Part shown: positions 1-64,000 of the stretch, piece after piece
How positions within the stretch are numbered: the first letter of the stretch is position 1
Layout of the letters: every line of letters begins with the position of its first letter
Origin: Actinomycetota bacterium
GTDB lineage: Bacteria; Actinomycetota; Actinomycetes; Actinomycetales; Microbacteriaceae
Length of the DNA stretch: 64,000 bases
Direction: 5' to 3'
NCBI GenBank assembly: GCA_020160915.1
Contig: JAIUPK010000002.1
Coordinates: forward strand, 248,001-312,000
Program-made: the position numbers and the translations under genes
Notes under the pieces: generated by a model
Told to the model about the DNA's origin: nothing
Database searches by the model: none
The model's input: only the letters and a program-made list of their open reading frames with translations

Positions 1-1
1 G

Positions 2-748
2 CAGCTCGTGGAGCGCCTGAGGGCGGCCGGCTGCGTGTTCGCCGAGGATGAGGCGCGCGTGCTGCTGGAGTCCGCGTCATCCGCCGCCGAGCTGGAGGCC
101 ATGACTGCCCGTCGCGTCGAGGGCGAGCCGCTCGAGTACGTCGTCGGCTGGGCCGAATTCTGCGGGCTTCGCATCGGCGTGGATGCCACGGTCTTCATCC
201 CCAGGCCGCGCACCGAGTTCCTCGTGGCCGTCGCCGTGGAGCTCACGCCACCTTCCGCAGTGGTCGTCGACCTGTGTTGCGGATCCGGCGCGCTCGGACT
301 CGCGCTCGCGGCATCCGTGCCGGACATCGAGCTGCTGGCCAGCGACATCGACGACGCTGCCGTCGCCTGCGCCCGGCGCAACGGGGTCGCGGCGGTGCAG
401 GGTGACCTGTTCGACGCGCTGCCCGATCGGCTGCGCGGTCGGGTCGACGTGCTCCTCGCCAACACTCCCTACGTGCCGACCGACGAGCTCGATCTCATGC
501 CCCGCGAGGCGCGGCTGTACGAGGCGGCGGTGACGCTCGACGGCGGGTCGGATGGCCTCGACCTGCAGCGCAGGGTGGCCGGGGGTGCGGCGCACTGGCT
601 GGCGCCGGGCGGCAGCGTGCTCGTCGAGGCGAGCGAGCGGCAGGCGTCGACCGCCGCAGCCGTCTTCGAGGCTGCGGGCCTGAGTGCGCGGGTGCACTAC
701 GACGACGACCGGGATGCGACCGTGATCGTGGGCACCCGGCCGCAGTAG
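2..748 (+). CDS. HemK-like protein N5-glutamine methyltransferase (5' end outside window)
   Basis: SAM-dependent methyltransferase of the HemK/PrmC type, which methylates the glutamine of a GGQ motif or a related target. The Rossmann SAM loop reads VVDLCCGSGALGL, the acidic residue follows in LLASDIDD, and the catalytic NPPY motif appears as NTPY followed by VPT. The reading frame is open to the left edge, with a GTG at base 8. Family members are about 250 residues, so only a few N-terminal residues should be missing. The variant NTPYVPT motif suggests the paralogue group annotated as putative N5-glutamine methyltransferases rather than PrmC itself. Its TAG stop doubles as the first half of the next gene's -10 box. 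Confidence 0.8.
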   Translation, partial: QLVERLRAAGCVFAEDEARVLLESASSAAELEAMTARRVEGEPLEYVVGWAEFCGLRIGVDATVFIPRPRTEFLVAVAVELTPPSAVVVDLCCGSGALGLALAASVPDIELLASDIDDAAVACARRNGVAAVQGDLFDALPDRLRGRVDVLLANTPYVPTDELDLMPREARLYEAAVTLDGGSDGLDLQRRVAGGAAHWLAPGGSVLVEASERQASTAAAVFEAAGLSARVHYDDDRDATVIVGTRPQ

Positions 749-751
749 ATT
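746..751 (+). promoter_or_regulatory. -10 box TAGATT, leaderless promoter
   Basis: TAGATT lies 6 bases before the ATG at 758, so transcription should begin at or next to the start codon. No Shine-Dalgarno sequence is present. The first three bases are the stop codon of the upstream gene. No convincing -35 is visible. Confidence 0.5.
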
Positions 752-757
752 CGTTCC

Positions 758-1783
758 ATGACCCTCACGAGCCTGCCCGACGCCGACCACGAACCACTGC
801 GCGGCGGTCCCACGTTGCGCTGGGGTGTCCTCGCGCCGGGGCGCATCGCGGCGTCGTTCGTGGGGTCGCTGAACAAGTCCACCGACCAGAAGGTCGTGGC
901 CGTGGCATCCCGAAGCCAGGAACGTGCGCAGCAGTTCGCGAGCGAGCACGGCATCGACACCGCCTATGGCAGTTACGACCAGCTGCTCGCCGACGACTCG
1001 GTCGACATCGTGTACGTCGCCGCACCCCACAACGAGCACGCGCGGCTCGCACACGCTGCGATCGCTGCGGGCAAGCATGTGCTCATCGAGAAGCCGATCG
1101 CAACAACGGTCGCTGAGGCTCGTGGCATCGCCGACGCCGCCGCGCACGCCGGCGTCTTCGCGATGGAGGCGATGTGGAGCCGGTACCTGCCTCAGGCGAC
1201 CATCGTCGCCCAGCTGTTGGCTGACGGAGCCCTGGGAGAGCCCCGGTTCGTCGAGGCTGACTTCGGATTTCTCGCGCGCTTCGATCCGGCTTCCCGGCTC
1301 TACAATCCCGAGCTGGCGGGCGGAGCGCTGCTCGACCTCGGCGTCTACTCGGCGTGGTTCGCCCACTTCGTACTGGGAGCACCACGATCAGTGCACGCCG
1401 TGGGGTCGCTCGCAGTGACCGGGGTCGACCAGCAGTCGACCGTCACCCTGACCTACGACTCGGATGCCCTCGCCGTCGTCTCGAGCAGCATCATCGTCGA
1501 GACTCCCGTGGCGGCGCGGGTGAGTGGTACCGAGGCGTTGCTCCAGTTTCCGGCCAGCTTCCCCGGACCCAGTGCGTTCCGGCTCGCGGTCCACGGCGGT
1601 GAGACACTCGAATGGCGCGACACGAGCGGCCTCAACTGGAACGAGGGGCTCTGCTACCAGGCGGTGGCTGCGGCTCGGTACGTCAGTGACGGGCTGAAGC
1701 AGTCGCCGCTTCACGGTCTCGGCGACTCGATCGCCGTGCTCTCGGTGCTCGAACAGGCACGGGCGCAACTCGGGGCGCTATGA
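758..1783 (+). CDS. Gfo/Idh/MocA family oxidoreductase
   Basis: NAD(P)-dependent sugar-type dehydrogenase, 341 residues. It has an N-terminal Rossmann fold (RWGVLAPGRIAASF, about residues 22-35) and the family signature EKPIATTVAEA around residue 112. The C-terminal GFO_IDH_MocA alpha/beta domain follows, with GGALLDLGVYSAWF near residue 188. The substrate cannot be told from sequence; trans-1,2-dihydrodiol or scyllo-inosose dehydrogenases are the nearest family types. The stop overlaps the kynureninase start by four bases (ATGA), so the two are probably co-translated. The functional link between the two genes is unclear. Confidence 0.8.
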   Translation: MTLTSLPDADHEPLRGGPTLRWGVLAPGRIAASFVGSLNKSTDQKVVAVASRSQERAQQFASEHGIDTAYGSYDQLLADDSVDIVYVAAPHNEHARLAHAAIAAGKHVLIEKPIATTVAEARGIADAAAHAGVFAMEAMWSRYLPQATIVAQLLADGALGEPRFVEADFGFLARFDPASRLYNPELAGGALLDLGVYSAWFAHFVLGAPRSVHAVGSLAVTGVDQQSTVTLTYDSDALAVVSSSIIVETPVAARVSGTEALLQFPASFPGPSAFRLAVHGGETLEWRDTSGLNWNEGLCYQAVAAARYVSDGLKQSPLHGLGDSIAVLSVLEQARAQLGAL

Positions 1784-2967
1784 ACCCGCTCGACGCGAAC
1801 GATCCGCTGGCACGATACCGCGAGCGCTTCCTGCCGACACCCGGGCTGATCTCCTACCTCGACGGCAACTCCCTCGGACGGCCCCTCGCGGCCTCAGTCG
1901 AGCGGGTCGAGACGTTTCTGCGCGAGGAGTGGGCCGGCAAGCTGATCCGCGGCTGGGACGACGGCTGGATGAGCCAGCCCCTCACCGTCGGTGACGAACT
2001 CGGTCGGGTCGCCCTCGGCGCGGCACCGGGCCAGGTGGCGATCGGGGATTCCACGACGGTGCTGCTCTACAAGACGATTCGGGCGGCACTGGATGCCCGT
2101 CCCGACCGAACCGAGATCGCGATCGATCTCGAGAACTTCCCGACCGACCGCTATCTCGTCGAGGGCATCGCGTCAGACCGGGGACTCACCGTGCGCTGGG
2201 TCGACACCGACCCTGCGGCGGGGGTGACACCCGAGCTCGTGGCCGCCGCCGTCGGCCCCGACACGGCGGTGACGCTGTTCTCCAGCGTCGCCTACCGCAG
2301 CGGCTTCCTCGCCGAGGTCGAGGCGATCACGGCCCTCGTGCACGACGCGGGAGCGCTCACCATCTGGGATCTCTCGCATTCCGTCGGTTCGGTGCCGACT
2401 CCGCTCGACGACTGGGGCGTCGACCTCGCTGTCGGCTGCGGGTACAAGTACCTGAACGGCGGGCCCGGCGCTCCGGCGTTCCTCTACGTGCGGCGCGACC
2501 TGCAGGGCAGCCTGCGCCAGCCGATCCAGGGCTGGCTCGGCAGCCGCACGCCCTTCGAGATGGGGCAGGGCTACGAGCCCGCCGAGGGCATCCGCGGCTG
2601 GCTCAGCGGAACACCGCCCATGGTGGGTCTGCAGGCCATGCGCGACATGATCGCGCTCATCGACGAGGTGGGCCTCGACGCGGTGCGCACCAAGTCAGTT
2701 GCGCTCACCAAGTATGCGATCGCCCTCGTCGACGAGCATCTGCCGACCGCGACGCTGGCCAGCCCGCGAGACGCCGCACGTCGCGGCGGTCACATCACGG
2801 TGGACCACCCGCGGTTCGCCGAACTGCTGCCCGGGCTGTGGGCGAGCGGCGTCATCCCGGACTTCCGTCGTCCCGACGGGCTGCGCCTGGGTCCGTCGCC
2901 CCTCTCGACGAGCTATGCCGAGGTCGAGGCGGGCGTGCTGGCGATCCGGGATGCGCTGGGCGAGTAG
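1780..2967 (+). CDS. kynU: Kynureninase-like PLP enzyme
   Basis: Class V aminotransferase-fold enzyme, 395 residues, resembling kynureninase, which cleaves kynurenine or 3-hydroxykynurenine to anthranilate (or its hydroxy form) plus alanine. N-terminal YLDGNSLGRP is typical of the family. DLSHSVGSVP supplies the PLP-contacting aspartate and histidine, and the Schiff-base lysine is in CGYKYLNGGPGAPAF near residue 224. No tryptophan dioxygenase or formamidase is visible in the window, so a complete kynurenine pathway cannot be shown. It overlaps the preceding oxidoreductase by 4 bases. Confidence 0.85.
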   Translation: MNPLDANDPLARYRERFLPTPGLISYLDGNSLGRPLAASVERVETFLREEWAGKLIRGWDDGWMSQPLTVGDELGRVALGAAPGQVAIGDSTTVLLYKTIRAALDARPDRTEIAIDLENFPTDRYLVEGIASDRGLTVRWVDTDPAAGVTPELVAAAVGPDTAVTLFSSVAYRSGFLAEVEAITALVHDAGALTIWDLSHSVGSVPTPLDDWGVDLAVGCGYKYLNGGPGAPAFLYVRRDLQGSLRQPIQGWLGSRTPFEMGQGYEPAEGIRGWLSGTPPMVGLQAMRDMIALIDEVGLDAVRTKSVALTKYAIALVDEHLPTATLASPRDAARRGGHITVDHPRFAELLPGLWASGVIPDFRRPDGLRLGPSPLSTSYAEVEAGVLAIRDALGE

Positions 2968-3003
2968 GACCTCGAAGGCGCCGCCCGTGCGCTCTGACGG
3001 ACG

Positions 3004-3009
3004 TAGCCT
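3004..3009 (+). promoter_or_regulatory. -10 box TAGCCT, leaderless promoter
   Basis: TAGCCT lies 6 bases before the GTG at 3016. The purine-rich GAAGGGG in the gap is too close to the start to serve as a normal ribosome binding site. Leaderless initiation is inferred from the spacing. Confidence 0.4.
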
Positions 3010-3015
3010 GAAGGG

Positions 3016-4110
3016 GTGACTGTTCTGACTCCCGAGTTGCTTGAGCGCATCCGCTCGCGCGCAGCCGGCTACGACCGCGACAACACCTTCTTCACCGAGG
3101 ACCTCGCAGAGCTGCGCGAGGCGGGCTACCTCGCCCCGCGCAGCCTGCTCGAGACCGCGCGCGACCAGCGACTGCTCGCGGCCTATGCGCCCGCGACGGC
3201 GCTCGGCATCAACATGCACCACGTGTGGGTGGGCGTTGCGCGCGTGCTGCACGATCGCGGCGACGCAAGCCTCGATTGGGTGCTGGCGGATGCCTCGGCC
3301 GGCGAACTCTTCGCCTTCGGTAACAGCGAGCAGGGCAACGATCTCGTGCTGTGGGACTCGACGACCCTCGCCGAACCGGTCGATGACGGCTACCGCTTCA
3401 CCGGCACCAAGATCTTCACCTCTCTCGCGCCGGCGTGGACGCGGCTGGGCATCTTCGGCCGCAACGGTGAGCACCTCGTGCACGGGTTCATCACCCGCGA
3501 GACCCCCGGATGGCGCACCATCGAAGACTGGGACACCCTCGGGATGCGGGCGACGCAGAGTCACACCACCGCGCTCGAGGGTGCGCTCGTGCCGACCGAC
3601 CGGGTGGCGCGCATCCTGCCGGTGGGGCCCAATGCCGACCCCTTCATCTTCGGTATCTTCTCCAACTTCCTGCTGCTCATCGGCTCGGTGTACGCGGGCA
3701 TCGCGGATCGCGCCCTCGAACTCGCCGTCGAGGCGGTGAAGCGCCGCACGTCGCAGAAGACGGGCACCACCTACGACCAGGATCCCGACTTCCGGTGGCG
3801 CATCGCCGATGCAGCGCTCGCGCTCGACGCTCTCGCCCCACAGCTCGAGACCTTGGCCGCGGATGTCGACGGGCTCGTGAACCACGGCGCGAACTGGTTC
3901 CGCTACCTCACCGGGGCGAAGCACCGCGCCACCGAGACTGGGCGCTATGTCGTCGACCAGGCGATGCGCAGCGCCGGCGGTGGCGGTTACCGCACCGCGT
4001 CCGAGCTGTCCCGCCTGCAGCGCGACGTGCTCGCGGGCATCTACCACCCGAGCGATACCGAGTCGGTGCATAACACCGTCGCCACGAACCTGCTCGGACC
4101 GCTCGCCTAG
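3016..4110 (+). CDS. Acyl-CoA dehydrogenase family protein
   Basis: Flavoprotein of the acyl-CoA dehydrogenase fold, 364 residues. It has an N-terminal helical domain, a middle beta domain (GYRFTGTKIFTSLAPAW, then ETPGWRTIEDWDTLGMRATQSH) and a C-terminal helical bundle ending with GGGGYRTASELSRLQRD. The pattern suits either a dehydrogenase or the related flavin monooxygenases (DszC/SfnB type). The catalytic glutamate of classical acyl-CoA dehydrogenases is not obvious, so the reaction is left open. It stands alone, 48 bases after kynU. Its stop shares bases with that of the convergent gene at 4107. Confidence 0.75.
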   Translation: MTVLTPELLERIRSRAAGYDRDNTFFTEDLAELREAGYLAPRSLLETARDQRLLAAYAPATALGINMHHVWVGVARVLHDRGDASLDWVLADASAGELFAFGNSEQGNDLVLWDSTTLAEPVDDGYRFTGTKIFTSLAPAWTRLGIFGRNGEHLVHGFITRETPGWRTIEDWDTLGMRATQSHTTALEGALVPTDRVARILPVGPNADPFIFGIFSNFLLLIGSVYAGIADRALELAVEAVKRRTSQKTGTTYDQDPDFRWRIADAALALDALAPQLETLAADVDGLVNHGANWFRYLTGAKHRATETGRYVVDQAMRSAGGGGYRTASELSRLQRDVLAGIYHPSDTESVHNTVATNLLGPLA

Positions 4111-5243
4111 TTCGCGGGAACGAATTCCAGGGTGACGGTGACGGTTGTCGGCCCGACCACCAGGGTTGCCCGACGGAAGAACGTACGGAGCACCGCGAGG
4201 TAGGCGGCGGTGCGCAGCCGCGCGCCGTCCTGCGTGAATGTCGCCGTCATCGTCACGACCGCCTCGCTGCTCCGGGTTGTGGCACTGACGGCGATGCTGC
4301 CGGGCACCAGCGACGCAATTGCCCGCAGTTCGGAGATGAGGGCGCCCAGAGCCATGCGCTGTTGGGGCGTCATCCGGTCGGCGACCCTCTCGGGGTCATC
4401 GACCGTGTCGGCGAGTTCGACGAGCCAGCCCCGTCCGGCCTCCGCCAGCATGGTGCGTCGCAGCGCGGTGGCCAGCCCGCGGGCCCGAGCTGCGTCGGCG
4501 GGGGTTACCACTCCGCGATCGAGAACATCCTGCAGGAAGGGTGCCGCGCGGTGCTCGAGGAGCTCGTGCCTCGCGTTCGACACCTCCGCGAGCAGCTCCT
4601 CCCGCACGGTCGCGCGCGCGATCTCCGCACGCTCGGCCGCGCCGTTCTGCCACTGCGTGAGCCTCGTGACGAGGGTGTTCGAAAACGCCGCCGCCCCCGC
4701 CCCGACTGCGGCGATCGGCGCTGCGCGGGTAATCGCGAACAGGGCGACCTGCGCCGGTGTGAGGCCGGCGGAGAACCCGACGACGAGCGCGGCCACGGTG
4801 ATCGAGCTGACTGCCGTCATCAGCAGGATCTCGGCCGCCGGCCGGTAGGAGCCGATGGTCATCAGGAGGATCGCGAGGCAGACCGCGCCCCAGGCCGCAG
4901 ACTCGCCGGCACCGTGGTCGCGGCCCGCGAGATCGAACGCGACGGCAAGCACCCCGAGCACGTGGAGGAACGCGTGGCGCCGCGCCGAGAAGGGGAACCG
5001 TCGCGCCGCGGCACCGTCAACCACCGCACCCCCGGCGGCGACAATGCACAGCAGCGCGATCGCCTCCAGAGCGGGCGAGCGCACATCGTTCGCGTGTCGC
5101 ACGACCTGGGTGACGGCGACCGCGACGGCGATGATCGCCACGCTCCAGATGAAGTACTGCGCTGTCAGCCCGCCCAGGGGATCCAGTCGCTGCGGTGTTG
5201 CGCGCTGCTGGCTCGCCCGGCGCCCGGTCGCCCGCGCGCTCAC
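4107..5243 (-). CDS. Membrane protein with degenerate histidine-kinase domain
   Basis: 378-residue protein starting at a GTG that overlaps the stop of the upstream kinase gene (GTGA); longer in-frame extensions read as shadow sequence. The first roughly 190 residues form several hydrophobic segments. A helical stretch follows with HELLEHRAAPFLQDVLDRG near residue 235, resembling a HisKA_3 dimerisation helix. The C-terminal beta-rich part sits where an ATPase domain is expected but shows no N, G1 or G2 box. I read it as a catalytically dead partner of the kinase at 5240-6412. It could be a sensor or heterodimer subunit; no function is assigned. Confidence 0.6.
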   Translation of the reverse strand: MSARATGRRASQQRATPQRLDPLGGLTAQYFIWSVAIIAVAVAVTQVVRHANDVRSPALEAIALLCIVAAGGAVVDGAAARRFPFSARRHAFLHVLGVLAVAFDLAGRDHGAGESAAWGAVCLAILLMTIGSYRPAAEILLMTAVSSITVAALVVGFSAGLTPAQVALFAITRAAPIAAVGAGAAAFSNTLVTRLTQWQNGAAERAEIARATVREELLAEVSNARHELLEHRAAPFLQDVLDRGVVTPADAARARGLATALRRTMLAEAGRGWLVELADTVDDPERVADRMTPQQRMALGALISELRAIASLVPGSIAVSATTRSSEAVVTMTATFTQDGARLRTAAYLAVLRTFFRRATLVVGPTTVTVTLEFVPAN

Positions 5244-6412
5244 GTCGAGTCTCCGTCGATGGGCACGCTGACAATCACGGATGTTCCCGTGCCCGCACCG
5301 GTCAGCACCCGCACCGCTCCGCCGAGGTCGGCGATGCGCCCCCGGATCGATTCGCGCAACCCGAAGCGGTCGGCCGGTACCGCGCCCTCGTCGAAGCCGC
5401 TGCCCTCGTCGACGACCGTCGTGATCAGACGTCCCTCGCTCACCGCCACCGACAACTCGGCGTGAGTGACGCCCGAGTGCTGCAGCACGTTGACGAGGCA
5501 CTGTTCCATGGCGAGCACGAGGCTCGCCCGCCGATCAGCCGACAGGCGGTCGAGCGCGCTCGGGTCACCGGTCACGGTGATGTGCAGCCCCGCGATGCGG
5601 AATCGGGTGAGCAGATCCGCGAGCGCGACCGGGGGCGGTCCGGGCTCCGGCGAGGGCTCGGCGGCGGAGGCCGCCGCCACGAGACTGGCCCGGATGCTCG
5701 TGGCCATGCTCTGGAGCAGGGGCCCAGGGCGCGTCATCCCGAGCGCCGCCAGCTCACCGAGCACGGTGTCGTGCACGAGGGCCCGGGAGTTCAACAGAAG
5801 GGACTGGCGCTCGTGTGCCGTCAGATCTCGTCGACCGGAGTCGTCGAGTCGTGGCCCGCTCGCCCGGGCCCGGCGGCGCACGACGCTGAGCATCGAGATG
5901 AACAGGGCGACGATGACGGCGACAGCGGCTGTGGCGGGATCGATCACGAGCCCGGCTGGCACGGCACCCTGATACGCGAGCACGAGGGCCGCCTGCCCCG
6001 CGACGAACCCGATGAGGGTGCCGATGGCCCCCGACCAACGATCGGCGATGGCGCCAACCAGAGTTGCAGCCACGCCGACCACAAAGAGTGGGAACCCCAC
6101 GTAGCCGTCGAACGGCAGGTCGATGAGTCTGATGCCCGCGGCCACCATCCCGCAGGCCAGTATCGATGCCGCCCCCGCGACAAGCGGCACAGGGCCGCCG
6201 GATTCGAAGCGGCGGGCGACGATCAGGCTCCCGGCGGCCAGCACGAATCCGCCGAGCGCGAGCCACGGCACCACTCCGGACTCCGAGAGACCGACCACGA
6301 GCGTCGCGGCGGCACCGGCGGCGAGCAGGGCCACGCCGGTCCAGGCAAAGGCCGCGACCACGCCGAGCCGGGTCGTTCGTGCGGCCTCCGAGACGGGATA
6401 GACCCACGACAT
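5240..6412 (-). CDS. Sensor histidine kinase, NarL/HisKA_3 type
   Basis: 390 residues. The first roughly 190 contain about six hydrophobic segments. The putative phospho-acceptor region follows (NSRALVHDTVLGELAAL, near residue 212), and then a HATPase_c domain with N-box EQCLVNVLQHSG near residue 305, G1 box DEGSGFDEG and G2 box GTGTSVIVSVP close to the C-terminus. The start is supported by AGGGTGAGG upstream. It is co-transcribed with a degenerate kinase-like gene by a 4-base overlap. No response regulator is adjacent on either side, which is unusual for this family, so the output partner is unknown. Confidence 0.75.
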   Translation of the reverse strand: MSWVYPVSEAARTTRLGVVAAFAWTGVALLAAGAAATLVVGLSESGVVPWLALGGFVLAAGSLIVARRFESGGPVPLVAGAASILACGMVAAGIRLIDLPFDGYVGFPLFVVGVAATLVGAIADRWSGAIGTLIGFVAGQAALVLAYQGAVPAGLVIDPATAAVAVIVALFISMLSVVRRRARASGPRLDDSGRRDLTAHERQSLLLNSRALVHDTVLGELAALGMTRPGPLLQSMATSIRASLVAAASAAEPSPEPGPPPVALADLLTRFRIAGLHITVTGDPSALDRLSADRRASLVLAMEQCLVNVLQHSGVTHAELSVAVSEGRLITTVVDEGSGFDEGAVPADRFGLRESIRGRIADLGGAVRVLTGAGTGTSVIVSVPIDGDST

Positions 6413-6432
6413 AGCCTCACCCTAGGGGAGGA

Positions 6433-6463
6433 CCCGCGGCCGCCCACCACGAACGGCCGCGGG
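6433..6463 (-). terminator. Perfect 10-bp hairpin after lldD
   Basis: CCCGCGGCCG and its exact complement, separated by 11 bases, begin 4 bases beyond the lldD stop on the minus strand. There is no U-tract, so this is a GC-rich stem-loop terminator candidate. It separates lldD from the kinase pair. Confidence 0.55.
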
Positions 6464-6466
6464 AGT

Positions 6467-7801
6467 TCAGGACCGACGCGCCGGAGCCTTCGCTGCGGTC
6501 GGCTTCGCGGCGGGGGTGCGCACCACCGTTCGCTTGCTCGCGGGCACGGCCGAGGTCAACGCCGGCGAGACGGCACGGGGCACGAGACGCTCGAGCTGGG
6601 TGACGTGCTGCGGGCCGAGCTCCTCGACGTTCGCCACCTCGAGAAGCTTCATCGTGCGCACCACCTGCTCCGACAGGATCTGGATCGTGCGGTCGACCCC
6701 GGCCCGCCCGCCCGCCATGAGCCCGTACAGGTAGGCGCGCCCGACGAGAGTGAACTTGGCGCCGAGCGCGAGCGATGCGACGACATCCGCACCGTTCATG
6801 ATGCCGGTGTCGACCATCACGGTGGTGTCCTTGCCCACCTCGCGCACGACCTCCGGAAGCAGGTGGAAGGGGATCGGGGCGCGATCGAGCTGACGGCCGC
6901 CGTGGTTGGAGAGCAGGATGCCGTCGACACCGAGGTCGGCGAGGGTCTTCGAGTCCTCGACGTTCTGCACGCCCTTGACGACGAGCTTGCCGGGCCACAT
7001 GCCGCGGATGATCTTCAGGTCCTCGAAGCTGATGGAGGGGTCCATGGCCGAGTCGATCAGCTCGCCCACCGTGCCCCCGGTGGACGACAGCGATGCGAAC
7101 TCCAGCGGCGGAGTGGTCAGGAAGTCCCACCACCACCACGGGCGGGGGATCGCGTTGACGATCGTGCCGAGCGTCAACTGGGGCGGGATCGAGAATCCGT
7201 TGTGCTTGTCGCGCAGACGTGCGCCCGCAACGGGGGTGTCGACGGTGAACATCAGGGTGTCGAATCCGGCGGCGGCTGCCCGCTCGACGAGCCCGTAGGA
7301 GATCTCGCGTTGACGCATCACGTACAGCTGGAACCAGTTGCGCCCGTCGGGGTTGGCGGCCTTCACGTCTTCGATCGAGGTGGTGCCGAGCGTCGACAGG
7401 GTGAACGGGATGCCCGCCGCGCCCGCAGCGCCGGCCCCCGCGATCTCCCCCTCCGTCTGCATGAGCCGGGTGAAGCCGGTGGGCGCGATGCCGAACGGCA
7501 TCGCCGAGGTTCCGCCGAGAATCGTCGTGGACGTGTCCACCGTCGACACGTCGCGCAGGATCGACGGGTGGAAGACGACATCCTCGAACGCCTGCCGCGA
7601 GCGTGACATCGACAGCTCGCCCTCGGCGGCGCCATCCGTGTAGTCGAAGGCGGCCTTGGGGGTGCGGCGCTTGGCGATCAGGCGCAGGTCGTAGATGGTC
7701 AGCGCGCCGGAGAGGCGACGCTTCTTCGCGTTGAAGGTCGGCTTCTTGAACTTCATCAGGTTGAGCAGCTCGACGGGGTTCGGGAACTGGCGCTTGGTCA
7801 C
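6467..7801 (-). CDS. lldD: FMN-dependent alpha-hydroxy-acid (L-lactate) dehydrogenase
   Basis: 444 residues, a TIM-barrel flavoprotein of the L-lactate dehydrogenase/glycolate oxidase family. Visible features are [11 protein letters not shown] (substrate/FMN-contacting tyrosine), [17 protein letters not shown] (flavin lysine) and [12 protein letters not shown] with the catalytic histidine and substrate arginine, followed by [18 protein letters not shown]. It probably oxidises L-lactate to pyruvate; lactate monooxygenase or another 2-hydroxyacid is possible. About 50 C-terminal residues form a basic Ala/Lys/Pro tail outside the fold. The ATG overlaps the stop of the GntR gene upstream (ATGA), an arrangement like lldR-lldD. 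Confidence 0.85.
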
Positions 7802-8436
7802 TGCGGGCCCTTCGTTGTTCGTGCGAGGAGGCGGTCGCGCGCCCCGACGATGTGGTCACGGGTGAGGCGCGCCGCGGCATCCGCGTCGCCCGAGGTGATG
7901 GCATCGAGGATGCCCTGGTGCTGGCGGGCGATCTCGGCGGAGCTGAGCAGGTGCGCGGCCTGCACCTGTCCGATGCACAGCTCGATCTCGCCCATGAGCA
8001 GCTCGTGCAGGCGGGTGAGCCTCGGGCTCGGCTGGCCCGCGACCAGCGCGCGGTGGAAGGCGATGTCGTGCTGGGCGAAGTCCTCGGTGGTGGTGAGAGC
8101 GCGGTGGGCGGCGAGTGCCGCGGCCGGGATGGTGCCCGCGGTAGCGAGCGCGGCCATCGCTGCCGACTCGATGATGGCGCGGTTGTCGAACAGGTCCACG
8201 ATGTCGTCGCGGCTGAGTTCGGGCACCCGTGCGGCGCGGTGGGCCTCGCGCCGCAGCAGTCCATCGGCCACGAGTTTGTCGATCGCCAGCCGGGCGGTGG
8301 GTCGAGCGACCCCGAAACGCAGGGCGACGGCGGACTCCGTGAGGGTCGAGCCCGGGGCATCCACCTGGCTCAGGATGCTCGCTCGCAACTGATCGGCGAT
8401 GGAGTCGGGCAGCACGGGCGTCGGTTCCACCGTCAC
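7798..8436 (-). CDS. GntR-family regulator with FCD domain
   Basis: 212 residues: an N-terminal winged helix ([22 protein letters not shown]..., about residues 12-70) and a C-terminal helical FCD ligand domain. FHRALVAGQ and HQGILDAI...RDHI carry the metal-binding His/Asp positions of FadR-type regulators. A GGGAGG ribosome site precedes the GTG start. It is translationally coupled to lldD, so it probably responds to lactate or another hydroxyacid. It is divergent from the epimerase gene at 8512. The 75-base gap contains a strong inverted repeat, the likely operator for both directions. Confidence 0.85.
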
Positions 8437-8458
8437 GCTGCCTCCCTTGGCTCCAGAA

Positions 8459-8487
8459 TGTCTAACAATGTATCAGATTGTCAGACA
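8459..8487. promoter_or_regulatory. GntR operator, two inverted FadR-type half-sites
   Basis: TGTCTAACAAT (8459-8469) and ATTGTCAGACA (8477-8487) form an 11-bp inverted repeat with one mismatch and a 7-base spacer. Each arm is itself near-palindromic (TTGTYAGACAT), like a FadR/GntR TNGTNNNACNA site. It sits between the divergent GntR and epimerase genes. Confidence 0.7.
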
Positions 8488-8511
8488 TTCGCGAAGGAGG
8501 AGAATGGACCC

Positions 8512-9351
8512 ATGAGAATCGCGGTCACGGGTGGAAACGGCAAACTCGGCAGGGTCACTGTGGAGGTTCTGCGCGCCGCGGGCCACGAGGTGGTCGTACT
8601 CGATCAGGCGGGCCCCGATCGCTCGGCCTTCACCCAGGTCGACATCACCGACTACGGGCAGGTGATCGACGCGCTGGCCGGCATCAACGACCGGCACGGT
8701 GGCGTGGATGCGATCGCCCACCTCGCCGCGATCCCCGCGCCCGGCATACTCCCGGATGCCGCGACCTTCCACAACAACGTCGTCGGCACCTTCAACGTGT
8801 TCCAGGCCGCCCGGCGCCTCGGTATCCGCCGCATCGCCTTCGCCTCCAGCGAGACAGTGCTCGGACTGCCCTTCGACGCCCCGCCACCCTACGTTCCCCT
8901 CGACGAGGAGTACGACACCCGGCCGGAGAGTGTCTACTCGCTGGGCAAGCATCTCGAGGAGGAGCTGGCGCGCAAGATCGCCCGCTGGGATCCCGAGCTG
9001 AGCATCACCGCACTGCGTTTCTCCAACGTGATGGTCGAGGCTGACTACGCCGAGTTCGCGTCGTTCACCGCCGAGGGCCGCAAGTGGAACCTCTGGGGCT
9101 ACATCGACGCGCAGGACGGCGCCGAGGCAATCCGTCTCGCACTCGAGGCGGGGCATCCGGGGTACGACGTGTTCGTGATCTTCGCAGGCGACACCGTGCT
9201 CGAGCGCCCGAACGCCGAGCTGATGGCCGAGTTCTTCCCCGGGGTCGAGGTGCGCGGCGAGCTCGGCGTGAACGACTCGCTCACGAGCACGGCCAAGGCG
9301 CGGCGCATCCTCGGCTGGCAGCCGAAGCACTCGTGGCGGGACGCCCGCTAG
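8512..9351 (+). CDS. NAD-dependent epimerase/dehydratase (extended SDR)
   Basis: 279-residue Rossmann protein. The cofactor loop TGGNGKLGR is at residues 6-14, the catalytic serine region is FASSETVLG and the YxxxK pair is in YSLGKHLEEE. The ATG is chosen because AAGGAGGAG ends about 9 bases upstream. A longer in-frame extension runs back through the operator and the antisense of the regulator, so it is rejected. The substrate is unknown, perhaps a sugar or uronate dehydrogenase-type reaction. It is divergent from GntR-lldD and shares their operator, so it is probably co-regulated. The stop overlaps that of rhaB. Confidence 0.8.
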   Translation: MRIAVTGGNGKLGRVTVEVLRAAGHEVVVLDQAGPDRSAFTQVDITDYGQVIDALAGINDRHGGVDAIAHLAAIPAPGILPDAATFHNNVVGTFNVFQAARRLGIRRIAFASSETVLGLPFDAPPPYVPLDEEYDTRPESVYSLGKHLEEELARKIARWDPELSITALRFSNVMVEADYAEFASFTAEGRKWNLWGYIDAQDGAEAIRLALEAGHPGYDVFVIFAGDTVLERPNAELMAEFFPGVEVRGELGVNDSLTSTAKARRILGWQPKHSWRDAR

Positions 9352-10751
9352 CGCGGTCGGTAGAGCACGGGCAGGAACGCGCCGGCGACCAGCGCCCGGA
9401 GCGACTCCAGCGAGCCACTCGCGAAGCCCAGGGCGCGGGCCTGCACGAGCACGTTGCCGATTGCGGTCGCCTCGACCGGTCCCGCCAGCACGGGAAGCCC
9501 GCTGCGGTCGGCGGTGAGCTGGCAGAGCAGCTCGTTCTGCGAGCCGCCGCCCACGATGTGGATGACCGACACCGTCTTGCCCGAGAGCTCGGTGGCCGTG
9601 CGCACCGCGTCTGCGAAGGCGACGGCAAGGCTCTCGACGATGCTGCGGACGAACTCGACCGGGGTCTGCGGCGCGGCGAGGCCGTGGGTCGTGCACCACG
9701 CGGCGATCCGTGCCGGCATGTCACCGGGCGGTAGGAACGACGCGTCGTTCGCGTCGAACACGCTCACCGGTGTCGTCAGCGCGGATGCCGCGGCCAGCAG
9801 CTCGGGCAGGTCGAGGTCGCGCTTGCCCTCGTCGTTGAACTGCCGCACCGACTCGCTGAGCAGCCACAGCCCCATCACGTTGTGCAGGTAGCGCACCCGT
9901 CCGTCGACGCCGCCCTCGTTGGTGAAGTTGGCGAGCCGGCTCGCCTCGGTTAGCACCGGCCTCTCCAGTTCGACGCCCACGAGGCCCCAGGTTCCGCATG
10001 AGATGTAGGCGAAGTCATCGGATGCCGCAGGCACCGCCACGACCGCCGACGCCGTGTCGTGCGATCCGACCGCCGTCACGCTCACGTCACCCCCCACGAT
10101 CGCGGCGGCCTCGGGACGCAGCGAGCCCAGCGGGGTGCCCGGGTCCACCAGCTCGGGGAAGATGCGGCGCGGCAGTGCGAGTCGCTCGATGAGCGCGTCA
10201 TCCCAGTCGCCGGTCGTCACGCTGAGCAGCCCGGTGGTCGACGCGTTGGTGCGCTCCGCGACGCGTCGGCCGGTGAGCCAGTAGGCGAGCAGGTCCGGGA
10301 TCAGCAGGAAGGAGTCGACCGAGTCGAGGTCAGCCTCGGCGGCGAACTGGTAGAGCGTGTTGAAGGGCAGGAACTGCAGGCCGTTGGCGGCGTAGAGCTC
10401 CTCGGGGCTGACGAGTGAGTGCACCCGCTCGACGCCGCGGGCGGTGCGCTCGTCACGGTAGTGGAAGGGGAGTCCGAGCATCCGGCCGCCCGTGAGGAGG
10501 GTGTAGTCGACAGCCCAGGAGTCGATGCCGATTCCGGCGAGCGTGGGCTCCTCGCGCAGCGCTGCAGTCAACCCGGCGAGGGCGTGGCTGTACAGGGCGT
10601 CGATGTCCCAGTGCAGGCCGCCGTCGCGCTGCACGGGACCGTTGGGGAAGCGCGCGACCGGCCGCACGCTCAACTCGTTGTGGTCGACGTGGCCGAGCAT
10701 CACCCGGCCGCTCGTCGCGCCCAGGTCGACCGCGGCGACGTAGCCCGTCAC
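9348..10751 (-). CDS. rhaB: Rhamnulokinase
   Basis: FGGY-family sugar kinase, 467 residues from a GTG preceded by GGGAGGA. It phosphorylates L-rhamnulose at C1. The N-terminal phosphate-binding loop is AAVDLGATSGRVMLG. GIDSWAVDYTLL and SHDTASAVVAVP match rhamnulokinase-specific segments. YISCGTWGLVGVELERPV and the C-terminal VSVIHIVGGGSQNELLCQLTA form the ATP-binding half. It lies 88 bases downstream of the aldolase/dehydrogenase on the same strand and completes RhaI -> RhaB -> RhaEW. Identification is firm from family resemblance plus context. Confidence 0.92.
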   Translation of the reverse strand: MTGYVAAVDLGATSGRVMLGHVDHNELSVRPVARFPNGPVQRDGGLHWDIDALYSHALAGLTAALREEPTLAGIGIDSWAVDYTLLTGGRMLGLPFHYRDERTARGVERVHSLVSPEELYAANGLQFLPFNTLYQFAAEADLDSVDSFLLIPDLLAYWLTGRRVAERTNASTTGLLSVTTGDWDDALIERLALPRRIFPELVDPGTPLGSLRPEAAAIVGGDVSVTAVGSHDTASAVVAVPAASDDFAYISCGTWGLVGVELERPVLTEASRLANFTNEGGVDGRVRYLHNVMGLWLLSESVRQFNDEGKRDLDLPELLAAASALTTPVSVFDANDASFLPPGDMPARIAAWCTTHGLAAPQTPVEFVRSIVESLAVAFADAVRTATELSGKTVSVIHIVGGGSQNELLCQLTADRSGLPVLAGPVEATAIGNVLVQARALGFASGSLESLRALVAGAFLPVLYRPR

Positions 10752-10839
10752 TTCTGTCCTCCCGCGCGCGCGTTGCGGACTCGCGCGCACGTTACGGCGC
10801 GGCGAACTGTCCACACCATACGCGCGGGGCCCGGCTGGC

Positions 10840-12891
10840 TCATCGCAGGAACGCGGCCGCGACGCCGGCGTCCACGGGGATGTGGAGTCCGGTGGTGTGC
10901 GACAGGTCGGGGCCGGTGAGCACGGAGACCGCGTTGGCGACGTTCTCCGGCAGCACCTCGCGCTTGAGGATGGTGCGTTGCGCGTAGAACTTGCCGAGGT
11001 CCTGCTCGTCGATGCCGTAGGTCTTGGCGCGGTTGGCGCCCCAGCCCGCGGCGAAGATCCCGGAGCCGCGCACGACGCCGTCGGGGTTGATGCCGTTGAC
11101 CTTGATGCCGTGCTCGCCGAGCTCGACCGCGAGCAGTCGCACCTGGTGGGCCTGGTCGGCCTTCGTCGCCGAGTAGGCGATGTTGTTGGGGCCGGCGAAG
11201 ACCGAGTTCTTGCTCGAGATGTAGATCACATCTCCGCCCATGCCCTGCTCGATCAGCACCGGTGCTGTGGCCTTCGATACGAGGAACGATCCCTTGGCCA
11301 TGATGTCGTGCTGGAAGTCCCAGTCCTGTTCGGTGGTCTCCAGCAGCGGCTTCGAGAGCGAGACTCCCGCGTTGTTGACGACGATGTCGAGGCCACCGAA
11401 GGCGAGCACGGCATCCTGCACCAGGGTTGCTATCGCCGCGGCATCCGTCACGTTGACCTGGAGGCCGACCGCGACGTCGGTGTCGCCGATCTCGGCCGCA
11501 GCGGCCTGCGCCTTGGCGAGGTCGAGGTCGGCGATCACGACGCAGGCGCCGTCCGCGGCGAGGCGGGTGGCGATGGCCTTGCCGATTCCGGATGCCGCGC
11601 CCGTCACCAGCGCGACACGCGTCGCGTGCGACTTCGGTTTCGGCATGCGGGCCAGCTTGGCCTCCTCGAGCGCCCAGTACTCGATGCGGAATTTCTCCGC
11701 GTCACTGATCGGCGCATACGACGAGATGGCCTCGGCGCCCCTCATGACATTGATCGCATTGACGTAGAACTCGCCGGCAACCCGCGCGGTCTGCTTGTTC
11801 GCGCCGTAGCTGAACATGCCGACGCCCGGCACGAGCACGATGAGCGGGTCGGCGCCGCGCATCGCGGGGCTTCCGGTGGTCGAGCTCGTCGAGACCACAG
11901 CGTGCTTCTCGTAGTAGCTCGTGTAGTCCTTCCGGTACGCCTCGTGCAGCTCCTTCAACCGGGCGATGGATGCCTCGACCGACGCGTTCGCCGGAAGGTC
12001 CAGCAACATCGGCTTGACCTTCGTGCGCAGGAAGTGGTCGGGGCAACTCGTGCCCAGCGCCGCGAGTCGGGGGGCGCTCGCCGACGCGAGGAAGTCGAGC
12101 ACCACGTCCGAGTCGGTGAAGTGCCCGACCATCGGCCGGTCGTGGCTCGCGATGCCCCTGATCGTGGCTGCGAGTGCTGCAGCCTTCGCGCGCCGCTCGG
12201 CGACCGGCAGTGCCGCGTTCTTCTTGACGGTCGCGCCGAACGGGTTCTTCTTGCCCTTGGCCGCGATGTACTCCTCGGCCGTTCGGATGATCCAGAGGCT
12301 GTTCTGCTCGGCCTCCTTCGAGGTCGCACCCCACGCGGTGATCCCGTGTCCGCCGAGGATCACTCCGACGGCCTGCGGGTTGGCCGCCTTGATCGCGGCG
12401 ATGTCGAGTCCGAGCTGGAAGCCGGGCCGACGCCAGTCGACCCAGGCGACCTTGTTGCCGAAGGCCTTCTTCGTGAGCTTCTCGCCATACTTCGCGGTCG
12501 CGAACGCGATGCCGGAGTCGGGGTGCAGGTGGTCGACGTGCGCGGCATCCACGAGCCCGTGCATGGCGGTGTCGATCGACGGCGCGGCGCCGCCCTTGCC
12601 GTGCAGCGTGTAGTCGAAGGCCGCGACCATCTCGTCTTCGCGGTCGAGCCCGGGGTAGACGTCGACGAGTGCGCGCAGGCGGTCGAGCCGGAGCACGGCG
12701 AGGCCGGACTCGGTGAGGGTTCCCAGGTCGCCGCCCGAGCCCTTCACCCACATCAGTTCGACGGGCTCGCCGGTGACCGGGTCGATCTCGGTTCCCTTCG
12801 CGGACGTGTTGCCGCCCGCGTAGTTGGTGACGCGAGGGTCGGAGCCCAGTCGGTTGGAGCGGGCGATGAGTTCGCCGGGCGTGGTCGCCAT
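10840..12891 (-). CDS. rhaEW: Bifunctional rhamnulose-1-phosphate aldolase / short-chain (lactaldehyde) dehydrogenase
   Basis: 683 residues with two fused enzymes. Residues about 1-390 are a class II aldolase domain with the zinc-site segment HVDHLHPD and GGHGITAWG. It cleaves L-rhamnulose-1-phosphate to dihydroxyacetone phosphate and L-lactaldehyde. Residues about 420-683 are an SDR with TGAASGIGKAIA near 427, NNAG, and YSATKAD near 568 with the catalytic Tyr/Lys, expected to oxidise lactaldehyde. The same fusion is known as RhaEW (YuxG) in Bacillus. The ATG has GGACTTTCG before it. It follows the DeoR gene by 46 bases. Confidence 0.92.
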   Translation of the reverse strand: MATTPGELIARSNRLGSDPRVTNYAGGNTSAKGTEIDPVTGEPVELMWVKGSGGDLGTLTESGLAVLRLDRLRALVDVYPGLDREDEMVAAFDYTLHGKGGAAPSIDTAMHGLVDAAHVDHLHPDSGIAFATAKYGEKLTKKAFGNKVAWVDWRRPGFQLGLDIAAIKAANPQAVGVILGGHGITAWGATSKEAEQNSLWIIRTAEEYIAAKGKKNPFGATVKKNAALPVAERRAKAAALAATIRGIASHDRPMVGHFTDSDVVLDFLASASAPRLAALGTSCPDHFLRTKVKPMLLDLPANASVEASIARLKELHEAYRKDYTSYYEKHAVVSTSSTTGSPAMRGADPLIVLVPGVGMFSYGANKQTARVAGEFYVNAINVMRGAEAISSYAPISDAEKFRIEYWALEEAKLARMPKPKSHATRVALVTGAASGIGKAIATRLAADGACVVIADLDLAKAQAAAAEIGDTDVAVGLQVNVTDAAAIATLVQDAVLAFGGLDIVVNNAGVSLSKPLLETTEQDWDFQHDIMAKGSFLVSKATAPVLIEQGMGGDVIYISSKNSVFAGPNNIAYSATKADQAHQVRLLAVELGEHGIKVNGINPDGVVRGSGIFAAGWGANRAKTYGIDEQDLGKFYAQRTILKREVLPENVANAVSVLTGPDLSHTTGLHIPVDAGVAAAFLR

Positions 12892-12916
12892 CGAAAGTCC
12901 TGTCAGATATTGAGCG

Positions 12917-12934
12917 GTTTAACAAAAACTAACA
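12917..12934 (-). promoter_or_regulatory. Possible DeoR operator upstream of rhaEW
   Basis: On the minus strand, TGTTAG and TGTTAA occur as direct repeats 10 bases apart in an unusually A/T-rich stretch between the DeoR stop and the rhaEW start. One-turn spacing suits a DeoR-family regulator. This is inference only. Confidence 0.35.
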
Positions 12935-12937
12935 GCA

Positions 12938-13687
12938 TCATCGCAGCTCGACAAGGTCACGGTAGGGATCGAGGCGCTCATCTGCTGTGGGCAGCTCGGT
13001 GATGAGCAGGTCGATGGACTGCCAGTCCAGGCCGCGAGCGAGCGCGCGCAGACCCAGCTTCGAGGCATCCACGAGCAGTACCGTGCGGTCGGCCTGTTCG
13101 GCGAAGCACCGCTTGACCTCGACCTCTGCCAAGGATGCCTCGCTGGGCCCGAACTCGGCGTCGACCGCCGACGCGGAGGTGAAGAAGACCGCGTAGCTCA
13201 GGCTGCGGGCGCCCAGGTGGGCGATCGGTCCGACGAAGCTGCCGGTGCGCTCCTCCAACTCGCCGCCCACCAGCACAGAGCGAACGCCCGGCCGTCGCCG
13301 TGCCGCGGCGGCATTCTCGACCGAATTCGTTGAGACCATCAGGTCACCGCCGTCGAGGCCGGACAGCAGGGCACCGCTGGTCGTTGAGGCGTCGAAGGCG
13401 ACCGCGCCCCGCGACGGGACCAGCGCGAGCGCCTTGCGAGCGATCTCGCTCTTCGCTGCCGACCGCGAGGCGGCTCGGGCGCCAAAGGGTTCGGGAAGGA
13501 TCGGCGCGACGGCGCCGCCACGCACGCGTCGCACCAGTCCCTCCGCCTCCAGATCGGCGAGGTCCCGACGCACCGTCATCACCGACACCCCGAGCTCCTC
13601 CGCGGCCGTGTCGAGGCGGATGACGCCGGCGCGCCCGAGTATCGACAGCAACAGCTCGCGGCGTTCGGTGCCGAGCAGTGGAGACAT
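12938..13687 (-). CDS. DeoR-family sugar regulator (candidate RhaR)
   Basis: 249 residues from the ATG at 13687; an upstream in-frame extension crosses the neighbouring promoter and is rejected. The N-terminal helix-turn-helix reads GTERRELLLSILGRAGVIRLDTAAEELGVSVMTVRRDL (split here: GTERRELLLSIL, then VSVMTVRRDLADLEAEG). The C-terminal DeoR sensor domain is of the sugar-phosphate-isomerase-like type (VAFDASTTSGALLSGL, VLVDASKLG). DeoR proteins next to rhamnose genes usually sense a phosphorylated intermediate. It is the first gene of a likely DeoR-rhaEW-rhaB transcript and has its own leaderless-type promoter. Confidence 0.8.
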   Translation of the reverse strand: MSPLLGTERRELLLSILGRAGVIRLDTAAEELGVSVMTVRRDLADLEAEGLVRRVRGGAVAPILPEPFGARAASRSAAKSEIARKALALVPSRGAVAFDASTTSGALLSGLDGGDLMVSTNSVENAAAARRRPGVRSVLVGGELEERTGSFVGPIAHLGARSLSYAVFFTSASAVDAEFGPSEASLAEVEVKRCFAEQADRTVLLVDASKLGLRALARGLDWQSIDLLITELPTADERLDPYRDLVELR

Positions 13688-13693
13688 GAGCAC

Positions 13694-13699
13694 AGCGTA
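13694..13699 (-). promoter_or_regulatory. -10 box TACGCT, leaderless promoter of DeoR gene
   Basis: On the minus strand TACGCT is followed by six bases and then the ATG at 13687. There is no ribosome-binding site. Confidence 0.45.
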
Positions 13700-13732
13700 C
13701 TCACGCCGCGGACGGGGCCATCCCCGCACTGC

Positions 13733-13791
13733 TTGACACGGGCGACGGCGTGCCAGTAGCTTCGCTGGAACGATCAATGGTTCATTGAACC
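13733..13791 (+). promoter_or_regulatory. Promoter and palindromic operator of cupin operon
   Basis: A consensus -35 TTGACA lies at 13733-13738, with TAGCTT at 13757-13762 after an 18-base spacer. Downstream, GGTTCATTGAACC (13779-13791) is a perfect 13-bp palindrome. The same core, GTTCANTGAAC, precedes the LacI gene at 16089-17090, so that regulator is the likely repressor. Confidence 0.7.
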
Positions 13792-13805
13792 GATGGGATG
13801 GCACC

Positions 13806-15071
13806 ATGACCAAGGCGGGACCCTACGACGGCGTGACCTCATCCGAGGGCAGCATCGAACGCGCTATGGAGGCGGGCGGTGGCGTGCTGCGACTGGCTCC
13901 GGCCTGGGTGCCCCGGTCGTTCTGCACCCCGGGTCGACGTCTCCGACTCCACCCCGACGACTACTTTCCGCTGGGCAAGGAGCGGGGAGGAATCGACGAG
14001 CGCTGGTTCGCAAGCGCGATCCGGGCCGAGAATGGTCCGCTCACCGACCCCTATGAGGGGCTCAGTCTCGTGGTCGGGGCGGACGGGGAGGTCATCCCAT
14101 TCGATGAGTTCATCGCGCACCTCAAGGCGGAGGCGATCGGCTCGCTCTGGGGCGAGTACGGCACCTGGCCGATGTACTCCAAGTTCTTCGACAACCAGTT
14201 CCCGCTCCCGTTCCACTTGCACCAGAAGGACGAGCACGCGGCACTTGTCGGCAAACGGGGCAAGCCCGAGGCCTACTACTTCCCGCCTCAGCTCAACAAC
14301 CACGGCGGCGAGTTCCCGTACACCTTCTTCGGCCTCCACCCCGAGACGACCCGACAGCAGGTTCTTGACAAGCTCGAAGCGTTCCTGCGCGGCGGTGACA
14401 ACCGCATCACCGAGCTGTCGAGCGCGCATCGCATCACTCCGGGCACGGGGTGGGATGTGCCGCCGGGAGTCCTGCATGCCCCTGCGAGCATGTGCACCTA
14501 CGAGCCGCAGGCGGCCAGCGACGTCTTCGCCATGACCGAATCGTGGTCGAACAATCGCGAGGTTGCGGATGAGTTGCTCTGGAAGGACGTGCCCGCCGAT
14601 CGGGTGGGTGACCTGGAGTTCATCCTCGAGATCATCGACTGGGAGCTCAACGTCGATCCCGAGTTCTGGAGTCACCGTTTCACGCCGCCCGTGGAGACGG
14701 ATGCCAGCGCCGCGGCCGGTGGCGATCGGTATGTCGAGCGCTGGATCACCTACCGGTCGCCTGCGTTCAGCGCCAAGGAGCTCACCGTGGCACCGGGCTG
14801 CGAGGTCTCCATCGACGAGTCCGATGCGTACGGCTTCATCGCCGTCGACGGGTTCGGCGAGATCAATGGCCAGGAAGTCTCGGCGATCTCGTCGATCCGA
14901 TACGGACAGCTCTCGCACGACGAGTACTTCGTGACCTCATCCGCTGCCCAAGCGGGGGTGCGTATTCGCAACACCTCGCCGAGCGCCGACCTCGTGCTGC
15001 TCAAGCACTTCGGTCCCGGCAACCGGGAGCTCGCCGCCGACAGGGGCGCCGTCGCAGCGGAGCGCGCGTGA
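13806..15071 (+). CDS. Cupin, class I mannose-6-phosphate isomerase-like
   Basis: 421 residues from the ATG at 13806; an upstream TTG would lie inside the operator and is rejected. It is a two-cupin-domain protein of the phosphomannose isomerase-like group. FPLPFHLHQKDEHAAL (near residue 135) has the His-X-His and Glu/His ligand pattern, and DVPPGVLHAP (near 220) supplies the second cupin motif. Sequence conservation suggests a sugar or sugar-phosphate isomerase, but no substrate is evident and it is not a standard ManA. It is followed with a 4-base overlap by a DUF4432 protein and sits inside the rhamnose locus. Confidence 0.6.
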   Translation: MTKAGPYDGVTSSEGSIERAMEAGGGVLRLAPAWVPRSFCTPGRRLRLHPDDYFPLGKERGGIDERWFASAIRAENGPLTDPYEGLSLVVGADGEVIPFDEFIAHLKAEAIGSLWGEYGTWPMYSKFFDNQFPLPFHLHQKDEHAALVGKRGKPEAYYFPPQLNNHGGEFPYTFFGLHPETTRQQVLDKLEAFLRGGDNRITELSSAHRITPGTGWDVPPGVLHAPASMCTYEPQAASDVFAMTESWSNNREVADELLWKDVPADRVGDLEFILEIIDWELNVDPEFWSHRFTPPVETDASAAAGGDRYVERWITYRSPAFSAKELTVAPGCEVSIDESDAYGFIAVDGFGEINGQEVSAISSIRYGQLSHDEYFVTSSAAQAGVRIRNTSPSADLVLLKHFGPGNRELAADRGAVAAERA

Positions 15072-16108
15072 CCAACCCGTCACCGACACTCCACGGTCGC
15101 CCTCTCGATGAGGCGGCACGACGGACCGGCATCCTCGCCCAGGTGGCTCGGATCGACCGCCTCGTGGAGGATGACGGACCCGCGCGGGGTGCCCGTCGCA
15201 TCCGCCTCGTCACCGGGGGCGGGCTCGAGGTGGAGATCCATCCCGATCGTGCGCTCGACCTCGGGCAGGTGACCTATCGCGGCACGCCGATCGCTTGGAT
15301 GTCGCCGACGGGAATGGTCGCCCCGGCGATCGCGGAGTGCACCGGGGACTCCTGGCTGCGATCGTTCGGTGGGGGTCTGCTGGCCACCTGCGGTCTCGAC
15401 ACCTACGGCCCGGCCACGACCGACGCTGGCGTGGAGTTCTCGCTGCACGGTCGAGTGGGCACCGTTCCCGCGCTGGTGACCCGGGCATCCATCAGTGGTA
15501 CGGAGCTCGTGGTCTCGGGGCTCGTGCGCCAGGCGAGCGTCTTCGGCGAGAACCTCGTGCTCGAGCGCACCTGGAGCGCTGACCTGGGTGGAACATCCCT
15601 GCGACTCACCGATGTGGTTCGCAACGAAGGGCTCGAGGACTCGGGGCACATGGTGCTCTACCACGTCAACATCGGATGGCCGCTGCTCGACGAATCCGCC
15701 GCGCTCGACATCCCCTCGCTCGAGGTCACGGCGAAGGACGGCGCAGCGTCGGCGGACCCCGTCGGCTGGCAGACGATCGAGGCACCCCAGCACGGCTACC
15801 GCGAGCGGGTGTACAGCCATCGATTCGTCGGGCAGGGAACCGTGCGGGTCGCGATCGACAACGCCGATCTCGACGTTCGATTCGAGCTCGGCTTCGACTC
15901 CTCGACCCTGCCAGCCCTGCACCAGTGGAAGATGAGCGGCGAGGGGCACTACGTCATGGGTCTCGAGCCGGTCAACGTGAGCACGTTCGGAGGGCGCGCG
16001 GGCGCAAGGGCAGCGGGAATCCTGCCCGTGCTCCCGCGCGGCGGTTCGGTCAGCTACACGATGGAGTTCGGGTTCGGGCCCTCGCAGCTCACGCGCTCTC
16101 GCGCGTGA
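15068..16108 (+). CDS. DUF4432 / aldose-1-epimerase-like protein
   Basis: 346 residues from a GTG overlapping the cupin stop. It has the galactose mutarotase-like beta-sandwich of the DUF4432 family. Recognisable stretches are IHPDRALDLGQVTYRG, LATCGLDTYGP, MVLYHVNIGWPLLDE and MGLEPVNVSTFGGRAGARA. The family is expected to bind a sugar and probably equilibrate anomers. Coupled to a cupin isomerase, it could feed it the correct anomer of an unknown sugar. The last 20 bases overlap the 3' end of the convergent LacI gene. Confidence 0.7.
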   Translation: MTNPSPTLHGRPLDEAARRTGILAQVARIDRLVEDDGPARGARRIRLVTGGGLEVEIHPDRALDLGQVTYRGTPIAWMSPTGMVAPAIAECTGDSWLRSFGGGLLATCGLDTYGPATTDAGVEFSLHGRVGTVPALVTRASISGTELVVSGLVRQASVFGENLVLERTWSADLGGTSLRLTDVVRNEGLEDSGHMVLYHVNIGWPLLDESAALDIPSLEVTAKDGAASADPVGWQTIEAPQHGYRERVYSHRFVGQGTVRVAIDNADLDVRFELGFDSSTLPALHQWKMSGEGHYVMGLEPVNVSTFGGRAGARAAGILPVLPRGGSVSYTMEFGFGPSQLTRSRA

Positions 16109-17090
16109 CGAGTTCGGGCTGCAGCACGACGTGGTTCCGCCTCGCCGCGCCACCCTCCGGCCCGGCGAGCAACTCCATGATCATGTCCACGGCGGTTCGA
16201 CCGAGCACCTGACGCGGCTGGCGCACGGTCGTCAGCGGCACGCTTGCGGCGGAGGCCCACATCAGGTCGTCGTAGCCCACGACCGCGACATCGCCGGGAA
16301 CCTGAATGCCATCGCGGAGCAGCTGCTGCTCGAGCCCGAGGGCGAGCATGTCGTTGGCGCACAGCACCGCTGTGGGTCGCTGCGCTGGGGCACGCGCGGC
16401 GAGCGCCCGCGCGGCGCTCTGCCCCGCCTCGATCGTCCAGGAGTCAGACGTGATGAGCTCGAGAGTGGCATCCGGTCGCCCGGTGAGAGCGCCCCTCGCC
16501 CCCGAGAGCCGCGCACCCACCTTGGGCGATCGATCGGGATGGCCGAGGAACGCGAGTCTGCGGTGACCCCGATCGAGCAGATGCTGCGCGCCCAGGCGGC
16601 CGCCCTCGACGTCATCGACGACCACCGACCAGCAGTCCCTGTCATCCCCGACCCGATCAACGAAGACCATGGGCACGCCGCGATCCCTCAGCAGCTCGAG
16701 GCGCGAGCTGTTCTCATCGACGGGTGTGATGATGATTCCCTGAACCCGGGACTGCACCAGCAGGTCGAGGTTCTGCACCTCGCGCCCGGGGTCGTACCCG
16801 CTGTTGCAGATGACAACACCCACCCCCAACTCCTTGCAGCGCTCCTCCGCGCCCAGAGCGACGTCGACGAAGAACGGGTTGTCGAGGTTCGCGATCGCGA
16901 GTCCGAGTGTGCGCACCCGGCCGGGCCGAAACTGACGGGAGCCCTGGTCGGGCACGAAGTCGAGTTGGCGTATCGCTGCGAGCACCCGGTCCCGAGTCTC
17001 CTGGCGCACATAGGACGGACGGTTGAGTACGTTGCTGACCGTGCCCGCCGAGACCCCGGCGAGCGTGGCGACATCCCTGATCGTCGCCAT
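16089..17090 (-). CDS. LacI-family regulator of the cupin operon (inferred)
   Basis: 333 residues. The N-terminal HTH is IRDVATLAGVSAGTVSNVLN with the hinge at about 47-58 (FRPGRVRTLGL). A periplasmic-binding-type sensor domain follows, with the usual LGLAIANLDNPFF, FVDRVGDD, AVLCANDMLALG and VAVVGYDDL blocks. GAGGAGA precedes the ATG. Its promoter carries GTTCAGTGAAC, matching the operator ahead of the cupin gene, so autoregulation and control of the cupin/DUF4432 pair are inferred. It is the last gene of a rhaI-esterase-LacI run on the minus strand. Confidence 0.85.
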   Translation of the reverse strand: MATIRDVATLAGVSAGTVSNVLNRPSYVRQETRDRVLAAIRQLDFVPDQGSRQFRPGRVRTLGLAIANLDNPFFVDVALGAEERCKELGVGVVICNSGYDPGREVQNLDLLVQSRVQGIIITPVDENSSRLELLRDRGVPMVFVDRVGDDRDCWSVVVDDVEGGRLGAQHLLDRGHRRLAFLGHPDRSPKVGARLSGARGALTGRPDATLELITSDSWTIEAGQSAARALAARAPAQRPTAVLCANDMLALGLEQQLLRDGIQVPGDVAVVGYDDLMWASAASVPLTTVRQPRQVLGRTAVDMIMELLAGPEGGAARRNHVVLQPELVTRESA

Positions 17091-17108
17091 GGGTCTCCTC
17101 GGGCCTGT

Positions 17109-17126
17109 GTTCAGTGAACCAGTCTA
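17109..17126 (-). promoter_or_regulatory. LacI autoregulatory promoter/operator
   Basis: GTTCAGTGAAC (17109-17119) is a perfect 11-bp odd-centred palindrome. Immediately upstream on the minus strand is a -10-like TAGACT (17121-17126), whose first three bases are the stop codon of the esterase gene. The core matches the cupin operator at 13780-13790. Confidence 0.65.
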
Positions 17127-18008
17127 GGTTCGGGATGCCTCGTGCCGCACGCCCAAGAAGGGTCCGCCGTGCACCCATGCGGCCATGCGATCGATGCTGC
17201 GCAGCGCGAGCGGTTCGTCCGGACTGTTCAGGTGCCCGTGTCGGGTTCCCACCTCGCGCATCACCAGTGTGTCGACGCCTGCGGCGGCGAGCTCGCCCGC
17301 CAGAGCCTCACCCGAAGCGCGCAGGGGGTCGTTGTCCGAGTTGAGGATGAACACCGGCGGCAGCCCACGAAGGTCGTGCCCGCCGGGGAAGGCATACGGG
17401 TTCGCGAGCTCTGCCTCGTCGCCGACGTAGTTGAGATGGATGACCCGCATCACCTCCGGCGAGAACCGCAGGATCGGAGGCAAGTCACCGAGCCCGGCCT
17501 CAAGCTCGCGCGTGAGGGGCGGGACCACAGCGTGCACGGACGGGTAGACGAGCAGACCGGCACGAGGTTGCTGTTCGCCCCCGTCGCGGAGGCGGAGCAT
17601 CGCCGAGAGCGCGAGGTTGGCTCCCGCGCTACCCCCGCCGAGGAAGAGCTGCTCAGGATCGGCGCCGAGTTGATTCGCGTGGGCGAGCATCCAATGGAAG
17701 GCGGCGACCACCTCTTCAGATGCGACGGGGAAGTGCACCCCGTCGCCGCTGGGCGCAACGCTCGCATCGGTGAGGTCGATCGTGGGGGAGAGGCGGTAGT
17801 CGACGGCGACGACGGCCACACCACGCTCGGCCAGCTGCCGGGAAACCCAGTCGGACTCGGGCATCGACACGTCCCCGAAGGCGTAGGCGCCGCCGTGAAC
17901 CCAGACCAGGGCGGGACCGTGCGGGCGGTCGGGGGTGTAGATGCGCAGGAGGAGGGGCCCGTGGGGGCCGTCGATCGTGGTGTCCGATACCGTCACGTTC
18001 ACGATCAT
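17124..18008 (-). CDS. Alpha/beta hydrolase (HSL-type esterase)
   Basis: 294 residues, hormone-sensitive-lipase-like. The oxyanion-hole motif HGGAYAFG is near residue 38. The nucleophile elbow is GGGSAGANLAL near 123, the catalytic Asp is in NSDNDPLRASGE and the His in GTRHGHLNSPDE. No signal peptide is seen, so it acts in the cytoplasm. It overlaps the rhaI stop by four bases (ATGA), tying it to rhamnose catabolism, where removal of acyl groups from imported rhamnosides is plausible. The substrate is inferred from context only. Confidence 0.8.
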   Translation of the reverse strand: MIVNVTVSDTTIDGPHGPLLLRIYTPDRPHGPALVWVHGGAYAFGDVSMPESDWVSRQLAERGVAVVAVDYRLSPTIDLTDASVAPSGDGVHFPVASEEVVAAFHWMLAHANQLGADPEQLFLGGGSAGANLALSAMLRLRDGGEQQPRAGLLVYPSVHAVVPPLTRELEAGLGDLPPILRFSPEVMRVIHLNYVGDEAELANPYAFPGGHDLRGLPPVFILNSDNDPLRASGEALAGELAAAGVDTLVMREVGTRHGHLNSPDEPLALRSIDRMAAWVHGGPFLGVRHEASRT

Positions 18009-19177
18009 GCCCCCCAGCTGGCTTGAGTTCCTCCGACGCGTTCGGCGATGATCGCATCCGCATAGCCGGAGGCTGCGTAGGCGGCAAGCGGGTCGCGGGG
18101 CAGACCGCGCTGCTCGCGCCAGTCGGCGAGGGCCGGCCGCACATCGGTGTAGAAGGCATCCATGAACAGGCCGTTCGCCGTGTGCACGTCGCCGGAGTCC
18201 TGAGCCACCGTCAGAGCGGCTCTGTCCACGAGCAGCGCCCGCGCCGTCATCTCCTGAACGGTCAACACCGAACGGATCTGGCCGGGGATCTTGTCATCGA
18301 CGTTGTGGCACTGGTCCAGCATGAATGCGACGTCGCTGTCGACCCCGTACCCGCCACCCCGGAGCACCTCGTAGAGGATCCGGAAGAGCTGGAACGGATC
18401 GGCCGCCCCCACGATGAGGTCGTCGTCGGCGTAGAACCGGGAATTGAAGTCGAAGGATCCCAGCTTGCCCAGTCGAAGCAACTGAGCCACGATGAACTCG
18501 ATATTGGTGCCGGGGGCGTGGTGGCCGGTGTCGAGGCACACAACCGCGCGCTCGCCGAGCGCGACGACCTGGGCATAGGCGGTGCCCCAGTCGGGAACGT
18601 CGGTGTGGTAGAAAGCCGGCTCGAAGAACTTGTACTCGAGCACCAGGCGCTGATACGCACCCAACCGCTCGTAGATCGCGTGGAGCGAGTCTGCCAGACG
18701 ATCCTGGCGTCCCCGGATGTCGCCCTGGCCCGGGTAGTTCGTGCCGTCCGCGAGCCAGATCTTGAGGTCGCGCGACCCGGTCTGGTGCATGACGTCAATG
18801 CACTCGAAGTGGTGGTCGATCGCCATCTGACGTACGGCCTTGTCGACGTGGGTCAACGATCCGAACTTGTAGGCGTCATCCTGGAAGGTGTTGGAGTTAA
18901 TGGTGCCGATGCGCAGTCCGTGATCGACGGCGTAGGCCGATAGGGCGGCGTAGTCATCGACCCGGTCCCAGGGGATGTGCAGGGCGACCGCCGGGGCAAG
19001 CCCGGTGACTCGATGCACCTGTGCGGCATCCGAGATCTTCTCCTCGGGCGTGCGCGGCGTGCCGGGCGTGCTGAAGACCTTGAACCGGGTTCCGGCATTG
19101 CCGAACGCCCAGGAGGGCAGTTCGATCTGCTGGGCCTCGAGCGCCTCGAGCACTTCGGAGGGCAACGTCGCGCTCAC
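18005..19177 (-). CDS. rhaI: L-rhamnose isomerase (RhaI type)
   Basis: 390 residues from a GTG preceded by GAAAGGA; the 24-residue upstream extension runs through the operator and is rejected. This is a TIM-barrel isomerase converting L-rhamnose to L-rhamnulose, of the Pseudomonas-type RhaI class. Metal-ligand segments are LEYKFFEPAFYHTD, VCLDTGHHAPGTN and GSFDFNSRFYADDD. FDSDVAFMLDQ-like sequence (VDSDVAFMLDQCHNVDDK) continues the active site. It heads the rhaI-esterase-LacI run and is transcribed away from the GH42-like gene, with a LacI box between them. Confidence 0.9.
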   Translation of the reverse strand: MSATLPSEVLEALEAQQIELPSWAFGNAGTRFKVFSTPGTPRTPEEKISDAAQVHRVTGLAPAVALHIPWDRVDDYAALSAYAVDHGLRIGTINSNTFQDDAYKFGSLTHVDKAVRQMAIDHHFECIDVMHQTGSRDLKIWLADGTNYPGQGDIRGRQDRLADSLHAIYERLGAYQRLVLEYKFFEPAFYHTDVPDWGTAYAQVVALGERAVVCLDTGHHAPGTNIEFIVAQLLRLGKLGSFDFNSRFYADDDLIVGAADPFQLFRILYEVLRGGGYGVDSDVAFMLDQCHNVDDKIPGQIRSVLTVQEMTARALLVDRAALTVAQDSGDVHTANGLFMDAFYTDVRPALADWREQRGLPRDPLAAYAASGYADAIIAERVGGTQASWGA

Positions 19178-19234
19178 GGAGCATCCTTTCGGGACAGACC
19201 TCGTCGAACCTCGGTATGCTGGCACGACAATGGT

Positions 19235-19264
19235 TGTGAATCGTTTCAATCAACGGACTATAGC
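19235..19264. promoter_or_regulatory. Rhamnose LacI box in rhaI/GH42-like divergent region
   Basis: TGAATCGTTTCA (19237-19248) is one of three TGAAWCGWTTCA boxes in the locus. On the plus strand it overlaps the spacer of a promoter with -35 TTGTGA (19235-19240) and -10 TATAGC (19259-19264), 18 bases apart. The rhaI promoter on the other strand is not clear. Confidence 0.65.
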
Positions 19265-19357
19265 AGGATTCCGTCGCATCGCCACCGGCGATGCGAGGAG
19301 GGCGCCAGGCCGCGTTCCGGGTTCGCCGCGACTGCGCGGCACCGAGACGGACAGCCG

Positions 19358-21496
19358 GTGAACGACTACCTCCGGACTCGCCGTCGACTGCTGCTCGACA
19401 TGCACATCCCCGACTGGGACGATCGCTTCCTGGCCGACTACGAACCCGCCGAGCTCGCCCGACTCGCTCGCGAGGCCGGTGTCGAGGGCGCCCTGATCTA
19501 CTGCAAGTCGCACCTCGGCCTGAACTACTGGCCCTCCCCGGTGGGAGGCATCCATCGCGCGGCGAGTGCGCGCGACCTCGTCGCCGAGGCGAAGTCCCGG
19601 TTCGAAGCGGAGGGCATCAGCGTCGGCGCGTACCACAGCGTGATCTTCGACAACTGGGCGGCCGACAATCATCCCGAGTGGCGTGTCGTTCCCGCGACGC
19701 GCGAAGCTGGCTACGACTGGACGGTACTGGGACATCGGTACGGCACACTCTGTCCGAACCATCGCGGCTACCAGGAGTACGAAGAGCAGCAGATCTCGGC
19801 ACTGTTGGATCGCTACGACTTCGACGTGCTGTGGATCGACATGGCCTTCTGGACGGCGGTGTGCGTGTGCGACGCGTGCGAGGCGCGCTACCGCCAGGAG
19901 TTCGGGGTTCCCATCCCGCGCGTCATCGACTGGTCCAGCGTGGAGTGGACCAGGTTCCAGTCCGCCCGCGAACGGTGGCTCGCCGAGTTCGTGGCCGAGC
20001 TGGTAGCGGCGGCCAAGTCCGGCCGGCCCGCTCTCGCCGTGACCCACAATCTCGCGCCCGGCCTGAGGGACTGGTCGCGCGGTCAGCGCGCCGAGGATGC
20101 CGCGGTCGATGACTTCGCCGCGGGCGACCTCTACGGCGGCTTCGACGAGCAGGTGTTCGTCATCGCCCTGATGCGGGGGTTGCGACCCGGCGTGCTCACC
20201 GAGTTCATGACCACCCGCACCCGCGACCTGTTCACCCACACGAGCACGAAGACCGAACACGAGATGACCACCCAGGTGCTCATCGCTGTCGCCGCCGACT
20301 CGGCCTTCCTGTTCATCGACGCCGTCGAACCCAGCGGTCGACTCAACCAGGGGGTCTACCAGCGCATGGGTCGCGCATTCGCTGCTGCCCTGCCGTTCGA
20401 GGGTGAGCTCGGGGGTGAGGACATCACTGACGTCGCCGTGTACTACTCCGACGACTCCCGCATCGACGAGGCCGACGACGGCAGTCCGGTCGGTGCGGTG
20501 CACGCCGGCGGATCACGCCACCAGGACGCCGTCATGGGGGCGGTTCGCGTGCTGCGTCGAGCGCACATCCCGTTCTCTGTGGTGACCCGCCTCGACAACG
20601 CCCGGCTGGCGCGATTCCCGGTGCTCCTGGTTCCGGATGCCCGCCGCCTCTCCCGCGCGGACATCGACGCACTGCGGGCCTACGTCGCCGCCGGCGGCCG
20701 ACTCTACGCGAGCGGCCGCACATCGTTGCTGCTCTCGGACGGCACCGCGCTCGCGGACTTCGCTCTCGCCGATGTCTTCGGATGCCACGCCATCGCGTCG
20801 GAGGAGGGCAGCACGGTCTCGCTGCGCCCGGAGACCGACACCCTGCGCGCGGCCGCGTTCCCGGAGCTCACCGTGCCCGTCGGTCGTCGCCAGCCGGCAC
20901 CGGCGCGCCCGGGTCCGACGTTGGGTCTGCCCCGTATCGCTGCGGACGACTCGACCCGCGTGCTCTCCCGCCTGAGCCTGCCGTTCGGGTATCCCTCGGA
21001 CGGCACGCGCGCGGGCCGCGACTTCGCCAGCATCCACTCGTCGCCACCGTGGGAGCACACCGCTCATCCCGCCATCGTGGCGGCGGACTACGGGGCGGGC
21101 CGGTCGGTGTACTCGATCGCTCCGATCGAGGCGGAGGGCGGTCCCCAGCACGACGAGACACTCGTGGCCCTGCTGGTCGGTGAGCTCGGCCTCGCACCGC
21201 GCGTCACGGCGGTCGGGCATCCGGATGTCTGGATCACCGCTTTCCACCAGCCCGACCGTTCCCGGATGCTGGTCTCAGCCCTGCGCCTCGCCGAGGACCC
21301 TCCCGAGGGCTCGGTGCCGGTGACGATCCGGGCACGTCCACCGCGCGGCACCACTGTCGTCGGCGTTCGCGACGTCGAGTCCGGCGAGCCGTTGTCGTGG
21401 CGGTGGGACGACCTCGTGGTCGTGATCCCGGCCGCGGTCGAACTGTTCGCCATGGTCGCGATCGAGCTCAGTGCCGAGGACCCCTCCGCGAGTTGA
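19358..21496 (+). CDS. GH42-like glycoside hydrolase with GATase/trimerisation domain
   Basis: 712 residues from a GTG with no clear ribosome site; a much longer upstream extension is antisense to rhaI. The N-terminal part looks like a clan GH-A TIM barrel (LLLDMHIPDWDDRF, VLWIDMAFW near 160). It carries a cysteine cluster CVCDAC near 168, as in the zinc site of GH42. From about 350 a glutamine-amidotransferase-like/beta-galactosidase trimerisation domain follows (VLLVPDARRLSRADIDALRAY), then a small beta domain. No signal peptide. The substrate is unknown; its location beside GH78 and rhaI suggests a rhamnose-linked glycoside. Related proteins include GH151-type fucosidases. Confidence 0.6.
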   Translation: MNDYLRTRRRLLLDMHIPDWDDRFLADYEPAELARLAREAGVEGALIYCKSHLGLNYWPSPVGGIHRAASARDLVAEAKSRFEAEGISVGAYHSVIFDNWAADNHPEWRVVPATREAGYDWTVLGHRYGTLCPNHRGYQEYEEQQISALLDRYDFDVLWIDMAFWTAVCVCDACEARYRQEFGVPIPRVIDWSSVEWTRFQSARERWLAEFVAELVAAAKSGRPALAVTHNLAPGLRDWSRGQRAEDAAVDDFAAGDLYGGFDEQVFVIALMRGLRPGVLTEFMTTRTRDLFTHTSTKTEHEMTTQVLIAVAADSAFLFIDAVEPSGRLNQGVYQRMGRAFAAALPFEGELGGEDITDVAVYYSDDSRIDEADDGSPVGAVHAGGSRHQDAVMGAVRVLRRAHIPFSVVTRLDNARLARFPVLLVPDARRLSRADIDALRAYVAAGGRLYASGRTSLLLSDGTALADFALADVFGCHAIASEEGSTVSLRPETDTLRAAAFPELTVPVGRRQPAPARPGPTLGLPRIAADDSTRVLSRLSLPFGYPSDGTRAGRDFASIHSSPPWEHTAHPAIVAADYGAGRSVYSIAPIEAEGGPQHDETLVALLVGELGLAPRVTAVGHPDVWITAFHQPDRSRMLVSALRLAEDPPEGSVPVTIRARPPRGTTVVGVRDVESGEPLSWRWDDLVVVIPAAVELFAMVAIELSAEDPSAS

Positions 21497-24296
21497 GGAC
21501 CGCGAGTGCCTCGAGCACCGCATCGGTGACCGCTCCGGGCATGAACGCGATCGATTCGCCGAGTGTGCGCCTAATCGACCAGAGCGCCTGACGCCTCAGC
21601 CGGATTGCCCCCTCGGGCGCGACGGAGCGGATGGCCGTCATCACCGCGACGTACGCTTCGCGGTCGTCGAGCACCTCGCCCAGGTCGCTCGCGAGGGAGA
21701 GCTCGCGCAGGGTCTCCTGGGAGCCGGGGGCGTCCACCGTCCAGCGGTGCGACCCGGAGCCCACCGCGAACGGCGCACGCCCATCCGGCAGAACCACCGT
21801 TGCGGTCGTGCCTGGGGGAACCTGCGCCTCAACGACGACGGTGCCGTCCGCGGATCGGGTCCACCCCGATCGGATGAGGCCGTATGGCGAATCCAGGTGC
21901 GCCCGGGCGAAACTCAGCGCGGGCAGCGGAAGCGGCTCGATGCGGATCCGCCGGTAGCCTGCGGCATCCGGGGCCAGGCCGGCGAGCCGGCGGTGCAGCC
22001 AGTCGGCAACAGCGCCGAAGGCGTAGTGATTGAAGGAGGTCATCTCGCCCGGGTTGATCGAGCCGTCCTCGAGCATGCTGTCCCAGCGTTCCCAGATTGT
22101 GGTCGCACCCATGGTCACCGGGTAGAGCCACGACGGGTTCTCGGTCTGCAGGAGCAGGCGCTCGGCCGTCTGCACGTGACCGGTTGCGGTGAGCGCGTCG
22201 AGGATGATGGGGGTGCCAACGAACCCGGTTCCGATGTGGAAGCCACTGGCCCGCACCAGGCTCGCCAGCCGGTCGCCGAGTGTGGCGCGCAAGTCGGGCT
22301 CGACGGCGATGCCGTAGACGATCGCCATCGCGTAGGCGGTGGGGGCGTCGGAGACCATACGCCCCGCGGGGGTCACGTACGCGGACAGGAAGGCGAGGCG
22401 CACGCGCTCGGCCAGCTCGGCGTACCGCTGAGCGTCGGCGTTCTCGCCCAGCCGCTCCGCGGCTCTCGCGGTGAGCGTCAGCGTGCGGAAGACGTGAGCG
22501 GTGGCCACCACGTCGGGCTGGGTCTTGGCGCGGCCGGGAAGGTCGGCTGGGGCATCCGGATCCAGCCAGTCGCCGAACTGGAAGCTCGCATCCCAGAGCA
22601 GGGTCTGCGGGTCGCTCTCGGCGATGACGGTCTCGGCCCAGGCGCGCATGCTCGGGTACTGTGCCGCGACGGCCGCCGCATCCGCGAAGCGCTCGTCGAG
22701 CACCCACGGCAGGATGCTCGCCGCATCGCCCCACGCGGCCACCGGCCCGCGCAGAACGGTGAGAGGCGACGGCACGATCACGGGGACCACCCCGCCGTTG
22801 TGCTCCTGCTCGAGCGCGAGGTCGCGCAGCCAGGAGACCAGGAAACCATCGGTATCGAAGAGGAAGCTCGCGGTCGGGCCGAACACCTGGATGTCGCCGG
22901 TCCATCCCCACCGCTCGTCGCGTTGCGGACAATCGCTGGGGATGGACAGGAAGTTTCCGCGCATGCCCCACACGGCGTTCTCGTGCAGGCGGTTGAGCAG
23001 GTCGTCGGAGCACTCGAATCCGCCCGTGCGCGTCATGTCGCTGTGCACCACGACAGCCTCGAACGCTGTCGGGTCGAGCGCTCCCGGCCAGCCGTCGACC
23101 TCCACGTAGCGGAAGCCGTGGAAGGTGAACTCGGGCTCCCAGGTCTCGGGTGCCCCGCCGGCGAGCACGTACTGGTCGGTCTGGAGCGCTCGTCGCAGGG
23201 GTCGCGTGCCCAGCTCGCCGTGCTCGAGCACCTCGGCGTGGCGGAGGGTCACCCGCTCGCCGCGCTCGCCGCTCGCGGTGAAGCGCACGTGACCGACCAT
23301 GTTCTGCCCGAAGTCGAGCACGGTGCGACCTGACGGGGTGGTGATGACCGACAGCACTGGGAGGGTGCCCGTGTGGCGCACCGGCGGTCCGACTCGGGGC
23401 TCGGGCGTGGGGCCCGGCTCCAGCACGGCGACAGGCGACCAGCCCGAGTCATCGAACTCCGCTGTGCCCCAGCCCGGTATCTCGCGGGTGGCGTCGTAGT
23501 GCTCTCCGAGGTAGATGCTGCTGGAGCGAAGCGGGCCATCCTCGGTGGCGCGCCACTCGGGTCCCGTGATCAACGTGTCCCGCGATCCGTCGACGTATTC
23601 GACTTCGAGCTGCATCGCGAGTGCGGGCTGGTCGCCGTAGAAGCGTCGGGCGCCGCCCCCGAATCCGTACTCCTCGGTGTACCACCCGCCGGCCAGCCGG
23701 GCCCCGAGCACGTTGCGCCCGGGTGCGAGCAGGGCCGTGACATCCGTTGACTCGTGGATGACTCGCCACTGGTACGCCGTCCACCCGGGCTTGAAGCGAT
23801 CCCCATCGACGTCGACGCCGTTGACGGTGGCCTGGTACACGCCGCGCGCCGTCGCGAACAGCGTTGCCCTGCGCACGTCCTGAGTCAGGTCGACGACACC
23901 TCGGAGCAGCACCGGCTGAGCCGCCTTCGAGGGTGCGGGGAGCCCGACATGCGGCGCCGTCCAGCCGCCCGGGTCGAGGAAGCCGGCGGTGACCGTGACG
24001 GCCTCGCTCCACTCGGAGCTGTCGCCTCGCGTACTCGTCACGCGTACCCGGATGCTCGCGGTGCTGCCGGCGACCAGGGGATCGAAGGGCCACGGGACCA
24101 GCACCGACTCCGCACCCACCTCCGCGTGCACGACGGCGCCGTCATGGTCGAGCCGGAGCTCCGCAGAGGCCTGCATCCAGTCGGGCTCCGACGTCGTGAC
24201 CGTCCAACTGAGGTGAGGGGCGGGCACGGGGCTGACGCCCGACGTGCGATTGCGCTCGACTCGCACCGGCGTCACTGTCACGCGGTCCGTCGGCAT
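21468..24296 (-). CDS. Alpha-L-rhamnosidase, GH78
   Basis: 942 residues. N-terminal beta-sandwich domains (RNRTSGVSPVPAPHLSW start; LFATARGVYQATVNG near 145) precede the (alpha/alpha)6 catalytic barrel. The barrel's hallmark is IPSDCPQRDERWGWTGD near residue 455, containing the acidic residues that bind rhamnose and act in catalysis. TTIWERWDSM and EMTSFNHYAFGAVADWLHR near 740 close the active site, and a C-terminal beta domain follows. No signal peptide, so it cleaves imported rhamnosides in the cytoplasm. About 65 C-terminal residues lie beyond the usual end. It has its own promoter with a LacI box and converges with the GH42-like gene, overlapping 29 bases. Confidence 0.92.
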   Translation of the reverse strand: MPTDRVTVTPVRVERNRTSGVSPVPAPHLSWTVTTSEPDWMQASAELRLDHDGAVVHAEVGAESVLVPWPFDPLVAGSTASIRVRVTSTRGDSSEWSEAVTVTAGFLDPGGWTAPHVGLPAPSKAAQPVLLRGVVDLTQDVRRATLFATARGVYQATVNGVDVDGDRFKPGWTAYQWRVIHESTDVTALLAPGRNVLGARLAGGWYTEEYGFGGGARRFYGDQPALAMQLEVEYVDGSRDTLITGPEWRATEDGPLRSSSIYLGEHYDATREIPGWGTAEFDDSGWSPVAVLEPGPTPEPRVGPPVRHTGTLPVLSVITTPSGRTVLDFGQNMVGHVRFTASGERGERVTLRHAEVLEHGELGTRPLRRALQTDQYVLAGGAPETWEPEFTFHGFRYVEVDGWPGALDPTAFEAVVVHSDMTRTGGFECSDDLLNRLHENAVWGMRGNFLSIPSDCPQRDERWGWTGDIQVFGPTASFLFDTDGFLVSWLRDLALEQEHNGGVVPVIVPSPLTVLRGPVAAWGDAASILPWVLDERFADAAAVAAQYPSMRAWAETVIAESDPQTLLWDASFQFGDWLDPDAPADLPGRAKTQPDVVATAHVFRTLTLTARAAERLGENADAQRYAELAERVRLAFLSAYVTPAGRMVSDAPTAYAMAIVYGIAVEPDLRATLGDRLASLVRASGFHIGTGFVGTPIILDALTATGHVQTAERLLLQTENPSWLYPVTMGATTIWERWDSMLEDGSINPGEMTSFNHYAFGAVADWLHRRLAGLAPDAAGYRRIRIEPLPLPALSFARAHLDSPYGLIRSGWTRSADGTVVVEAQVPPGTTATVVLPDGRAPFAVGSGSHRWTVDAPGSQETLRELSLASDLGEVLDDREAYVAVMTAIRSVAPEGAIRLRRQALWSIRRTLGESIAFMPGAVTDAVLEALAVLNSRRGPRH

Positions 24297-24342
24297 GTGG
24301 TCCTCCTCGTTCCGGGGCGCCGGTGGCGCTGACCTCGCACAC

Positions 24343-24372
24343 GATATACCGAATCGTGATGAATCGTTTCAA
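24343..24372 (-). promoter_or_regulatory. GH78 promoter with rhamnose LacI box
   Basis: On the minus strand, -35 TTGAAA (24367-24372) and -10 TATATC (24343-24348) are 18 bases apart. The box TGAATCGTTTCA (24360-24371) covers the -35, so a bound LacI protein should block RNA polymerase. Confidence 0.75.
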
Positions 24373-24435
24373 GCCGCAGTTCGGCGGAGGGTCGCGGCTG
24401 CGCGACGGGCGACGGGAGACGACCATAACTCGAAC

Positions 24436-24493
24436 TCGACAAGCGGCTGGTCGGGATGTATTGTCAACATTCACCGGTGATTGAAACGATTCA
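24436..24493 (+). promoter_or_regulatory. Transporter operon promoter with rhamnose LacI box
   Basis: A candidate -35 TCGACA (24436-24441) and -10 TATTGT (24459-24464) are 17 bases apart. Just downstream is TGAAACGATTCA (24482-24493), the reverse-complement form of the box found at 19237 and 24360. Confidence 0.65.
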
Positions 24494-24541
24494 TAGCACC
24501 GGATCTCCCCGAACAGAGTCGTAGAGTGAGAAGAGGCAACA

Positions 24542-26083
24542 ATGAAGTTCCGCACCAGAATCGTGACGGCGATCACCGCCCTTGCCGTCACATCAGCAGC
24601 ACTAGTGGGGTGCTCTCCGAGCGCGCCCGAACCTGACGTCGAGCGCACGCTCACCCTCGCGGTTTCGTCCGACAGCCTGTGGGGCTTCGTACGCGCCGAC
24701 CTGGGGACCCAGGTGCACCAGTCGGCCGCCTACTGGAAGCCGCTGTACGACACCATCGTCAAGATCACGCCCGACCTCGAGATCCAGCCCAACCTGGCTA
24801 CCGAGTGGAGCTACAACGACGACCTGACGGTGCTCACGCTCAAGCTGCGTGACGACGTCAAGTTCACCGACGGCACCCCCGTCGACGCAGCGGCCGTCAA
24901 GGCGAACCTCGACGCGTTCCGCAACGGCGGTGGCGGCGAGGCATCCCAGAGCACCGGACGCATCACCGACGTGGCCGCACCGGACGCGACGACCGTCGTG
25001 ATCACGCTGAGCGGAGCCGACCCGAGTGTGCTGCCCGGACTCGCCGAGAGCGCGGGCGCGGTGTTCCTGCCCGCCGATCTCGAGAACCCGGACGCCGACA
25101 AGTCGGTCGTGCCGGTCGGCTCGGGTCCGTACCTGCTCGACGAGGACAACACCACGCCGGGTTCGGTCTACACCTACGTGCGCAACCCCGACTACTGGAA
25201 CTCCGAGGCCTACCCGTACGACACCCTCGTACTGCGCCCGATGCCGGATGTCGCTGCTCGCATGAACGCGCTGAAGGCTGGTGAGGTCGACGGCGCTGCC
25301 GTGCCCGCCGCCAACGCCGCCGACATCGAGGCGAGCGGACTGACGCTCAACACGGGTATTGCCAACTGGGGCGGCCTGCACATCCTCGACCGCAACGGTG
25401 AGATCGTTCCGGCGCTCGCCGACGTCAAGGTGCGCCAGGCGATCAACATGGTCTTCGACCGTGCGTCGATCGTGAAGAACCTGTACCAGGGCTACGGCAC
25501 CCCGAACAACCAGGCCTTCCGTGAGGGAAGCGCCGCGTTCGTCGCCGACGAGACCGACAAGTACCCGTTCGACATCGAGGCCGCCAAGAAGCTGATGGCC
25601 GAGGCCGGATACGCGGACGGGTTCGACATGACGATCCCCGCCATCATCGGCAACCACGACGCGATCATGCCGATCATCACGCAGCAGCTGGGCGAGATCG
25701 GCATCCGAGTCACGGTCGAGCAGTTCCAGATCGGCGACTTCTTCAACGAGGTCTTCGCCAAGAAGTACGGAATCGTCTTCGTCTCCCTTCCGAGCTTCGA
25801 CGACTGGCGTGACGTGACGGGCATGGTCTCCCCGGAGGCGCTCTGGAACGTCTTCGGAACCGAGGACCCGGCGCTGGACAAGCTCATCGACGAGGCCCGC
25901 ACCACGACCGGTGACGCACAGGATGCTGCGTTCCAGGGAATCGGCAAGTACCTGCTCGACAACGCGTGGTACGCCCCGTGGCTGACGCCGAACGTCATCT
26001 ACGCGACGAACGACACCGTGTCGGTGCAGCTGAGCCCGGGCCAGATCGAGCCTCTGCTCTGGGACATCAAGCCGATCGACTAG
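24542..26083 (+). CDS. ABC transporter substrate-binding lipoprotein (SBP_bac_5 family)
   Basis: 513 residues. The signal peptide ends in the lipobox LVGC with the acylated cysteine at residue 24, so the mature protein is anchored outside the membrane. The fold is the dipeptide/oligopeptide/nickel binding family (ATEWSYNDDLTVLTLKLRDDVKFTDGTPV; YLPVGSGPYLLDEDN-like VGSGPYLLDED; VRQAINMVFDRASIVKNLY). Such proteins also bind oligosaccharides. Its place behind a rhamnose LacI box, opposite GH78, argues for a rhamnose-containing oligosaccharide or glycoside. AGAAGAGG precedes the ATG. A strong hairpin follows the gene. Confidence 0.85.
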   Translation: MKFRTRIVTAITALAVTSAALVGCSPSAPEPDVERTLTLAVSSDSLWGFVRADLGTQVHQSAAYWKPLYDTIVKITPDLEIQPNLATEWSYNDDLTVLTLKLRDDVKFTDGTPVDAAAVKANLDAFRNGGGGEASQSTGRITDVAAPDATTVVITLSGADPSVLPGLAESAGAVFLPADLENPDADKSVVPVGSGPYLLDEDNTTPGSVYTYVRNPDYWNSEAYPYDTLVLRPMPDVAARMNALKAGEVDGAAVPAANAADIEASGLTLNTGIANWGGLHILDRNGEIVPALADVKVRQAINMVFDRASIVKNLYQGYGTPNNQAFREGSAAFVADETDKYPFDIEAAKKLMAEAGYADGFDMTIPAIIGNHDAIMPIITQQLGEIGIRVTVEQFQIGDFFNEVFAKKYGIVFVSLPSFDDWRDVTGMVSPEALWNVFGTEDPALDKLIDEARTTTGDAQDAAFQGIGKYLLDNAWYAPWLTPNVIYATNDTVSVQLSPGQIEPLLWDIKPID

Positions 26084-26090
26084 CACCAAG

Positions 26091-26127
26091 GATGCCCCGC
26101 CGCGGGAGTTTCCCGCGGCGGGGCATC
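26091..26127 (+). terminator. 17-bp perfect stem-loop between binding protein and permease
   Basis: GATGCCCCGCCGCGGGA, a 3-base loop and the exact complement form a 17-bp stem starting 8 bases after the stop. There is no U-tract beyond it. It probably protects or attenuates the transcript so that the binding protein is made in excess over the permeases. Confidence 0.6.
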
Positions 26128-26162
26128 ATCCTTGTACCTAACCGAGTAGTTGGAGTCCCCCC

Positions 26163-27104
26163 ATGTTCACGTTCCTGGCCCGCCGAATAGCGTCGGGACT
26201 CGTTCTGATCGTCGTGGTATCAGCCATCGCGTTCACTCTCGTCTACAGCGACGGTAACCGGATCGCCCGGGTCATCCTCGGCCCGACCGCGTCGCAGGAG
26301 TCGGTGCAACAGCGCGCGGAGGAACTCGGACTCAACGACCCGCTTCCGGTGCAGTTCGCCCGATGGTTCGGGGGCCTCCTGCGAGGCGACCTGGGCAACT
26401 CCCTCAGCGACAACCGCTCGGTGATCGAGACGCTGTCATTGCGCATCCCGGTCACTCTCACGTTGGTGGTCTTCACCCTCATCGTCACCGTCATCATCGC
26501 GGTGGCCATCGGACTCTTCAGCGCCTACAAGGGCGGCTGGATGGACAGCGCGTTGCGCATCTTCGGAGTCTTCGGGTTCGCGACCCCTCACTTCATCATC
26601 GCCATCGCCCTGGTCGCGATCTTCGCCTTGGCACTCGGCGTTCTCCCCGCTACCGGGTACGTGCCTCCCGGCAAGTCGGTCGAGAAGTGGATCGCGTCGC
26701 TCATCCTCCCGGTCACGGCTCTGGCGGTCGGGACAATCGCGTCCGCCTCTCAGCAGATCCGGGGCGCGGTTCGCGATGTGCTGCGTCAGGACTACATCCG
26801 CACGTTGCGCAGCCGCGGCATCCCGCTGCCCGCCATCTACCTGCGGCACGCCCTCAAGAACGCCAGCGCTCCCGGGCTGACCACGGTCGCTCTCCAGTTC
26901 ATCGGACTGCTCGGCGGCGCCGTAGTCATCGAGCGTGTCTTCGCCCTGCCCGGACTGGGCACCCTCATCATCGACTCGGCCCTCAAGTCAGACATCCCCG
27001 TGATCATGGGAACCGTGTTGTTCAGCGTGGTCGTCGTCGTGGTCGTCAACGTCGTCGTCGACCTCACGATCGCGTGGGCCAATCCGAAAGCGAGAAACCG
27101 ATGA
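26163..27104 (+). CDS. ABC transporter permease, OppB/DppB type
   Basis: 313 residues with about six membrane segments. The first is right at the N-terminus (LVLIVVVSAIAFTLV), with the usual extracytoplasmic loop after it (LGLNDPLPVQFARWFGGLLRGDLGNSL). The coupling EAA-like loop is DYIRTLRSRGIPLPAIYLRHAL near residue 215. It forms the first transmembrane subunit of the rhamnoside importer. The stop overlaps the ATG of the next gene (ATGA), so production of the two halves is coupled. Confidence 0.88.
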   Translation: MFTFLARRIASGLVLIVVVSAIAFTLVYSDGNRIARVILGPTASQESVQQRAEELGLNDPLPVQFARWFGGLLRGDLGNSLSDNRSVIETLSLRIPVTLTLVVFTLIVTVIIAVAIGLFSAYKGGWMDSALRIFGVFGFATPHFIIAIALVAIFALALGVLPATGYVPPGKSVEKWIASLILPVTALAVGTIASASQQIRGAVRDVLRQDYIRTLRSRGIPLPAIYLRHALKNASAPGLTTVALQFIGLLGGAVVIERVFALPGLGTLIIDSALKSDIPVIMGTVLFSVVVVVVVNVVVDLTIAWANPKARNR

Positions 27105-28867
27105 GCGTCGAACTCGGACTGCCCGCCACGGCAGAGCCCGGTACCTTCGTCCGTTTGGGGATGGTGCGCCGACTGGTCAAGAAGCCGACCGTCATCGTCG
27201 CGGTCGTGATCCTTGCCGTGGCTCTGTTCTTCGCCGTGTTCGGACGACTGCTCGCGCCGTTCGACCCGAACTACTCGGTGCTCGACATGATCAACATGCA
27301 GCCGTTCCAGTCCGACTTCATCCTCGGTGGGGACCGCGCGGGGCGCGACATCCTCAGTCGGCTCATGTTCGCGACAGCCAACAGTCTCGGCGGTGCTGCG
27401 ATCGCGGTCGTGGTGTCGACCCTTCTCGGCGTCACGTCGGGCCTGCTGGCTGGCTATTACTCGGGAACCATCGACGCGATCGGAGCCTGGGTCTCCAACG
27501 TGATCCAGGCTCTGCCCGGCATCATCGTGCTGATCGCGGTCTACGTCGTGGCGGGCCCGTCCACCGTGGTGAGCATGACTGTCGTGGGTATCCTGTTCGC
27601 GCCGGCGTATTTCCGGCTCGTGCGCAACGTGGTGATAGCGGTTCGCAACGAGCTCTATGTCGACGCGGCGAAGGTCGCGGGCCTCTCCGACGCGCGCATC
27701 ATCGGGCGTCACGTGCTGGTGGTGGTGCGGGCACCGATCATCATCGAGATGGCATTCGTCGCCGGGTTCGCACTGGTGATCCAGGCCAGCCTGGAGTTCA
27801 TCGGTCTCGGCTCGCCGGAGAACCCCACCTGGGGCGGAATGCTTCAGGACTCGTTCAACGCGCTCTACATCTCTCCGCTGGCCATCCTCTGGCCGGCCGC
27901 CGCGATCATCCTCACCGTGCTCGCCTTCGTACTGATCTCCAATGCCGTGCGCGACACCCTGGGGGACCCGCGCAACAGCGCCGGACGCAAGCGGCGCGCT
28001 GTCCAGGTCGATGCTCAGACGCAGGTGGAGGCATCCGACGCGTTCCTCAGCGTGAGCAACCTGTCCATCGCCTACCCGCTCTCCGCTCACGAGACCCGCG
28101 AGGTGGTCAAGGGGGTCAGCCTCGAGGTGAATCGCGGCGAGGTGCTCGGCCTGGTGGGCGAGAGCGGTTCCGGCAAGACTCAGACGGCGTTCGCGATCCT
28201 CGGGCTTCTACCGGAGGAGGCGATCGTCGCCTCCGGACGCATCGCTCTCGGCGGGCGGTCGCTGCTCGGGCTCTCCGAGAAGCAGCTCAATGCCCTGCGC
28301 GGAAACGACATCGCCTACGTGCCTCAGGAACCGATGACGAACCTCGATCCCGCCTTCACCGTGGGACAGCAGTTCGACTTCGCGATGCGCAAGAAGCTCA
28401 AGCTCACCAAGGCGCAGACCAAGGAGCGTGCGATCGCCCTGCTCGCCCGGGTCAACATCAATGACCCCGAACGGGTGCACGGTCTCTACCCCCACCAGCT
28501 GTCGGGTGGGATGGCGCAGCGCGTACTCATCGCGATCGCGGTCTCGTGCGACCCCGCGCTGCTGATCGCCGACGAGCCGACCACCGCACTCGACGTCACC
28601 GTGCAGGCCGAAGTGCTCGACCTGCTGCGAGACCTCCAGCGCGAGCGTTCCATGGCGATGATCCTGGTCACCCACAACTTCGGCGTCGTCGCCGACATCT
28701 GCGACCGGGTGGCCGTGATGAAGGACGGTCGCGTGGTGGAGACCGGGGACACCCGGTCGATCATCAGGGAGCCGCAGGATCCGTACACCCAGTTGCTGCT
28801 GGCATCCGTGCTCGACAACGCCCCGATGCGAGCGCCGCTCGATGCCGAGAAGGAGACCGCCTCATGA
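27101..28867 (+). CDS. Fused ABC permease (DppC type) and ATPase (DppD type)
   Basis: 588 residues joining two normally separate subunits. Residues about 1-295 are the second permease, with an N-terminal membrane segment, VLDMINMQPFQSDFILGGDRAGRDILSR, and the coupling loop NELYVDAAKVAGLSDARIIGRH. After a polar linker, residues about 305-588 form an ABC ATPase with Walker A GESGSGKT near 352, Q-loop YVPQEPM, signature LSGGMAQRV near 466, Walker B LLIADEPT near 486 and H-loop VTHNFG near 522. There is no frameshift or stop at the junction, so the fusion looks genuine. The ATG at 27101 overlaps the upstream stop. Confidence 0.88.
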   Translation: MSVELGLPATAEPGTFVRLGMVRRLVKKPTVIVAVVILAVALFFAVFGRLLAPFDPNYSVLDMINMQPFQSDFILGGDRAGRDILSRLMFATANSLGGAAIAVVVSTLLGVTSGLLAGYYSGTIDAIGAWVSNVIQALPGIIVLIAVYVVAGPSTVVSMTVVGILFAPAYFRLVRNVVIAVRNELYVDAAKVAGLSDARIIGRHVLVVVRAPIIIEMAFVAGFALVIQASLEFIGLGSPENPTWGGMLQDSFNALYISPLAILWPAAAIILTVLAFVLISNAVRDTLGDPRNSAGRKRRAVQVDAQTQVEASDAFLSVSNLSIAYPLSAHETREVVKGVSLEVNRGEVLGLVGESGSGKTQTAFAILGLLPEEAIVASGRIALGGRSLLGLSEKQLNALRGNDIAYVPQEPMTNLDPAFTVGQQFDFAMRKKLKLTKAQTKERAIALLARVNINDPERVHGLYPHQLSGGMAQRVLIAIAVSCDPALLIADEPTTALDVTVQAEVLDLLRDLQRERSMAMILVTHNFGVVADICDRVAVMKDGRVVETGDTRSIIREPQDPYTQLLLASVLDNAPMRAPLDAEKETAS

Positions 28868-29733
28868 CCGGCGCGCACGAGACCCTGCTGAGCATCCGCG
28901 ACGTGGTGATCGAGTACAAGCGCAGCGGCTGGCGTGCACAGCCGAACCGAGTGCTGCACTCGGTGTCGCTCGACATCCGCGAGGGCGAGACTGTCGGCCT
29001 GGTGGGGGAGTCCGGTTCGGGCAAGACCACGCTGGGTCGGGGCATCCTCGGTCTCGTGCCGATCGCATCCGGAACCGTCACCTACGACGGGCGGGACATC
29101 ACACACGTGTCGCGGCGGGAACGGCGCGGCCTGGCCAAGGAGATCCAGGTCGTGTTCCAGGATCCCTACTCGTCGCTCAACCCCTCTCTGCTGGTGTCCG
29201 ACATCCTCTCCGAGCCACTGCGGGCGGCAGGTGTCGCCGGTGGGGAGGCCCGGGCGCGCGTGAAGGATCTGCTCGACCGTGTCGGCCTGCCGACGGACGC
29301 ATCGCACCGCTACCCCAGCGAGTTCTCGGGCGGTCAGCGCCAACGCATCGCCATCGCGCGTGCGCTCGCGCTCGAACCCCGGTTGATCGTCTGCGACGAG
29401 CCCGTGAGCGCCCTCGACCTCTCCACGCAGGCCCGCGTGCTGGATCTGCTGGTCGAGATCCAGGAGCGCACCGGGGTCGCGCTGCTGGTGATCTCACACG
29501 ACCTCTCCGTGGTCAGGGCGGTCTGTCACCGTGTGGCAGTCATGTACCACGGCGAGATCGTCGAGCAGGGCACCACGGCCCAAGTCATCGACGACCCGCA
29601 GCACGACTACACGAAGCGCCTTCTGCTCGCGGCACCCGTGTCCGACCCGGACGAGCAGCAGAAGCGCCGGGAGGCCCGCCGACTGCTCAACGAGACCGCG
29701 CTCGCCGCGGATCGTGAGAGTGTCGGTGCCTGA
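28864..29733 (+). CDS. ABC transporter ATP-binding protein, DppF/OppF type
   Basis: 289 residues from the ATG overlapping the upstream stop. Walker A is GESGSGKTT near residue 50, Q-loop VVFQDPYSSLNP, signature FSGGQRQRI near 155, Walker B LIVCDEPVSALD near 175, and H-loop VISHDLS. The C-terminal tail (DPQHDYTKRLLLAAPVSDPDE) is typical of the oligopeptide/dipeptide importer class. It pairs with the ATPase half of the fused protein to power uptake. Confidence 0.9.
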   Translation: MTGAHETLLSIRDVVIEYKRSGWRAQPNRVLHSVSLDIREGETVGLVGESGSGKTTLGRGILGLVPIASGTVTYDGRDITHVSRRERRGLAKEIQVVFQDPYSSLNPSLLVSDILSEPLRAAGVAGGEARARVKDLLDRVGLPTDASHRYPSEFSGGQRQRIAIARALALEPRLIVCDEPVSALDLSTQARVLDLLVEIQERTGVALLVISHDLSVVRAVCHRVAVMYHGEIVEQGTTAQVIDDPQHDYTKRLLLAAPVSDPDEQQKRREARRLLNETALAADRESVGA

Positions 29734-30931
29734 CCGGATCGATCGCCTGCGAGTCGAGAGCGAGGTTCCGCTGGTTCTGCGCGCCGGGAACGATCGACTC
29801 GCCGTGAGGGGTGCCGACCATCTCGAGCAGACCGACGGAGGTCTGCGGGTACACCGGTTGCCCGAGCGAGCGATTCGACGCATCCACACCGAGTTCTTCC
29901 GATCGGTCGAACCTCAGGCTTCGGGGGTGCGCCTGGCGGCGCGGTCCCAGGCGTCGTGGATCGAGCTGACTCTTCGGACTGTCGCGCTGACGGTGGAGGG
30001 CGACGACCCGCTGTCATTCTGGGGGCGGATCGACCTGGTGATCGACGGTCGCCAGCACGGGTCGGTCGCACTCGCACCAAGTGCGGTTCGCACCGTCGAC
30101 TTCCTGACGAACAGCTCGACGGTCACACCCGGCGAGCCCCTGACGGTGCGGTTCGCCGATCTGCCAGCCAGTGACAAGACCATCGAGATGTGGTTGCCCC
30201 ACGATGTCGAAGTGACGCTCATCGACGTGCGCGCGGATGCGCCGCTGGCGGTGCCCGACGACGACCGGCCGGTCTGGGTCAACTACGGCAGTTCGATCAG
30301 TCACGGATTCAACGCGGCAGGACCGACCGGTACCTGGCCGGCCGTCGCGGCGACGACCGTCGATGTCGACCTGGTCAACCTCGGCTTCAGCGGCAGCGCA
30401 CTGCTCGACTCGTTCGTCGCTGAGGCCATCCGCGACCGTCCGGCCGACATCATCAGCCTCGAGATCGGAACGAACGTGGTCAACCACGACGCCTTCCGGG
30501 TGCGCACGTTCGTGCCCGCGGTGCACGCGTTCCTCGACATCATCCGGCAGGGGCATCCCACCTCGCCGCTGTGGGTGGTCTCGTCGGTCCTCTGTCCTAT
30601 CGTCGAGGATCGCCCGGGCCCGACGACGATGGTCGGACCGCCGGGCGAGCGAACCGCCATCGCCGAGGGACTGCCGGAGGACCTGGTGCGAGGTCGCCTG
30701 AGTCTCGGGTTGATCCGCGACCTGCTTGCCGCTGTCGTCGCCTCGCGGGCGGCTGAGGATCCGAACCTGCACTACCTCGACGGCCGCCTGCTCTACGGCG
30801 AGACGGAGCACGAGGCGATGCCCATGGTCGATGGCCTGCATCCGGATGCGCCGGCGCAGCTGCACATCGGACGTCGCTTCGCCGAGCTGGTGCTCGAGCC
30901 CACCGTGAACACCCGAGAAAGGGGTGACTGA
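29726..30931 (+). CDS. SGNH/GDSL hydrolase (putative carbohydrate esterase)
   Basis: About 401 residues. In-frame GTGs occur at 29714, 29720 and 29726; the last is chosen for the short overlap with the ATPase stop and GAGAG ahead of it. An N-terminal beta-rich domain of about 170 residues precedes the SGNH domain. Block I is NYGSSISHG near residue 188 with the nucleophile Ser. The GxN-type block is EIGTNVVNHD near 248, and block V is DGLHPDAPAQ near 369 with the Asp/His pair. No signal peptide. It probably removes acyl groups from imported rhamnosides; this role comes from its place in the transporter operon. Confidence 0.78.
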   Translation: MPDRIDRLRVESEVPLVLRAGNDRLAVRGADHLEQTDGGLRVHRLPERAIRRIHTEFFRSVEPQASGVRLAARSQASWIELTLRTVALTVEGDDPLSFWGRIDLVIDGRQHGSVALAPSAVRTVDFLTNSSTVTPGEPLTVRFADLPASDKTIEMWLPHDVEVTLIDVRADAPLAVPDDDRPVWVNYGSSISHGFNAAGPTGTWPAVAATTVDVDLVNLGFSGSALLDSFVAEAIRDRPADIISLEIGTNVVNHDAFRVRTFVPAVHAFLDIIRQGHPTSPLWVVSSVLCPIVEDRPGPTTMVGPPGERTAIAEGLPEDLVRGRLSLGLIRDLLAAVVASRAAEDPNLHYLDGRLLYGETEHEAMPMVDGLHPDAPAQLHIGRRFAELVLEPTVNTRERGD

Positions 30932-30932
30932 C

Positions 30933-31919
30933 ATGTCCCATTCCGTGCGTGCCGTCGTCTCGGCCCGGCCCGACCAGGTCGCTGTCGAGGAGATCTCCCT
31001 CGCGCCGCTCGGCGCCGACCAGGTGATGATCCGAACCCTGCATTCGGGGGTGAGCACCGGCACCGACAAGTGGGTGCTTCAGGGCAAGTTCACGTGGGGC
31101 AACGCCCAGTACCCGCTGTGCCCCGGCTATCAGAGGGTCGGGGTGATCGAGGAGCTCGGCGCCGACGTCACGGCGTTCCGGGTCGGGCAGGTCGTTGCGA
31201 CGACGACGAGCGTAGGTCTCGAGGGCGTGCATCCGTTCTGGGGGGCACACATTGAGCGCGCCGCCTCAGCGCAGGGGGCGGTCTACCCTGCAGACGGAGT
31301 CGACCCCCGGGCCGCCTCGCTCTTCGTGTCGGCACAGGTCGGCTACAACGCGGCGTCGCGAGTGACCGGTGCGCCGGGCGACGGTGTCATTGTCGTGGGC
31401 GACGGCATCATCGGGTCGTCGGCCGCTCTCTGCGCGCGAGCGCGGGGCTTCCGGGTGCTCATGGTGGGGCGTCACGACACTCGTCTTGCACCGCTCGCCG
31501 AGCTGGGCATCCACACTCTCAACAGTCGAACCGGGTCGCTCGACGCGGTCGCGTCCTTCGATCCGGTCGCGGCGATCGACACGATCCACAGCCTCGACTC
31601 GTTCGCCACCTACTTCCCTGCCCTGCCGATCCGGTCGGGTCAGGTCGTCTTCAGCGGTCACAGCCCGGGAGGCGTCACCACCTGGGGTGACATGGAGGCG
31701 ATGCAGAAGAAGGAGCTCACGGCGCATTTCGTGTCCGGCTGGACTCCCGAGCGCCTCACCGCGACCCTGCAGCTCATGCGATCAGGCGATCTCCCCCTGG
31801 AGCGGCTGGTCGGCTCTGTAGCGCGCGGTACGGAGGCGATCGTAGGCCTTCTCACCGACGTCATCAACGGTGGCCTCGAACCGGTCGCCGCAACCATCGA
31901 GTGGGGGGACCCGTCATGA
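30933..31919 (+). CDS. Medium-chain dehydrogenase/reductase, non-zinc-type
   Basis: 328 residues from the ATG at 30933, 2 bases after the preceding stop, with GAAAGGGG as ribosome site. It has a GroES-like N-terminal domain (SGVSTGTDKWVLQGKF, PLCPGYQRVGVIEELG) and a Rossmann domain (VIVVGDGIIGSSAALCARARG near 145). The usual catalytic-zinc Cys and GHE residues are not seen: STGTD replaces CGTD and PGYQ replaces GHE. BchC-like proteins share this look. Substrate unknown; oxidation or reduction of a sugar released from the imported rhamnoside is possible. Confidence 0.7.
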   Translation: MSHSVRAVVSARPDQVAVEEISLAPLGADQVMIRTLHSGVSTGTDKWVLQGKFTWGNAQYPLCPGYQRVGVIEELGADVTAFRVGQVVATTTSVGLEGVHPFWGAHIERAASAQGAVYPADGVDPRAASLFVSAQVGYNAASRVTGAPGDGVIVVGDGIIGSSAALCARARGFRVLMVGRHDTRLAPLAELGIHTLNSRTGSLDAVASFDPVAAIDTIHSLDSFATYFPALPIRSGQVVFSGHSPGGVTTWGDMEAMQKKELTAHFVSGWTPERLTATLQLMRSGDLPLERLVGSVARGTEAIVGLLTDVINGGLEPVAATIEWGDPS

Positions 31920-32839
31920 AGATCGTCATCACCGGAGCAGCGGGGGGAATCGGCCGTCGCGTCACCGCCGCCCTCGAGCAGGCCCACGACCTCCTTCTGG
32001 TCGACTCCGTGGCGCCCGAGGAGGCCACGGTCTTCGACATGAAGTCACCGACCGGGCGGCGGCTCGCGCCGCTCACTCCGAATGTGCCCTACGTGCGCGC
32101 CGACATCGGCGAGCCCGCAGCACTGGCCGACACCTTCCGTGGCGCCGACGCCGTCATCCATCTGGCCGGCTGGCCCACCGGTGAGTGGGACAACGCGATG
32201 CAGATCATGACCACGAACGTGCTCGGCACGTTCTCGGTGTACACCGCCGCGCGGGATGCGGGGGTGCGGCGGGTGGTCAACGCCTCGAGCATCAACGCCT
32301 TCGGCTCGTTCTTCTGGAGGGTGCACCCCGAGAGTCCGGTGCGCAGCCGCCTCCCGTTGTCCGAGGACGAGCGACGGGTCCCCGAGGACCCATACAGCCT
32401 GAGCAAAGGTGTCACCGAGGAGATCGGTGAAACGTTCCGGCGGGCCTGGGGGATCGAGGCCGTGAACCTGCGCTTCGCTGCGGTGTGGTCGGAGGAGAAG
32501 TACGAGGAGCTCCTGACGACCGGCCTGCCGGTCACGGAGGCGTGGGCCGACGACCTCTTCCAGTGGGTTCACCCCAACGATGTACGTGACGGCATCATCC
32601 TCGCGGCAACGGTTGACCAGACTACGAGTGAGCCCATCGTGCTCGCGGCCGCCGATACGCGGGCACCCGAGGATACGCTCGAGCTCATCCGCCGATTCAA
32701 GCCGGAGTTGGAGCGGGAGTTGCGTGAGCCGCTTCCCGGCCGCAGTTCACTGCTGTCCATCACCCGCGCACGATCCTTCCTCGGGTTCGAGCCCCGGCAT
32801 TCGTTCGCTGCCGCCGCGCAGTCCGACGGACAGCGCTAG
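31916..32839 (+). CDS. NAD-dependent epimerase/dehydratase (extended SDR)
   Basis: 307 residues from the ATG overlapping the upstream stop; a 5-codon upstream start is possible but unneeded. The Rossmann loop is ITGAAGGIGRR at residues 5-15. VIHLAGWPTGEW, NASSINAFGSFF and YSLSKGVTEEIGE carry the catalytic Ser, Tyr and Lys. It resembles uronate dehydrogenase/UDP-glucose epimerase relatives. Last gene of the transporter operon. With the MDR protein it suggests the imported compound carries a second sugar besides rhamnose, such as a uronate; this is inference. Confidence 0.75.
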   Translation: MKIVITGAAGGIGRRVTAALEQAHDLLLVDSVAPEEATVFDMKSPTGRRLAPLTPNVPYVRADIGEPAALADTFRGADAVIHLAGWPTGEWDNAMQIMTTNVLGTFSVYTAARDAGVRRVVNASSINAFGSFFWRVHPESPVRSRLPLSEDERRVPEDPYSLSKGVTEEIGETFRRAWGIEAVNLRFAAVWSEEKYEELLTTGLPVTEAWADDLFQWVHPNDVRDGIILAATVDQTTSEPIVLAAADTRAPEDTLELIRRFKPELERELREPLPGRSSLLSITRARSFLGFEPRHSFAAAAQSDGQR

Positions 32840-32981
32840 CCCGTCAGGGCAGGCGCCCGATGGCTGATTGAGGCATGGTGGTTGCGACGATTACTCTTGA
32901 TCGACGAAGCACGATCGGCTCCGCGTCCCGATGGTCGAGGAGATTGCCGCTGGCGTCGGAGCAACTGATCAGGAGGTCGTC

Positions 32982-33983
32982 GTGACCGTGAGCGTTCGGG
33001 ATGTCGCCGCTGCCGCGGGTGTCTCGGTGGGCACGGTCTCGAATGTGCTCAACCGTCCCGACATCGTCGCGCCCGCGACGGTCGAGCGCGTCCAGGCGGC
33101 CATCGACTCGCTGGGCTTCATCCGCAACGATGCGGCACGTCAGCTGCGGGCGGGCAAGAGCCGGACCATCGGCATGGTCGTGCTGAACGTCGGCAACCCC
33201 TTCTTCACCGACGTGGCTCGTGGTGCGGAGGTGCGTGCGAGTGCGGCCGGTATGAGCCTGCTCCTCGGCAACAGCGACGAGAAGTACGACCGCGAGCTGG
33301 CCTACTTTGACCTGTTCGAGGAGCAGCGGGTGCACGGGCTGCTCGTCACGCCGGTGGGCGACGACCTGAGCCGTCTGGAGCGAATCAGCAACAACGGCAC
33401 GCCGGTGGTGCTTGTCGACCGTGAGGCCGATCCCAGCGCTTTCTCGTCTGTCTCGGTGGACGACGTCAGCGGGGGATTCCTCGCGACCCGCCACCTGCTG
33501 GACACGGGCCGTCGTCGGCTCGCCTTCGTCGGTGGGCCGGCGTCGATGCGTCAGGTCGCGGATCGTCTCGCGGGCGCCCGTCGGGCGGTCTCCGAGGAGT
33601 CCGGAGCCACGCTCGAGCACATCCCGACCGATTCGATGACCGTCGAGCACGGGCGCGCCGCGGGCGAATGGATTCGTCTGCGCAGTCGGTCCGATCGGCC
33701 GGAGGCCGTCTTCGCCGGCAACGATCTGGTCGCGTTGGGAGTGCTCCAGGGCCTCATGATGCACAACGACGTGCGCGTACCGGAGGACGTGGCCCTCATC
33801 GGCTACGACGACATCGACTTCGCCAGCGCCGCGGTCGTGCCACTGTCATCCATCAGGCAACCGCGAATGCTGATCGGGCACACCGGAGTGGACCTCCTGC
33901 TGCGGCTGGCCGATGAGGGCGCCGACCACGAGCGGGTCGTCTTCCAGCCGGAGCTCGTTGTCAGGTCGTCGACAGCCGGGTGA
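32982..33983 (+). CDS. LacI-family regulator (candidate rhamnose-regulon repressor)
   Basis: 333 residues from a GTG with AGGAGG five bases upstream; an ATG 17 codons earlier has no ribosome site. The HTH is VRDVAAAAGVSVGTVSNVLN, with hinge RAGKSRTIGM. The sensor domain has the usual VLNVGNPFFTDVA, VVLVDREAD, AVFAGNDLVALG and VALIGYDDIDFA blocks. It lies 142 bases after the transporter operon on the same strand. As the LacI protein closest to the three TGAAWCGWTTCA boxes it is the best candidate to bind them; the other LacI gene has its own distinct operator. No box is seen before this gene. Confidence 0.82.
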   Translation: MTVSVRDVAAAAGVSVGTVSNVLNRPDIVAPATVERVQAAIDSLGFIRNDAARQLRAGKSRTIGMVVLNVGNPFFTDVARGAEVRASAAGMSLLLGNSDEKYDRELAYFDLFEEQRVHGLLVTPVGDDLSRLERISNNGTPVVLVDREADPSAFSSVSVDDVSGGFLATRHLLDTGRRRLAFVGGPASMRQVADRLAGARRAVSEESGATLEHIPTDSMTVEHGRAAGEWIRLRSRSDRPEAVFAGNDLVALGVLQGLMMHNDVRVPEDVALIGYDDIDFASAAVVPLSSIRQPRMLIGHTGVDLLLRLADEGADHERVVFQPELVVRSSTAG

Positions 33984-33999
33984 GCCGGTCGTCGTCCGG

Positions 34000-34920
34000 T
34001 CACAGATCCAGCCGGATGACCCTGCCCCCGAGCGCCCACTCGGTGAGGTAGACCGCACCCGTCGGGCCCACCGCCAACCCGTGGGGGCTGTTGAGGCATC
34101 CCTCGCGGAACTCGGGTGCGACCACCTCGCCGTCGACGACCCGGTTGGGCCAGCCCTCCCGGTCGCTCCCGTGCGAGTCCGCAACGATCACGTGCACACG
34201 ATCGTTGCGGTCGATCCGCAGCAGCGCTCCCCGCAGGTCGGTCACCAGCAGGTCGTCCCCCCGCAGCGCCAGTGAACTCGGGGTGGGCATCGCGTCATCG
34301 GTGACCGCCCTGACGAACTCCCCATCGAGGGTGAGGAAGACCACTCGCTGGTTGCCGCGATCGGCGATGGCCACGAGCGGCTCGGGGCCGCGGTGGTCGA
34401 TCGCGATGCCGTGCGGGCAGTCGAAGCGCATCCCCGAAGTCGAGCCGTCGATGGTGCGGGTGTCTCCCGTCCCGCTCACCCGGTGCACCAGGCTGCGACC
34501 GTATCCGTCCGCTATCCAGAGGTCGCCGCGGTGGGCCGTGGCACCCGTCACGACGGCCGTCGAGGTGGGTTTCCATTGCTCCGCAAGGCCGTCGGTCCCC
34601 GGTTCCGTCAGGCGCGCAAGCATCGTGCCGTCGACCCTGATCCTGGTGAGCTGCCCGGACTGCCCCAAGGGGCCGGGGTCAGCGATCCACAGTTCGTTTC
34701 CGTCCGCACCCTCGATCGCTTCGATACCGTGCGCGTGTGCGGAGCCGGTCCACACGCCGTCGATGTCCCCGGTGTGCTCGTCGAGCAGCAGGAGCTCGCC
34801 TCCGCCGCTCGCCGAGATCACCAGCCGCCCGTCGGCGAGAACACCGATGCCCGAATGGGACCACCGATCCGTCGGAGTTCCCAGCAGCAGGGTCGTCCAG
34901 CCGACGGCGCTCAGCTCCAC
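34000..34920 (-). CDS. NHL-type beta-propeller protein
   Basis: 306 residues of repeating beta-propeller blades without signal peptide. Repeats such as HGIEAIEGADGNELWIADPG, HGIAIDHRGPEPLVAIADRGNQRV and HGLAVGPTGAVYLTEWALGG each carry the His-Gly-(I/L)-Ala plus aspartate pattern of NHL/SMP-30-like six-bladed propellers, which include lactonases, lyases and binding proteins. The ATG overlaps the end of the P450 gene by 10 bases, so it is co-translated with the P450. An enzymatic role (hydrolysing or rearranging the P450 product) is possible, but no catalytic set is certain. Confidence 0.65.
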   Translation of the reverse strand: MELSAVGWTTLLLGTPTDRWSHSGIGVLADGRLVISASGGGELLLLDEHTGDIDGVWTGSAHAHGIEAIEGADGNELWIADPGPLGQSGQLTRIRVDGTMLARLTEPGTDGLAEQWKPTSTAVVTGATAHRGDLWIADGYGRSLVHRVSGTGDTRTIDGSTSGMRFDCPHGIAIDHRGPEPLVAIADRGNQRVVFLTLDGEFVRAVTDDAMPTPSSLALRGDDLLVTDLRGALLRIDRNDRVHVIVADSHGSDREGWPNRVVDGEVVAPEFREGCLNSPHGLAVGPTGAVYLTEWALGGRVIRLDL

Positions 34921-36110
34921 TCCACGATCACGGAGCCGGCGCTGTAGGTGGCCACCGGGTGGGCGAACGGCAGGGGGTTCAGTTGCTCGGCACTCACGAG
35001 CTTCACCGCGGGCAGAGCGGCGAGGAGTTGCCCGACCGCCTCACGTATCTCGATGCGCGCGATCTGCTGGCCGAGGCATCCGTGGATGCCGTGCCCGAAC
35101 CCCAGGTGCCCGAACGCATCCCGCGTGATGTCGAACTCGTCGGGGTTCTCGAACCGCTGCGGATCGCGGTTCGCTGCCACCGCTGAGACCGAAACCGACT
35201 CACCGGCGGCGAAGCGGGTGTCGCCGAGCTCGACATCCTCGGTAGCAGTTCGCGCGAACAGGGCGACGAACATCGTCCCGTATCGCATGAATTCCTCGAC
35301 GGCTCCTCCCATGAGGTCCGGGTCGTCGCGCAGGGCGGCGAGCTGGTCGGGATGCCGCAGCAGAGCGAGCAGGCTGGTGGCCATCATGTAGGCGGCGGCG
35401 TCGCGACCGGAGATCATGAGCACGAGGGCGACCCAGTCGATCTCTCCCGCGCTGAGGTCGGATCGGATGAGATCGCTCAGCACGTCTTCATCGAGATCGG
35501 TGCGCTTCTGCTCGATGACGGCCCGCGCGAACAGCACACGATCCTGCACGGGCGCCTCGCTCAGGAAAAGGCGGGCGAACTCGTCAGCACGGGCGTCGGG
35601 GATACCCAGGATCAGGCGATGCACGGCGGCCGAGATCGGCGCTGCGAATTCGGCCATGAGGTCGGCGGGCGATCCCACGGTGAGGAGGTGAGCCACCTGG
35701 CGAGCGACGATGGCGGCGATCGCGGGTTGCTGTGAACGTCCGGCGCGCACAGAGAAGCGTGCCATGAGGATCCGCCGCACGCGGCTATGCGCCTCACCAT
35801 CCAGGAAGAGCAGGTTCGCTACTCTCTTCGAGGCCAGCGCCTCGTCGTCAAGGTAGGGCAGTTCGGGGCCGCCGGGGATGGTCTCACCCGGGATGCGTTG
35901 GGGCTGCTGGCTGAACCGCGGATCCTCCAGCACCCGCCGGGCCAGCTCGTGGCGCGTGACGATCCAGCCGTCGTGCCCGTCGGTGTAGTGCAGCGGCGTG
36001 GCTGGGCCTTCCTCGCGCCACTCACCGAGCACGGGGGACGGCTCGAGTGGTGTGCCGTCGGTGGGCAGCACTCGCGGGTGCACCGGGCATCCGGTCGGGG
36101 TCGTGGTCAT
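34911..36110 (-). CDS. Cytochrome P450 with atypical I-helix
   Basis: 399 residues from the ATG at 36110 (GAGAGGA upstream). Soluble bacterial P450. The ExxR motif is EEFMRY, the PxRF-like segment NRDPQRFENPDEFD, and the heme-ligand loop FGHGIHGCLG places the thiolate cysteine near residue 345. In the I-helix (near 233) the expected AGxDTT is SGRDAA: the acid is kept but both threonines are alanine. EryF-like P450s with alanine there use substrate-assisted proton delivery. It is made with its own ferredoxin and reductase, so the three-component system is complete. Substrate unknown. Confidence 0.9.
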   Translation of the reverse strand: MTTTPTGCPVHPRVLPTDGTPLEPSPVLGEWREEGPATPLHYTDGHDGWIVTRHELARRVLEDPRFSQQPQRIPGETIPGGPELPYLDDEALASKRVANLLFLDGEAHSRVRRILMARFSVRAGRSQQPAIAAIVARQVAHLLTVGSPADLMAEFAAPISAAVHRLILGIPDARADEFARLFLSEAPVQDRVLFARAVIEQKRTDLDEDVLSDLIRSDLSAGEIDWVALVLMISGRDAAAYMMATSLLALLRHPDQLAALRDDPDLMGGAVEEFMRYGTMFVALFARTATEDVELGDTRFAAGESVSVSAVAANRDPQRFENPDEFDITRDAFGHLGFGHGIHGCLGQQIARIEIREAVGQLLAALPAVKLVSAEQLNPLPFAHPVATYSAGSVIVEWS

Positions 36111-36123
36111 CGGTGGGGTCCTC

Positions 36124-37302
36124 TCATCGGTGGGCAGGGGCGAGGTCGTCGAAGCGTGCCCGCTCCTGCCGGAACTCGCGCGGCATGTTCCAGCCGACCA
36201 GTCCGGTCGGGCGGCCATCGTGCAGGGTGGCGCCGACGAACCGCCGGTCGTCCAGGGAGCCGGCCAGCAGTGTGAGGGGCAGGTCGGCGTTCAGTCGGCC
36301 GTGGACCACGATGCGCTGGGAGAACAGTTCCGTCCAGTGGAAGGGCACTATCGGGGGGCTCGGTTCGCCGGTTGCGATGGAGCGCGCCACCGCGAGCGCC
36401 TGCTCGATAGCGGTGGCTTGATGCTCCACCCGGCGAGCGAGGCCTGCGTCGGGGTCGTACCACCGCGCGACGTCGCCCACGGCCCAGACACCGGGCGCTG
36501 CGACACCGTGCTCATCGCACAGCACTCCATCGCTGATGTCCAAATCGGTACCGACCAGCGCTTCGACGCGGGGTGTGCTGCCTACAGCCGCGACGACCGT
36601 GGTCGCAGGCACCACCGAGCCGTCGGCGAGCATCACCCCGGTGACCGAGCCGGTGGTCGCAACGCCGACCGGCTCGCAACCCAGCCGCAGGTCGACGCCG
36701 TTCTCCCGCAGCACGCTCTCCACGAGCGAAGCGAGATGCTCCCCGGTGCGTCCCAGCCTCACATGGCGGCTGCGTCCCAGCACGGCCACGTCATGCCCGA
36801 GTTGCCGGATGCCAGCGGCCAGCTCGAGCCCGAGAACTCCAGCCCCGATCACGGCGACCGGTCCCGGACGGTCGAGTTGAGCTCGCAGACTCCGCGAATC
36901 CTCCACGGTCCGCACGGTGTGGATGCTGCCGGCCGGGTACGTGCCAGCCGGTCGACGTGCACTGACTCCCGTCGCGATCACGAGGTGCTCGAAGGACAGC
37001 CAGTCGGCGCCGACAAGAACTCTTCGCGCCACGAGATCGACGGTCGACGCGCTGACCCCGCGCAGGTACCGGATGTCCCTGAGCTGGAGGTCGTCGCCCC
37101 GGCAGAGGTGGATGTCGTCTTCGTTCAGTCGTCCGGACAGCAGCTGCTTCGACAGAGGAGGTCTGCTGTACGGCGCCCGGTCCTCGTCGCCGACGAGTGT
37201 GACTGGGTCTTCGTAGCCATCGTCCCGGAGGTTCAGCGCCGTGGTGACCCCGGCAACACCAGCGCCCAGTATGAGGGTTCCGGCACCGGCCCGGTCGGTC
37301 AC
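36124..37302 (-). CDS. FAD-dependent ferredoxin reductase
   Basis: 392 residues. The N-terminal FAD Rossmann motif is LILGAGVAGVTTA, followed by PYSRPPLSKQLLSG. The NAD(P)H motif is VAVIGAGVLGLELAAG near residue 150, and the second FAD motif is GVWAVGDVARW with EHQATAIEQA. The C-terminal domain is of the putidaredoxin-reductase type. It passes electrons from NAD(P)H to the ferredoxin at 37299. The ATG overlaps the ferredoxin stop by 4 bases, and 13 bases separate its stop from the P450 start. Confidence 0.9.
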   Translation of the reverse strand: MTDRAGAGTLILGAGVAGVTTALNLRDDGYEDPVTLVGDEDRAPYSRPPLSKQLLSGRLNEDDIHLCRGDDLQLRDIRYLRGVSASTVDLVARRVLVGADWLSFEHLVIATGVSARRPAGTYPAGSIHTVRTVEDSRSLRAQLDRPGPVAVIGAGVLGLELAAGIRQLGHDVAVLGRSRHVRLGRTGEHLASLVESVLRENGVDLRLGCEPVGVATTGSVTGVMLADGSVVPATTVVAAVGSTPRVEALVGTDLDISDGVLCDEHGVAAPGVWAVGDVARWYDPDAGLARRVEHQATAIEQALAVARSIATGEPSPPIVPFHWTELFSQRIVVHGRLNADLPLTLLAGSLDDRRFVGATLHDGRPTGLVGWNMPREFRQERARFDDLAPAHR

Positions 37303-37496
37303 TCCGACTCGTCGACGACGATCACCCGGGCCGGGCAGAGGGCCGCAGCGCGCCGCGTGGCGGCATGCTCTGGTTCGGAGGGTGCAGCGTTCAGGAGCAT
37401 CACAATGCCGTCGTCATCCTGGTCGAACACATCCGGGGCCACCAGGGCGCACTGACCGGCGCCGATGCAGGCTGCGGTGTCGACGTTGACTCTCAC
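37299..37496 (-). CDS. 3Fe-4S-type ferredoxin for P450
   Basis: 65 residues from a GTG preceded by AAGGAAA. The cluster cysteines lie in ACIGAGQCALVAP and ALCPARVI: a C-X5-C...CP pattern with the second cysteine of a 4Fe-4S site replaced by Gly/Ala, typical of the small single-cluster ferredoxins serving actinobacterial P450s. It heads the ferredoxin-reductase-P450-propeller operon and is transcribed away from the AraC regulator. Confidence 0.88.
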   Translation of the reverse strand: MRVNVDTAACIGAGQCALVAPDVFDQDDDGIVMLLNAAPSEPEHAATRRAAALCPARVIVVDESE

Positions 37497-37642
37497 GAGT
37501 TTCCTTCCCTGCGCTCGCCGACGGCGACGATCACCCCACAACGGTACGAGTCAGACGAGGGATGGTGCCATGCGCCGATCGAGCAAATCTTGGACGATTC
37601 GCGCAGCGATCCTTCTCTCTTCCCGCCGATTGCTTGCACGGG

Positions 37643-37648
37643 TAGCCT
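37643..37648 (+). promoter_or_regulatory. -10 box TAGCCT, leaderless promoter of AraC gene
   Basis: TAGCCT ends six bases before the ATG at 37655, with no ribosome site. The 158-base gap to the ferredoxin gene must also hold the P450-operon promoter and activator sites, which I could not define. Confidence 0.45.
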
Positions 37649-37654
37649 TGTGAC

Positions 37655-38545
37655 ATGGATAGGACGGCGGTGAGCCCGGTCGACCAGGGGCCCGAAGCCG
37701 GTGGTCCTGTTGTCATCGGCGCCAACTGGTACCGCTTCCGGGTAGACCAGCGCATCCGTGTGGCCCGCATCGAGAGCGTGTGCTTCCTCTGGGTGGTGCA
37801 GGGCTCGGGAAGCGTGACGACCGGTGGGCGTACTCACTCCCTCTCCACCAGCACCGTTCTGCGACTGCCGTGGGGTCACGACGTCGACTACGAGCCCCAC
37901 GGTACGACGCCGCTTCACATCGGCACTGTTCACCTCGTCCCCTGGCACAGCCTTGCGGTTGCGGTGGAGCCGCGGGTGGCGTTCCGGGCCGACGACCCAC
38001 TGCTCGGTGTGCCCTGGCGCCGGGGGCCGGCAGAGCCCGGGATCGCGGCCGAGCTGCCGAGTCGCTCCGTGCCGGGTCGGAGCATCATCGGACTCGCCTC
38101 GTACTGCGTCGAACGGTTCCTGACCGGCCGCACCGAGGAGCCGGCTCTGCGTGCGCTGGGCGGGCTGATCGCTGAGGAGAGCGGACTCGAGCCCGCGCGC
38201 GAAACCGAGCCCACGGCTACGCCGGTCGCCCTGCAGGCGATGACGGAGCACATCCTCAGCCGACTGGATCAGCCGCTCACCGTCGCCGAGGTCGCCCGAA
38301 TCGGCGACTGCAGCACGGCAACGGCCGAGCGTCTGTTCTCGCGCTACACCGGCCACTCCGTCGTCTCCTGGACCCGCCATCGCAGGATGCAGGAGGCGGC
38401 GATCCTGCTGCGCACAACGGGGCTTCGCGTCACCGAGGTCGCCAGACGAGTGGGGTTCAGCGACCCCGCGTACTTCTCCCGGGTGTTCTCCGCCGTGCAC
38501 GGAACGCCTCCGAGCCGGTACACGGAAGGACAGCTGCGCCCCTGA
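37655..38545 (+). CDS. AraC-family transcriptional regulator
   Basis: 296 residues. The N-terminal cupin-like sensor domain (about 20-130) has LWVVQGSGSVTTGGRTHSL and TVLRLPWGHDVDYEPHG. A linker follows, then the C-terminal double helix-turn-helix (about 195-290) with LTVAEVARIGDCSTATAERLF and the AraC signature VTEVARRVGFSDPAYFSRVF. It is divergent from the ferredoxin-reductase-P450-propeller operon and is its likely activator, probably sensing the P450 substrate. It converges with the TPP enzyme gene. Confidence 0.88.
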   Translation: MDRTAVSPVDQGPEAGGPVVIGANWYRFRVDQRIRVARIESVCFLWVVQGSGSVTTGGRTHSLSTSTVLRLPWGHDVDYEPHGTTPLHIGTVHLVPWHSLAVAVEPRVAFRADDPLLGVPWRRGPAEPGIAAELPSRSVPGRSIIGLASYCVERFLTGRTEEPALRALGGLIAEESGLEPARETEPTATPVALQAMTEHILSRLDQPLTVAEVARIGDCSTATAERLFSRYTGHSVVSWTRHRRMQEAAILLRTTGLRVTEVARRVGFSDPAYFSRVFSAVHGTPPSRYTEGQLRP

Positions 38546-38549
38546 TTCG

Positions 38550-40190
38550 CTACATCCCGGTCACCATGATCTCGCGCATGTAGGGCGCGATGATCGACTG
38601 GGAGACCTTGCAGTCGACCACCCACACTCCATCGGATCCGTCGGCCAGCCATCGCTCAAGAGCGTCGAGGTCGTCGAGGGTACGCACGGTGAGTCCGTGG
38701 GCGCCCAGTGCACTCCCGACAGCGGCGAAGTCGACGTCGTCGATCAGCATGGGGGTCGCGGAGAGGCCCTTCGAACCGTATTGGTGCATCTCCGCCCCGT
38801 AGCCAGCGTCATTCACCACGATGACCACACCCCGCCGGGTCGCGGCGATGAACGACTGGAGGTCGGAGAGCGCCATCAGCCCGCCACCGTCACCGGTCGC
38901 CAGAATGATGGTGGAGTCGGGTGCCGCCACGGCCGCACCGACACCGCTGGCGAACCCGAGACCGATCGTCTGGAGCGCTGTGCCGACCATGATCAAGCGG
39001 TTCGGCGCTGGAATGCGCAGATACCCCGGAGCCCAGCCGATGAAGTGTCCGCCGTCCTGCACCACCACCCGATCGAGCGGCAGAGCGCGGTCGAGACGCT
39101 GAAAGACATTGCGGGGGTCGAGCCGCGCGTCCTCCAGCACCGCGACCTCACCGACCATCGAGCTCAGGCCGCGCGGCACCTCACCTGCGGTGGCCCGCCA
39201 CGGCGTGATCGCTCGATGCCCCGCCAGCCGATCGCACAGGGCTCGACCGACGTCGACGGCGTCTCCAACGAGAAGCAGGTCGGTCACCGGGTGGCGTGAC
39301 TCGGGGTCGGTATCGATCTGGATGACCGTGGCCGCCGGATCGAGCAACGATCCGAACCGCATCGTGAACTGGTTCAGCCGGGCACCCACGACGAGCACCA
39401 CATCGGCCTCGTGCATGAGGGCGGCGGACTCGTGACTGCCGAAGCCACCCGCGATACCGAGGTTCCAGGGCGAGTCACCGAAGAGACCGGCTCCGAGTGC
39501 GGATGTCGCAGTCAGGGCGCCCACGCAGTCGGCGAGTTCACCGAGCACTTCTCCCGCCTGAGCGAGCCACGCGCCCCGCCCGGCGAGGATCAGTGGCCGG
39601 GCGGCACCGGCGAGCGCGGCGGCGGCAGCCGCGATCTCGTCGGCGTCGAGGGGTGCTGCGGGGGCGTCATCCGCAACCCACGGGGTCGGCGCAGTGGTCG
39701 GATCGGCGATGATGGCGCGGCCGATGTCGTAGGGAACAGCAAGTACCACGGGCATCCGGGTCGACCGGGCGAGCGCGACGGCCCGTTCCGTCTGGCCCTG
39801 TGCATCGATCCTGTCCACAGTGATCGTGGCGGCACCGACCGCGGAGGCAAGGGCGGTCTGGTCAACATCCCAGTCCCGCATCCCCGATTCCGGGGCGCAG
39901 CCGACGATCACGACGAGGGGGATGCGCGCGCGCACCGCCTCGGCGAGCGGGGTGATGAGGTTGGTGAATCCAGCCCCGTAGGTCGCCGTGGCCGCGGCCA
40001 GCCGCCCGCAGGCGCGAAAGTAGGCGTCCGCGGCCGCGACGGCGGCCGCCTCGTGGCGCACGGGCGTGAAGACCGCGGACGTGGTCTCCAGAGCGTCGAG
40101 GAAGTAGGCGTTGCCGTTGCCCATCACTCCGAAGACGTCGTGGACATGGGCTGACAGGGTCGTCGCAATGACCGCAGAAACAGAAGGCAT
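38550..40190 (-). CDS. TPP-dependent enzyme (acetolactate synthase-like)
   Basis: 546 residues from the ATG at 40190. It has three-domain thiamine-diphosphate architecture. The N-terminal pyrimidine domain holds the catalytic glutamate in VRHEAAAVAAADAY, a central domain follows, and the C-terminal pyrophosphate domain holds the GDGGG...ND motif (GDGGGLMALSDLQSF, then VVIVVNDAGYG). Relatives include acetolactate synthase, benzoylformate decarboxylase and oxalyl-CoA decarboxylase. The substrate cannot be assigned. The variant MGNGNAYFLDAL replaces the usual G-x-PG-x loop. It is transcribed alone, convergent with AraC; a shared role with the P450 operon is possible but unproven. Confidence 0.78.
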   Translation of the reverse strand: MPSVSAVIATTLSAHVHDVFGVMGNGNAYFLDALETTSAVFTPVRHEAAAVAAADAYFRACGRLAAATATYGAGFTNLITPLAEAVRARIPLVVIVGCAPESGMRDWDVDQTALASAVGAATITVDRIDAQGQTERAVALARSTRMPVVLAVPYDIGRAIIADPTTAPTPWVADDAPAAPLDADEIAAAAAALAGAARPLILAGRGAWLAQAGEVLGELADCVGALTATSALGAGLFGDSPWNLGIAGGFGSHESAALMHEADVVLVVGARLNQFTMRFGSLLDPAATVIQIDTDPESRHPVTDLLLVGDAVDVGRALCDRLAGHRAITPWRATAGEVPRGLSSMVGEVAVLEDARLDPRNVFQRLDRALPLDRVVVQDGGHFIGWAPGYLRIPAPNRLIMVGTALQTIGLGFASGVGAAVAAPDSTIILATGDGGGLMALSDLQSFIAATRRGVVIVVNDAGYGAEMHQYGSKGLSATPMLIDDVDFAAVGSALGAHGLTVRTLDDLDALERWLADGSDGVWVVDCKVSQSIIAPYMREIMVTGM

Positions 40191-40371
40191 CGGTGCTCTC
40201 AAGATCTGAAACGGAAGGGTGTCCGTATATGTCTCGCGAGCGAACTCGATGCTTATTGCCCCTTTTTCGGGCAACGACGCGGGGCGTCTGACAGCTCCTA
40301 CGTTAGCGCGAATCGGCCCCCTCCGCCGGTCGCGTGGAATGCCGGCGGCGGCGAAGGGGTTGTTTGGCTAC

Positions 40372-40809
40372 ATGCCACTCACAGGGGAATATGAACCGAG
40401 CACGTCCGACTGGGCGCGCAAGCAGGCGGAGCTGTACGAGGCATCCGGCGGCACCGAAGGCGTCGACCTGCGCGGTCGGCGCGTCATCGTTCTGACCAGC
40501 GTCGGCGCGAAGACCGGCAAGCTGCGCAAGACCGCGCTCATGCGGGTGGAGCACGACGGGGTGTACGCGGTCGTCGCGTCGCTGGGCGGTGCGCCGAAGC
40601 ATCCGGTCTGGTACTTCAACATCACGAAGAACCCGCACGTCGAGCTGCAGGACGGCCCCGACAAGAACGACTACCTGGCCCGCGAGGTCACCGGCGACGA
40701 GAAGGCCGTGTGGTGGCAGCGCGCTGTCGAGGCGTGGCCCGACTACGCGGCATACCAGGAGAAGACCGACCGGCAGATCCCGGTGTTCGTGCTGGAGCCG
40801 ATGCGCTAG
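40372..40809 (+). CDS. F420-dependent nitroreductase-family (Ddn-like) oxidoreductase
   Basis: 145 residues from the ATG at 40372 (start of the typical [22 protein letters not shown]). It is a split beta-barrel of the deazaflavin-dependent nitroreductase family; [22 protein letters not shown] and [24 protein letters not shown] are diagnostic. It should use reduced F420 as hydride donor. The 181-base upstream region to the TPP gene contains a short dyad TTGCCC-7-GGGCAA. The stop overlaps the convergent hydrolase gene. Confidence 0.85.
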
Positions 40810-41444
40810 CGCCGGTACTCGAGCCAGCGCTCGGCCAGCCCGCGCCAGGCCTCGGCGGGGATGCCCTCGGCGAAGCCGAGGCCGTGGGCGCCGCGCTCGA
40901 AGACGTGGAAGTCGTGCGGCGCCGCGTTGCGGGCCAGCGCCGTCGCCAGCGCGTAGGAGTGGTCGGCGATGGCGACCGACTTGTCTTCGCCGGTCGTCCA
41001 GATGAACATCGGCGGCGCATCCGGGGTCACCAGACGTTCGAGGGATGTCGCGCGCTTGAGTCGGCGCGATGGCCGCGGGCCGAGCAGCTGGTCGCGTGAA
41101 CCGCGGTGGGTGTCGGCCAGCATCGTGACCACGGGGTAGCAGAGCACCGAGAAGTCGGGGCGCTCGCCGCCCGCGAGAGTGAGAGCGGCGTGACCGGCGA
41201 GGTGCCCGCCCGCGGAGAAGCCGAGCACTCCGACGATCTCGACGCCCGACGCGCGCTCGGCCGCGATCTCGGCCCGCACCACATCGAGGGGCCCCGGATG
41301 CCGCGTCTGCACCGGATACTCGACGACGCGAGCACGCCAGCCGATGCCGCGGAGCCACTCGGCCACGGGCTCGCCCTCGTGGGGTGCGAGCCGGGAATAG
41401 CCGCCGCCCGGCAGCACGAGGATGATCGGCGAGGTCTCGGTCAC
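40806..41444 (-). CDS. Alpha/beta hydrolase (esterase/acetyl esterase-like)
   Basis: 212 residues from a GTG; ten further codons upstream read as leader. The oxyanion-hole region is [15 protein letters not shown], the nucleophile elbow is [10 protein letters not shown] near residue 88, the acid is in [14 protein letters not shown] and the histidine in [10 protein letters not shown]. This pattern fits the BD-FAE/acetyl esterase group. No signal peptide. It is divergent from the ATP-grasp operon, and its substrate is unknown. Confidence 0.78.
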
Positions 41445-41451
41445 AGACGAA

Positions 41452-41457
41452 ACCCTA
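41452..41457 (-). promoter_or_regulatory. -10 box TAGGGT, leaderless promoter
   Basis: On the minus strand TAGGGT is followed by 7 bases and the GTG at 41444, which supports that start. Confidence 0.45.
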
Positions 41458-41490
41458 ACGCGGTGAAACACCACCGCAACACGACAGCCG

Positions 41491-41496
41491 TAGGCT
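41491..41496 (+). promoter_or_regulatory. -10 box TAGGCT, leaderless promoter of ATP-grasp operon
   Basis: TAGGCT ends 6 bases before the ATG at 41503 and no Shine-Dalgarno sequence is present. The divergent hydrolase promoter is only 33 bases away. Confidence 0.5.
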
Positions 41497-41502
41497 CATG
41501 CC

Positions 41503-43242
41503 ATGGCTGACCTGTTCGATGGCTATGGCGCCACCGCCACCACGAGACCGGGCACGCCTCCGTGGGACGAGATGTTCGCGTCTCCGGGCACCGCCCGAGC
41601 CTCCTACAAGGAGATTCACGCGACCCTCGCGCAGATGACTCAGGCGGAGCTGCGCGGCCGCACCGATGCCCTCGCCAGCTCCTATCTGGCCCAGGGTGTC
41701 ACCTTCGACTTCGCGGGCGAGGAGCGTCCGTTCCCGCTCGACGCGGTGCCGCGCGTGATCGACCAGGCCGAGTGGGTCGAGGTCGAGGCGGGTATCAAGC
41801 AGCGCGTCCGCGCGCTCGAGGCCTTCCTCGCCGACATCTACGGTCCGCAGAACGCGGTCAAGGACGGCGTCATCCCGGCCCGACTGGTCACGAGCTCGGC
41901 GCACTTCCACCGCGAGGCGGCCGGTATCGAGCCGGCCAACGGTGTGCGCATCCAGGTCTCGGGCATCGACCTGATCCGTGACGAGCAGGGCGGATGGCGC
42001 GTGCTCGAAGACAACGTGCGGGTGCCCAGCGGTGTCAGCTACGTGATCTCCAACCGCCGTGTCATGGCCCAGACCCTCCCCGAGCTGTTCGTGTCGATGC
42101 GGGTGCGGCCGGTGGGGGATTACCCGCACAAGCTGCTGCAGGCGTTGCGGGCATCCGCCCCCGGTGGCGTCGAGGACCCGACGGTGGTCGTGCTGACCCC
42201 CGGTGTCTACAACTCCGCCTACTTCGAGCACACGCTGCTCGCCCGCCTCATGGGCGTCGAGCTCGTCGAGGGCCGCGACCTGTTCTGCTCCGGCGGCCGG
42301 GTCTGGATGCGCACCACCGCGGGTCCCACGCGCGTCGACGTGATCTACCGCCGGGTCGACGACGAGTTCCTTGACCCGCTGCAGTTCCGCGCCGACTCGA
42401 TGCTCGGCAGCCCCGGCCTGCTGCTCGCCGCGCGCCTCGGCAACGTCACGATCGCCAACGCGGTCGGCAACGGTGTCGCCGACGACAAGCTGGTCTACAC
42501 CTACCTACCCGACCTCACGCGCTACTACCTCGGCGAGGACTCGATCCTCAAGAACGTCGACACCTGGCGGCTCGAAGACCCGGGAGCCCTCGAGGAGGTG
42601 CTCGACCGCCTGCACGAGCTCGTGGTCAAGCCCGTCGACGGTTCCGGCGGCAAGGGCCTCGTGATCGGCCCCGCGGCATCCGCCGACGAACTCGCCGAAC
42701 TCAAGGGCAGGCTGCTGCGCGACCCGCGCGGCTGGATCGCCCAGCCGGTGGTGCAGCTGTCGACGATCCCCACCCTCGTCGATGACGGGATGCGCCCGAG
42801 GCACGCCGACCTCAGGCCCTTCGCGGTCAACGACGGCAACGACGTCTGGGTGCTGCCCGGCGGACTCACGCGAGTGGCACTGCCCGAGGGCGAGCTCGTG
42901 GTCAACTCGTCGCAGGGTGGCGGCTCGAAGGACACGTGGGTCGTCGGCCAGGATCCGCTGATGGTCACGCGCCACTCGATTCAGGGGCTGGTTGCCGGGC
43001 AGGCCGCCGCGACCGAGGCCATCTCGATCATCACGCCCGAGATGCTCAAGGCCTCGCAGCAGGACCACGCACCGCACGATCGCCCGCTCGGTCACGGGCA
43101 GCAGGAGCAGCAGCAGCAGCAAGCACAGGACGGCGGATCGAGCCTGTCGAGATCTCAGCCGCGGGATCGCGTCGGTGAGGTTTCGATACGGCCCTCGGCC
43201 TACTCAACCCGCGAGGTCGCCGAGGGCGGTGCCGAATGCTGA
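41503..43242 (+). CDS. Circularly permuted ATP-grasp type 2 protein
   Basis: 579 residues. Circularly permuted ATP-grasp domain with GVTFDFAGEERPFPLD, FLADIYGPQNAVKDG, SGIDLIRDEQGGWRVLEDNVRVPSGVSY and VVKPVDGSGGKGLVIGP. The family is predicted to ligate amino acids or peptides and is nearly always coded with alpha-E and transglutaminase proteins, as here. After residue 525 the conserved fold gives way to a Gln/His tail (QQEQQQQQ) and about 40 residues encoded by a REP-like element, so the C-terminus has probably been rewritten. The stop overlaps the next ATG by 7 bases. Confidence 0.85.
   Translation: MADLFDGYGATATTRPGTPPWDEMFASPGTARASYKEIHATLAQMTQAELRGRTDALASSYLAQGVTFDFAGEERPFPLDAVPRVIDQAEWVEVEAGIKQRVRALEAFLADIYGPQNAVKDGVIPARLVTSSAHFHREAAGIEPANGVRIQVSGIDLIRDEQGGWRVLEDNVRVPSGVSYVISNRRVMAQTLPELFVSMRVRPVGDYPHKLLQALRASAPGGVEDPTVVVLTPGVYNSAYFEHTLLARLMGVELVEGRDLFCSGGRVWMRTTAGPTRVDVIYRRVDDEFLDPLQFRADSMLGSPGLLLAARLGNVTIANAVGNGVADDKLVYTYLPDLTRYYLGEDSILKNVDTWRLEDPGALEEVLDRLHELVVKPVDGSGGKGLVIGPAASADELAELKGRLLRDPRGWIAQPVVQLSTIPTLVDDGMRPRHADLRPFAVNDGNDVWVLPGGLTRVALPEGELVVNSSQGGGSKDTWVVGQDPLMVTRHSIQGLVAGQAAATEAISIITPEMLKASQQDHAPHDRPLGHGQQEQQQQQAQDGGSSLSRSQPRDRVGEVSIRPSAYSTREVAEGGAEC
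43179..43216 (+). repeat. REP-like element copy A (single arm) inside coding sequence
   Basis: GGTTTCGATACGGCC...GGCCTACTCAACCCGCG matches the right arm of the elements at 48687 and 51934. It is in frame and encodes the last residues of the ATP-grasp protein (VSIRPSAYSTREVAE). Confidence 0.7.
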
Positions 43243-44165
43243 GCCGAATCGCCGAATCACTGTTCTGGATCGGGCGCTACATCGAGCGCTCCGACGGCAC
43301 CGCACGCATTCTCGATGTGCACCTCCAGCTCCTGCTCGAGGACCCGTGGATCGAGGAGGACCTCGCCTGCCGTTCCCTGCTGAGCGTGATGGGCAGCCAG
43401 GCACCGGATGACGCGGTGCTCACCCGACAGGACATCCTCTCGATCCTCGCGGTCGACCGCTCCGAGCCCGCGTCCATCGCCTACTCCCTGGGGGCGGCCC
43501 GCGAGAACGCCCGCCGCGCCCGCGAGATCGTCTCCACAGAGCTGTGGGAGTGCCTCAACACGACCCGCGCCCGGATGCCTCGCAAGGTCTCGAGCGACAA
43601 GGTGCACGAGTTCTTCGGCTGGGTGCGCGAGCGCTCGGCGCTGGCCGTGGGCATCATCGAGTCGGCGACGAGCCGCGACGAGGCGTGGCAGTTCTTCACG
43701 TTGGGTCGCTCGATAGAGCGCGCCGACATGACGGCCCGCCTGCTCGCCACTCGCAGCCTGACCGAGGCATCCGGACCCAGCTGGACCACGATCCTGCGTT
43801 CGTGCGGCGCGTACGAGGCGTATCTGCGCACCTACCGTGGCGTGCCGAGTGCGCGCAACGCCGCGGAGTTCCTGCTGCTCGATCGACTGTTCCCGCGCAG
43901 CATCCTGTTCTCGGTCACGCGGGCCGAGCAGTGCATGCGCGATATCGAGCCGCGCGCCGACCGGGTCGGCGTATCTGATCAGGCGCAGCGCCTGCTCGGG
44001 CAGATCCGCAGCGAGCTCGAGTACCGTCCCATCTCCGAGATCCTCGTCGACCTCACCCTGCACATGGACAACGTGCAGCTGGCGACCAGCGCCGCGTCCG
44101 AGGCGATCCGGCAGCGTTACTTCCCGACCAACGCGGCGCCGAGCTGGGTGGGGGAGACCTCGTGA
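43236..44165 (+). CDS. Alpha-E domain protein
   Basis: 309 residues, an all-helical alpha-E domain from the first residues (MLSRIAESLFWIGRYIERSD) on. GRSIERADMTARLLATRS near 165 is another family hallmark. The family has no proven biochemistry. It is consistently coupled to the ATP-grasp and transglutaminase genes and is thought to assist peptide-bond or amide formation. The ATG overlaps the ATP-grasp stop by 7 bases, and the stop overlaps the next GTG by 4. Confidence 0.88.
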   Translation: MLSRIAESLFWIGRYIERSDGTARILDVHLQLLLEDPWIEEDLACRSLLSVMGSQAPDDAVLTRQDILSILAVDRSEPASIAYSLGAARENARRAREIVSTELWECLNTTRARMPRKVSSDKVHEFFGWVRERSALAVGIIESATSRDEAWQFFTLGRSIERADMTARLLATRSLTEASGPSWTTILRSCGAYEAYLRTYRGVPSARNAAEFLLLDRLFPRSILFSVTRAEQCMRDIEPRADRVGVSDQAQRLLGQIRSELEYRPISEILVDLTLHMDNVQLATSAASEAIRQRYFPTNAAPSWVGETS

Positions 44166-45010
44166 ACCGGCTGCGCATCAAGCACATGACGGGCTTCCAC
44201 TACGGCGGCGACGTCACGGCGTCATACAACGAGGCCCGGATGCTGCCGGTCAGCTCCGACGGGCAACTGGTGCTGTTCTCCAACCTCGAGATCCTCCCGA
44301 TCTCGAGTCACCACAACTACGTGGACTACTGGGGATCCCGCGTCTCGTCGTTCGAGATCCTCACCCCGCACAAGGAGCTCGCCCTCACGGCGACGAGCCT
44401 CGTCGAGGTGCGGCCCCGGCCGCACGCGGATGACGCGATCGGCTGGGATGACCTGGCGATCGCCGTCGAACGCGCCACCGAGACCGTCGAGCAGCTCAAG
44501 CAGACCCGGCGCACCGCGCCTCCTGCCGAGGTCGTCGATCTGGCCCGGGAGATCGCCGCCAAGCACACTAACTCCTGCGACGCCGCGCTGGAGATCTCCA
44601 CGGCCATCGGTGACGCCGTGCAGTACATGCAGGGTGTCACCGGGGTTCACTCGACCGCCGCCGAGGCGTGGGCCGTGCGCAAGGGAGTCTGCCAGGACAT
44701 CGCGCACCTGGCGCTCGGCGCACTGCGATCCGTCGGCATCCCGGCCCGGTATGTCTCCGGCTACCTGCACCCCAAGCCCAGCGCTGGCATCGGGGAGACC
44801 GTGGCGGGCGAGTCGCACGCGTGGGTGGAGTGGTTCTGTGGCGGCGAGTGGCGCGGCTTCGACCCGACCAACCTCATCGACATCGGCGACCGCCACGTGC
44901 TGGTCGGTCGCGGTCGTGACTACAACGACGTGCCGCCGCTGCGCGGCGTCTACGCCGGGCCGTTCGGCTCGACCCTCTTCGTGACCGTGGAGATCACCCG
45001 CGAGGCTTAG
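44162..45010 (+). CDS. Transglutaminase-like cysteine protein
   Basis: 282 residues from a GTG overlapping the alpha-E stop. An N-terminal beta domain (MTGFHYGGDVTASYNEARM) precedes the papain-like transglutaminase core. The core has Cys in AVRKGVCQDIAHLAL near residue 177, His in ESHAWVEWFCGG near 219 and Asp in FDPTNLID near 238, so the triad is intact. No signal peptide. It is the third member of the ATP-grasp/alpha-E/transglutaminase module, probably processing or cross-linking the peptide product. The Anbu-type protease sometimes found with this module is not present here. Confidence 0.88.
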   Translation: MNRLRIKHMTGFHYGGDVTASYNEARMLPVSSDGQLVLFSNLEILPISSHHNYVDYWGSRVSSFEILTPHKELALTATSLVEVRPRPHADDAIGWDDLAIAVERATETVEQLKQTRRTAPPAEVVDLAREIAAKHTNSCDAALEISTAIGDAVQYMQGVTGVHSTAAEAWAVRKGVCQDIAHLALGALRSVGIPARYVSGYLHPKPSAGIGETVAGESHAWVEWFCGGEWRGFDPTNLIDIGDRHVLVGRGRDYNDVPPLRGVYAGPFGSTLFVTVEITREA

Positions 45011-45043
45011 CGTATGACAAATGTCTTACGCTCGCGGTAGTCT
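45011..45043 (+). promoter_or_regulatory. Toxin-antitoxin operator and promoter
   Basis: CGTATGACAAATGTCTTACG (45011-45030) is a 20-base dyad with eight matching pairs. It overlaps a possible -35 (ATGACA) and precedes -10 TAGTCT (45038-45043), which ends 6 bases before the GTG at 45050. Autorepression by the ribbon-helix-helix antitoxin is inferred. Confidence 0.65.
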
Positions 45044-45049
45044 GTGCTC

Positions 45050-45280
45050 GTGACTGTCGTGAATTTTCGAACGGATGAGGCATCCGACCGTGCGCTCGCC
45101 GAACTCACCGCCGACGGCACCAGTACGTCTGCCGCAATCAGGCAGGCGCTTCTCGACTCGGTTCGTGTCCGCAAGAGGGAGCAGATGAGGATGGAAGCGT
45201 CGATGCTTGTGGACGACGCCGAAGATCGAGCGGAGAGCGCCGCGATACTGGCCCACATGGAAGAGCTTCGTGCGCGGTGA
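45050..45280 (+). CDS. Ribbon-helix-helix antitoxin-like protein
   Basis: About 76 residues; GTGs at 45044, 45050 and 45059 are in frame, and 45050 is chosen from the -10 spacing. N-terminal VTVVNFRTDEASDRALAELTADGTSTSAAIRQALLDS (shown split: VTVVNFRTDEAS then TSTSAAIRQALLDS) has the strand plus two helices of an RHH DNA-binding domain. The C-terminal charged helix probably binds the toxin. The stop lies inside the toxin gene (11-base overlap). Confidence 0.75.
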   Translation: MTVVNFRTDEASDRALAELTADGTSTSAAIRQALLDSVRVRKREQMRMEASMLVDDAEDRAESAAILAHMEELRAR

Positions 45281-45584
45281 CATCCACGAGCTGAAGGCGC
45301 CGCGGGGTGCTCGAGGACACGAGCAGTCCGGTGCCCGCTACGCGGTCGTGGTGCAGTCGGATGACCTGCCGCTATCCACGCTCCTGGTCGCCCCGACGTC
45401 GAGTTCGGCGCGCGCGTCATCCTTCAGGCCGGTCATCTCAATCGGCGACGAGCGCACCCGGGTGCTCGTCGAGCAGATCGCTGCGGTCGATCCGGGTCGC
45501 TTGGGTAAGCTCGTCGGCCGAGTGGGCCGGACCGAGCTCTCCGCCATCGGCGACGCGATGCGGTTGGTGCTCGAACTCGACTGA
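45270..45584 (+). CDS. MazF/PemK-like toxin
   Basis: 104 residues from a GTG with GGAAGAG ahead. RGDIHELKAPRGARGHEQSG is the MazF N-terminal signature, where the conserved arginine and glycine contact RNA. Next come ARYAVVVQSDDL, then TLLVAPTSSSARASSF with the catalytic Thr/Ser position, and RVLVEQIAAVDPGRLG. It is expected to be a ribosome-independent endoribonuclease neutralised by the overlapping RHH protein. All core motifs are present, so it looks active. Confidence 0.85.
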   Translation: MRGDIHELKAPRGARGHEQSGARYAVVVQSDDLPLSTLLVAPTSSSARASSFRPVISIGDERTRVLVEQIAAVDPGRLGKLVGRVGRTELSAIGDAMRLVLELD

Positions 45585-45590
45585 AAGCGC

Positions 45591-46907
45591 TCAGCTCGTG
45601 CGGTCGGTGGTCGACTCGACGATCGCGATCTCCTGCGTTGCCAGCTCCCGGTCCTCGGGTGACGACGGCGCGGCGGGGCGCGGAACGGCCGACTCGGCGA
45701 TGAGGCGGTTGCGGCGGCGGAGCATCCAGAACCCGGCGATCGCAGCCGCGATCAGACCGGATGCCGCGCCGATCGCGAGCGCCCAGCGCGGGCCGTACAC
45801 GTTGGCGACCCAGCCGACGATCGGCGCACCGATGGGGGTGCCGCCGGCGAAGATGGCGAGGTAGAGCGCCATCACCCGGCCACGGAACGCCGGGTCGGTC
45901 GTGGTCTGCACGTAGGCGTTTGCCGTCGTCATCATGGTCAGCGAGGCGACGCCGATGAGCACGAGGGTGAGCGCGAAGAGCCAGTAGGTGGGTGCGATGG
46001 CACCCAGCACGCAGGCCAACCCGAATGCAGCGGATGCTGCAACCGCCACCACGAGTCGAGCTCTGGTTCGCCGTGCCGCGAGCAGCGAACCGGTCACAGC
46101 ACCGGCCGCCATGATCGACGACAGCAGCCCGAACTCGGTCGCCCCTTTGCCGAACTCGACCGTGGACATCGTGGAGATGAAGATGGGGAAGTTGAAGCCG
46201 AACGTTCCCACGAGGAACACCGCGACCAGCGTGACCACGAGGTCGCCACGGGTGCGCACGTAGTGCAGGCCGTCACGGATCTGGCCTCGAGCTCGGATGA
46301 GGCGAGGGGAGGCGACGAGCTCGTTGCGCCGGATGAAGGCGAGTGAGGCGAGCACGCCCGCGAACGACAGCGCGTTGATCAGGAAGACCGGACCGGAGCC
46401 GATCCACGCGATGAGCACGCCCGCGACGGCGGGGCCGACCAGCCGGGCACTCTGGAACGAGGTCGAATTGAGGGCGACAGCGTTCGAGAGGTCGGCGTCC
46501 GTGACGAGCTCCGACACGAAGGCCTGGCGGGCGGGCGCGTCGATCGCGGTCGCGATGCCCAGCAGCAGCGCGAAGACGTACACCTGCCAGAGCTGCGCGT
46601 GGCCGGAGACGACCAGCAGCCCGAGGCCCAGAGCAAGCGCGCACTGGATGCCCTGGGTCCACATGAGCAGGCGCCTGCGGTCGAAGCGGTCGGCCATGAG
46701 TCCCGCCACGGGCATGAGCAGCAGGAGTGGACCGAACTGCAGTGCCATCGTGATGCCCAGAGCCGCGGCATCCCGGTCGGTCAGTTCGGTGAGGACGATC
46801 CAGTCCTGGGCGGTGCGCTGCATCCAGGCACCGGTGTTGGAGACGAGTGCGCCGGCGAACCACAGGCGGTAGTTGAAGACCCGCAGGGATCGGAACATCG
46901 CACTCAC
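45591..46907 (-). CDS. MFS transporter (EntS/MFS_3-like exporter)
   Basis: 438 residues with about 12 hydrophobic segments, starting at a GTG that overlaps the MarR stop (GTGA). The N-terminal FRSLRVFNYRLWFAGALVSNTGAWMQR (shown split: FNYRLWFAGALVSNTG), MADRFDRRRLLMW between helices 2 and 3, and FQSARLVGPAVAG match the exporter group that includes EntS. The C-terminal 40 residues are a polar cytoplasmic tail. Co-transcription with MarR suggests regulated efflux of a drug or metabolite; the substrate is unknown. Confidence 0.82.
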   Translation of the reverse strand: MSAMFRSLRVFNYRLWFAGALVSNTGAWMQRTAQDWIVLTELTDRDAAALGITMALQFGPLLLLMPVAGLMADRFDRRRLLMWTQGIQCALALGLGLLVVSGHAQLWQVYVFALLLGIATAIDAPARQAFVSELVTDADLSNAVALNSTSFQSARLVGPAVAGVLIAWIGSGPVFLINALSFAGVLASLAFIRRNELVASPRLIRARGQIRDGLHYVRTRGDLVVTLVAVFLVGTFGFNFPIFISTMSTVEFGKGATEFGLLSSIMAAGAVTGSLLAARRTRARLVVAVAASAAFGLACVLGAIAPTYWLFALTLVLIGVASLTMMTTANAYVQTTTDPAFRGRVMALYLAIFAGGTPIGAPIVGWVANVYGPRWALAIGAASGLIAAAIAGFWMLRRRNRLIAESAVPRPAAPSSPEDRELATQEIAIVESTTDRTS

Positions 46908-47320
46908 GAGTCGGCGAGGGTGCGCAGGATGGGTGTCGCGGCGTCGAGCGCCTGCCGCTCGGCCGTCGACAGCGAGGCGAGCTGCCGCGAGAACCAGGCG
47001 ACGCGCCGGCGCTGAGTCTCGACGACGAGCGCGCGAGCCCGATCGGTCAGGGTGATGAGCACCTTGCGACCGTCGTCGGGGGAGGACTCGCGCACGATCA
47101 GCCCGTTGTTCTCGAGCGCGTTGACGGTGCGGTTCATCGAGGGCGGGGTGACCCGTTCGTGCTCGCTGAGGGCACCCAGGGTCTGCGCCCCGTGCTTGGT
47201 GAGAACGAAGAGCACCGAGAGCTGGCCGTCGGTGACATCCTCATCGGCGCGCTCCAGGCGCATCCGTCGGGCCAGCCGCATGATGGCGATGCGCAGCTCA
47301 TCATCCAGGTCGTCGGTCAC
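46904..47320 (-). CDS. MarR-family repressor
   Basis: 138 residues with the winged helix at about 30-95: LSVLFVLTKHGAQTLGALSEHE, VTPPSMNRTVNALENNGLI and ESSPDDGRKVLITLTDRAR (the wing with conserved DxRxxx). It is coupled by 4 bases to an MFS exporter and preceded by two palindromes. These overlap its own promoter, so it probably represses itself and the exporter until a small ligand binds. Confidence 0.87.
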   Translation of the reverse strand: MTDDLDDELRIAIMRLARRMRLERADEDVTDGQLSVLFVLTKHGAQTLGALSEHERVTPPSMNRTVNALENNGLIVRESSPDDGRKVLITLTDRARALVVETQRRRVAWFSRQLASLSTAERQALDAATPILRTLADS

Positions 47321-47326
47321 AACTCG

Positions 47327-47352
47327 TTAGCCTAGCAAATTAGCCATGCTAA
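47327..47352 (-). promoter_or_regulatory. MarR operator: two tandem palindromes over a leaderless promoter
   Basis: TTAGCCTAGCAAA (47327-47339) and TTAGCCATGCTAA (47340-47352) are adjacent TTAGCNNNGCTAA-type dyads, the second perfect. On the minus strand -10 TAGGCT (47329-47334) lies within the first and ends 8 bases before the GTG at 47320. Confidence 0.7.
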
Positions 47353-47360
47353 CTAAAGCG

Positions 47361-47380
47361 CGGGGGCCGTTTCGCCCCCG
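47361..47380 (+). other. 7-bp perfect hairpin in leader of hydrolase gene
   Basis: CGGGGGC-6-GCCCCCG lies between the MarR operators and the GTG at 47408. There is no U-tract. It may be a transcript stabiliser or insulator. Confidence 0.4.
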
Positions 47381-47407
47381 TACGATAGGGCTGAGCGAGG
47401 AGGCTCC

Positions 47408-48265
47408 GTGTCGAAGACCACCGTTGAGAGAACCGACCACTCGTACGTCGACGCCCACGGCGTGACAATTCACTACTACGTGTGGAAGGCGCCCAAGGCG
47501 AAGGCCGTTGTGCAGCTCGCCCACGGCCTCGGCGACCACGCGCTGCGCTACGACCACGTCGCGCAGGCCCTCGCTCAGGCCGGCTACAGCGTCTACGCGG
47601 ACGACCATCGCGGTCACGGCGAGACCGGCATCACGCAGCACGGTGGAGACAAGTCCCGACTCGGACGCCTCGGCCCCGGCGGTCTGCGCGCGACCATCGC
47701 CGCGCTGCAGCAGTTCACCACGATCATCCGCGCCGAGAACCCCGGCCTCCCGCTCGCGCTGCTCGGACACTCCTGGGGCTCGCTCATGGCGCAGACGATC
47801 GTCAACACCCACGCCGAGGCCTACGAGGCGGTCGTTCTGACTGGCACCGCCTACCGCACGCTCACCGACATGAACGGCGGCGACCTCAACAAGGGGTACG
47901 CCACGCCCAACGAGTGGCTGAGCCGTGACCCGTCCGTGGCGAAGGCCTTCGCCGACGATCCGAAGACCTTCTACGCCGACACCCTCAAGTTGTTCGGCCT
48001 GGGCGACGCCCTGCGCCTGCTGGGCAAGCCGGCGAAGAAGCTGGGCCGCGACATCCCGATTCTCATCATGATCGGAAGCGCCGACTCGCTCGGAGGCGAG
48101 AAGAGTGTCGCCAAGCTCGCCTCGGACTACGTCACGCGTTCGGGTCTCTCCGACGTCGAAGCCATCGTCTACCCGGATGCGCGCCACGAGATCTTCAACG
48201 AGACCAACCGCGACGAGGTCATCGCCGACCTCGTGGCCTGGCTGGACGCGCGCCTGACCGCATGA
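47408..48265 (+). CDS. Alpha/beta hydrolase (monoacylglycerol lipase-like)
   Basis: 285 residues from a GTG with GAGGAGG. QLAHGLGDHALRYDHVAQAL and YADDHRGHGET are hallmarks of the monoacylglycerol lipase/lysophospholipase group. The nucleophile is in LLGHSWGSLMAQ near residue 117, the acid in IMIGSADSLGG and the histidine in YPDARHEIFNE. Cytoplasmic. It overlaps the HIT gene by four bases. Confidence 0.85.
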   Translation: MSKTTVERTDHSYVDAHGVTIHYYVWKAPKAKAVVQLAHGLGDHALRYDHVAQALAQAGYSVYADDHRGHGETGITQHGGDKSRLGRLGPGGLRATIAALQQFTTIIRAENPGLPLALLGHSWGSLMAQTIVNTHAEAYEAVVLTGTAYRTLTDMNGGDLNKGYATPNEWLSRDPSVAKAFADDPKTFYADTLKLFGLGDALRLLGKPAKKLGRDIPILIMIGSADSLGGEKSVAKLASDYVTRSGLSDVEAIVYPDARHEIFNETNRDEVIADLVAWLDARLTA

Positions 48266-48690
48266 CCTCTGTCTTCACCGAGATCCTGCGAGGCAACTCG
48301 CCGGGTCGCTTCATCTGGCGGGATGACACCTGCTTCGCAATCCTCACGATCGAGCCGCGCAAACCGGGGCACACCCTGGTGATGCCGCTCGAGGAGGTGG
48401 ACAACTGGCTCGACCTCAGCGAGGACGTCGCCCAGCACATCTTCCGGGTGGGCAGGCTGATCGGCCTCGCCCAGCGCGAGGAGTGGGGGTCGCCGCGAGT
48501 CGGCGTCATGTACGAGGGCTACATGGTTCCGCACTCCCACCTGCACGTCTGGCCGTCGTGGACGGTGTTCGAGTACAGCCACACGGGCATCCAGCGCAAC
48601 GCCGAGCCCGCCGACCTGGATGCCGCGGCCCTGCGCCTGCGTGCCCGGCTGGTCGCGAACGGGCACGGGGAGTTCGTGCCCGCAGATTGA
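48262..48690 (+). CDS. HIT-family nucleotide hydrolase
   Basis: 142 residues. The histidine triad is PHSHLHVWPSW near residue 90, with ILTIEPRKPGHTLVMPLEEVDNW (shown split: EPRKPGHTLVMPLEE) as the nucleotide-binding stretch. It hydrolyses or transfers nucleoside phosphates. The ATG overlaps the hydrolase stop. Its own stop codon TGA is the second to fourth base of a REP-like element, so the C-terminal end may have been trimmed or redefined by the repeat. Confidence 0.87.
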   Translation: MTSVFTEILRGNSPGRFIWRDDTCFAILTIEPRKPGHTLVMPLEEVDNWLDLSEDVAQHIFRVGRLIGLAQREEWGSPRVGVMYEGYMVPHSHLHVWPSWTVFEYSHTGIQRNAEPADLDAAALRLRARLVANGHGEFVPAD

Positions 48691-48764
48691 ATAGCCGCGA
48701 AGCGGCGTATCGAAATCGTGGCGGGTTTCGGTACGCGGCCTTCGGCCGCTACTCAACCCGCGAC
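48687..48764. repeat. REP-like element copy B (two inverted arms)
   Basis: Left arm TTGAATAG...GGCGTATCGAAA (48687-48715) and right arm GGGTTTCGGTACGCGG...CGCTACTCAACCC (48723-48759) are inverted copies, each with an internal hairpin around CTTCGG or GAAG. It begins on the stop codon of the HIT gene. Confidence 0.75.
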
Positions 48765-48768
48765 TGAT

Positions 48769-48774
48769 TAGGCT
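48769..48774 (+). promoter_or_regulatory. -10 box TAGGCT, leaderless promoter
   Basis: It ends 6 bases before the ATG at 48781 and lies just beyond the REP-like element. No ribosome site. Confidence 0.5.
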
Positions 48775-48780
48775 TGCCTC

Positions 48781-49830
48781 ATGCACGGCGAGTTCAAGGT
48801 TCCTGGCGGCAAGCTCGTCGTCGTCGACCTCGAAACCACCGACGGGGTCATCCACGACTTCCGTCTTGCCGGCGACTTCTTCCTCGAGCCCGACTCGGCC
48901 CTCGCGGCCATCAACGCGGCAGTGAACGGTCTGCCCGCGGATGCCGACGCCGCCCGCATCGCCCGGGCGATCCAGGCCGGGCTTCCGGATGACGCGTCCC
49001 TGTTGGGCTTCACGCCCGACGCCGTCGCCACGGCGATCCGCCGTGCGCTCGCGAGTGCCACGGGGTGGCGGGACTACGACTGGCAGCTCATCATGGGGCC
49101 TGCCCTCGACCCCGTCGTGCAGATGGCTCTCGACCAGGTGCTCGCCGAGGAGGTCGGTGCCGGTCGCCGCAAGCCGACGCTGCGCATCTGGGAGTGGGAG
49201 AAGCCGGCAGTCGTGATCGGCAGCTTCCAGTCGGTGAAGAACGAGGTCGATCTCGACAACGCCAAGAAGTACGGCTTCGACATCGTGCGCCGCATCTCCG
49301 GCGGTGGCGCGATGTTCATGGAGGCCGGATCGGTCATCACCTACTCGATCTACGCACCCACCGAGCTCGTGCAGGGCATGAGCTTCGCCGACTCGTACGC
49401 CTTCCTCGACGAGTGGGTGATCATCGCTCTCAAGGCACTCGGCATCGAGGCCAGCTACGTGCCGCTCAACGACATCGCCAGCCCCACCGGCAAGATCGGC
49501 GGCGCAGCTCAGAAGCGCCTCGGCAGCGGTGCCGTACTTCACCACGTCACCATGAGCTACGACATGGACGGCGACAAGATGGTCGAGGTGCTGCGCATCG
49601 GCCGGGAGAAGATGAGCGACAAGGGCACCAAGAGCGCCAACAAGCGCGTCGACCCCCTGCGCACGCAGACCGGCCTGCCCCGGGCCGAGATCATCGAGAA
49701 GATGGTCGGCACCTTCCGCGGCCTCTACGGACTCACCCCGAGCGAGATCACGCCGGAGGAGCTGGCCCAGGCGCAGCAGCTCGTGACCGAGAAGTTCGGT
49801 ACCGAGGAATGGCTGCAGCGGGTGCCGTGA
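48781..49830 (+). CDS. lplA: Lipoate-protein ligase A-like protein
   Basis: 349 residues with the two LplA modules in unusual order. About 85 N-terminal residues resemble the lipoate ligase accessory domain (GEFKVPGGKLVVVDLE). The BPL/LplA/LipB catalytic domain follows with RRKPTLRIWEW, RRISGGGAMFMEAGSVITYS near residue 170 and the lysine motif TGKIGGAAQKR near 240. It attaches lipoate or octanoate to E2/GcvH domains; an octanoyltransferase role is possible. The stop overlaps the permease start (GTGA). Confidence 0.85.
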   Translation: MHGEFKVPGGKLVVVDLETTDGVIHDFRLAGDFFLEPDSALAAINAAVNGLPADADAARIARAIQAGLPDDASLLGFTPDAVATAIRRALASATGWRDYDWQLIMGPALDPVVQMALDQVLAEEVGAGRRKPTLRIWEWEKPAVVIGSFQSVKNEVDLDNAKKYGFDIVRRISGGGAMFMEAGSVITYSIYAPTELVQGMSFADSYAFLDEWVIIALKALGIEASYVPLNDIASPTGKIGGAAQKRLGSGAVLHHVTMSYDMDGDKMVEVLRIGREKMSDKGTKSANKRVDPLRTQTGLPRAEIIEKMVGTFRGLYGLTPSEITPEELAQAQQLVTEKFGTEEWLQRVP

Positions 49831-50861
49831 GGACGCGCGCCGTCGTACTGTCCACGAGCCTGGGAGTGCTGCTCGTGGTGGGTGTCGTCGCCTCCGCGAT
49901 GCTCGGGCAGCTGGCGGTCAGCCCCGCCGAGGTCGTGGGCTCGGTGTTGCGGGCGGTGGGCATCCCGAACTCGTGGGCACCGACCGACCCGATCGTCGAG
50001 TCGACGCTGTGGGTCGTGCGGTTCCCGCGGATCGCCATGGCGCTCACGGTGGGGGCGGCGCTCGCCGTGGCGGGCGCGGTGATGCAGGCGATCTTCGGCA
50101 ACCCTCTCGCCGAGCCCGGTGTCGTCGGTGTCTCCTCGGGTAGCGCGCTGGGCGCCGCTATCGCGATCGTGCTCGGCGTCACGGCCTTCGGCACCGGCAG
50201 CCTGGCGATCTTCGCGTTCCTCGGCGGTCTCGGCGCGACCCTGCTCGTCTACTTCGTCTCGCGCGCGAACGGTCGCACCGAGGTGGTCACGCTGCTGCTC
50301 ACGGGAATCGCCATCAACGCGTTCGCCGGGGCGGGGCTCGCCTTCATGCTCTTCGTCGCGGACTCCGGCAGTCGCGAACAGATCGTGTTCTGGCAACTGG
50401 GATCGCTCAACGGCTCGCGCTGGAGCGAGGTCGTCATCGTGGCCGTCGTCGGCGTCATCGGTACCGCCATCGCGGTGCTGCTCGGCAAGCGCTACGACCT
50501 TCTGGCGCTGGGCGAGCGCAACGCCCGCCACCTCGGGGTGGACGTCGAGCACCTGCGCGTCGGATCGATCGTGCTGGTCGCGCTGCTCACCGGCGTGGCC
50601 GTGGCCTTCGTGGGCATCATCGCCTTCGTGGGCCTCGTCGTGCCCCACGTGATCCGCATGGCGATCGGCCCCTCGCACCGCCCGCTCATCGTGGCGAGCG
50701 CCTTCGGCGGTGGGGCTCTGCTCGTCTTCGCCGACCTGCTCGCGCGCTCGGTCGTGCCCGGCGCCGACCTTCCGATCGGCCTCCTGACCTCACTGGTCGG
50801 TGGACCGTTCTTCTTCTTCCTGCTCTTCCGCCAGCGCCGCCAGAGCGGAGGCTGGGCATGA
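49827..50861 (+). CDS. FecCD-family ABC permease (heme/iron-siderophore)
   Basis: 344 residues from the GTG overlapping the lplA stop; an ATG at 49809 is the alternative. About nine to ten hydrophobic segments are present. Family hallmarks are VRFPRIAMALTVGAALAVAG, GNPLAEPGVVGVSSGSALGA, LGERNARHLGVDVEHLRVG and GIIAFVGLVVPHVIRM. It forms the channel for heme, siderophore or cobalamin uptake with the ATPase at 50858. No substrate-binding protein gene is next to it. Confidence 0.87.
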   Translation: MRTRAVVLSTSLGVLLVVGVVASAMLGQLAVSPAEVVGSVLRAVGIPNSWAPTDPIVESTLWVVRFPRIAMALTVGAALAVAGAVMQAIFGNPLAEPGVVGVSSGSALGAAIAIVLGVTAFGTGSLAIFAFLGGLGATLLVYFVSRANGRTEVVTLLLTGIAINAFAGAGLAFMLFVADSGSREQIVFWQLGSLNGSRWSEVVIVAVVGVIGTAIAVLLGKRYDLLALGERNARHLGVDVEHLRVGSIVLVALLTGVAVAFVGIIAFVGLVVPHVIRMAIGPSHRPLIVASAFGGGALLVFADLLARSVVPGADLPIGLLTSLVGGPFFFFLLFRQRRQSGGWA

Positions 50862-51640
50862 GCCCCTACTCGTCGCGGGTGATCACGGCAGCAGAGGTGG
50901 GAGTCGACCTCGACGGCGTAACCGTCCTGGACGGTGTCAGCCTCGATGTCATCCCCGGGGAGGTGCTGTGCCTGGTCGGGCCCAACGGCGCCGGCAAGTC
51001 CACCCTGCTCGCTGTGCTCAGCGGCGAACGGCGGCCCACCCGCGGAACAGTGGCCATCGGGGGGCGTGAGCTCGGCGGCATCCGTCACACCGAACTGGCG
51101 CGTCTGCGCAGCGTGCTCACGCAGGAGAACTCGGTGAGCTTCCCGTTCCGCGTCTCCGAGGTCGTGGCGATGGGCCGCGCGCCCTGGGCGCGCACGCTCG
51201 AGGGTCGCGACGATGTGCGGGCGGTCACCGAGGCGATGGATGCCACAGACATCCGTCACCTCGCCACCCGCCGCTACACCGCCCTCTCCGGCGGTGAACG
51301 CGCCCGTGTCTCGCTGGCCCGGGTTTTGGCGCAACGCGCGGGCACCGTGTTTCTCGATGAGCCGACGGCATCCCTCGACCTCAGACACCAGGAGGACGTC
51401 ATGCGCATCGCCCGCGGGCTCGCTGCCGAGGGCCGCGCCGTGGTCGTGGTCGTGCACGACCTGTCGCTCGCGAGCGCATATGCCGACCGCCTGGCGCTTG
51501 TGGCCGGGGGGCGCCTCGAGGCGATCGGTTCGCCAGCCGAGGTGCTCACCGAGGAGCGGATCGAGCGCGTCTACGGACTGCCGGTCGAGCTGCATCTGGT
51601 CGGTGGGCGGCCGGTCGTCGTTCCGACGCGCGGAACGTAA
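50858..51640 (+). CDS. HmuV-like ABC ATP-binding protein
   Basis: 260 residues, ATG overlapping the permease stop. Walker A is GPNGAGKST near residue 44, signature ALSGGERARVSLARVLAQ near 143, Walker B TVFLDEPTASLD and H-loop VVVHDLSLAS. QENSVSFPFRVSEVVAMGRAPW is typical of hemin importer ATPases (HmuV). It powers the FecCD permease. Its TAA stop is part of the -10 box of the next gene. Confidence 0.87.
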   Translation: MSPYSSRVITAAEVGVDLDGVTVLDGVSLDVIPGEVLCLVGPNGAGKSTLLAVLSGERRPTRGTVAIGGRELGGIRHTELARLRSVLTQENSVSFPFRVSEVVAMGRAPWARTLEGRDDVRAVTEAMDATDIRHLATRRYTALSGGERARVSLARVLAQRAGTVFLDEPTASLDLRHQEDVMRIARGLAAEGRAVVVVVHDLSLASAYADRLALVAGGRLEAIGSPAEVLTEERIERVYGLPVELHLVGGRPVVVPTRGT

Positions 51641-51643
51641 GCT
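51638..51643 (+). promoter_or_regulatory. -10 box TAAGCT, leaderless promoter
   Basis: It ends 6 bases before the GTG at 51650; the first three bases are the HmuV-like gene's stop codon. Confidence 0.45.
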
Positions 51644-51649
51644 TGCCTC

Positions 51650-51937
51650 GTGGACTGGCTCATCTTCTTAGGCATTGCGGCGGTCCTCATCGCGCTCGGA
51701 TTCGTGGCGCAGCACTACGGCTGGATCGATCTCAGCAACAAGAGCCGCACCTCCGGTAAGGCGGGCGGCGGAATCATGGGCATTGGCGACGAGGTGTTCA
51801 ACCCCTCGCGCTACGAGTCGCAGCTCGAGCTCGACCGCCAGACCATGCTTCCGGCACCAGCGCCACTGCCCGGCGACGGCGACAAGGACATCTACAAGGG
51901 CAACGTCAAGATCGACCTGACGGATCCGGCCGATTGA
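51650..51937 (+). CDS. Small membrane-anchored hypothetical protein
   Basis: 95 residues not recognised as a named family. One N-terminal membrane segment (LIFLGIAAVLIALGFVAQHY) is followed by a polar tail with GIMGIGDEVFNPSRYESQLELDRQ and a Pro-rich stretch. The tail is probably cytoplasmic or periplasmic depending on topology. The TGA stop is supplied by the start of a REP-like element, so the end of the protein may be element-derived. Confidence 0.7.
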   Translation: MDWLIFLGIAAVLIALGFVAQHYGWIDLSNKSRTSGKAGGGIMGIGDEVFNPSRYESQLELDRQTMLPAPAPLPGDGDKDIYKGNVKIDLTDPAD

Positions 51938-52008
51938 GTAGTCGCGCAGCGGCATATCGAAATCGCCGGTCAGGTTTCGATACGCGCTTCGCGCTACTCA
52001 ACCAGCGA
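51934..52008. repeat. REP-like element copy C (two inverted arms)
   Basis: Left arm TTGAGTAGTCGCGCAGCGG...ATCGAAA (51934-51962) and right arm GGTTTCGATACGCGC...GCGCTACTCAACC (51973-52003) are inverted copies with UUCG-type inner loops. It starts on the upstream stop codon and ends 4 bases before the stop of the convergent GNAT gene. Confidence 0.78.
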
Positions 52009-52012
52009 GTCT

Positions 52013-52297
52013 CTAGCGCGTCAGCAGATCCTGGTAGTCCTTGTGCTCATCGATCCACTTCTTCATGAACGGGCACAGCGGCACCACCCGATGGTCGGTG
52101 TCGGCGCGAATCAGGTTGAGCATGCCGCGAGCGAGCAGGTCACCGAGGCCCTCCCCACGGCGTGACGGATCGATCTCGGTGTGCAGGATCACGATCGAGT
52201 CGTCGCGGATGCGGTAGTCAGACAGCCCGACCTGTTCGCCATCCACGAGCAGCTCGAAGCGATTCATCGATACGTCCTGAATCACCTCGCTGGCCAT
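52013..52297 (-). CDS. Small GNAT-family N-acetyltransferase (YjdJ-like)
   Basis: 94 residues, short form. FELLVDGEQVGLSDYRIRDDSIVILHTEI (shown split: LVDGEQVGLSDYRI) forms the first strands. IDPSRRGEGLGDLLARGML is the acetyl-CoA pyrophosphate loop (R-R-G-x-G-L-G), and VPLCPFMKKWIDEHKDYQDLL is the hallmark end of the compact acetyltransferase group. Target unknown. Confidence 0.82.
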   Translation of the reverse strand: MASEVIQDVSMNRFELLVDGEQVGLSDYRIRDDSIVILHTEIDPSRRGEGLGDLLARGMLNLIRADTDHRVVPLCPFMKKWIDEHKDYQDLLTR

Positions 52298-52303
52298 AGG
52301 GAA

Positions 52304-52309
52304 AGCCTA
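52304..52309 (-). promoter_or_regulatory. -10 box TAGGCT, leaderless promoter
   Basis: On the minus strand TAGGCT is followed by 6 bases and the ATG at 52297. Confidence 0.5.
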
Positions 52310-52322
52310 CCGAGGCGACCGA

Positions 52323-53348
52323 TCAGGCGCTGTCGCGCACGACGAGGCGCGTCGGCATGACGCGCTCGCGCTCGGGGTGCTCGCCGCGCAGCATGGCCAG
52401 CATCATCCGGGCCATCTCGACGCCCATCTCGCGCGACGGCTGGTGCACCGTGGTGATGCCGATCGACCCGCTGGTGGCGGCCGAGCTGTTGTCGAAGCCG
52501 ACCACCGCGACATCCTCGGGAACCCGGATGCCCCGCTCACGCAGCACGGAGATGGCTCCGGTCGCCATGAGGTCGCTGGCCACGAACAGCCCGTCGATCT
52601 CGCCGGACCGGTCGAGCAGCTCGCGCATCGCGGCGGCGCCGCTGGCCAGGGTGAAGTCCCCGTGCACGACCAGGTCGGTGGGCAGGCCCGCCGCGGTGAC
52701 GGCGTCGATCCAGCCCTGGTGGCGGTCGATCGGCGCCTGCATGTTCTCAGGTCCCGCAATCGTGGCGATGCGTCGCCGACCGAGGTCGATCAGGTACTGG
52801 GTGCCCAGCGCGCCGCCGGCGCGGTTGTCGACGTCGACGAAGGAGTTCTCGTGAGCTTCGGGGTGGAACGGTCGCCCACCGAACACCACGGGGATCGTGG
52901 CATCGAGGGTCGTGAAGAAGTCGTCGCCCGAGTGGTGCGACACGACGATCGCTCCGTCGACATTGCCGCCGAGCAGGTAGCGGATGGTCTTCTCGGATGG
53001 GGCGGACGGGCTCGCCAATTGCAGGTTGAGCACGTAGTCGCTGTCTTCGAGGCCCTGGGTGATGCCCTGCACGATCTCGGAGAAGAACGGGTCGCCGAAG
53101 AACCGCGTGGTGTCCTCGGGCACGACCAGGGCGATGGCCATGGTCTGGCGGTTCGCGAGGCTGCGGGCGGCCCGGTTCGGAACGTAGTTCAGTCGTTCGA
53201 TGGCCGCCGTGACCGCGGTCACGACATCCGGGCGCACGTGCTCCGAGCCGTTGACGACACGCGACACGGTCGACCGTGAAACCCCGGCTTCCGCAGCCAC
53301 GGCCTCGAGCGTGGGCGCCACCCGTCGGGCGGGCGAATGCAGGGTCAT
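52323..53348 (-). CDS. cebR: LacI-family repressor, CebR-like
   Basis: 341 residues. The HTH is LEAVAAEAGVSRSTVSRVVNG, with hinge SLANRQTMAIAL. The ligand domain has VVPEDTTRFFGDPFFSEIV, IPVVFGGRPFHPE, GLFVASDLMATG and VAVVGFDNS. It is the last gene of a cellobiose-type operon whose promoter carries three boxes of the CebR/CelR consensus (TGGGAGCGCTCCCA), so identity as CebR, releasing DNA on cellobiose binding, is well supported by context. It lies 9 bases after bglC and has a second, internal leaderless promoter. Confidence 0.88.
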   Translation of the reverse strand: MTLHSPARRVAPTLEAVAAEAGVSRSTVSRVVNGSEHVRPDVVTAVTAAIERLNYVPNRAARSLANRQTMAIALVVPEDTTRFFGDPFFSEIVQGITQGLEDSDYVLNLQLASPSAPSEKTIRYLLGGNVDGAIVVSHHSGDDFFTTLDATIPVVFGGRPFHPEAHENSFVDVDNRAGGALGTQYLIDLGRRRIATIAGPENMQAPIDRHQGWIDAVTAAGLPTDLVVHGDFTLASGAAAMRELLDRSGEIDGLFVASDLMATGAISVLRERGIRVPEDVAVVGFDNSSAATSGSIGITTVHQPSREMGVEMARMMLAMLRGEHPERERVMPTRLVVRDSA

Positions 53349-53354
53349 GGGGGC

Positions 53355-53360
53355 AGTCTA
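53355..53360 (-). promoter_or_regulatory. -10 box TAGACT, internal cebR promoter
   Basis: On the minus strand it ends 6 bases before the cebR ATG, and its TAG is the stop codon of bglC. It would allow cebR expression independent of the CebR-repressed operon promoter. Confidence 0.5.
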
Positions 53361-54785
53361 GCCAGCAGAATCGGGCAGCGCGCGCCCAGTGATTATGCGG
53401 GTGTAAGCGATTGCGCTGTCCTTCGGTGTACGGGTCTGAGTGTCGTAGTCGACACGCACGATTCCGAAGCGCTTGTCGTAGCCCCAGGCCCACTCGAAGT
53501 TGTCCATGAGCGACCAGTAGAAGTACCCGCTCACCGGCACCCCGGCGTCGATCGCGTCGAGGATTGCGGCGAGGTGCGACTCGAGGAACGTCACGCGATC
53601 GGCATCGTGGATGGCACCGTCGGCGGCGACAACGTCGGTGTAGGCGGCGCCGTTCTCGGTGACAGCGAGCGAGACACCGGCACCCGAGGTGTACTCCTCG
53701 TGCACGCGGATCAGCAGGCGCGTGAGGCCCTCGGGCTGCACCTCCCAGTCCATTGCCGTGACCGGAAGGTCGCGTCGGTGCCAGTGCACCGAGTCGGCGG
53801 CCGGGAACGGGGAGCGCTTCGGTCGCGCCGACGGCGCCTGAGTGGTGATCTCGTGGTCGGCGGGCTTCGAGCTCACGGCCTCGCCGTGGTAATAGTTCAC
53901 CCCGAGCGCGTCGATGGGGGAGGAGATGATCTCGAGGTCGCCCGGCTGCACCACCGACTCGAACCCGAGGCCCGCGACATCCTGAAGCACATCCTCGGGG
54001 TAGGACCCGCGGAAGATCGGGTCGAGGAACCAGCGGTTGAACTGGCCGTCGATGCGACGCGCGGCGTCGAGGTCGCCTTCGTCTGACGGGTCGACCGGGT
54101 CGGCGACAGTGAGGTTGAGGGTGATGCCGAGCTGCAGGCTCGCGTCGCGGGAGCGCAGCTCCTGCACGGCGAGCCCGTGGGCCAGAAGAAGGTGGTGGGA
54201 TGCCGCGAGCCCCGCCGCCGGGTCCTGCCGACCTGGAGCGTGCTCGCCGCCGATGTAGCTCAAGAACGACGAGCACCAGGGCTCGTTGAGGGTGGTCCAG
54301 GCGGACACGCGGTCGCCGAGGACATCGTGGACACTCGCCGCGTACTCCGCGAACAGGTAGGAGGTGTCGCGGTTGGTCCAGCCGCCCTTCTCCTCGAGCG
54401 CCTGCGGCAGGTCCCAGTGATAGAGGGTCAGCCAGGGCATGATGCCCTGCGCCAGCAGCTCGTCGACGAGCCGGGAGTAGAAGTCCAGGCCCTTGGCGTT
54501 GACTGCTCCGCCGTCGGGCCGCACGCGCGCCCACGAGGTGGAGAAGCGGTAGGTCTGCAGCCCCAGCTCGGCCATCAGTGCTACGTCATCGCGGTAACGG
54601 TGGTAGTGGTCGCACGCCACATCACCGTTGTCTCCACCGACCACTGCGCCGGGCACGCGGCAGAAGGCATCCCAGATCGAGTCGGTGCGGCCGTCCTCGT
54701 GGGCGGCGCCCTCGATCTGGTAGGCCGCGGTCGCAGCACCGAAGAGGAAGGTGGGCGGGAACGTGCGGTGAGCGTCTGCGGACAT
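53358..54785 (-). CDS. bglC: Beta-glucosidase, GH1
   Basis: 475 residues from the ATG at 54785 (GAGAGGA upstream). GH1 TIM barrel with N-terminal FPPTFLFGAATAAYQIEGA, acid/base glutamate in TTLNEPW near residue 165 and nucleophile in VTENGAAY near 377. Also present are GVNYYHG and YWSLMDNFEWAWGY, which contribute to the glucose site. No signal peptide; it hydrolyses imported cellobiose or short cello-oligosaccharides in the cytoplasm. Fourth gene of the operon, 39 bases after cebG. Confidence 0.92.
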   Translation of the reverse strand: MSADAHRTFPPTFLFGAATAAYQIEGAAHEDGRTDSIWDAFCRVPGAVVGGDNGDVACDHYHRYRDDVALMAELGLQTYRFSTSWARVRPDGGAVNAKGLDFYSRLVDELLAQGIMPWLTLYHWDLPQALEEKGGWTNRDTSYLFAEYAASVHDVLGDRVSAWTTLNEPWCSSFLSYIGGEHAPGRQDPAAGLAASHHLLLAHGLAVQELRSRDASLQLGITLNLTVADPVDPSDEGDLDAARRIDGQFNRWFLDPIFRGSYPEDVLQDVAGLGFESVVQPGDLEIISSPIDALGVNYYHGEAVSSKPADHEITTQAPSARPKRSPFPAADSVHWHRRDLPVTAMDWEVQPEGLTRLLIRVHEEYTSGAGVSLAVTENGAAYTDVVAADGAIHDADRVTFLESHLAAILDAIDAGVPVSGYFYWSLMDNFEWAWGYDKRFGIVRVDYDTQTRTPKDSAIAYTRIITGRALPDSAG

Positions 54786-54824
54786 GCCGACAGAGTCCTC
54801 TCTGAGATGTAGAGTCACGGCCCG

Positions 54825-55730
54825 TTAACCCTTGACTGCGCCAGCCATGATACCGCTCACCAGCTGGCGCCCAGCGAAGATGAAGAGCAGCAGCAGCGGA
54901 ACGGTGGCGAGCACGACGCCGGCGAGCACGATCGAGTAGTCGACGAAGTAGTTCGACTGCAGGAGCGACAGCGCGACGGGCAGGGTGGGGTTCTGCCGGT
55001 CGAGCACGATGAAGGGCCAGAAGAAGTTGTTCCAGGCACCCACGAAGATGAACAGGAACAGCATGGCCGCGGCCGGGCGGGCCGCGGGAACGCCCACAGT
55101 CCAGAACGTACGGATCATGGTTGCGCCGTCGACTCGAGCTGCCTCGATGAGCTCGTTGGGCACCGCCTGGCGGAGGTACTGCGTCATCCAGAACACTCCG
55201 AACGCGCTCGTCAGCGCCGGCATGATGATGGCGCCGATCGATCCGGTCCAGCCGAGGTCGGAGAACAGGATGTACAGCGGCACGACGCCCAGCTGCTGAG
55301 GAACGGCCATGGTCGCGACGACGAACGCGAGCAGGGCGGGACCGCCGAGGAAGCGCAGCTTGGCGAATGCCCAGCCCGCCAGCGTGGAGGTGATGACCAC
55401 CGACGCCGCGATGAGGAACGACGAGTAGATCGAGTTCCAGAGCGCTGCCCAGAAGTTGACGGCGGGGTTCGACACGACCGCGAGGGCGTTGGCCAGGAAG
55501 TTGCCGCCCGGCCACCACGGGCGTTCGCGCAGCGACGAGGCATCCCCGGAGCCGATCACGAACGACCACCAGAGGGGGAACGCCGCGCTGATGAAGACAA
55601 CCGCGAGCACCGCGTAGACGACGAAGCCCGGCCGGTTGCCGCGGATGCGCGTGGTGCGCTCGCCGCGGCGGCGCTGGCGCTCGTTGGGGATGCTCTCCTC
55701 GACGATGGCGATGGGGGGTGTCGTGCTCAT
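54825..55730 (-). CDS. cebG: Sugar ABC permease, CebG/MalG type
   Basis: 301 residues with about six membrane segments after a charged, cytoplasmic N-terminus of some 35 residues. The EAA coupling loop is ELIEAARVDGATMIRTFWTVGVP near residue 200. C-terminal ASRQLVSGIMAGAVKG-like sequence (AGRQLVSGIMAGAVKG) is the MalG-family ending. It pairs with CebF for cellobiose uptake. No ATPase gene is present; as in Streptomyces, a shared MsiK-type ATPase elsewhere probably energises it. Confidence 0.88.
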   Translation of the reverse strand: MSTTPPIAIVEESIPNERQRRRGERTTRIRGNRPGFVVYAVLAVVFISAAFPLWWSFVIGSGDASSLRERPWWPGGNFLANALAVVSNPAVNFWAALWNSIYSSFLIAASVVITSTLAGWAFAKLRFLGGPALLAFVVATMAVPQQLGVVPLYILFSDLGWTGSIGAIIMPALTSAFGVFWMTQYLRQAVPNELIEAARVDGATMIRTFWTVGVPAARPAAAMLFLFIFVGAWNNFFWPFIVLDRQNPTLPVALSLLQSNYFVDYSIVLAGVVLATVPLLLLFIFAGRQLVSGIMAGAVKG

Positions 55731-56722
55731 CGTGCGAGCTCCTTGCGTTCACGGCGGCTCAGTTTGACTACGCGGGTGCCCTCATCGCGCACGAGGGTGC
55801 GGGTGATGAGGAGGTTCAGCAATCCGATGAGCAGGATGATGACGAAGAGGATCCACGCCATGGCAGCTGCTCGACCGAAGTTCCATTGGCCCCACCCGAT
55901 GTCGTAGAGGTACAGGGTGATGGTCAGCCATTGCTGGCCGGCGCCGCCGCGCCCGAACTGGTCGAACACGCGCGGCTCATCGAAGATCTGAAGGCCGCCG
56001 ATGGTCGACGTGATGACCACGAAGATGAGGGTCGGCCGCAGCGACGGCAGCGTGATGTACAGGAACTGCCGGAACCGGCCGGCACCGTCGACCGTCGCGG
56101 CCTCGTAGTACTCACGGTTCACTGCCTGCATGGATGCGAGCAGGATGAGCGTGTTGTAGCCGGTCCAGCGGTAGTTGACCATGGTGGCGATCGCCACGTG
56201 GCTCCAGAACGGTTCCTTGTGCCACTGGATGGCCGGCAGTCCGATGTCGGTGAGGAAGCCGTTGACCAGGCCGAAGTTGTCGGCGAAGACGACGTTGAAG
56301 ATGAGGCCGACCGCTACGGGCGCGACGACGAAGGGCAGGAGCACGCCCATGCGCCAGAAGGTCTTGGCCCGGATGTTCCTGTCGAGCATCGCCGCGATGA
56401 AGATCGCGAGGAGCAGTTGGGGGATGGTCGAGAGCAGGAAGATGCTGAAGGTGTTGCGCAGCGCGGTCCAGAAGTGGGGCTGCTGAAGGATCCAGATGTA
56501 CTGGTCGAAGCCGACGAACTTGCCCGAGCCCCGCACGAGATCCCAGTCCTGGAAGGAGATCACGGCCGTGAAGATGATCGGGAAGAGGCCGACGACCAGG
56601 AACATCAGGAAGAAGGGGGAGATGTACAGGTAGGGCGAGAGCTTGAGGTCCCAGCGGCTCATCCGGTGCGAGAACGAGACGACCCGAACCTGCTTCGGGC
56701 TCTTGGCGGTGGCGGTGCTCAT
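55727..56722 (-). CDS. cebF: Sugar ABC permease, CebF/MalF type
   Basis: 331 residues with about six membrane segments. LSPYLYISPFFLMFLVVGLFP opens the family region, and the EAA loop is EYYEAATVDGAGRFRQFLYITLPSL (shown split: YYEAATVDGAGRFRQF) near residue 220. The ATG overlaps nothing upstream but follows the binding-protein gene after an 80-base gap with a hairpin. The stop overlaps cebG by four bases. Confidence 0.88.
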   Translation of the reverse strand: MSTATAKSPKQVRVVSFSHRMSRWDLKLSPYLYISPFFLMFLVVGLFPIIFTAVISFQDWDLVRGSGKFVGFDQYIWILQQPHFWTALRNTFSIFLLSTIPQLLLAIFIAAMLDRNIRAKTFWRMGVLLPFVVAPVAVGLIFNVVFADNFGLVNGFLTDIGLPAIQWHKEPFWSHVAIATMVNYRWTGYNTLILLASMQAVNREYYEAATVDGAGRFRQFLYITLPSLRPTLIFVVITSTIGGLQIFDEPRVFDQFGRGGAGQQWLTITLYLYDIGWGQWNFGRAAAMAWILFVIILLIGLLNLLITRTLVRDEGTRVVKLSRRERKELAR

Positions 56723-56763
56723 GGGGGTGCTTTCGGATCAGTTCGCGGGACGGGGAACGACGA

Positions 56764-56791
56764 GGGTGCGGGCCGCTGGCGACCCGCACCC
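56764..56791 (-). terminator. 9-bp stem-loop between cebE and cebF
   Basis: GGGTGCGGG-10-CCCGCACCC lies 11 bases past the cebE stop on the minus strand. Like the hairpin at 26091, it sits directly after a binding-protein gene and probably biases expression toward that gene. Confidence 0.55.
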
Positions 56792-56802
56792 CCATTCGGG
56801 AA

Positions 56803-58059
56803 CTAGAAGGCCGAAACCTCAGTGACCCAGTTGTTCCAGCTCGTCTGCTCGTCTTCGAGGCCGTCGAAGACGCGAGTCACTGCGTTCTGCAGTGCATCGT
56901 GGAACTGGAAGTACTTCGGGCCCTTGAAGGTCGCCACGGTGATGGCGTTGGCGCGGTCGGTGAGGATCGTGCCGGTGGGGGCGTTGTTGAAGTACTCGTT
57001 GGTGGCACCGGCGAGCTCGTCGCTGGCCAGAGCGTCAACCTGGCTCGGGAAGGTTCCCGCGTTGGTGAACGCCTTGAGCTGCGTCTCGGGCGAGGTCAGC
57101 CAGGCAGCGAGCTCCGCGGCCTCCTTGACGTGAGCGCCGTTGGCCGGAACGGTCAGGTACGAGCCGCCCCAGTTGCCGCCGCCGCCCGGGAACGCGTCAG
57201 CGATGTCCCAGCCCGTGACGTCGGGAGCGTTGCCCGAGATGACGCCGAGCATCCATCCGGGGCAGAGCATGGCAGCGAACTCGCCGCTGGCCATCGATGC
57301 GAACCAGTCCTCGCTCCACTGACCCGAGTAGGCCGAGATCGGGATGGCCTTCTCGACGACAGCCTTGTAGGCGGCCTCGATGTCGGGGTTGGTGGTGGCG
57401 ATGATGCTGCCGTCGGTGTCCTCGTACGCGAGCTCGTACTGGTTCACGATGCCCTGGAGCACCGAGTTGGCGGAGTCGATGAACGGCTTGCCAGTCGTGG
57501 CGGTGTACTGGGCGCCGATGGTGAAGAAGTTGTCCCAGTCACCGTCGAACAGCTTCGCAACGTCGGCACGGTCGGTGGGCAGGCCAGCGGCGGCGAACAG
57601 GTCGGAGCGGTAGCAGATGCCCTGCGGGCCGATGTCGGTGCCGTAGGCGATCAGGTTGCCGGCAGCGTCGGTCGCAGCGGCTTCCTTCCAGTCGAGCCAG
57701 CGGCCCTTGAGGTCATCGGCAACGGGCGCGAGGAGGTCGGAGTACTGCATCGCCTCGGTGAACCAGTCGATCTCGACGGCCTCAACGTCGGCCAGACCGG
57801 AGTTGCCCAGCTTCTGGAAGTAGTTGGCGCGAGCGTCGTTCGACGTCGCCGCCTTGTTGTGGATGACCGTGATGCCGGTCTCCGCGGTGAACTCGGCGAG
57901 AAGCTCGTCGGTGTAGCCGAAGTCGTTGAACGTCGCGAGGGTGAGGGTGACCGGCTCGTCGCTCGTGTCGCCCCCTCCTGCCGAACATCCGGTGACTACG
58001 AGGGCGAGGGTTGCTGCGCCGGCGATGGTCGCGGCGATTGTGCGTCGTGATGTTCTCAC
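56803..58059 (-). CDS. cebE: Cellobiose-type substrate-binding lipoprotein
   Basis: 418 residues from the GTG at 58059 (AAAGGAG five bases upstream); a GTG two codons earlier sits too close to the ribosome site. The lipobox is LVVTGC with the lipidated cysteine near residue 25. The fold is the SBP_bac_1 family: ITVIHNKAATSNDARANYFQKL, VDIDWFTEA-like VEIDWFTEAMQY, GICYRSDLFAAAGLP and MLCPGWMLGVISG. It captures cello-oligosaccharides for CebFG. First gene of the operon and directly behind the CebR-controlled promoter. Confidence 0.88.
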   Translation of the reverse strand: MRTSRRTIAATIAGAATLALVVTGCSAGGGDTSDEPVTLTLATFNDFGYTDELLAEFTAETGITVIHNKAATSNDARANYFQKLGNSGLADVEAVEIDWFTEAMQYSDLLAPVADDLKGRWLDWKEAAATDAAGNLIAYGTDIGPQGICYRSDLFAAAGLPTDRADVAKLFDGDWDNFFTIGAQYTATTGKPFIDSANSVLQGIVNQYELAYEDTDGSIIATTNPDIEAAYKAVVEKAIPISAYSGQWSEDWFASMASGEFAAMLCPGWMLGVISGNAPDVTGWDIADAFPGGGGNWGGSYLTVPANGAHVKEAAELAAWLTSPETQLKAFTNAGTFPSQVDALASDELAGATNEYFNNAPTGTILTDRANAITVATFKGPKYFQFHDALQNAVTRVFDGLEDEQTSWNNWVTEVSAF

Positions 58060-58111
58060 GGTCACTCCTTTGTGTGTGCGTGGTGGGTACTGCAGGGCGG
58101 CCCCGCAGGGT

Positions 58112-58214
58112 TGGGAGCGCTCTCACGTGGTGGTTGAGAGCGCTCTCACGGAACCGCGGCCCACACTAGGCAGCGCTCGCGACCCCTGTCAAGTACTGGT
58201 TGAGAGCGCTCCCA
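58112..58214 (-). promoter_or_regulatory. ceb promoter with three CebR boxes
   Basis: On the minus strand, -35 TTGACA (58187-58192) and -10 TAGTGT (58163-58168) are 18 bases apart. Boxes TGGGAGCGCTCTCA (58112-58125), TGAGAGCGCTCTCA (58135-58148, perfect palindrome) and TGAGAGCGCTCCCA (58201-58214) flank the core, one upstream and two downstream. They match the actinobacterial CebR consensus. Confidence 0.88.
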
Positions 58215-58240
58215 CGGAACGCCGGAACCTGTAAACGCTT

Positions 58241-58282
58241 GCGGCGTCCGACTCCCGCACAAATACGGGGGTCGGACGCCGC
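58241..58282 (-). terminator. 12-bp stem-loop after MFS gene
   Basis: GCGGCGTCCGAC and its exact complement flank an 18-base loop that holds a further CCCG/CGGG pair. It lies 24 bases beyond the MFS stop and before the ceb promoter, and probably insulates the two. No U-tract. Confidence 0.6.
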
Positions 58283-58306
58283 TCGACGTGCGCGGAAAAA
58301 AGTCCG

Positions 58307-60118
58307 CTAGGTGGTGCGCTTGGGGCGCTTGCCGGTCGGTGCAGACTCCGGTTCGGATGCCTCGTGAGTCGTGTCCAGGTCGGGCGCAACCATCGCGCCG
58401 GCGAGGTCGGCCGCCTCCTGGGCGATGACCGCGGCATCCGCGTCGGCGTTCTCCTGCAGAGCGGACTTGGCTCGTAGCGGAGCCGCCTTGAGGAAGAAGC
58501 TCAGCACGAACGCGATGAGCACGACGGCCAGGGCGACCCAGTAGACGCTCACGGCGGCGTTGTTGAAGCCCTCGAGGAAGGGTGCGGCCAGACGCGGGTC
58601 GGACCCGTTGAGGAACGAGGTGTCGCCGTCGAGCGCGTTGCCGACCGAGCCGCCGTTCTGGGCCTGCTGGAACAGCTCGAGGATCTGCTTGTTGGCGGGG
58701 TCCGCGAGCACCTTCGGGTCGGCGACCGCCTCCGCGATGCCGTTCTTCACGCTCGTCGAGGCGAACGCGTCGGCGATGGTCTGCGGTATGCGCGTGAAGA
58801 GCACCGAGAACAGGATCGCCGTTCCCAGCGTGCCACCGATCTGGCGGAAGAACGTCGACGAGCTGGTGGCGACGCCGATGTCCCGCGGGCCGACCGAGTT
58901 CTGCGCGGCGATCGTGAGGGTCTGCATGAGTTGACCTAGGCCGAGGCCGATCAGCAGCATCCCGACCATGATCCAGATGAGCGGCTTGTCGGCCGTGAGG
59001 AACGTCAGCCAGAAGAAGCCGATCGCCATGAACGCGGTTCCGAGGGTCGGGAACACCCGGTAGCGCCCCGTGCGAGCGATGATCTGGCCGCTCGCGATCG
59101 AGGAGATCATGAGCCCGAGGATCATCGGAAGCGACAGGAGTCCGCTCTCGGTGGGAGTAGCACCGTTGACGAGCTGCAGGTAGAGCGGGATGGTCATCAT
59201 CGCACCGAACATGCCGAAGCCGACCAGCACACCGAGCACGGTGGACATGGAGAACGTCGGGTGCTTGAACAGCTTCAGCGGAATGAGTGCGTCATCACCC
59301 ATGAGCTTCTCGCTGATGATGAACGCGGCGATACCCAGTCCACCGACGATGTAGCAGGTGATGGCGTAGAACGAGTCCCAGCCCCAGTCGCGGCCCTTCT
59401 CGGCGACCAGCAGCAGCGGCACGAGGGCGATGACGACGGTCGCAGCCCCCCACCAGTCGATGCGCACCTTGCGACGGGTGTGCGGAATGTGCAGGAAGCG
59501 CAGCACCATGGCCAGTGCGATGATGCCGACCGGAAGGTTGACGAGGAAGACCCAGCGCCATCCGGTGATGAACAGGATCTGGTCGGCTCCGGCGAAGAGC
59601 CCGCCGACGAGCGGGCCGATCAGGCTGGAGACGCCGAAGACAGCCAGGAAGTAGCCCTGGTACTTCGCGCGCTCGCGGGGGGCGAGGATGTCGCCCATGA
59701 TCGCGAGCGGCAGCGCCATGAGGCCACCGGCGCCGAGTCCCTGCAGCGCACGGAAGACCGCGAGCTCGTACATGGAGGTCGAGAAGCCCGCGGCGAGCGA
59801 TCCGACGAGGAAGATCACGATCGCGATGATGAACAGCGGGCGGCGCCCGAAGATGTCGCTGAGCTTGCCGTAGATGGGCGTCGCGATGGTCGAGGTGATC
59901 AGGTAGGCCGTGGTCACCCACGCCTGCAGGCTGAGTCCGTCGAGGTCGTCGGCGATGGTGCGCATCGACGTGCCCACGATGGTCTGGTCGAGCGAGGAGA
60001 GGAACATTCCGGCCATGAGACCGAAGATGACGAAAAGGATCTGGCGGTGGGTCATCACGCCGCCGGCGTCGGCGATTGCCTGTGCCTGCTGCTTGCCCTT
60101 GGAGAGTGCGCTGGACAT
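58307..60118 (-). CDS. MFS drug transporter, DHA2 (EmrB/QacA) type
   Basis: 603 residues with about 14 hydrophobic segments. Motif A is YGKLSDIFGRRPLF and the first helix carries LFLSSLDQTIVGTSM-like GMFLSSLDQTIVGTSMRTI. RALQGLGAGGLMALPLAIMGD is motif C-like. A large extracytoplasmic loop (about 430-510) and a 60-residue polar C-terminal tail are present. It probably exports drugs by proton antiport. It has its own promoter; no TetR or MarR gene is next to it. Confidence 0.87.
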   Translation of the reverse strand: MSSALSKGKQQAQAIADAGGVMTHRQILFVIFGLMAGMFLSSLDQTIVGTSMRTIADDLDGLSLQAWVTTAYLITSTIATPIYGKLSDIFGRRPLFIIAIVIFLVGSLAAGFSTSMYELAVFRALQGLGAGGLMALPLAIMGDILAPRERAKYQGYFLAVFGVSSLIGPLVGGLFAGADQILFITGWRWVFLVNLPVGIIALAMVLRFLHIPHTRRKVRIDWWGAATVVIALVPLLLVAEKGRDWGWDSFYAITCYIVGGLGIAAFIISEKLMGDDALIPLKLFKHPTFSMSTVLGVLVGFGMFGAMMTIPLYLQLVNGATPTESGLLSLPMILGLMISSIASGQIIARTGRYRVFPTLGTAFMAIGFFWLTFLTADKPLIWIMVGMLLIGLGLGQLMQTLTIAAQNSVGPRDIGVATSSSTFFRQIGGTLGTAILFSVLFTRIPQTIADAFASTSVKNGIAEAVADPKVLADPANKQILELFQQAQNGGSVGNALDGDTSFLNGSDPRLAAPFLEGFNNAAVSVYWVALAVVLIAFVLSFFLKAAPLRAKSALQENADADAAVIAQEAADLAGAMVAPDLDTTHEASEPESAPTGKRPKRTT

Positions 60119-60166
60119 GGTTCCTTTAACGGTAGGAGTGCGAGGAAGATTTTTGCGGAGAGTGCA

Positions 60167-60195
60167 AAGTTACACCCTCCGCAGTCCCAGTGCAA
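60167..60195 (-). promoter_or_regulatory. Promoter of MFS gene
   Basis: On the minus strand, -35 TTGCAC (60190-60195) and -10 TAACTT (60167-60172) are 17 bases apart. The word GTGCAAA recurs at 60162 and 60190 as a direct repeat bracketing the promoter, possibly a regulator site. Confidence 0.5.
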
Positions 60196-60218
60196 ACCTC
60201 ACTCCCCGACACGCTGAC

Positions 60219-60224
60219 TAGGAT
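60219..60224 (+). promoter_or_regulatory. -10 box TAGGAT, leaderless promoter
   Basis: It ends 7 bases before the GTG at 60232; the same AGGA could alternatively act as a ribosome site 8 bases from the start. Confidence 0.4.
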
Positions 60225-60231
60225 CGACGAC

Positions 60232-61059
60232 GTGTCAGAACTCCGTCCGCGCAATCGCCCGTCGAAGGCTGTGCGCCGTCGTCGCACCATCGTGGTGGCG
60301 AGCGTCGTTGCCGCCGTCGTCATCATCGCGGTCGTTGCGGCGGTCGTGCTGCTGAGCCCTCAGACGCCTGCGCCCGCGCCGACGCCCACCCCGTCGCGGA
60401 GCACCCCGACCCCCACTCCGACGCCGACCCCGACACCCACCCCCACGTTCGACAAGAGCGCCAACTCGATCGACGACGCATCGAGCCTGTGGGTGGTGGT
60501 CAACAAGCTGCGCCCACTCAACCCGGTCGACTACTCGCCCGACACCGTGCTCGTGCCGGTTCCGTACGTCTACGAGCCCTACCTCCGGCCCGAGGCAGCG
60601 GATGCCGTCGTGCAGATGTTCGCCGCATTCACCTCCGAGACCGGGCTCGAGATGCAGTCGCAGAGCGCCTACCGCAGCTACTCCACCCAGGAGAGCGTGT
60701 ACGCCGGCTGGGTCGACAGCCTCGGTCAGGAGGGCGCCGACCTGACGAGCGCCCGCCCCGGCCACAGCGAGCACCAGACCGGCCTCGCCATCGACATCAA
60801 CGCCCTGCCCGACCAGGGCTGCGCGCTCGAGCCGTGCTGGGGTGACACCCCGCACGCCCAGTGGCTGGCCGCCAACGCCTACCGCTTCGGGTTCATCGTG
60901 CGCTACCCCGACGGCAAGACCGACATCACCGGCTACGAGTACGAGCCGTACCACATGCGCTACGTGGGCATCGAGCTCGCCACCGAGATGCACAACACGG
61001 GCATCACCACGCTCGAGGAGTTCTTCGGGCTGCCGCCCGCCCCGGACTACGCGGGCTGA
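60232..61059 (+). CDS. D,D-carboxypeptidase, M15B/VanY type, membrane-anchored
   Basis: 275 residues from the GTG at 60232. A basic N-terminus precedes a single membrane helix (about residues 20-42), then a 30-residue Pro/Thr repeat linker places the enzyme outside the membrane. Zinc ligands lie in SARPGHSEHQTGLAIDI (SxHxxGxAxD form) near residue 185 and EPYHMRYVG near 242, and QSAYRSYSTQ is the conserved substrate segment. It trims the terminal D-Ala of peptidoglycan stem peptides. It stands alone and converges with pgm, 3 bases apart. Confidence 0.88.
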   Translation: MSELRPRNRPSKAVRRRRTIVVASVVAAVVIIAVVAAVVLLSPQTPAPAPTPTPSRSTPTPTPTPTPTPTPTFDKSANSIDDASSLWVVVNKLRPLNPVDYSPDTVLVPVPYVYEPYLRPEAADAVVQMFAAFTSETGLEMQSQSAYRSYSTQESVYAGWVDSLGQEGADLTSARPGHSEHQTGLAIDINALPDQGCALEPCWGDTPHAQWLAANAYRFGFIVRYPDGKTDITGYEYEPYHMRYVGIELATEMHNTGITTLEEFFGLPPAPDYAG

Positions 61060-61062
61060 CGC

Positions 61063-62682
<1,620 letters not shown>

Positions 62683-62703
62683 GGGTCGATAGTGGCACGC
62701 CAG

Positions 62704-62709
62704 TACAGT
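62704..62709 (+). promoter_or_regulatory. -10 box TACAGT, leaderless promoter of pheA
   Basis: It ends 7 bases before the ATG at 62717. The divergent pgm start is only 34 bases away. Confidence 0.4.
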
Positions 62710-62716
62710 GGTGACC

Positions 62717-63646
62717 ATGCCTGACGAGACCTACAGCTACCTCGGGCCGGCCGGAACTTTCACCGAGGCCGCGCTCAAGCAGGTGCCGGAGGCTGCGGGT
62801 AAGAAGTGGCGCTCGGTGAACAACGTCGGCGAGGCCCTCGACGACGTGATCTCGGGCCGCAGCACGGCCGCGATGATTGCGATCGAGAACTCCATCGAGG
62901 GTGGCGTCAGTGTTGCGCAGGACGCGCTCGCGACAATCCCGGGCCTGCGGATCATCGGCGAGTACCTCGTGCCGGTCAACTTCGTGCTGGTGGCCCGGCC
63001 GGGCACGACGCTGGCCGACGTGAAGGTCATCAACGCGCATCCGGTCGCCTATGGGCAGACCCACCGCTGGCTCGATGAGCACCTGCCCGAGCACGGACAC
63101 ATCCCGGCTACGTCGAACGTCGCGGCTGCGGCATCCCTGCTGGAGAGTGACCTTGCGGATGCCGCGGTCGCACCCCCGGGAATCACCGAGCACCACGACC
63201 TCACCGTGCTCGCCGAGGGTATCGGCGACAACCCGAACGCGGTCACCCGCTTCGTGCTGGTGTCGCGCACCGCGCAGCTGCCGGAACCCACCGGCTCCGA
63301 CAAGACATCGATCATCGCCGAGCTGCCGGATGACACGGCCGGGCGTCTGCTCGAGATGCTCGAGCAGTTCGCGACCCGCGGCGTCAACATGAGCCTGCTC
63401 GAATCGCGGCCCATCGGTGACGCCCTGGGACGCTACCGCTTCGTCATCGACCTCGACGGGCACATCCTCGACGAGCGGGTCGCCGACGCCCTGCTCGGCC
63501 TCAAGCGCTTCAGCCCTCACGTGATCTTCCTCGGCAGCTACCCGCGCGCCGACAAGCAGCGCATCACGGTCGTGGAGCGCTACGACAACGACGCCTTCGT
63601 CGACGCGCGCGACTGGCTGCGCGGGCTGATCGTGGGCGAGGGCTAA
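62717..63646 (+). CDS. pheA: Prephenate dehydratase
   Basis: 309 residues from the ATG at 62717 (GTGs at 62708 and 62711 are less likely from promoter spacing). The N-terminal PDT domain has [44 protein letters not shown] and the catalytic threonine region [17 protein letters not shown]-terminal ACT domain (about 195-275) contains [22 protein letters not shown] and [10 protein letters not shown], the phenylalanine-binding site for feedback inhibition. Stand-alone form without chorismate mutase. It converts prephenate to phenylpyruvate. Confidence 0.92.
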
Positions 63647-63701
63647 GCGCGCACTCCCCTGGCCCCACCCGCGCCATACCCCACCACCCCACCCCTTCTC
63701 G

Positions 63702-63761
63702 CCGAGTTCGCCTAGGTGCACGGTGTGCCGCGTCCCCAACCCGCCATCTAGGCAAACTCGG
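63702..63761. repeat. Imperfect inverted repeat with CTAG core
   Basis: CCGAGTTCGCCTAGGTG (63702-63718) and the complement of CCGAGTTTGCCTAGATG (63745-63761) differ at two positions. The repeat lies between convergent pheA and the DUF559-type gene. It may act as a bidirectional terminator or be a dispersed repeat. Confidence 0.6.
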
Positions 63762-63767
63762 TGCAGG

Positions 63768-64000
63768 TCACCGCGTCCGCCGAGCGAGCACCGAGCGGAT
63801 GCGAGCCACCAGTTCCACCGGATCTCCGAGATCATCCGCGTTGATCTCCATCACGTACCAGCCCTGCGCCTCGAGCCGGGAGCGGCGCGTCATGTCCTTC
63901 CGCCACTGCGACATGCTGCGGTGGTAGTCACCCTGGTACTCGAGGATCACCTTCGCGTCGGCGAACAAGAAGTCCGGCCGCAGGTGCTTGCCGGTCTCGG
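63768..64000 (-). CDS. DUF559-type endonuclease-fold protein, 3' part only
   Basis: About 77 C-terminal codons are visible and the frame is open to the right edge (HLRPDFLFADAKVILEYQGDYH). RPDF, then the acidic VILEYQGDYH and YVMEINADDLGDP, resemble the PD-(D/E)XK-like DUF559/Vsr-related domain found at the C-terminus of many actinobacterial proteins. Function unknown. The start and any N-terminal domain lie outside the window. Confidence 0.7.
   Translation of the reverse strand, partial: ETGKHLRPDFLFADAKVILEYQGDYHRSMSQWRKDMTRRSRLEAQGWYVMEINADDLGDPVELVARIRSVLARRTR

Follow-up and report, generated by a model that had tools for sequence, protein, structure and literature searches.

Gene content of the locus

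Does this locus bring rhamnose-bearing glycosides or oligosaccharides into the cell whole, leaving cleavage and catabolism to the cytoplasm? We consider this likely, on the basis of gene content, a scan for export signals, the distribution of a palindrome, and synteny; the substrate, the order of the steps and the catalytic roles we infer. Profile searches of the window (the whole 64,000-nucleotide stretch of DNA analysed) recovered all the genes named in the initial annotation at about the coordinates given there, and the GH78 enzyme, the HSL and SGNH esterases, rhaI, rhaB, rhaEW and a complete ABC importer do lie together, as it had claimed. Its interval, 9348..33983, contains these genes but is too short: lldD, which lies outside it on the left, belongs to the locus, as does, probably, a P450 cassette on the right. 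The genes for L-rhamnose itself, with one accessory gene among them, are:

6467..7801, minus strand: lldD, FMN-type L-lactate dehydrogenase (name and function assigned by eye from the sequence)
8512..9351, plus strand: SDR of the NAD-dependent epimerase/dehydratase family, accessory (PF01370)
9348..10751, minus strand: rhaB, rhamnulokinase (FGGY; TIGR02627 at 441.8 bits, below the cut-off of 527.95)
10840..12891, minus strand: rhaEW, bifunctional rhamnulose-1-phosphate aldolase/lactaldehyde dehydrogenase (NF006188 at 1298.6 bits and TIGR02632, both above cut-off)
18005..19177, minus strand: rhaI, L-rhamnose isomerase (TIGR02635 at 635.1 bits, above cut-off)

Isomerase, kinase (below its TIGR02627 cut-off) and aldolase/dehydrogenase are encoded together, and by their family matches RhaI, RhaB and RhaEW are the predicted phosphorylating L-rhamnose route. 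In G075, a genome of another genus, rhaB is 62% identical and is directly adjoined by a gene 73% identical to lldD; two other genome matches to rhaB are weak (25% and 33%) and cover only part of the protein. The SDR at 8512..9351 has no match in the G075 stretch compared.

Hydrolases and export signals

Four hydrolases lie among or beside these genes:

17124..18008, minus strand: HSL-type esterase, accessory (PF07859; NF058653, LipP1, below cut-off)
19400..21496, plus strand: GHL6 hydrolase, GH29/GH151-related, of GH42-type architecture (alternative start at 19358)
21468..24296, minus strand: GH78 alpha-L-rhamnosidase, no signal-like N-terminus (Pfam rhamnosidase domains)
29720..30931, plus strand: SGNH esterase, SsfX3-like, no signal-like N-terminus (Pfam)

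Their N-termini were compared by the most hydrophobic 12-residue stretch within the first 35 residues on the Kyte-Doolittle scale, a simple scan and not a trained predictor. GH78, GHL6, HSL and SGNH score 0.3 to 1.1, against 2.1 for the binding protein of the importer, in a scan that is unspecific, the cytoplasmic DeoR protein scoring 2.0. All four are without a signal-like N-terminus by this measure, in agreement with the earlier statement that the hydrolases have no signal peptide. The further proposal of an acylated substrate is conjectural, drawn from two esterase folds; of the two, only SGNH has a match in the G075 stretch compared, the HSL esterase having none.

The GH78 protein has the catalytic six-hairpin domain (PF17389, 386.6 bits) and the motifs RDERWGWTGD and WERWDS, which would supply the general acid and base glutamates. 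In G075 the corresponding enzyme is a very divergent GH78-like protein, found through Pfam, so GH78 is not a fixed part of the locus; in three of six relatives compared within the genus (G539, G542 and G543), a GH78 match lies no more than about 20 kb from rhaEW. The G539 stretch also carries a different Opp-type importer.

The neighboring hydrolase has Pfam matches to GHL6 and Alpha_L_fucos. It had been called GH42-like, which is apt for its fold and architecture and not for its sequence family: there is no GH42 Pfam match at E 0.001, and GH42 chains appear by fold only, behind GH151, so that we rejected GH42 membership. The closest solved relative, both by sequence (E 2.1e-15) and by predicted fold, is the GH151 alpha-L-fucosidase ALfuk2 (PDB 6tvk), which the model (pLDDT 66.9) matches at E 5e-30 and, in the structural alignment, at 17% identity. 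GHL6, however, sits among rhamnose genes. Candidates for the catalytic Asp and Glu expected at the ends of strands 4 and 6 are D147, kept in all five sequences reaching that position (a sixth is incomplete), and E268, which is invariant. Since GHL6 is kept at 66% identity in G075, where a distant relative replaces GH78, one might take GHL6 for the main rhamnosidase and GH78 for the accessory enzyme; with a fucosidase as its nearest solved relative, and since we know of no rhamnosidase activity in GH151, we think this quite unlikely, and retain GH78 as the putative rhamnosidase. A 40% GHL6 relative in G306, from another family of the order, lies in a 19.9-kb stretch whose only other resemblance to the locus is one gene matching rhaEW at 33%.

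A palindrome common to importer, rhamnosidase and rhamnose genes

The putative operators and the candidate regulators are:

12938..13687, minus strand: DeoR-family regulator (PF00455, PF08220)
16089..17090, minus strand: LacI-family regulator 1 (PF00356 and periplasmic-binding-like domains)
19237..19248, no strand: operator-like palindrome TGAATCGTTTCA, between rhaI and GHL6
24360..24371, no strand: palindrome TGAATCGTTTCA, upstream of GH78
24482..24493, no strand: palindrome TGAAACGATTCA, upstream of the binding protein
32931..33983, plus strand: LacI-family regulator 2

The 2.93-Mb genome has three exact sites for the pattern TGAAWCGWTTCA, where base composition predicts about 0.03, and all three fall in the locus, one in the rhaI/GHL6 gap and two in the gap between GH78 and the binding protein; a looser pattern, TGAANCGNTTCA, adds two TGAAGCGCTTCA sites elsewhere in the genome. 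Three of the four sites in G075 lie at the promoters rhaI|cupin, GHL6|binding protein and GH78-like|LacI regulator 2. Importer, rhamnosidase and rha genes thus appear to have a putative operator in common, here and at three G075 promoters. Eighteen other genomes of the genus have 0 to 3 sites each, with none in eight of them, and not always near rhaEW. LacI regulator 2, whose G075 counterpart (58%) is preceded by the palindrome, is our candidate for the protein that reads it, the choice among LacI proteins being itself predicted. In the window no palindrome stands upstream of rhaB-rhaEW and the DeoR gene is adjacent, so these two genes may be under another regulator.

An Opp-type importer

The importer is encoded by:

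24542..26083, plus strand: substrate-binding lipoprotein, SBP_bac_5 (Pfam; lipobox LVGC)
26163..27104, plus strand: OppB-type permease (Pfam and NCBIfam searches)
27101..28867, plus strand: OppC permease and OppD ATPase in one ORF (Pfam and NCBIfam searches)
28864..29733, plus strand: OppF-type ATPase (Pfam)

A binding lipoprotein, two permease domains and two ATPase domains make up a full Opp-type (SBP_bac_5) system, and the fused OppC/OppD frame is matched end to end in G075 (75%). Among solved structures, those closest to the binding protein include proteins that bind opines, peptides, heme and nickel; none is named as a sugar binder, for which reason a carbohydrate ligand is putative. These relatives, and NCBIfam matches, every one below cut-off, to importers of peptides, glutathione, nickel and opines, are what one would expect if the importer carried peptides or a metallophore and stood beside the rhamnose genes by chance, rhamnosides being cut elsewhere. 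We hold that to be very unlikely, given the palindrome common to importer, rhaI and GH78, the gene overlaps that tie the importer to SGNH, and the order GHL6, binding protein, Opp genes and SGNH, which is kept beside the rha genes in G075.

The conserved core in G075 comprises lldD, rhaB, rhaEW, rhaI, the phosphomannose-isomerase-fold (“cupin”) gene, GHL6, binding protein, OppB, OppCD, OppF, SGNH and LacI regulator 2, at 58–80% identity; G075 is the only one of 149 other genomes of the family searched with matches above 60% to both GHL6 and the binding protein. The gene set, the hydrolases free of signals in the scan and the palindromes here and in G075 support import first and cleavage inside. 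The earlier claim that whole rhamnosides enter and are broken down in the cell is well borne out by these, together with a lipoprotein importer and the core shared with another genus.

A possible second sugar

The initial annotation had taken an MDR and an SDR oxidoreductase as signs of a second sugar unit; two further genes, which it overlooked, are listed with them:

13806..15071, plus strand: phosphomannose-isomerase-fold (“cupin”) protein (predicted fold; H137, H139, E155 and H224 resemble a metal site)
15068..16108, plus strand: DUF4432 aldose-1-epimerase-like protein (PF14486 at E 5.1e-87; 3ty1 at E 1.5e-23)
30924..31919, plus strand: MDR-family protein, BchC-like, accessory (Pfam and NCBIfam searches)
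31901..32839, plus strand: SDR, distantly uronate-dehydrogenase-like, accessory (Pfam)

Neither oxidoreductase has a match in the G075 stretch compared, and a pattern scan of the MDR found neither a GHE nor a CxxC zinc motif; we have therefore downgraded the pair to weak evidence for a second sugar. GHL6, the cupin protein and DUF4432 are better, though indirect, signs that a second or modified sugar is involved. The cupin protein has the fold of a type I mannose-6-phosphate isomerase (its AF2 model is nearest to 1zx5, 5zvr and 1qwr) and putative metal ligands at H137, H139, E155 and H224, invariant in 38 sequences, which by analogy with that enzyme we take to bind the metal. It is, however, only 10–16% identical to those chains and has no Pfam or NCBIfam match at E 0.001.

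At least 574 relatives of the cupin protein came up in one scan, the best 80 being 55–75% identical and spread over several phyla. The DUF4432 gene adjoins the cupin gene in 56 of these 80 loci; several are short contigs, so an absent neighbor means little. Counts from neighbor clusters (xylose-isomerase-like proteins, 3-keto-disaccharide hydrolases) are underestimates in GC-rich loci, where shadow ORFs took the place of real genes; even the cupin was recovered in 64 of 80 loci. For homologues of window genes the counts were taken separately, from direct matches. In the relatives examined the cupin gene is often near rhamnose genes. Of 21 actinobacterial cupin loci, 18 have a DeoR match above 100 bits and 10 an lldD match above 300 bits. 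A levoglucosan-like 3-oxidation route was considered for the cupin protein, since a Gfo/Idh neighbor in another phylum matches levoglucosan dehydrogenase, below cut-off. It was rejected: the window has a single Gfo/Idh-like match, 758-1783 (31%), and that gene is 12 kb away. The word “cupin” is absent from the main text of PMC7676230, in the portion covered; the portions of PMC9007349 and PMC4445282 covered hold nothing on rhamnose, cupin or DUF4432, and the open-licence PMC literature yielded no report linking DUF4432 with a glycoside. The cupin is a widespread isomerase-fold protein to which neither a Pfam family nor a reaction has been assigned.

The P450 cassette

A cassette that the initial annotation had passed over follows LacI regulator 2:

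34000..34920, minus strand: NHL-repeat protein of the cassette (Pfam)
34911..36110, minus strand: cytochrome P450 without the usual I-helix threonine (start by eye)
36124..37302, minus strand: ferredoxin reductase (named by eye)
37299..37541, minus strand: ferredoxin (named by eye; start uncertain)
37655..38545, plus strand: AraC-family regulator (named by eye)

In four of the five genomes of the genus that have the cassette, the P450 relative is 2.5 to 22 kb away from rhaEW, which ties the cassette by position to rhamnose genes; in the fifth, G542, an SGNH relative (36%) adjoins it. AraC relatives stand beside the cassette in G556 (42%) and G542 (45%). This arrangement would suit a locus that feeds on an aglycone or modified sugar, with rhamnose only as the handle for uptake, and with the P450 cassette, MDR, SDR and SGNH oxidising or deprotecting another part of the molecule. 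Yet the promoter region of the cassette has no palindrome and the P450 no match in the G075 stretch compared, and we regard that reading as unlikely. Like the P450 O-demethylases of 6-O-methyl-D-galactose in marine Bacteroidetes (PMC8360166, in the part covered), this P450 stands in a sugar-degradation setting; none so named is among the best 60 of its 401 solved relatives, and kinship with the algal-sugar demethylases was dropped.

Proposed pathway

Our preferred reading remains import followed by cleavage. The binding lipoprotein and the Opp-type importer would bring a small rhamnose-bearing glycoside or oligosaccharide into the cell, where GH78 would free L-rhamnose, GHL6 would cleave a second linkage, and SGNH, with HSL in this strain, would strip ester groups. 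RhaI, RhaB and RhaEW would turn L-rhamnose into dihydroxyacetone phosphate and L-lactate, and LldD could finish the route by converting the lactate to pyruvate. The isomerase-fold protein and the DUF4432 epimerase probably act on a further freed sugar, and LacI regulator 2 would govern the rhaI, GHL6, GH78 and importer operons through TGAAWCGWTTCA.

As a tentative suggestion, to which we give low probability, two unrecorded parts of rhamnoside metabolism may be present: a portable set of GHL6, isomerase and DUF4432, occurring in many phyla, that acts on a 6-deoxy or methylated sugar so far unrecognised, and a P450-ferredoxin-reductase cassette that, either before the GH78 cut or after it, carries out an intracellular oxidation, perhaps an O-demethylation, of that sugar or its aglycone.

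Comparison with known regulons

Import of rhamnosides with cutting inside has published precedent. Actinomycetales RhaR regulons combine ABC importers and rhamnosidases (rhiLFG, RamA/RhmA; Rodionova 2013, PMC3870299, in the part covered), and have in common with the present locus a LacI-type regulator, RhaEW in place of RhaD, and importer and rhamnosidase within the regulon. The importer differs, being here of the Opp type with permease and ATPase in one ORF, and that portion of the paper names no GHL6, SGNH, isomerase-fold protein or P450 cassette for those regulons. The locus is a concrete, testable case of an Opp-type system that would import whole rhamnosides in an actinobacterium. In Thermotoga maritima, according to the part of PMC3750489 covered, the importer RtpEFGKL is rhamnose-induced and co-regulated with glycoside hydrolases and rhamnose enzymes, a likeness by description that for the present locus is predicted; that regulon differs in its DeoR regulator and, according to the portion of PMC3870299 covered, in the RhaD of the Thermotogales.

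Gene content, importer and export signals

The reading in which rhamnosides are imported first and cut inside the cell, put forward in the initial annotation, is well supported. The source genome comprises 2.93 Mb in 8 contigs, of which the window is C2:248001-312000, and gene calling by codon-position GC first and family searches second recovered all of the genes named there. Less familiar genes of the locus, some of them not named in that annotation, are:

13806..15071, plus strand: phosphomannose-isomerase-fold protein (cupin)
15068..16108, plus strand: aldose-1-epimerase-like protein (DUF4432)
16089..17090, minus strand: regulator LacI1
19400..21496, plus strand: GH29/GH151-related hydrolase (GHL6)
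24542..26083, plus strand: binding lipoprotein (SBP)
32931..33983, plus strand: regulator LacI2

In an NCBIfam search, curated cut-offs were passed by rhaI and rhaEW and not by rhaB, to which no other close match was found in the source genome. All parts of the Opp-type importer are present; OppC and OppD are encoded by a single reading frame (27101-28867) that has an end-to-end match in G075, a genome of another genus with a syntenic locus. From OppB through SDR, each gene overlaps the next by 4 to 19 bases (taking the OppF start as 28864), so SGNH, MDR and SDR are very probably carried on the same transcript as the importer. A simple hydrophobicity scan found no strongly hydrophobic N-terminus on any of the four hydrolases, in agreement with the earlier claim that they lack signal peptides, and found one, with a lipobox, on the binding protein; the scan is crude: the cytoplasmic regulator DeoR almost reaches the binding protein's score.

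Two other GH78 genes lie on contig 7 of the source genome. One (890 aa, L026:6315-14197) neighbours a BD-FAE esterase, two FAH-family hydrolases, two SDRs and an IclR regulator, a gene set that may encode a non-phosphorylating, oxidative sugar pathway. The other (746 aa, L114:7410-13601), beside an FMN reductase, an ABC ATPase, a BPD_transp_2 permease and a Peripla_BP_4 binding protein, is another pairing of importer and rhamnosidase.

Comparison with related genomes

In a 38.9-kb stretch fetched from G075 (match threshold E 1e-8), lldD (L-lactate dehydrogenase), rhaB, rhaEW, rhaI, cupin, GHL6, SBP, OppB, OppCD, OppF, SGNH and LacI2 are matched at 58-80% identity; DUF4432, DeoR, HSL, MDR, either SDR and the P450 have no match there, and a second LacI gene was not found. 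GH78 is replaced by a divergent enzyme whose rhamnosidase domain scores 70 bits, versus 387 in the window's GH78.

The arrangement of the locus varies among the relatives fetched. Within the genus, rhaEW is present in 20 of 27 genomes, while the source genome alone has a binding-protein match above 60%, two others reaching 37-39%. The locus of the same-genus relative G082 holds LacI2, rhaI, LacI1, Gfo/Idh, a CUT2 sugar importer, DUF4432, cupin, DeoR, rhaEW, rhaB and lldD; by gene content, the window looks like such a locus minus the CUT2 importer and Gfo gene, plus a GHL6/GH78/Opp/SGNH module. CUT2 probes run against the window gave nothing beyond general ABC-ATPase matches.

A palindrome shared with G075

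The palindrome TGAAWCGWTTCA occurs three times in the whole source genome, always in the rhamnoside locus, versus about 0.03 copies expected of this 12-mer from base composition:

19237: between rhaI and GHL6
24360: upstream of GH78
24482: upstream of the binding-protein gene

G075 has four copies, of which the rhaI|cupin, GHL6|SBP and GH78-like|LacI2 intervals account for three. As LacI2 is kept there at 58% with the palindrome upstream, we infer that it is the best candidate reader of the site. No such site was found at rhaB and rhaEW in the window, which adjoin the DeoR gene. Of a further 18 genus genomes searched, 10 carry at least one site, near rhaEW in some cases and away from it in others; the eight without a site count against import first.

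The isomerase-fold protein

At E 0.001 the cupin matches no family in Pfam or NCBIfam, and no solved structure comes closer to it by sequence than E 0.17. Its predicted model (pLDDT 81.6) matches type I mannose-6-phosphate isomerases, with H137, H139, E155 and H224 invariant across 38 sequences. One scan gave at least 574 relatives, of which the best 80 (55-75% identical) supplied 21 actinobacterial loci and 59 from outside Actinobacteria. Among these best 80, DUF4432 is present in 56, within 300 bp in 54.

The actinobacterial loci have a CUT2 ATPase in 18 of 21 and a rha gene in 17, and in none of them does a match to SBP, OppB, GH78 or SGNH clear the bit thresholds applied. Four (L030, L037, L043 and L051) have no rha gene above 200 bits within about 10 kb; L043 has an 88% rhaI match scoring below 200 bits. 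Of the 59 non-actinobacterial loci, 49 have Gfo/Idh, at least 44 a xylose-isomerase-like protein, at least 30 a 3-keto-disaccharide hydrolase, and just two rhaEW above 300 bits, so that, judged by its neighbours, the cupin is not tied to rhamnose there, a result also counted against the main reading. Its role is likely the isomerisation of a sugar released upstream.

GHL6

GHL6 matches Pfam GHL6 and Alpha_L_fucos, and its nearest solved relative is 6tvk, an alpha-L-fucosidase of GH151 (described in PMC10154630). A predicted model of middling confidence (pLDDT 66.9, 6 sequences) again has 6tvk as best fold match, with GH42 chains next and GH164 chains after them. Among the best 80 of at least 574 cupin relatives, the cupin gene has a GHL6 relative no more than 500 bp away in 5/59 non-actinobacterial and 0/21 actinobacterial loci, a link that by these neighbourhoods is real but not common. 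G306, from another family of the order, has a 40% GHL6 relative without other genes of this locus in the stretch fetched, except a 33% rhaEW match, which likewise counts against the main reading.

The P450 cassette

34000-37541: P450 cassette (NHL protein, P450, reductase, ferredoxin), tail to tail with LacI2
34000-38545: P450-ferredoxin-reductase-NHL-AraC cassette

The cassette's four genes also adjoin LacI2 in G082 and G543, which near-identical matches suggest are probably close relatives of each other; in G556, three of the four follow a LacI2-like gene. No palindrome was found in the cassette promoter region. P450 matches at E 1e-70 occur in 5 of 27 genus genomes, at 2.5, 10, 13 and 22 kb from rhaEW in four and at 1.4 Mb in the fifth. 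Under random placement, the chance that four or more of the five lie within 25 kb is about 4e-7, which is not a true significance because the genomes are related and the source genome was picked for the observation. The P450 I-helix consensus includes a threonine, and this usual residue is missing in all five. Far from the rha genes, G542 (L139:4058-16739) has a P450 cassette, AraC, an SGNH relative and two TGAATCGATTCA palindromes, together with a CUT1-type importer and a large secreted protein, both judged by eye.

Relation to known systems

The isomerase-fold family and the P450 cassette are the most promising leads. Import before cutting has published precedent in the RhaR regulons (PMC3870299) and in RtpEFGKL of T. 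maritima (PMC3750489).
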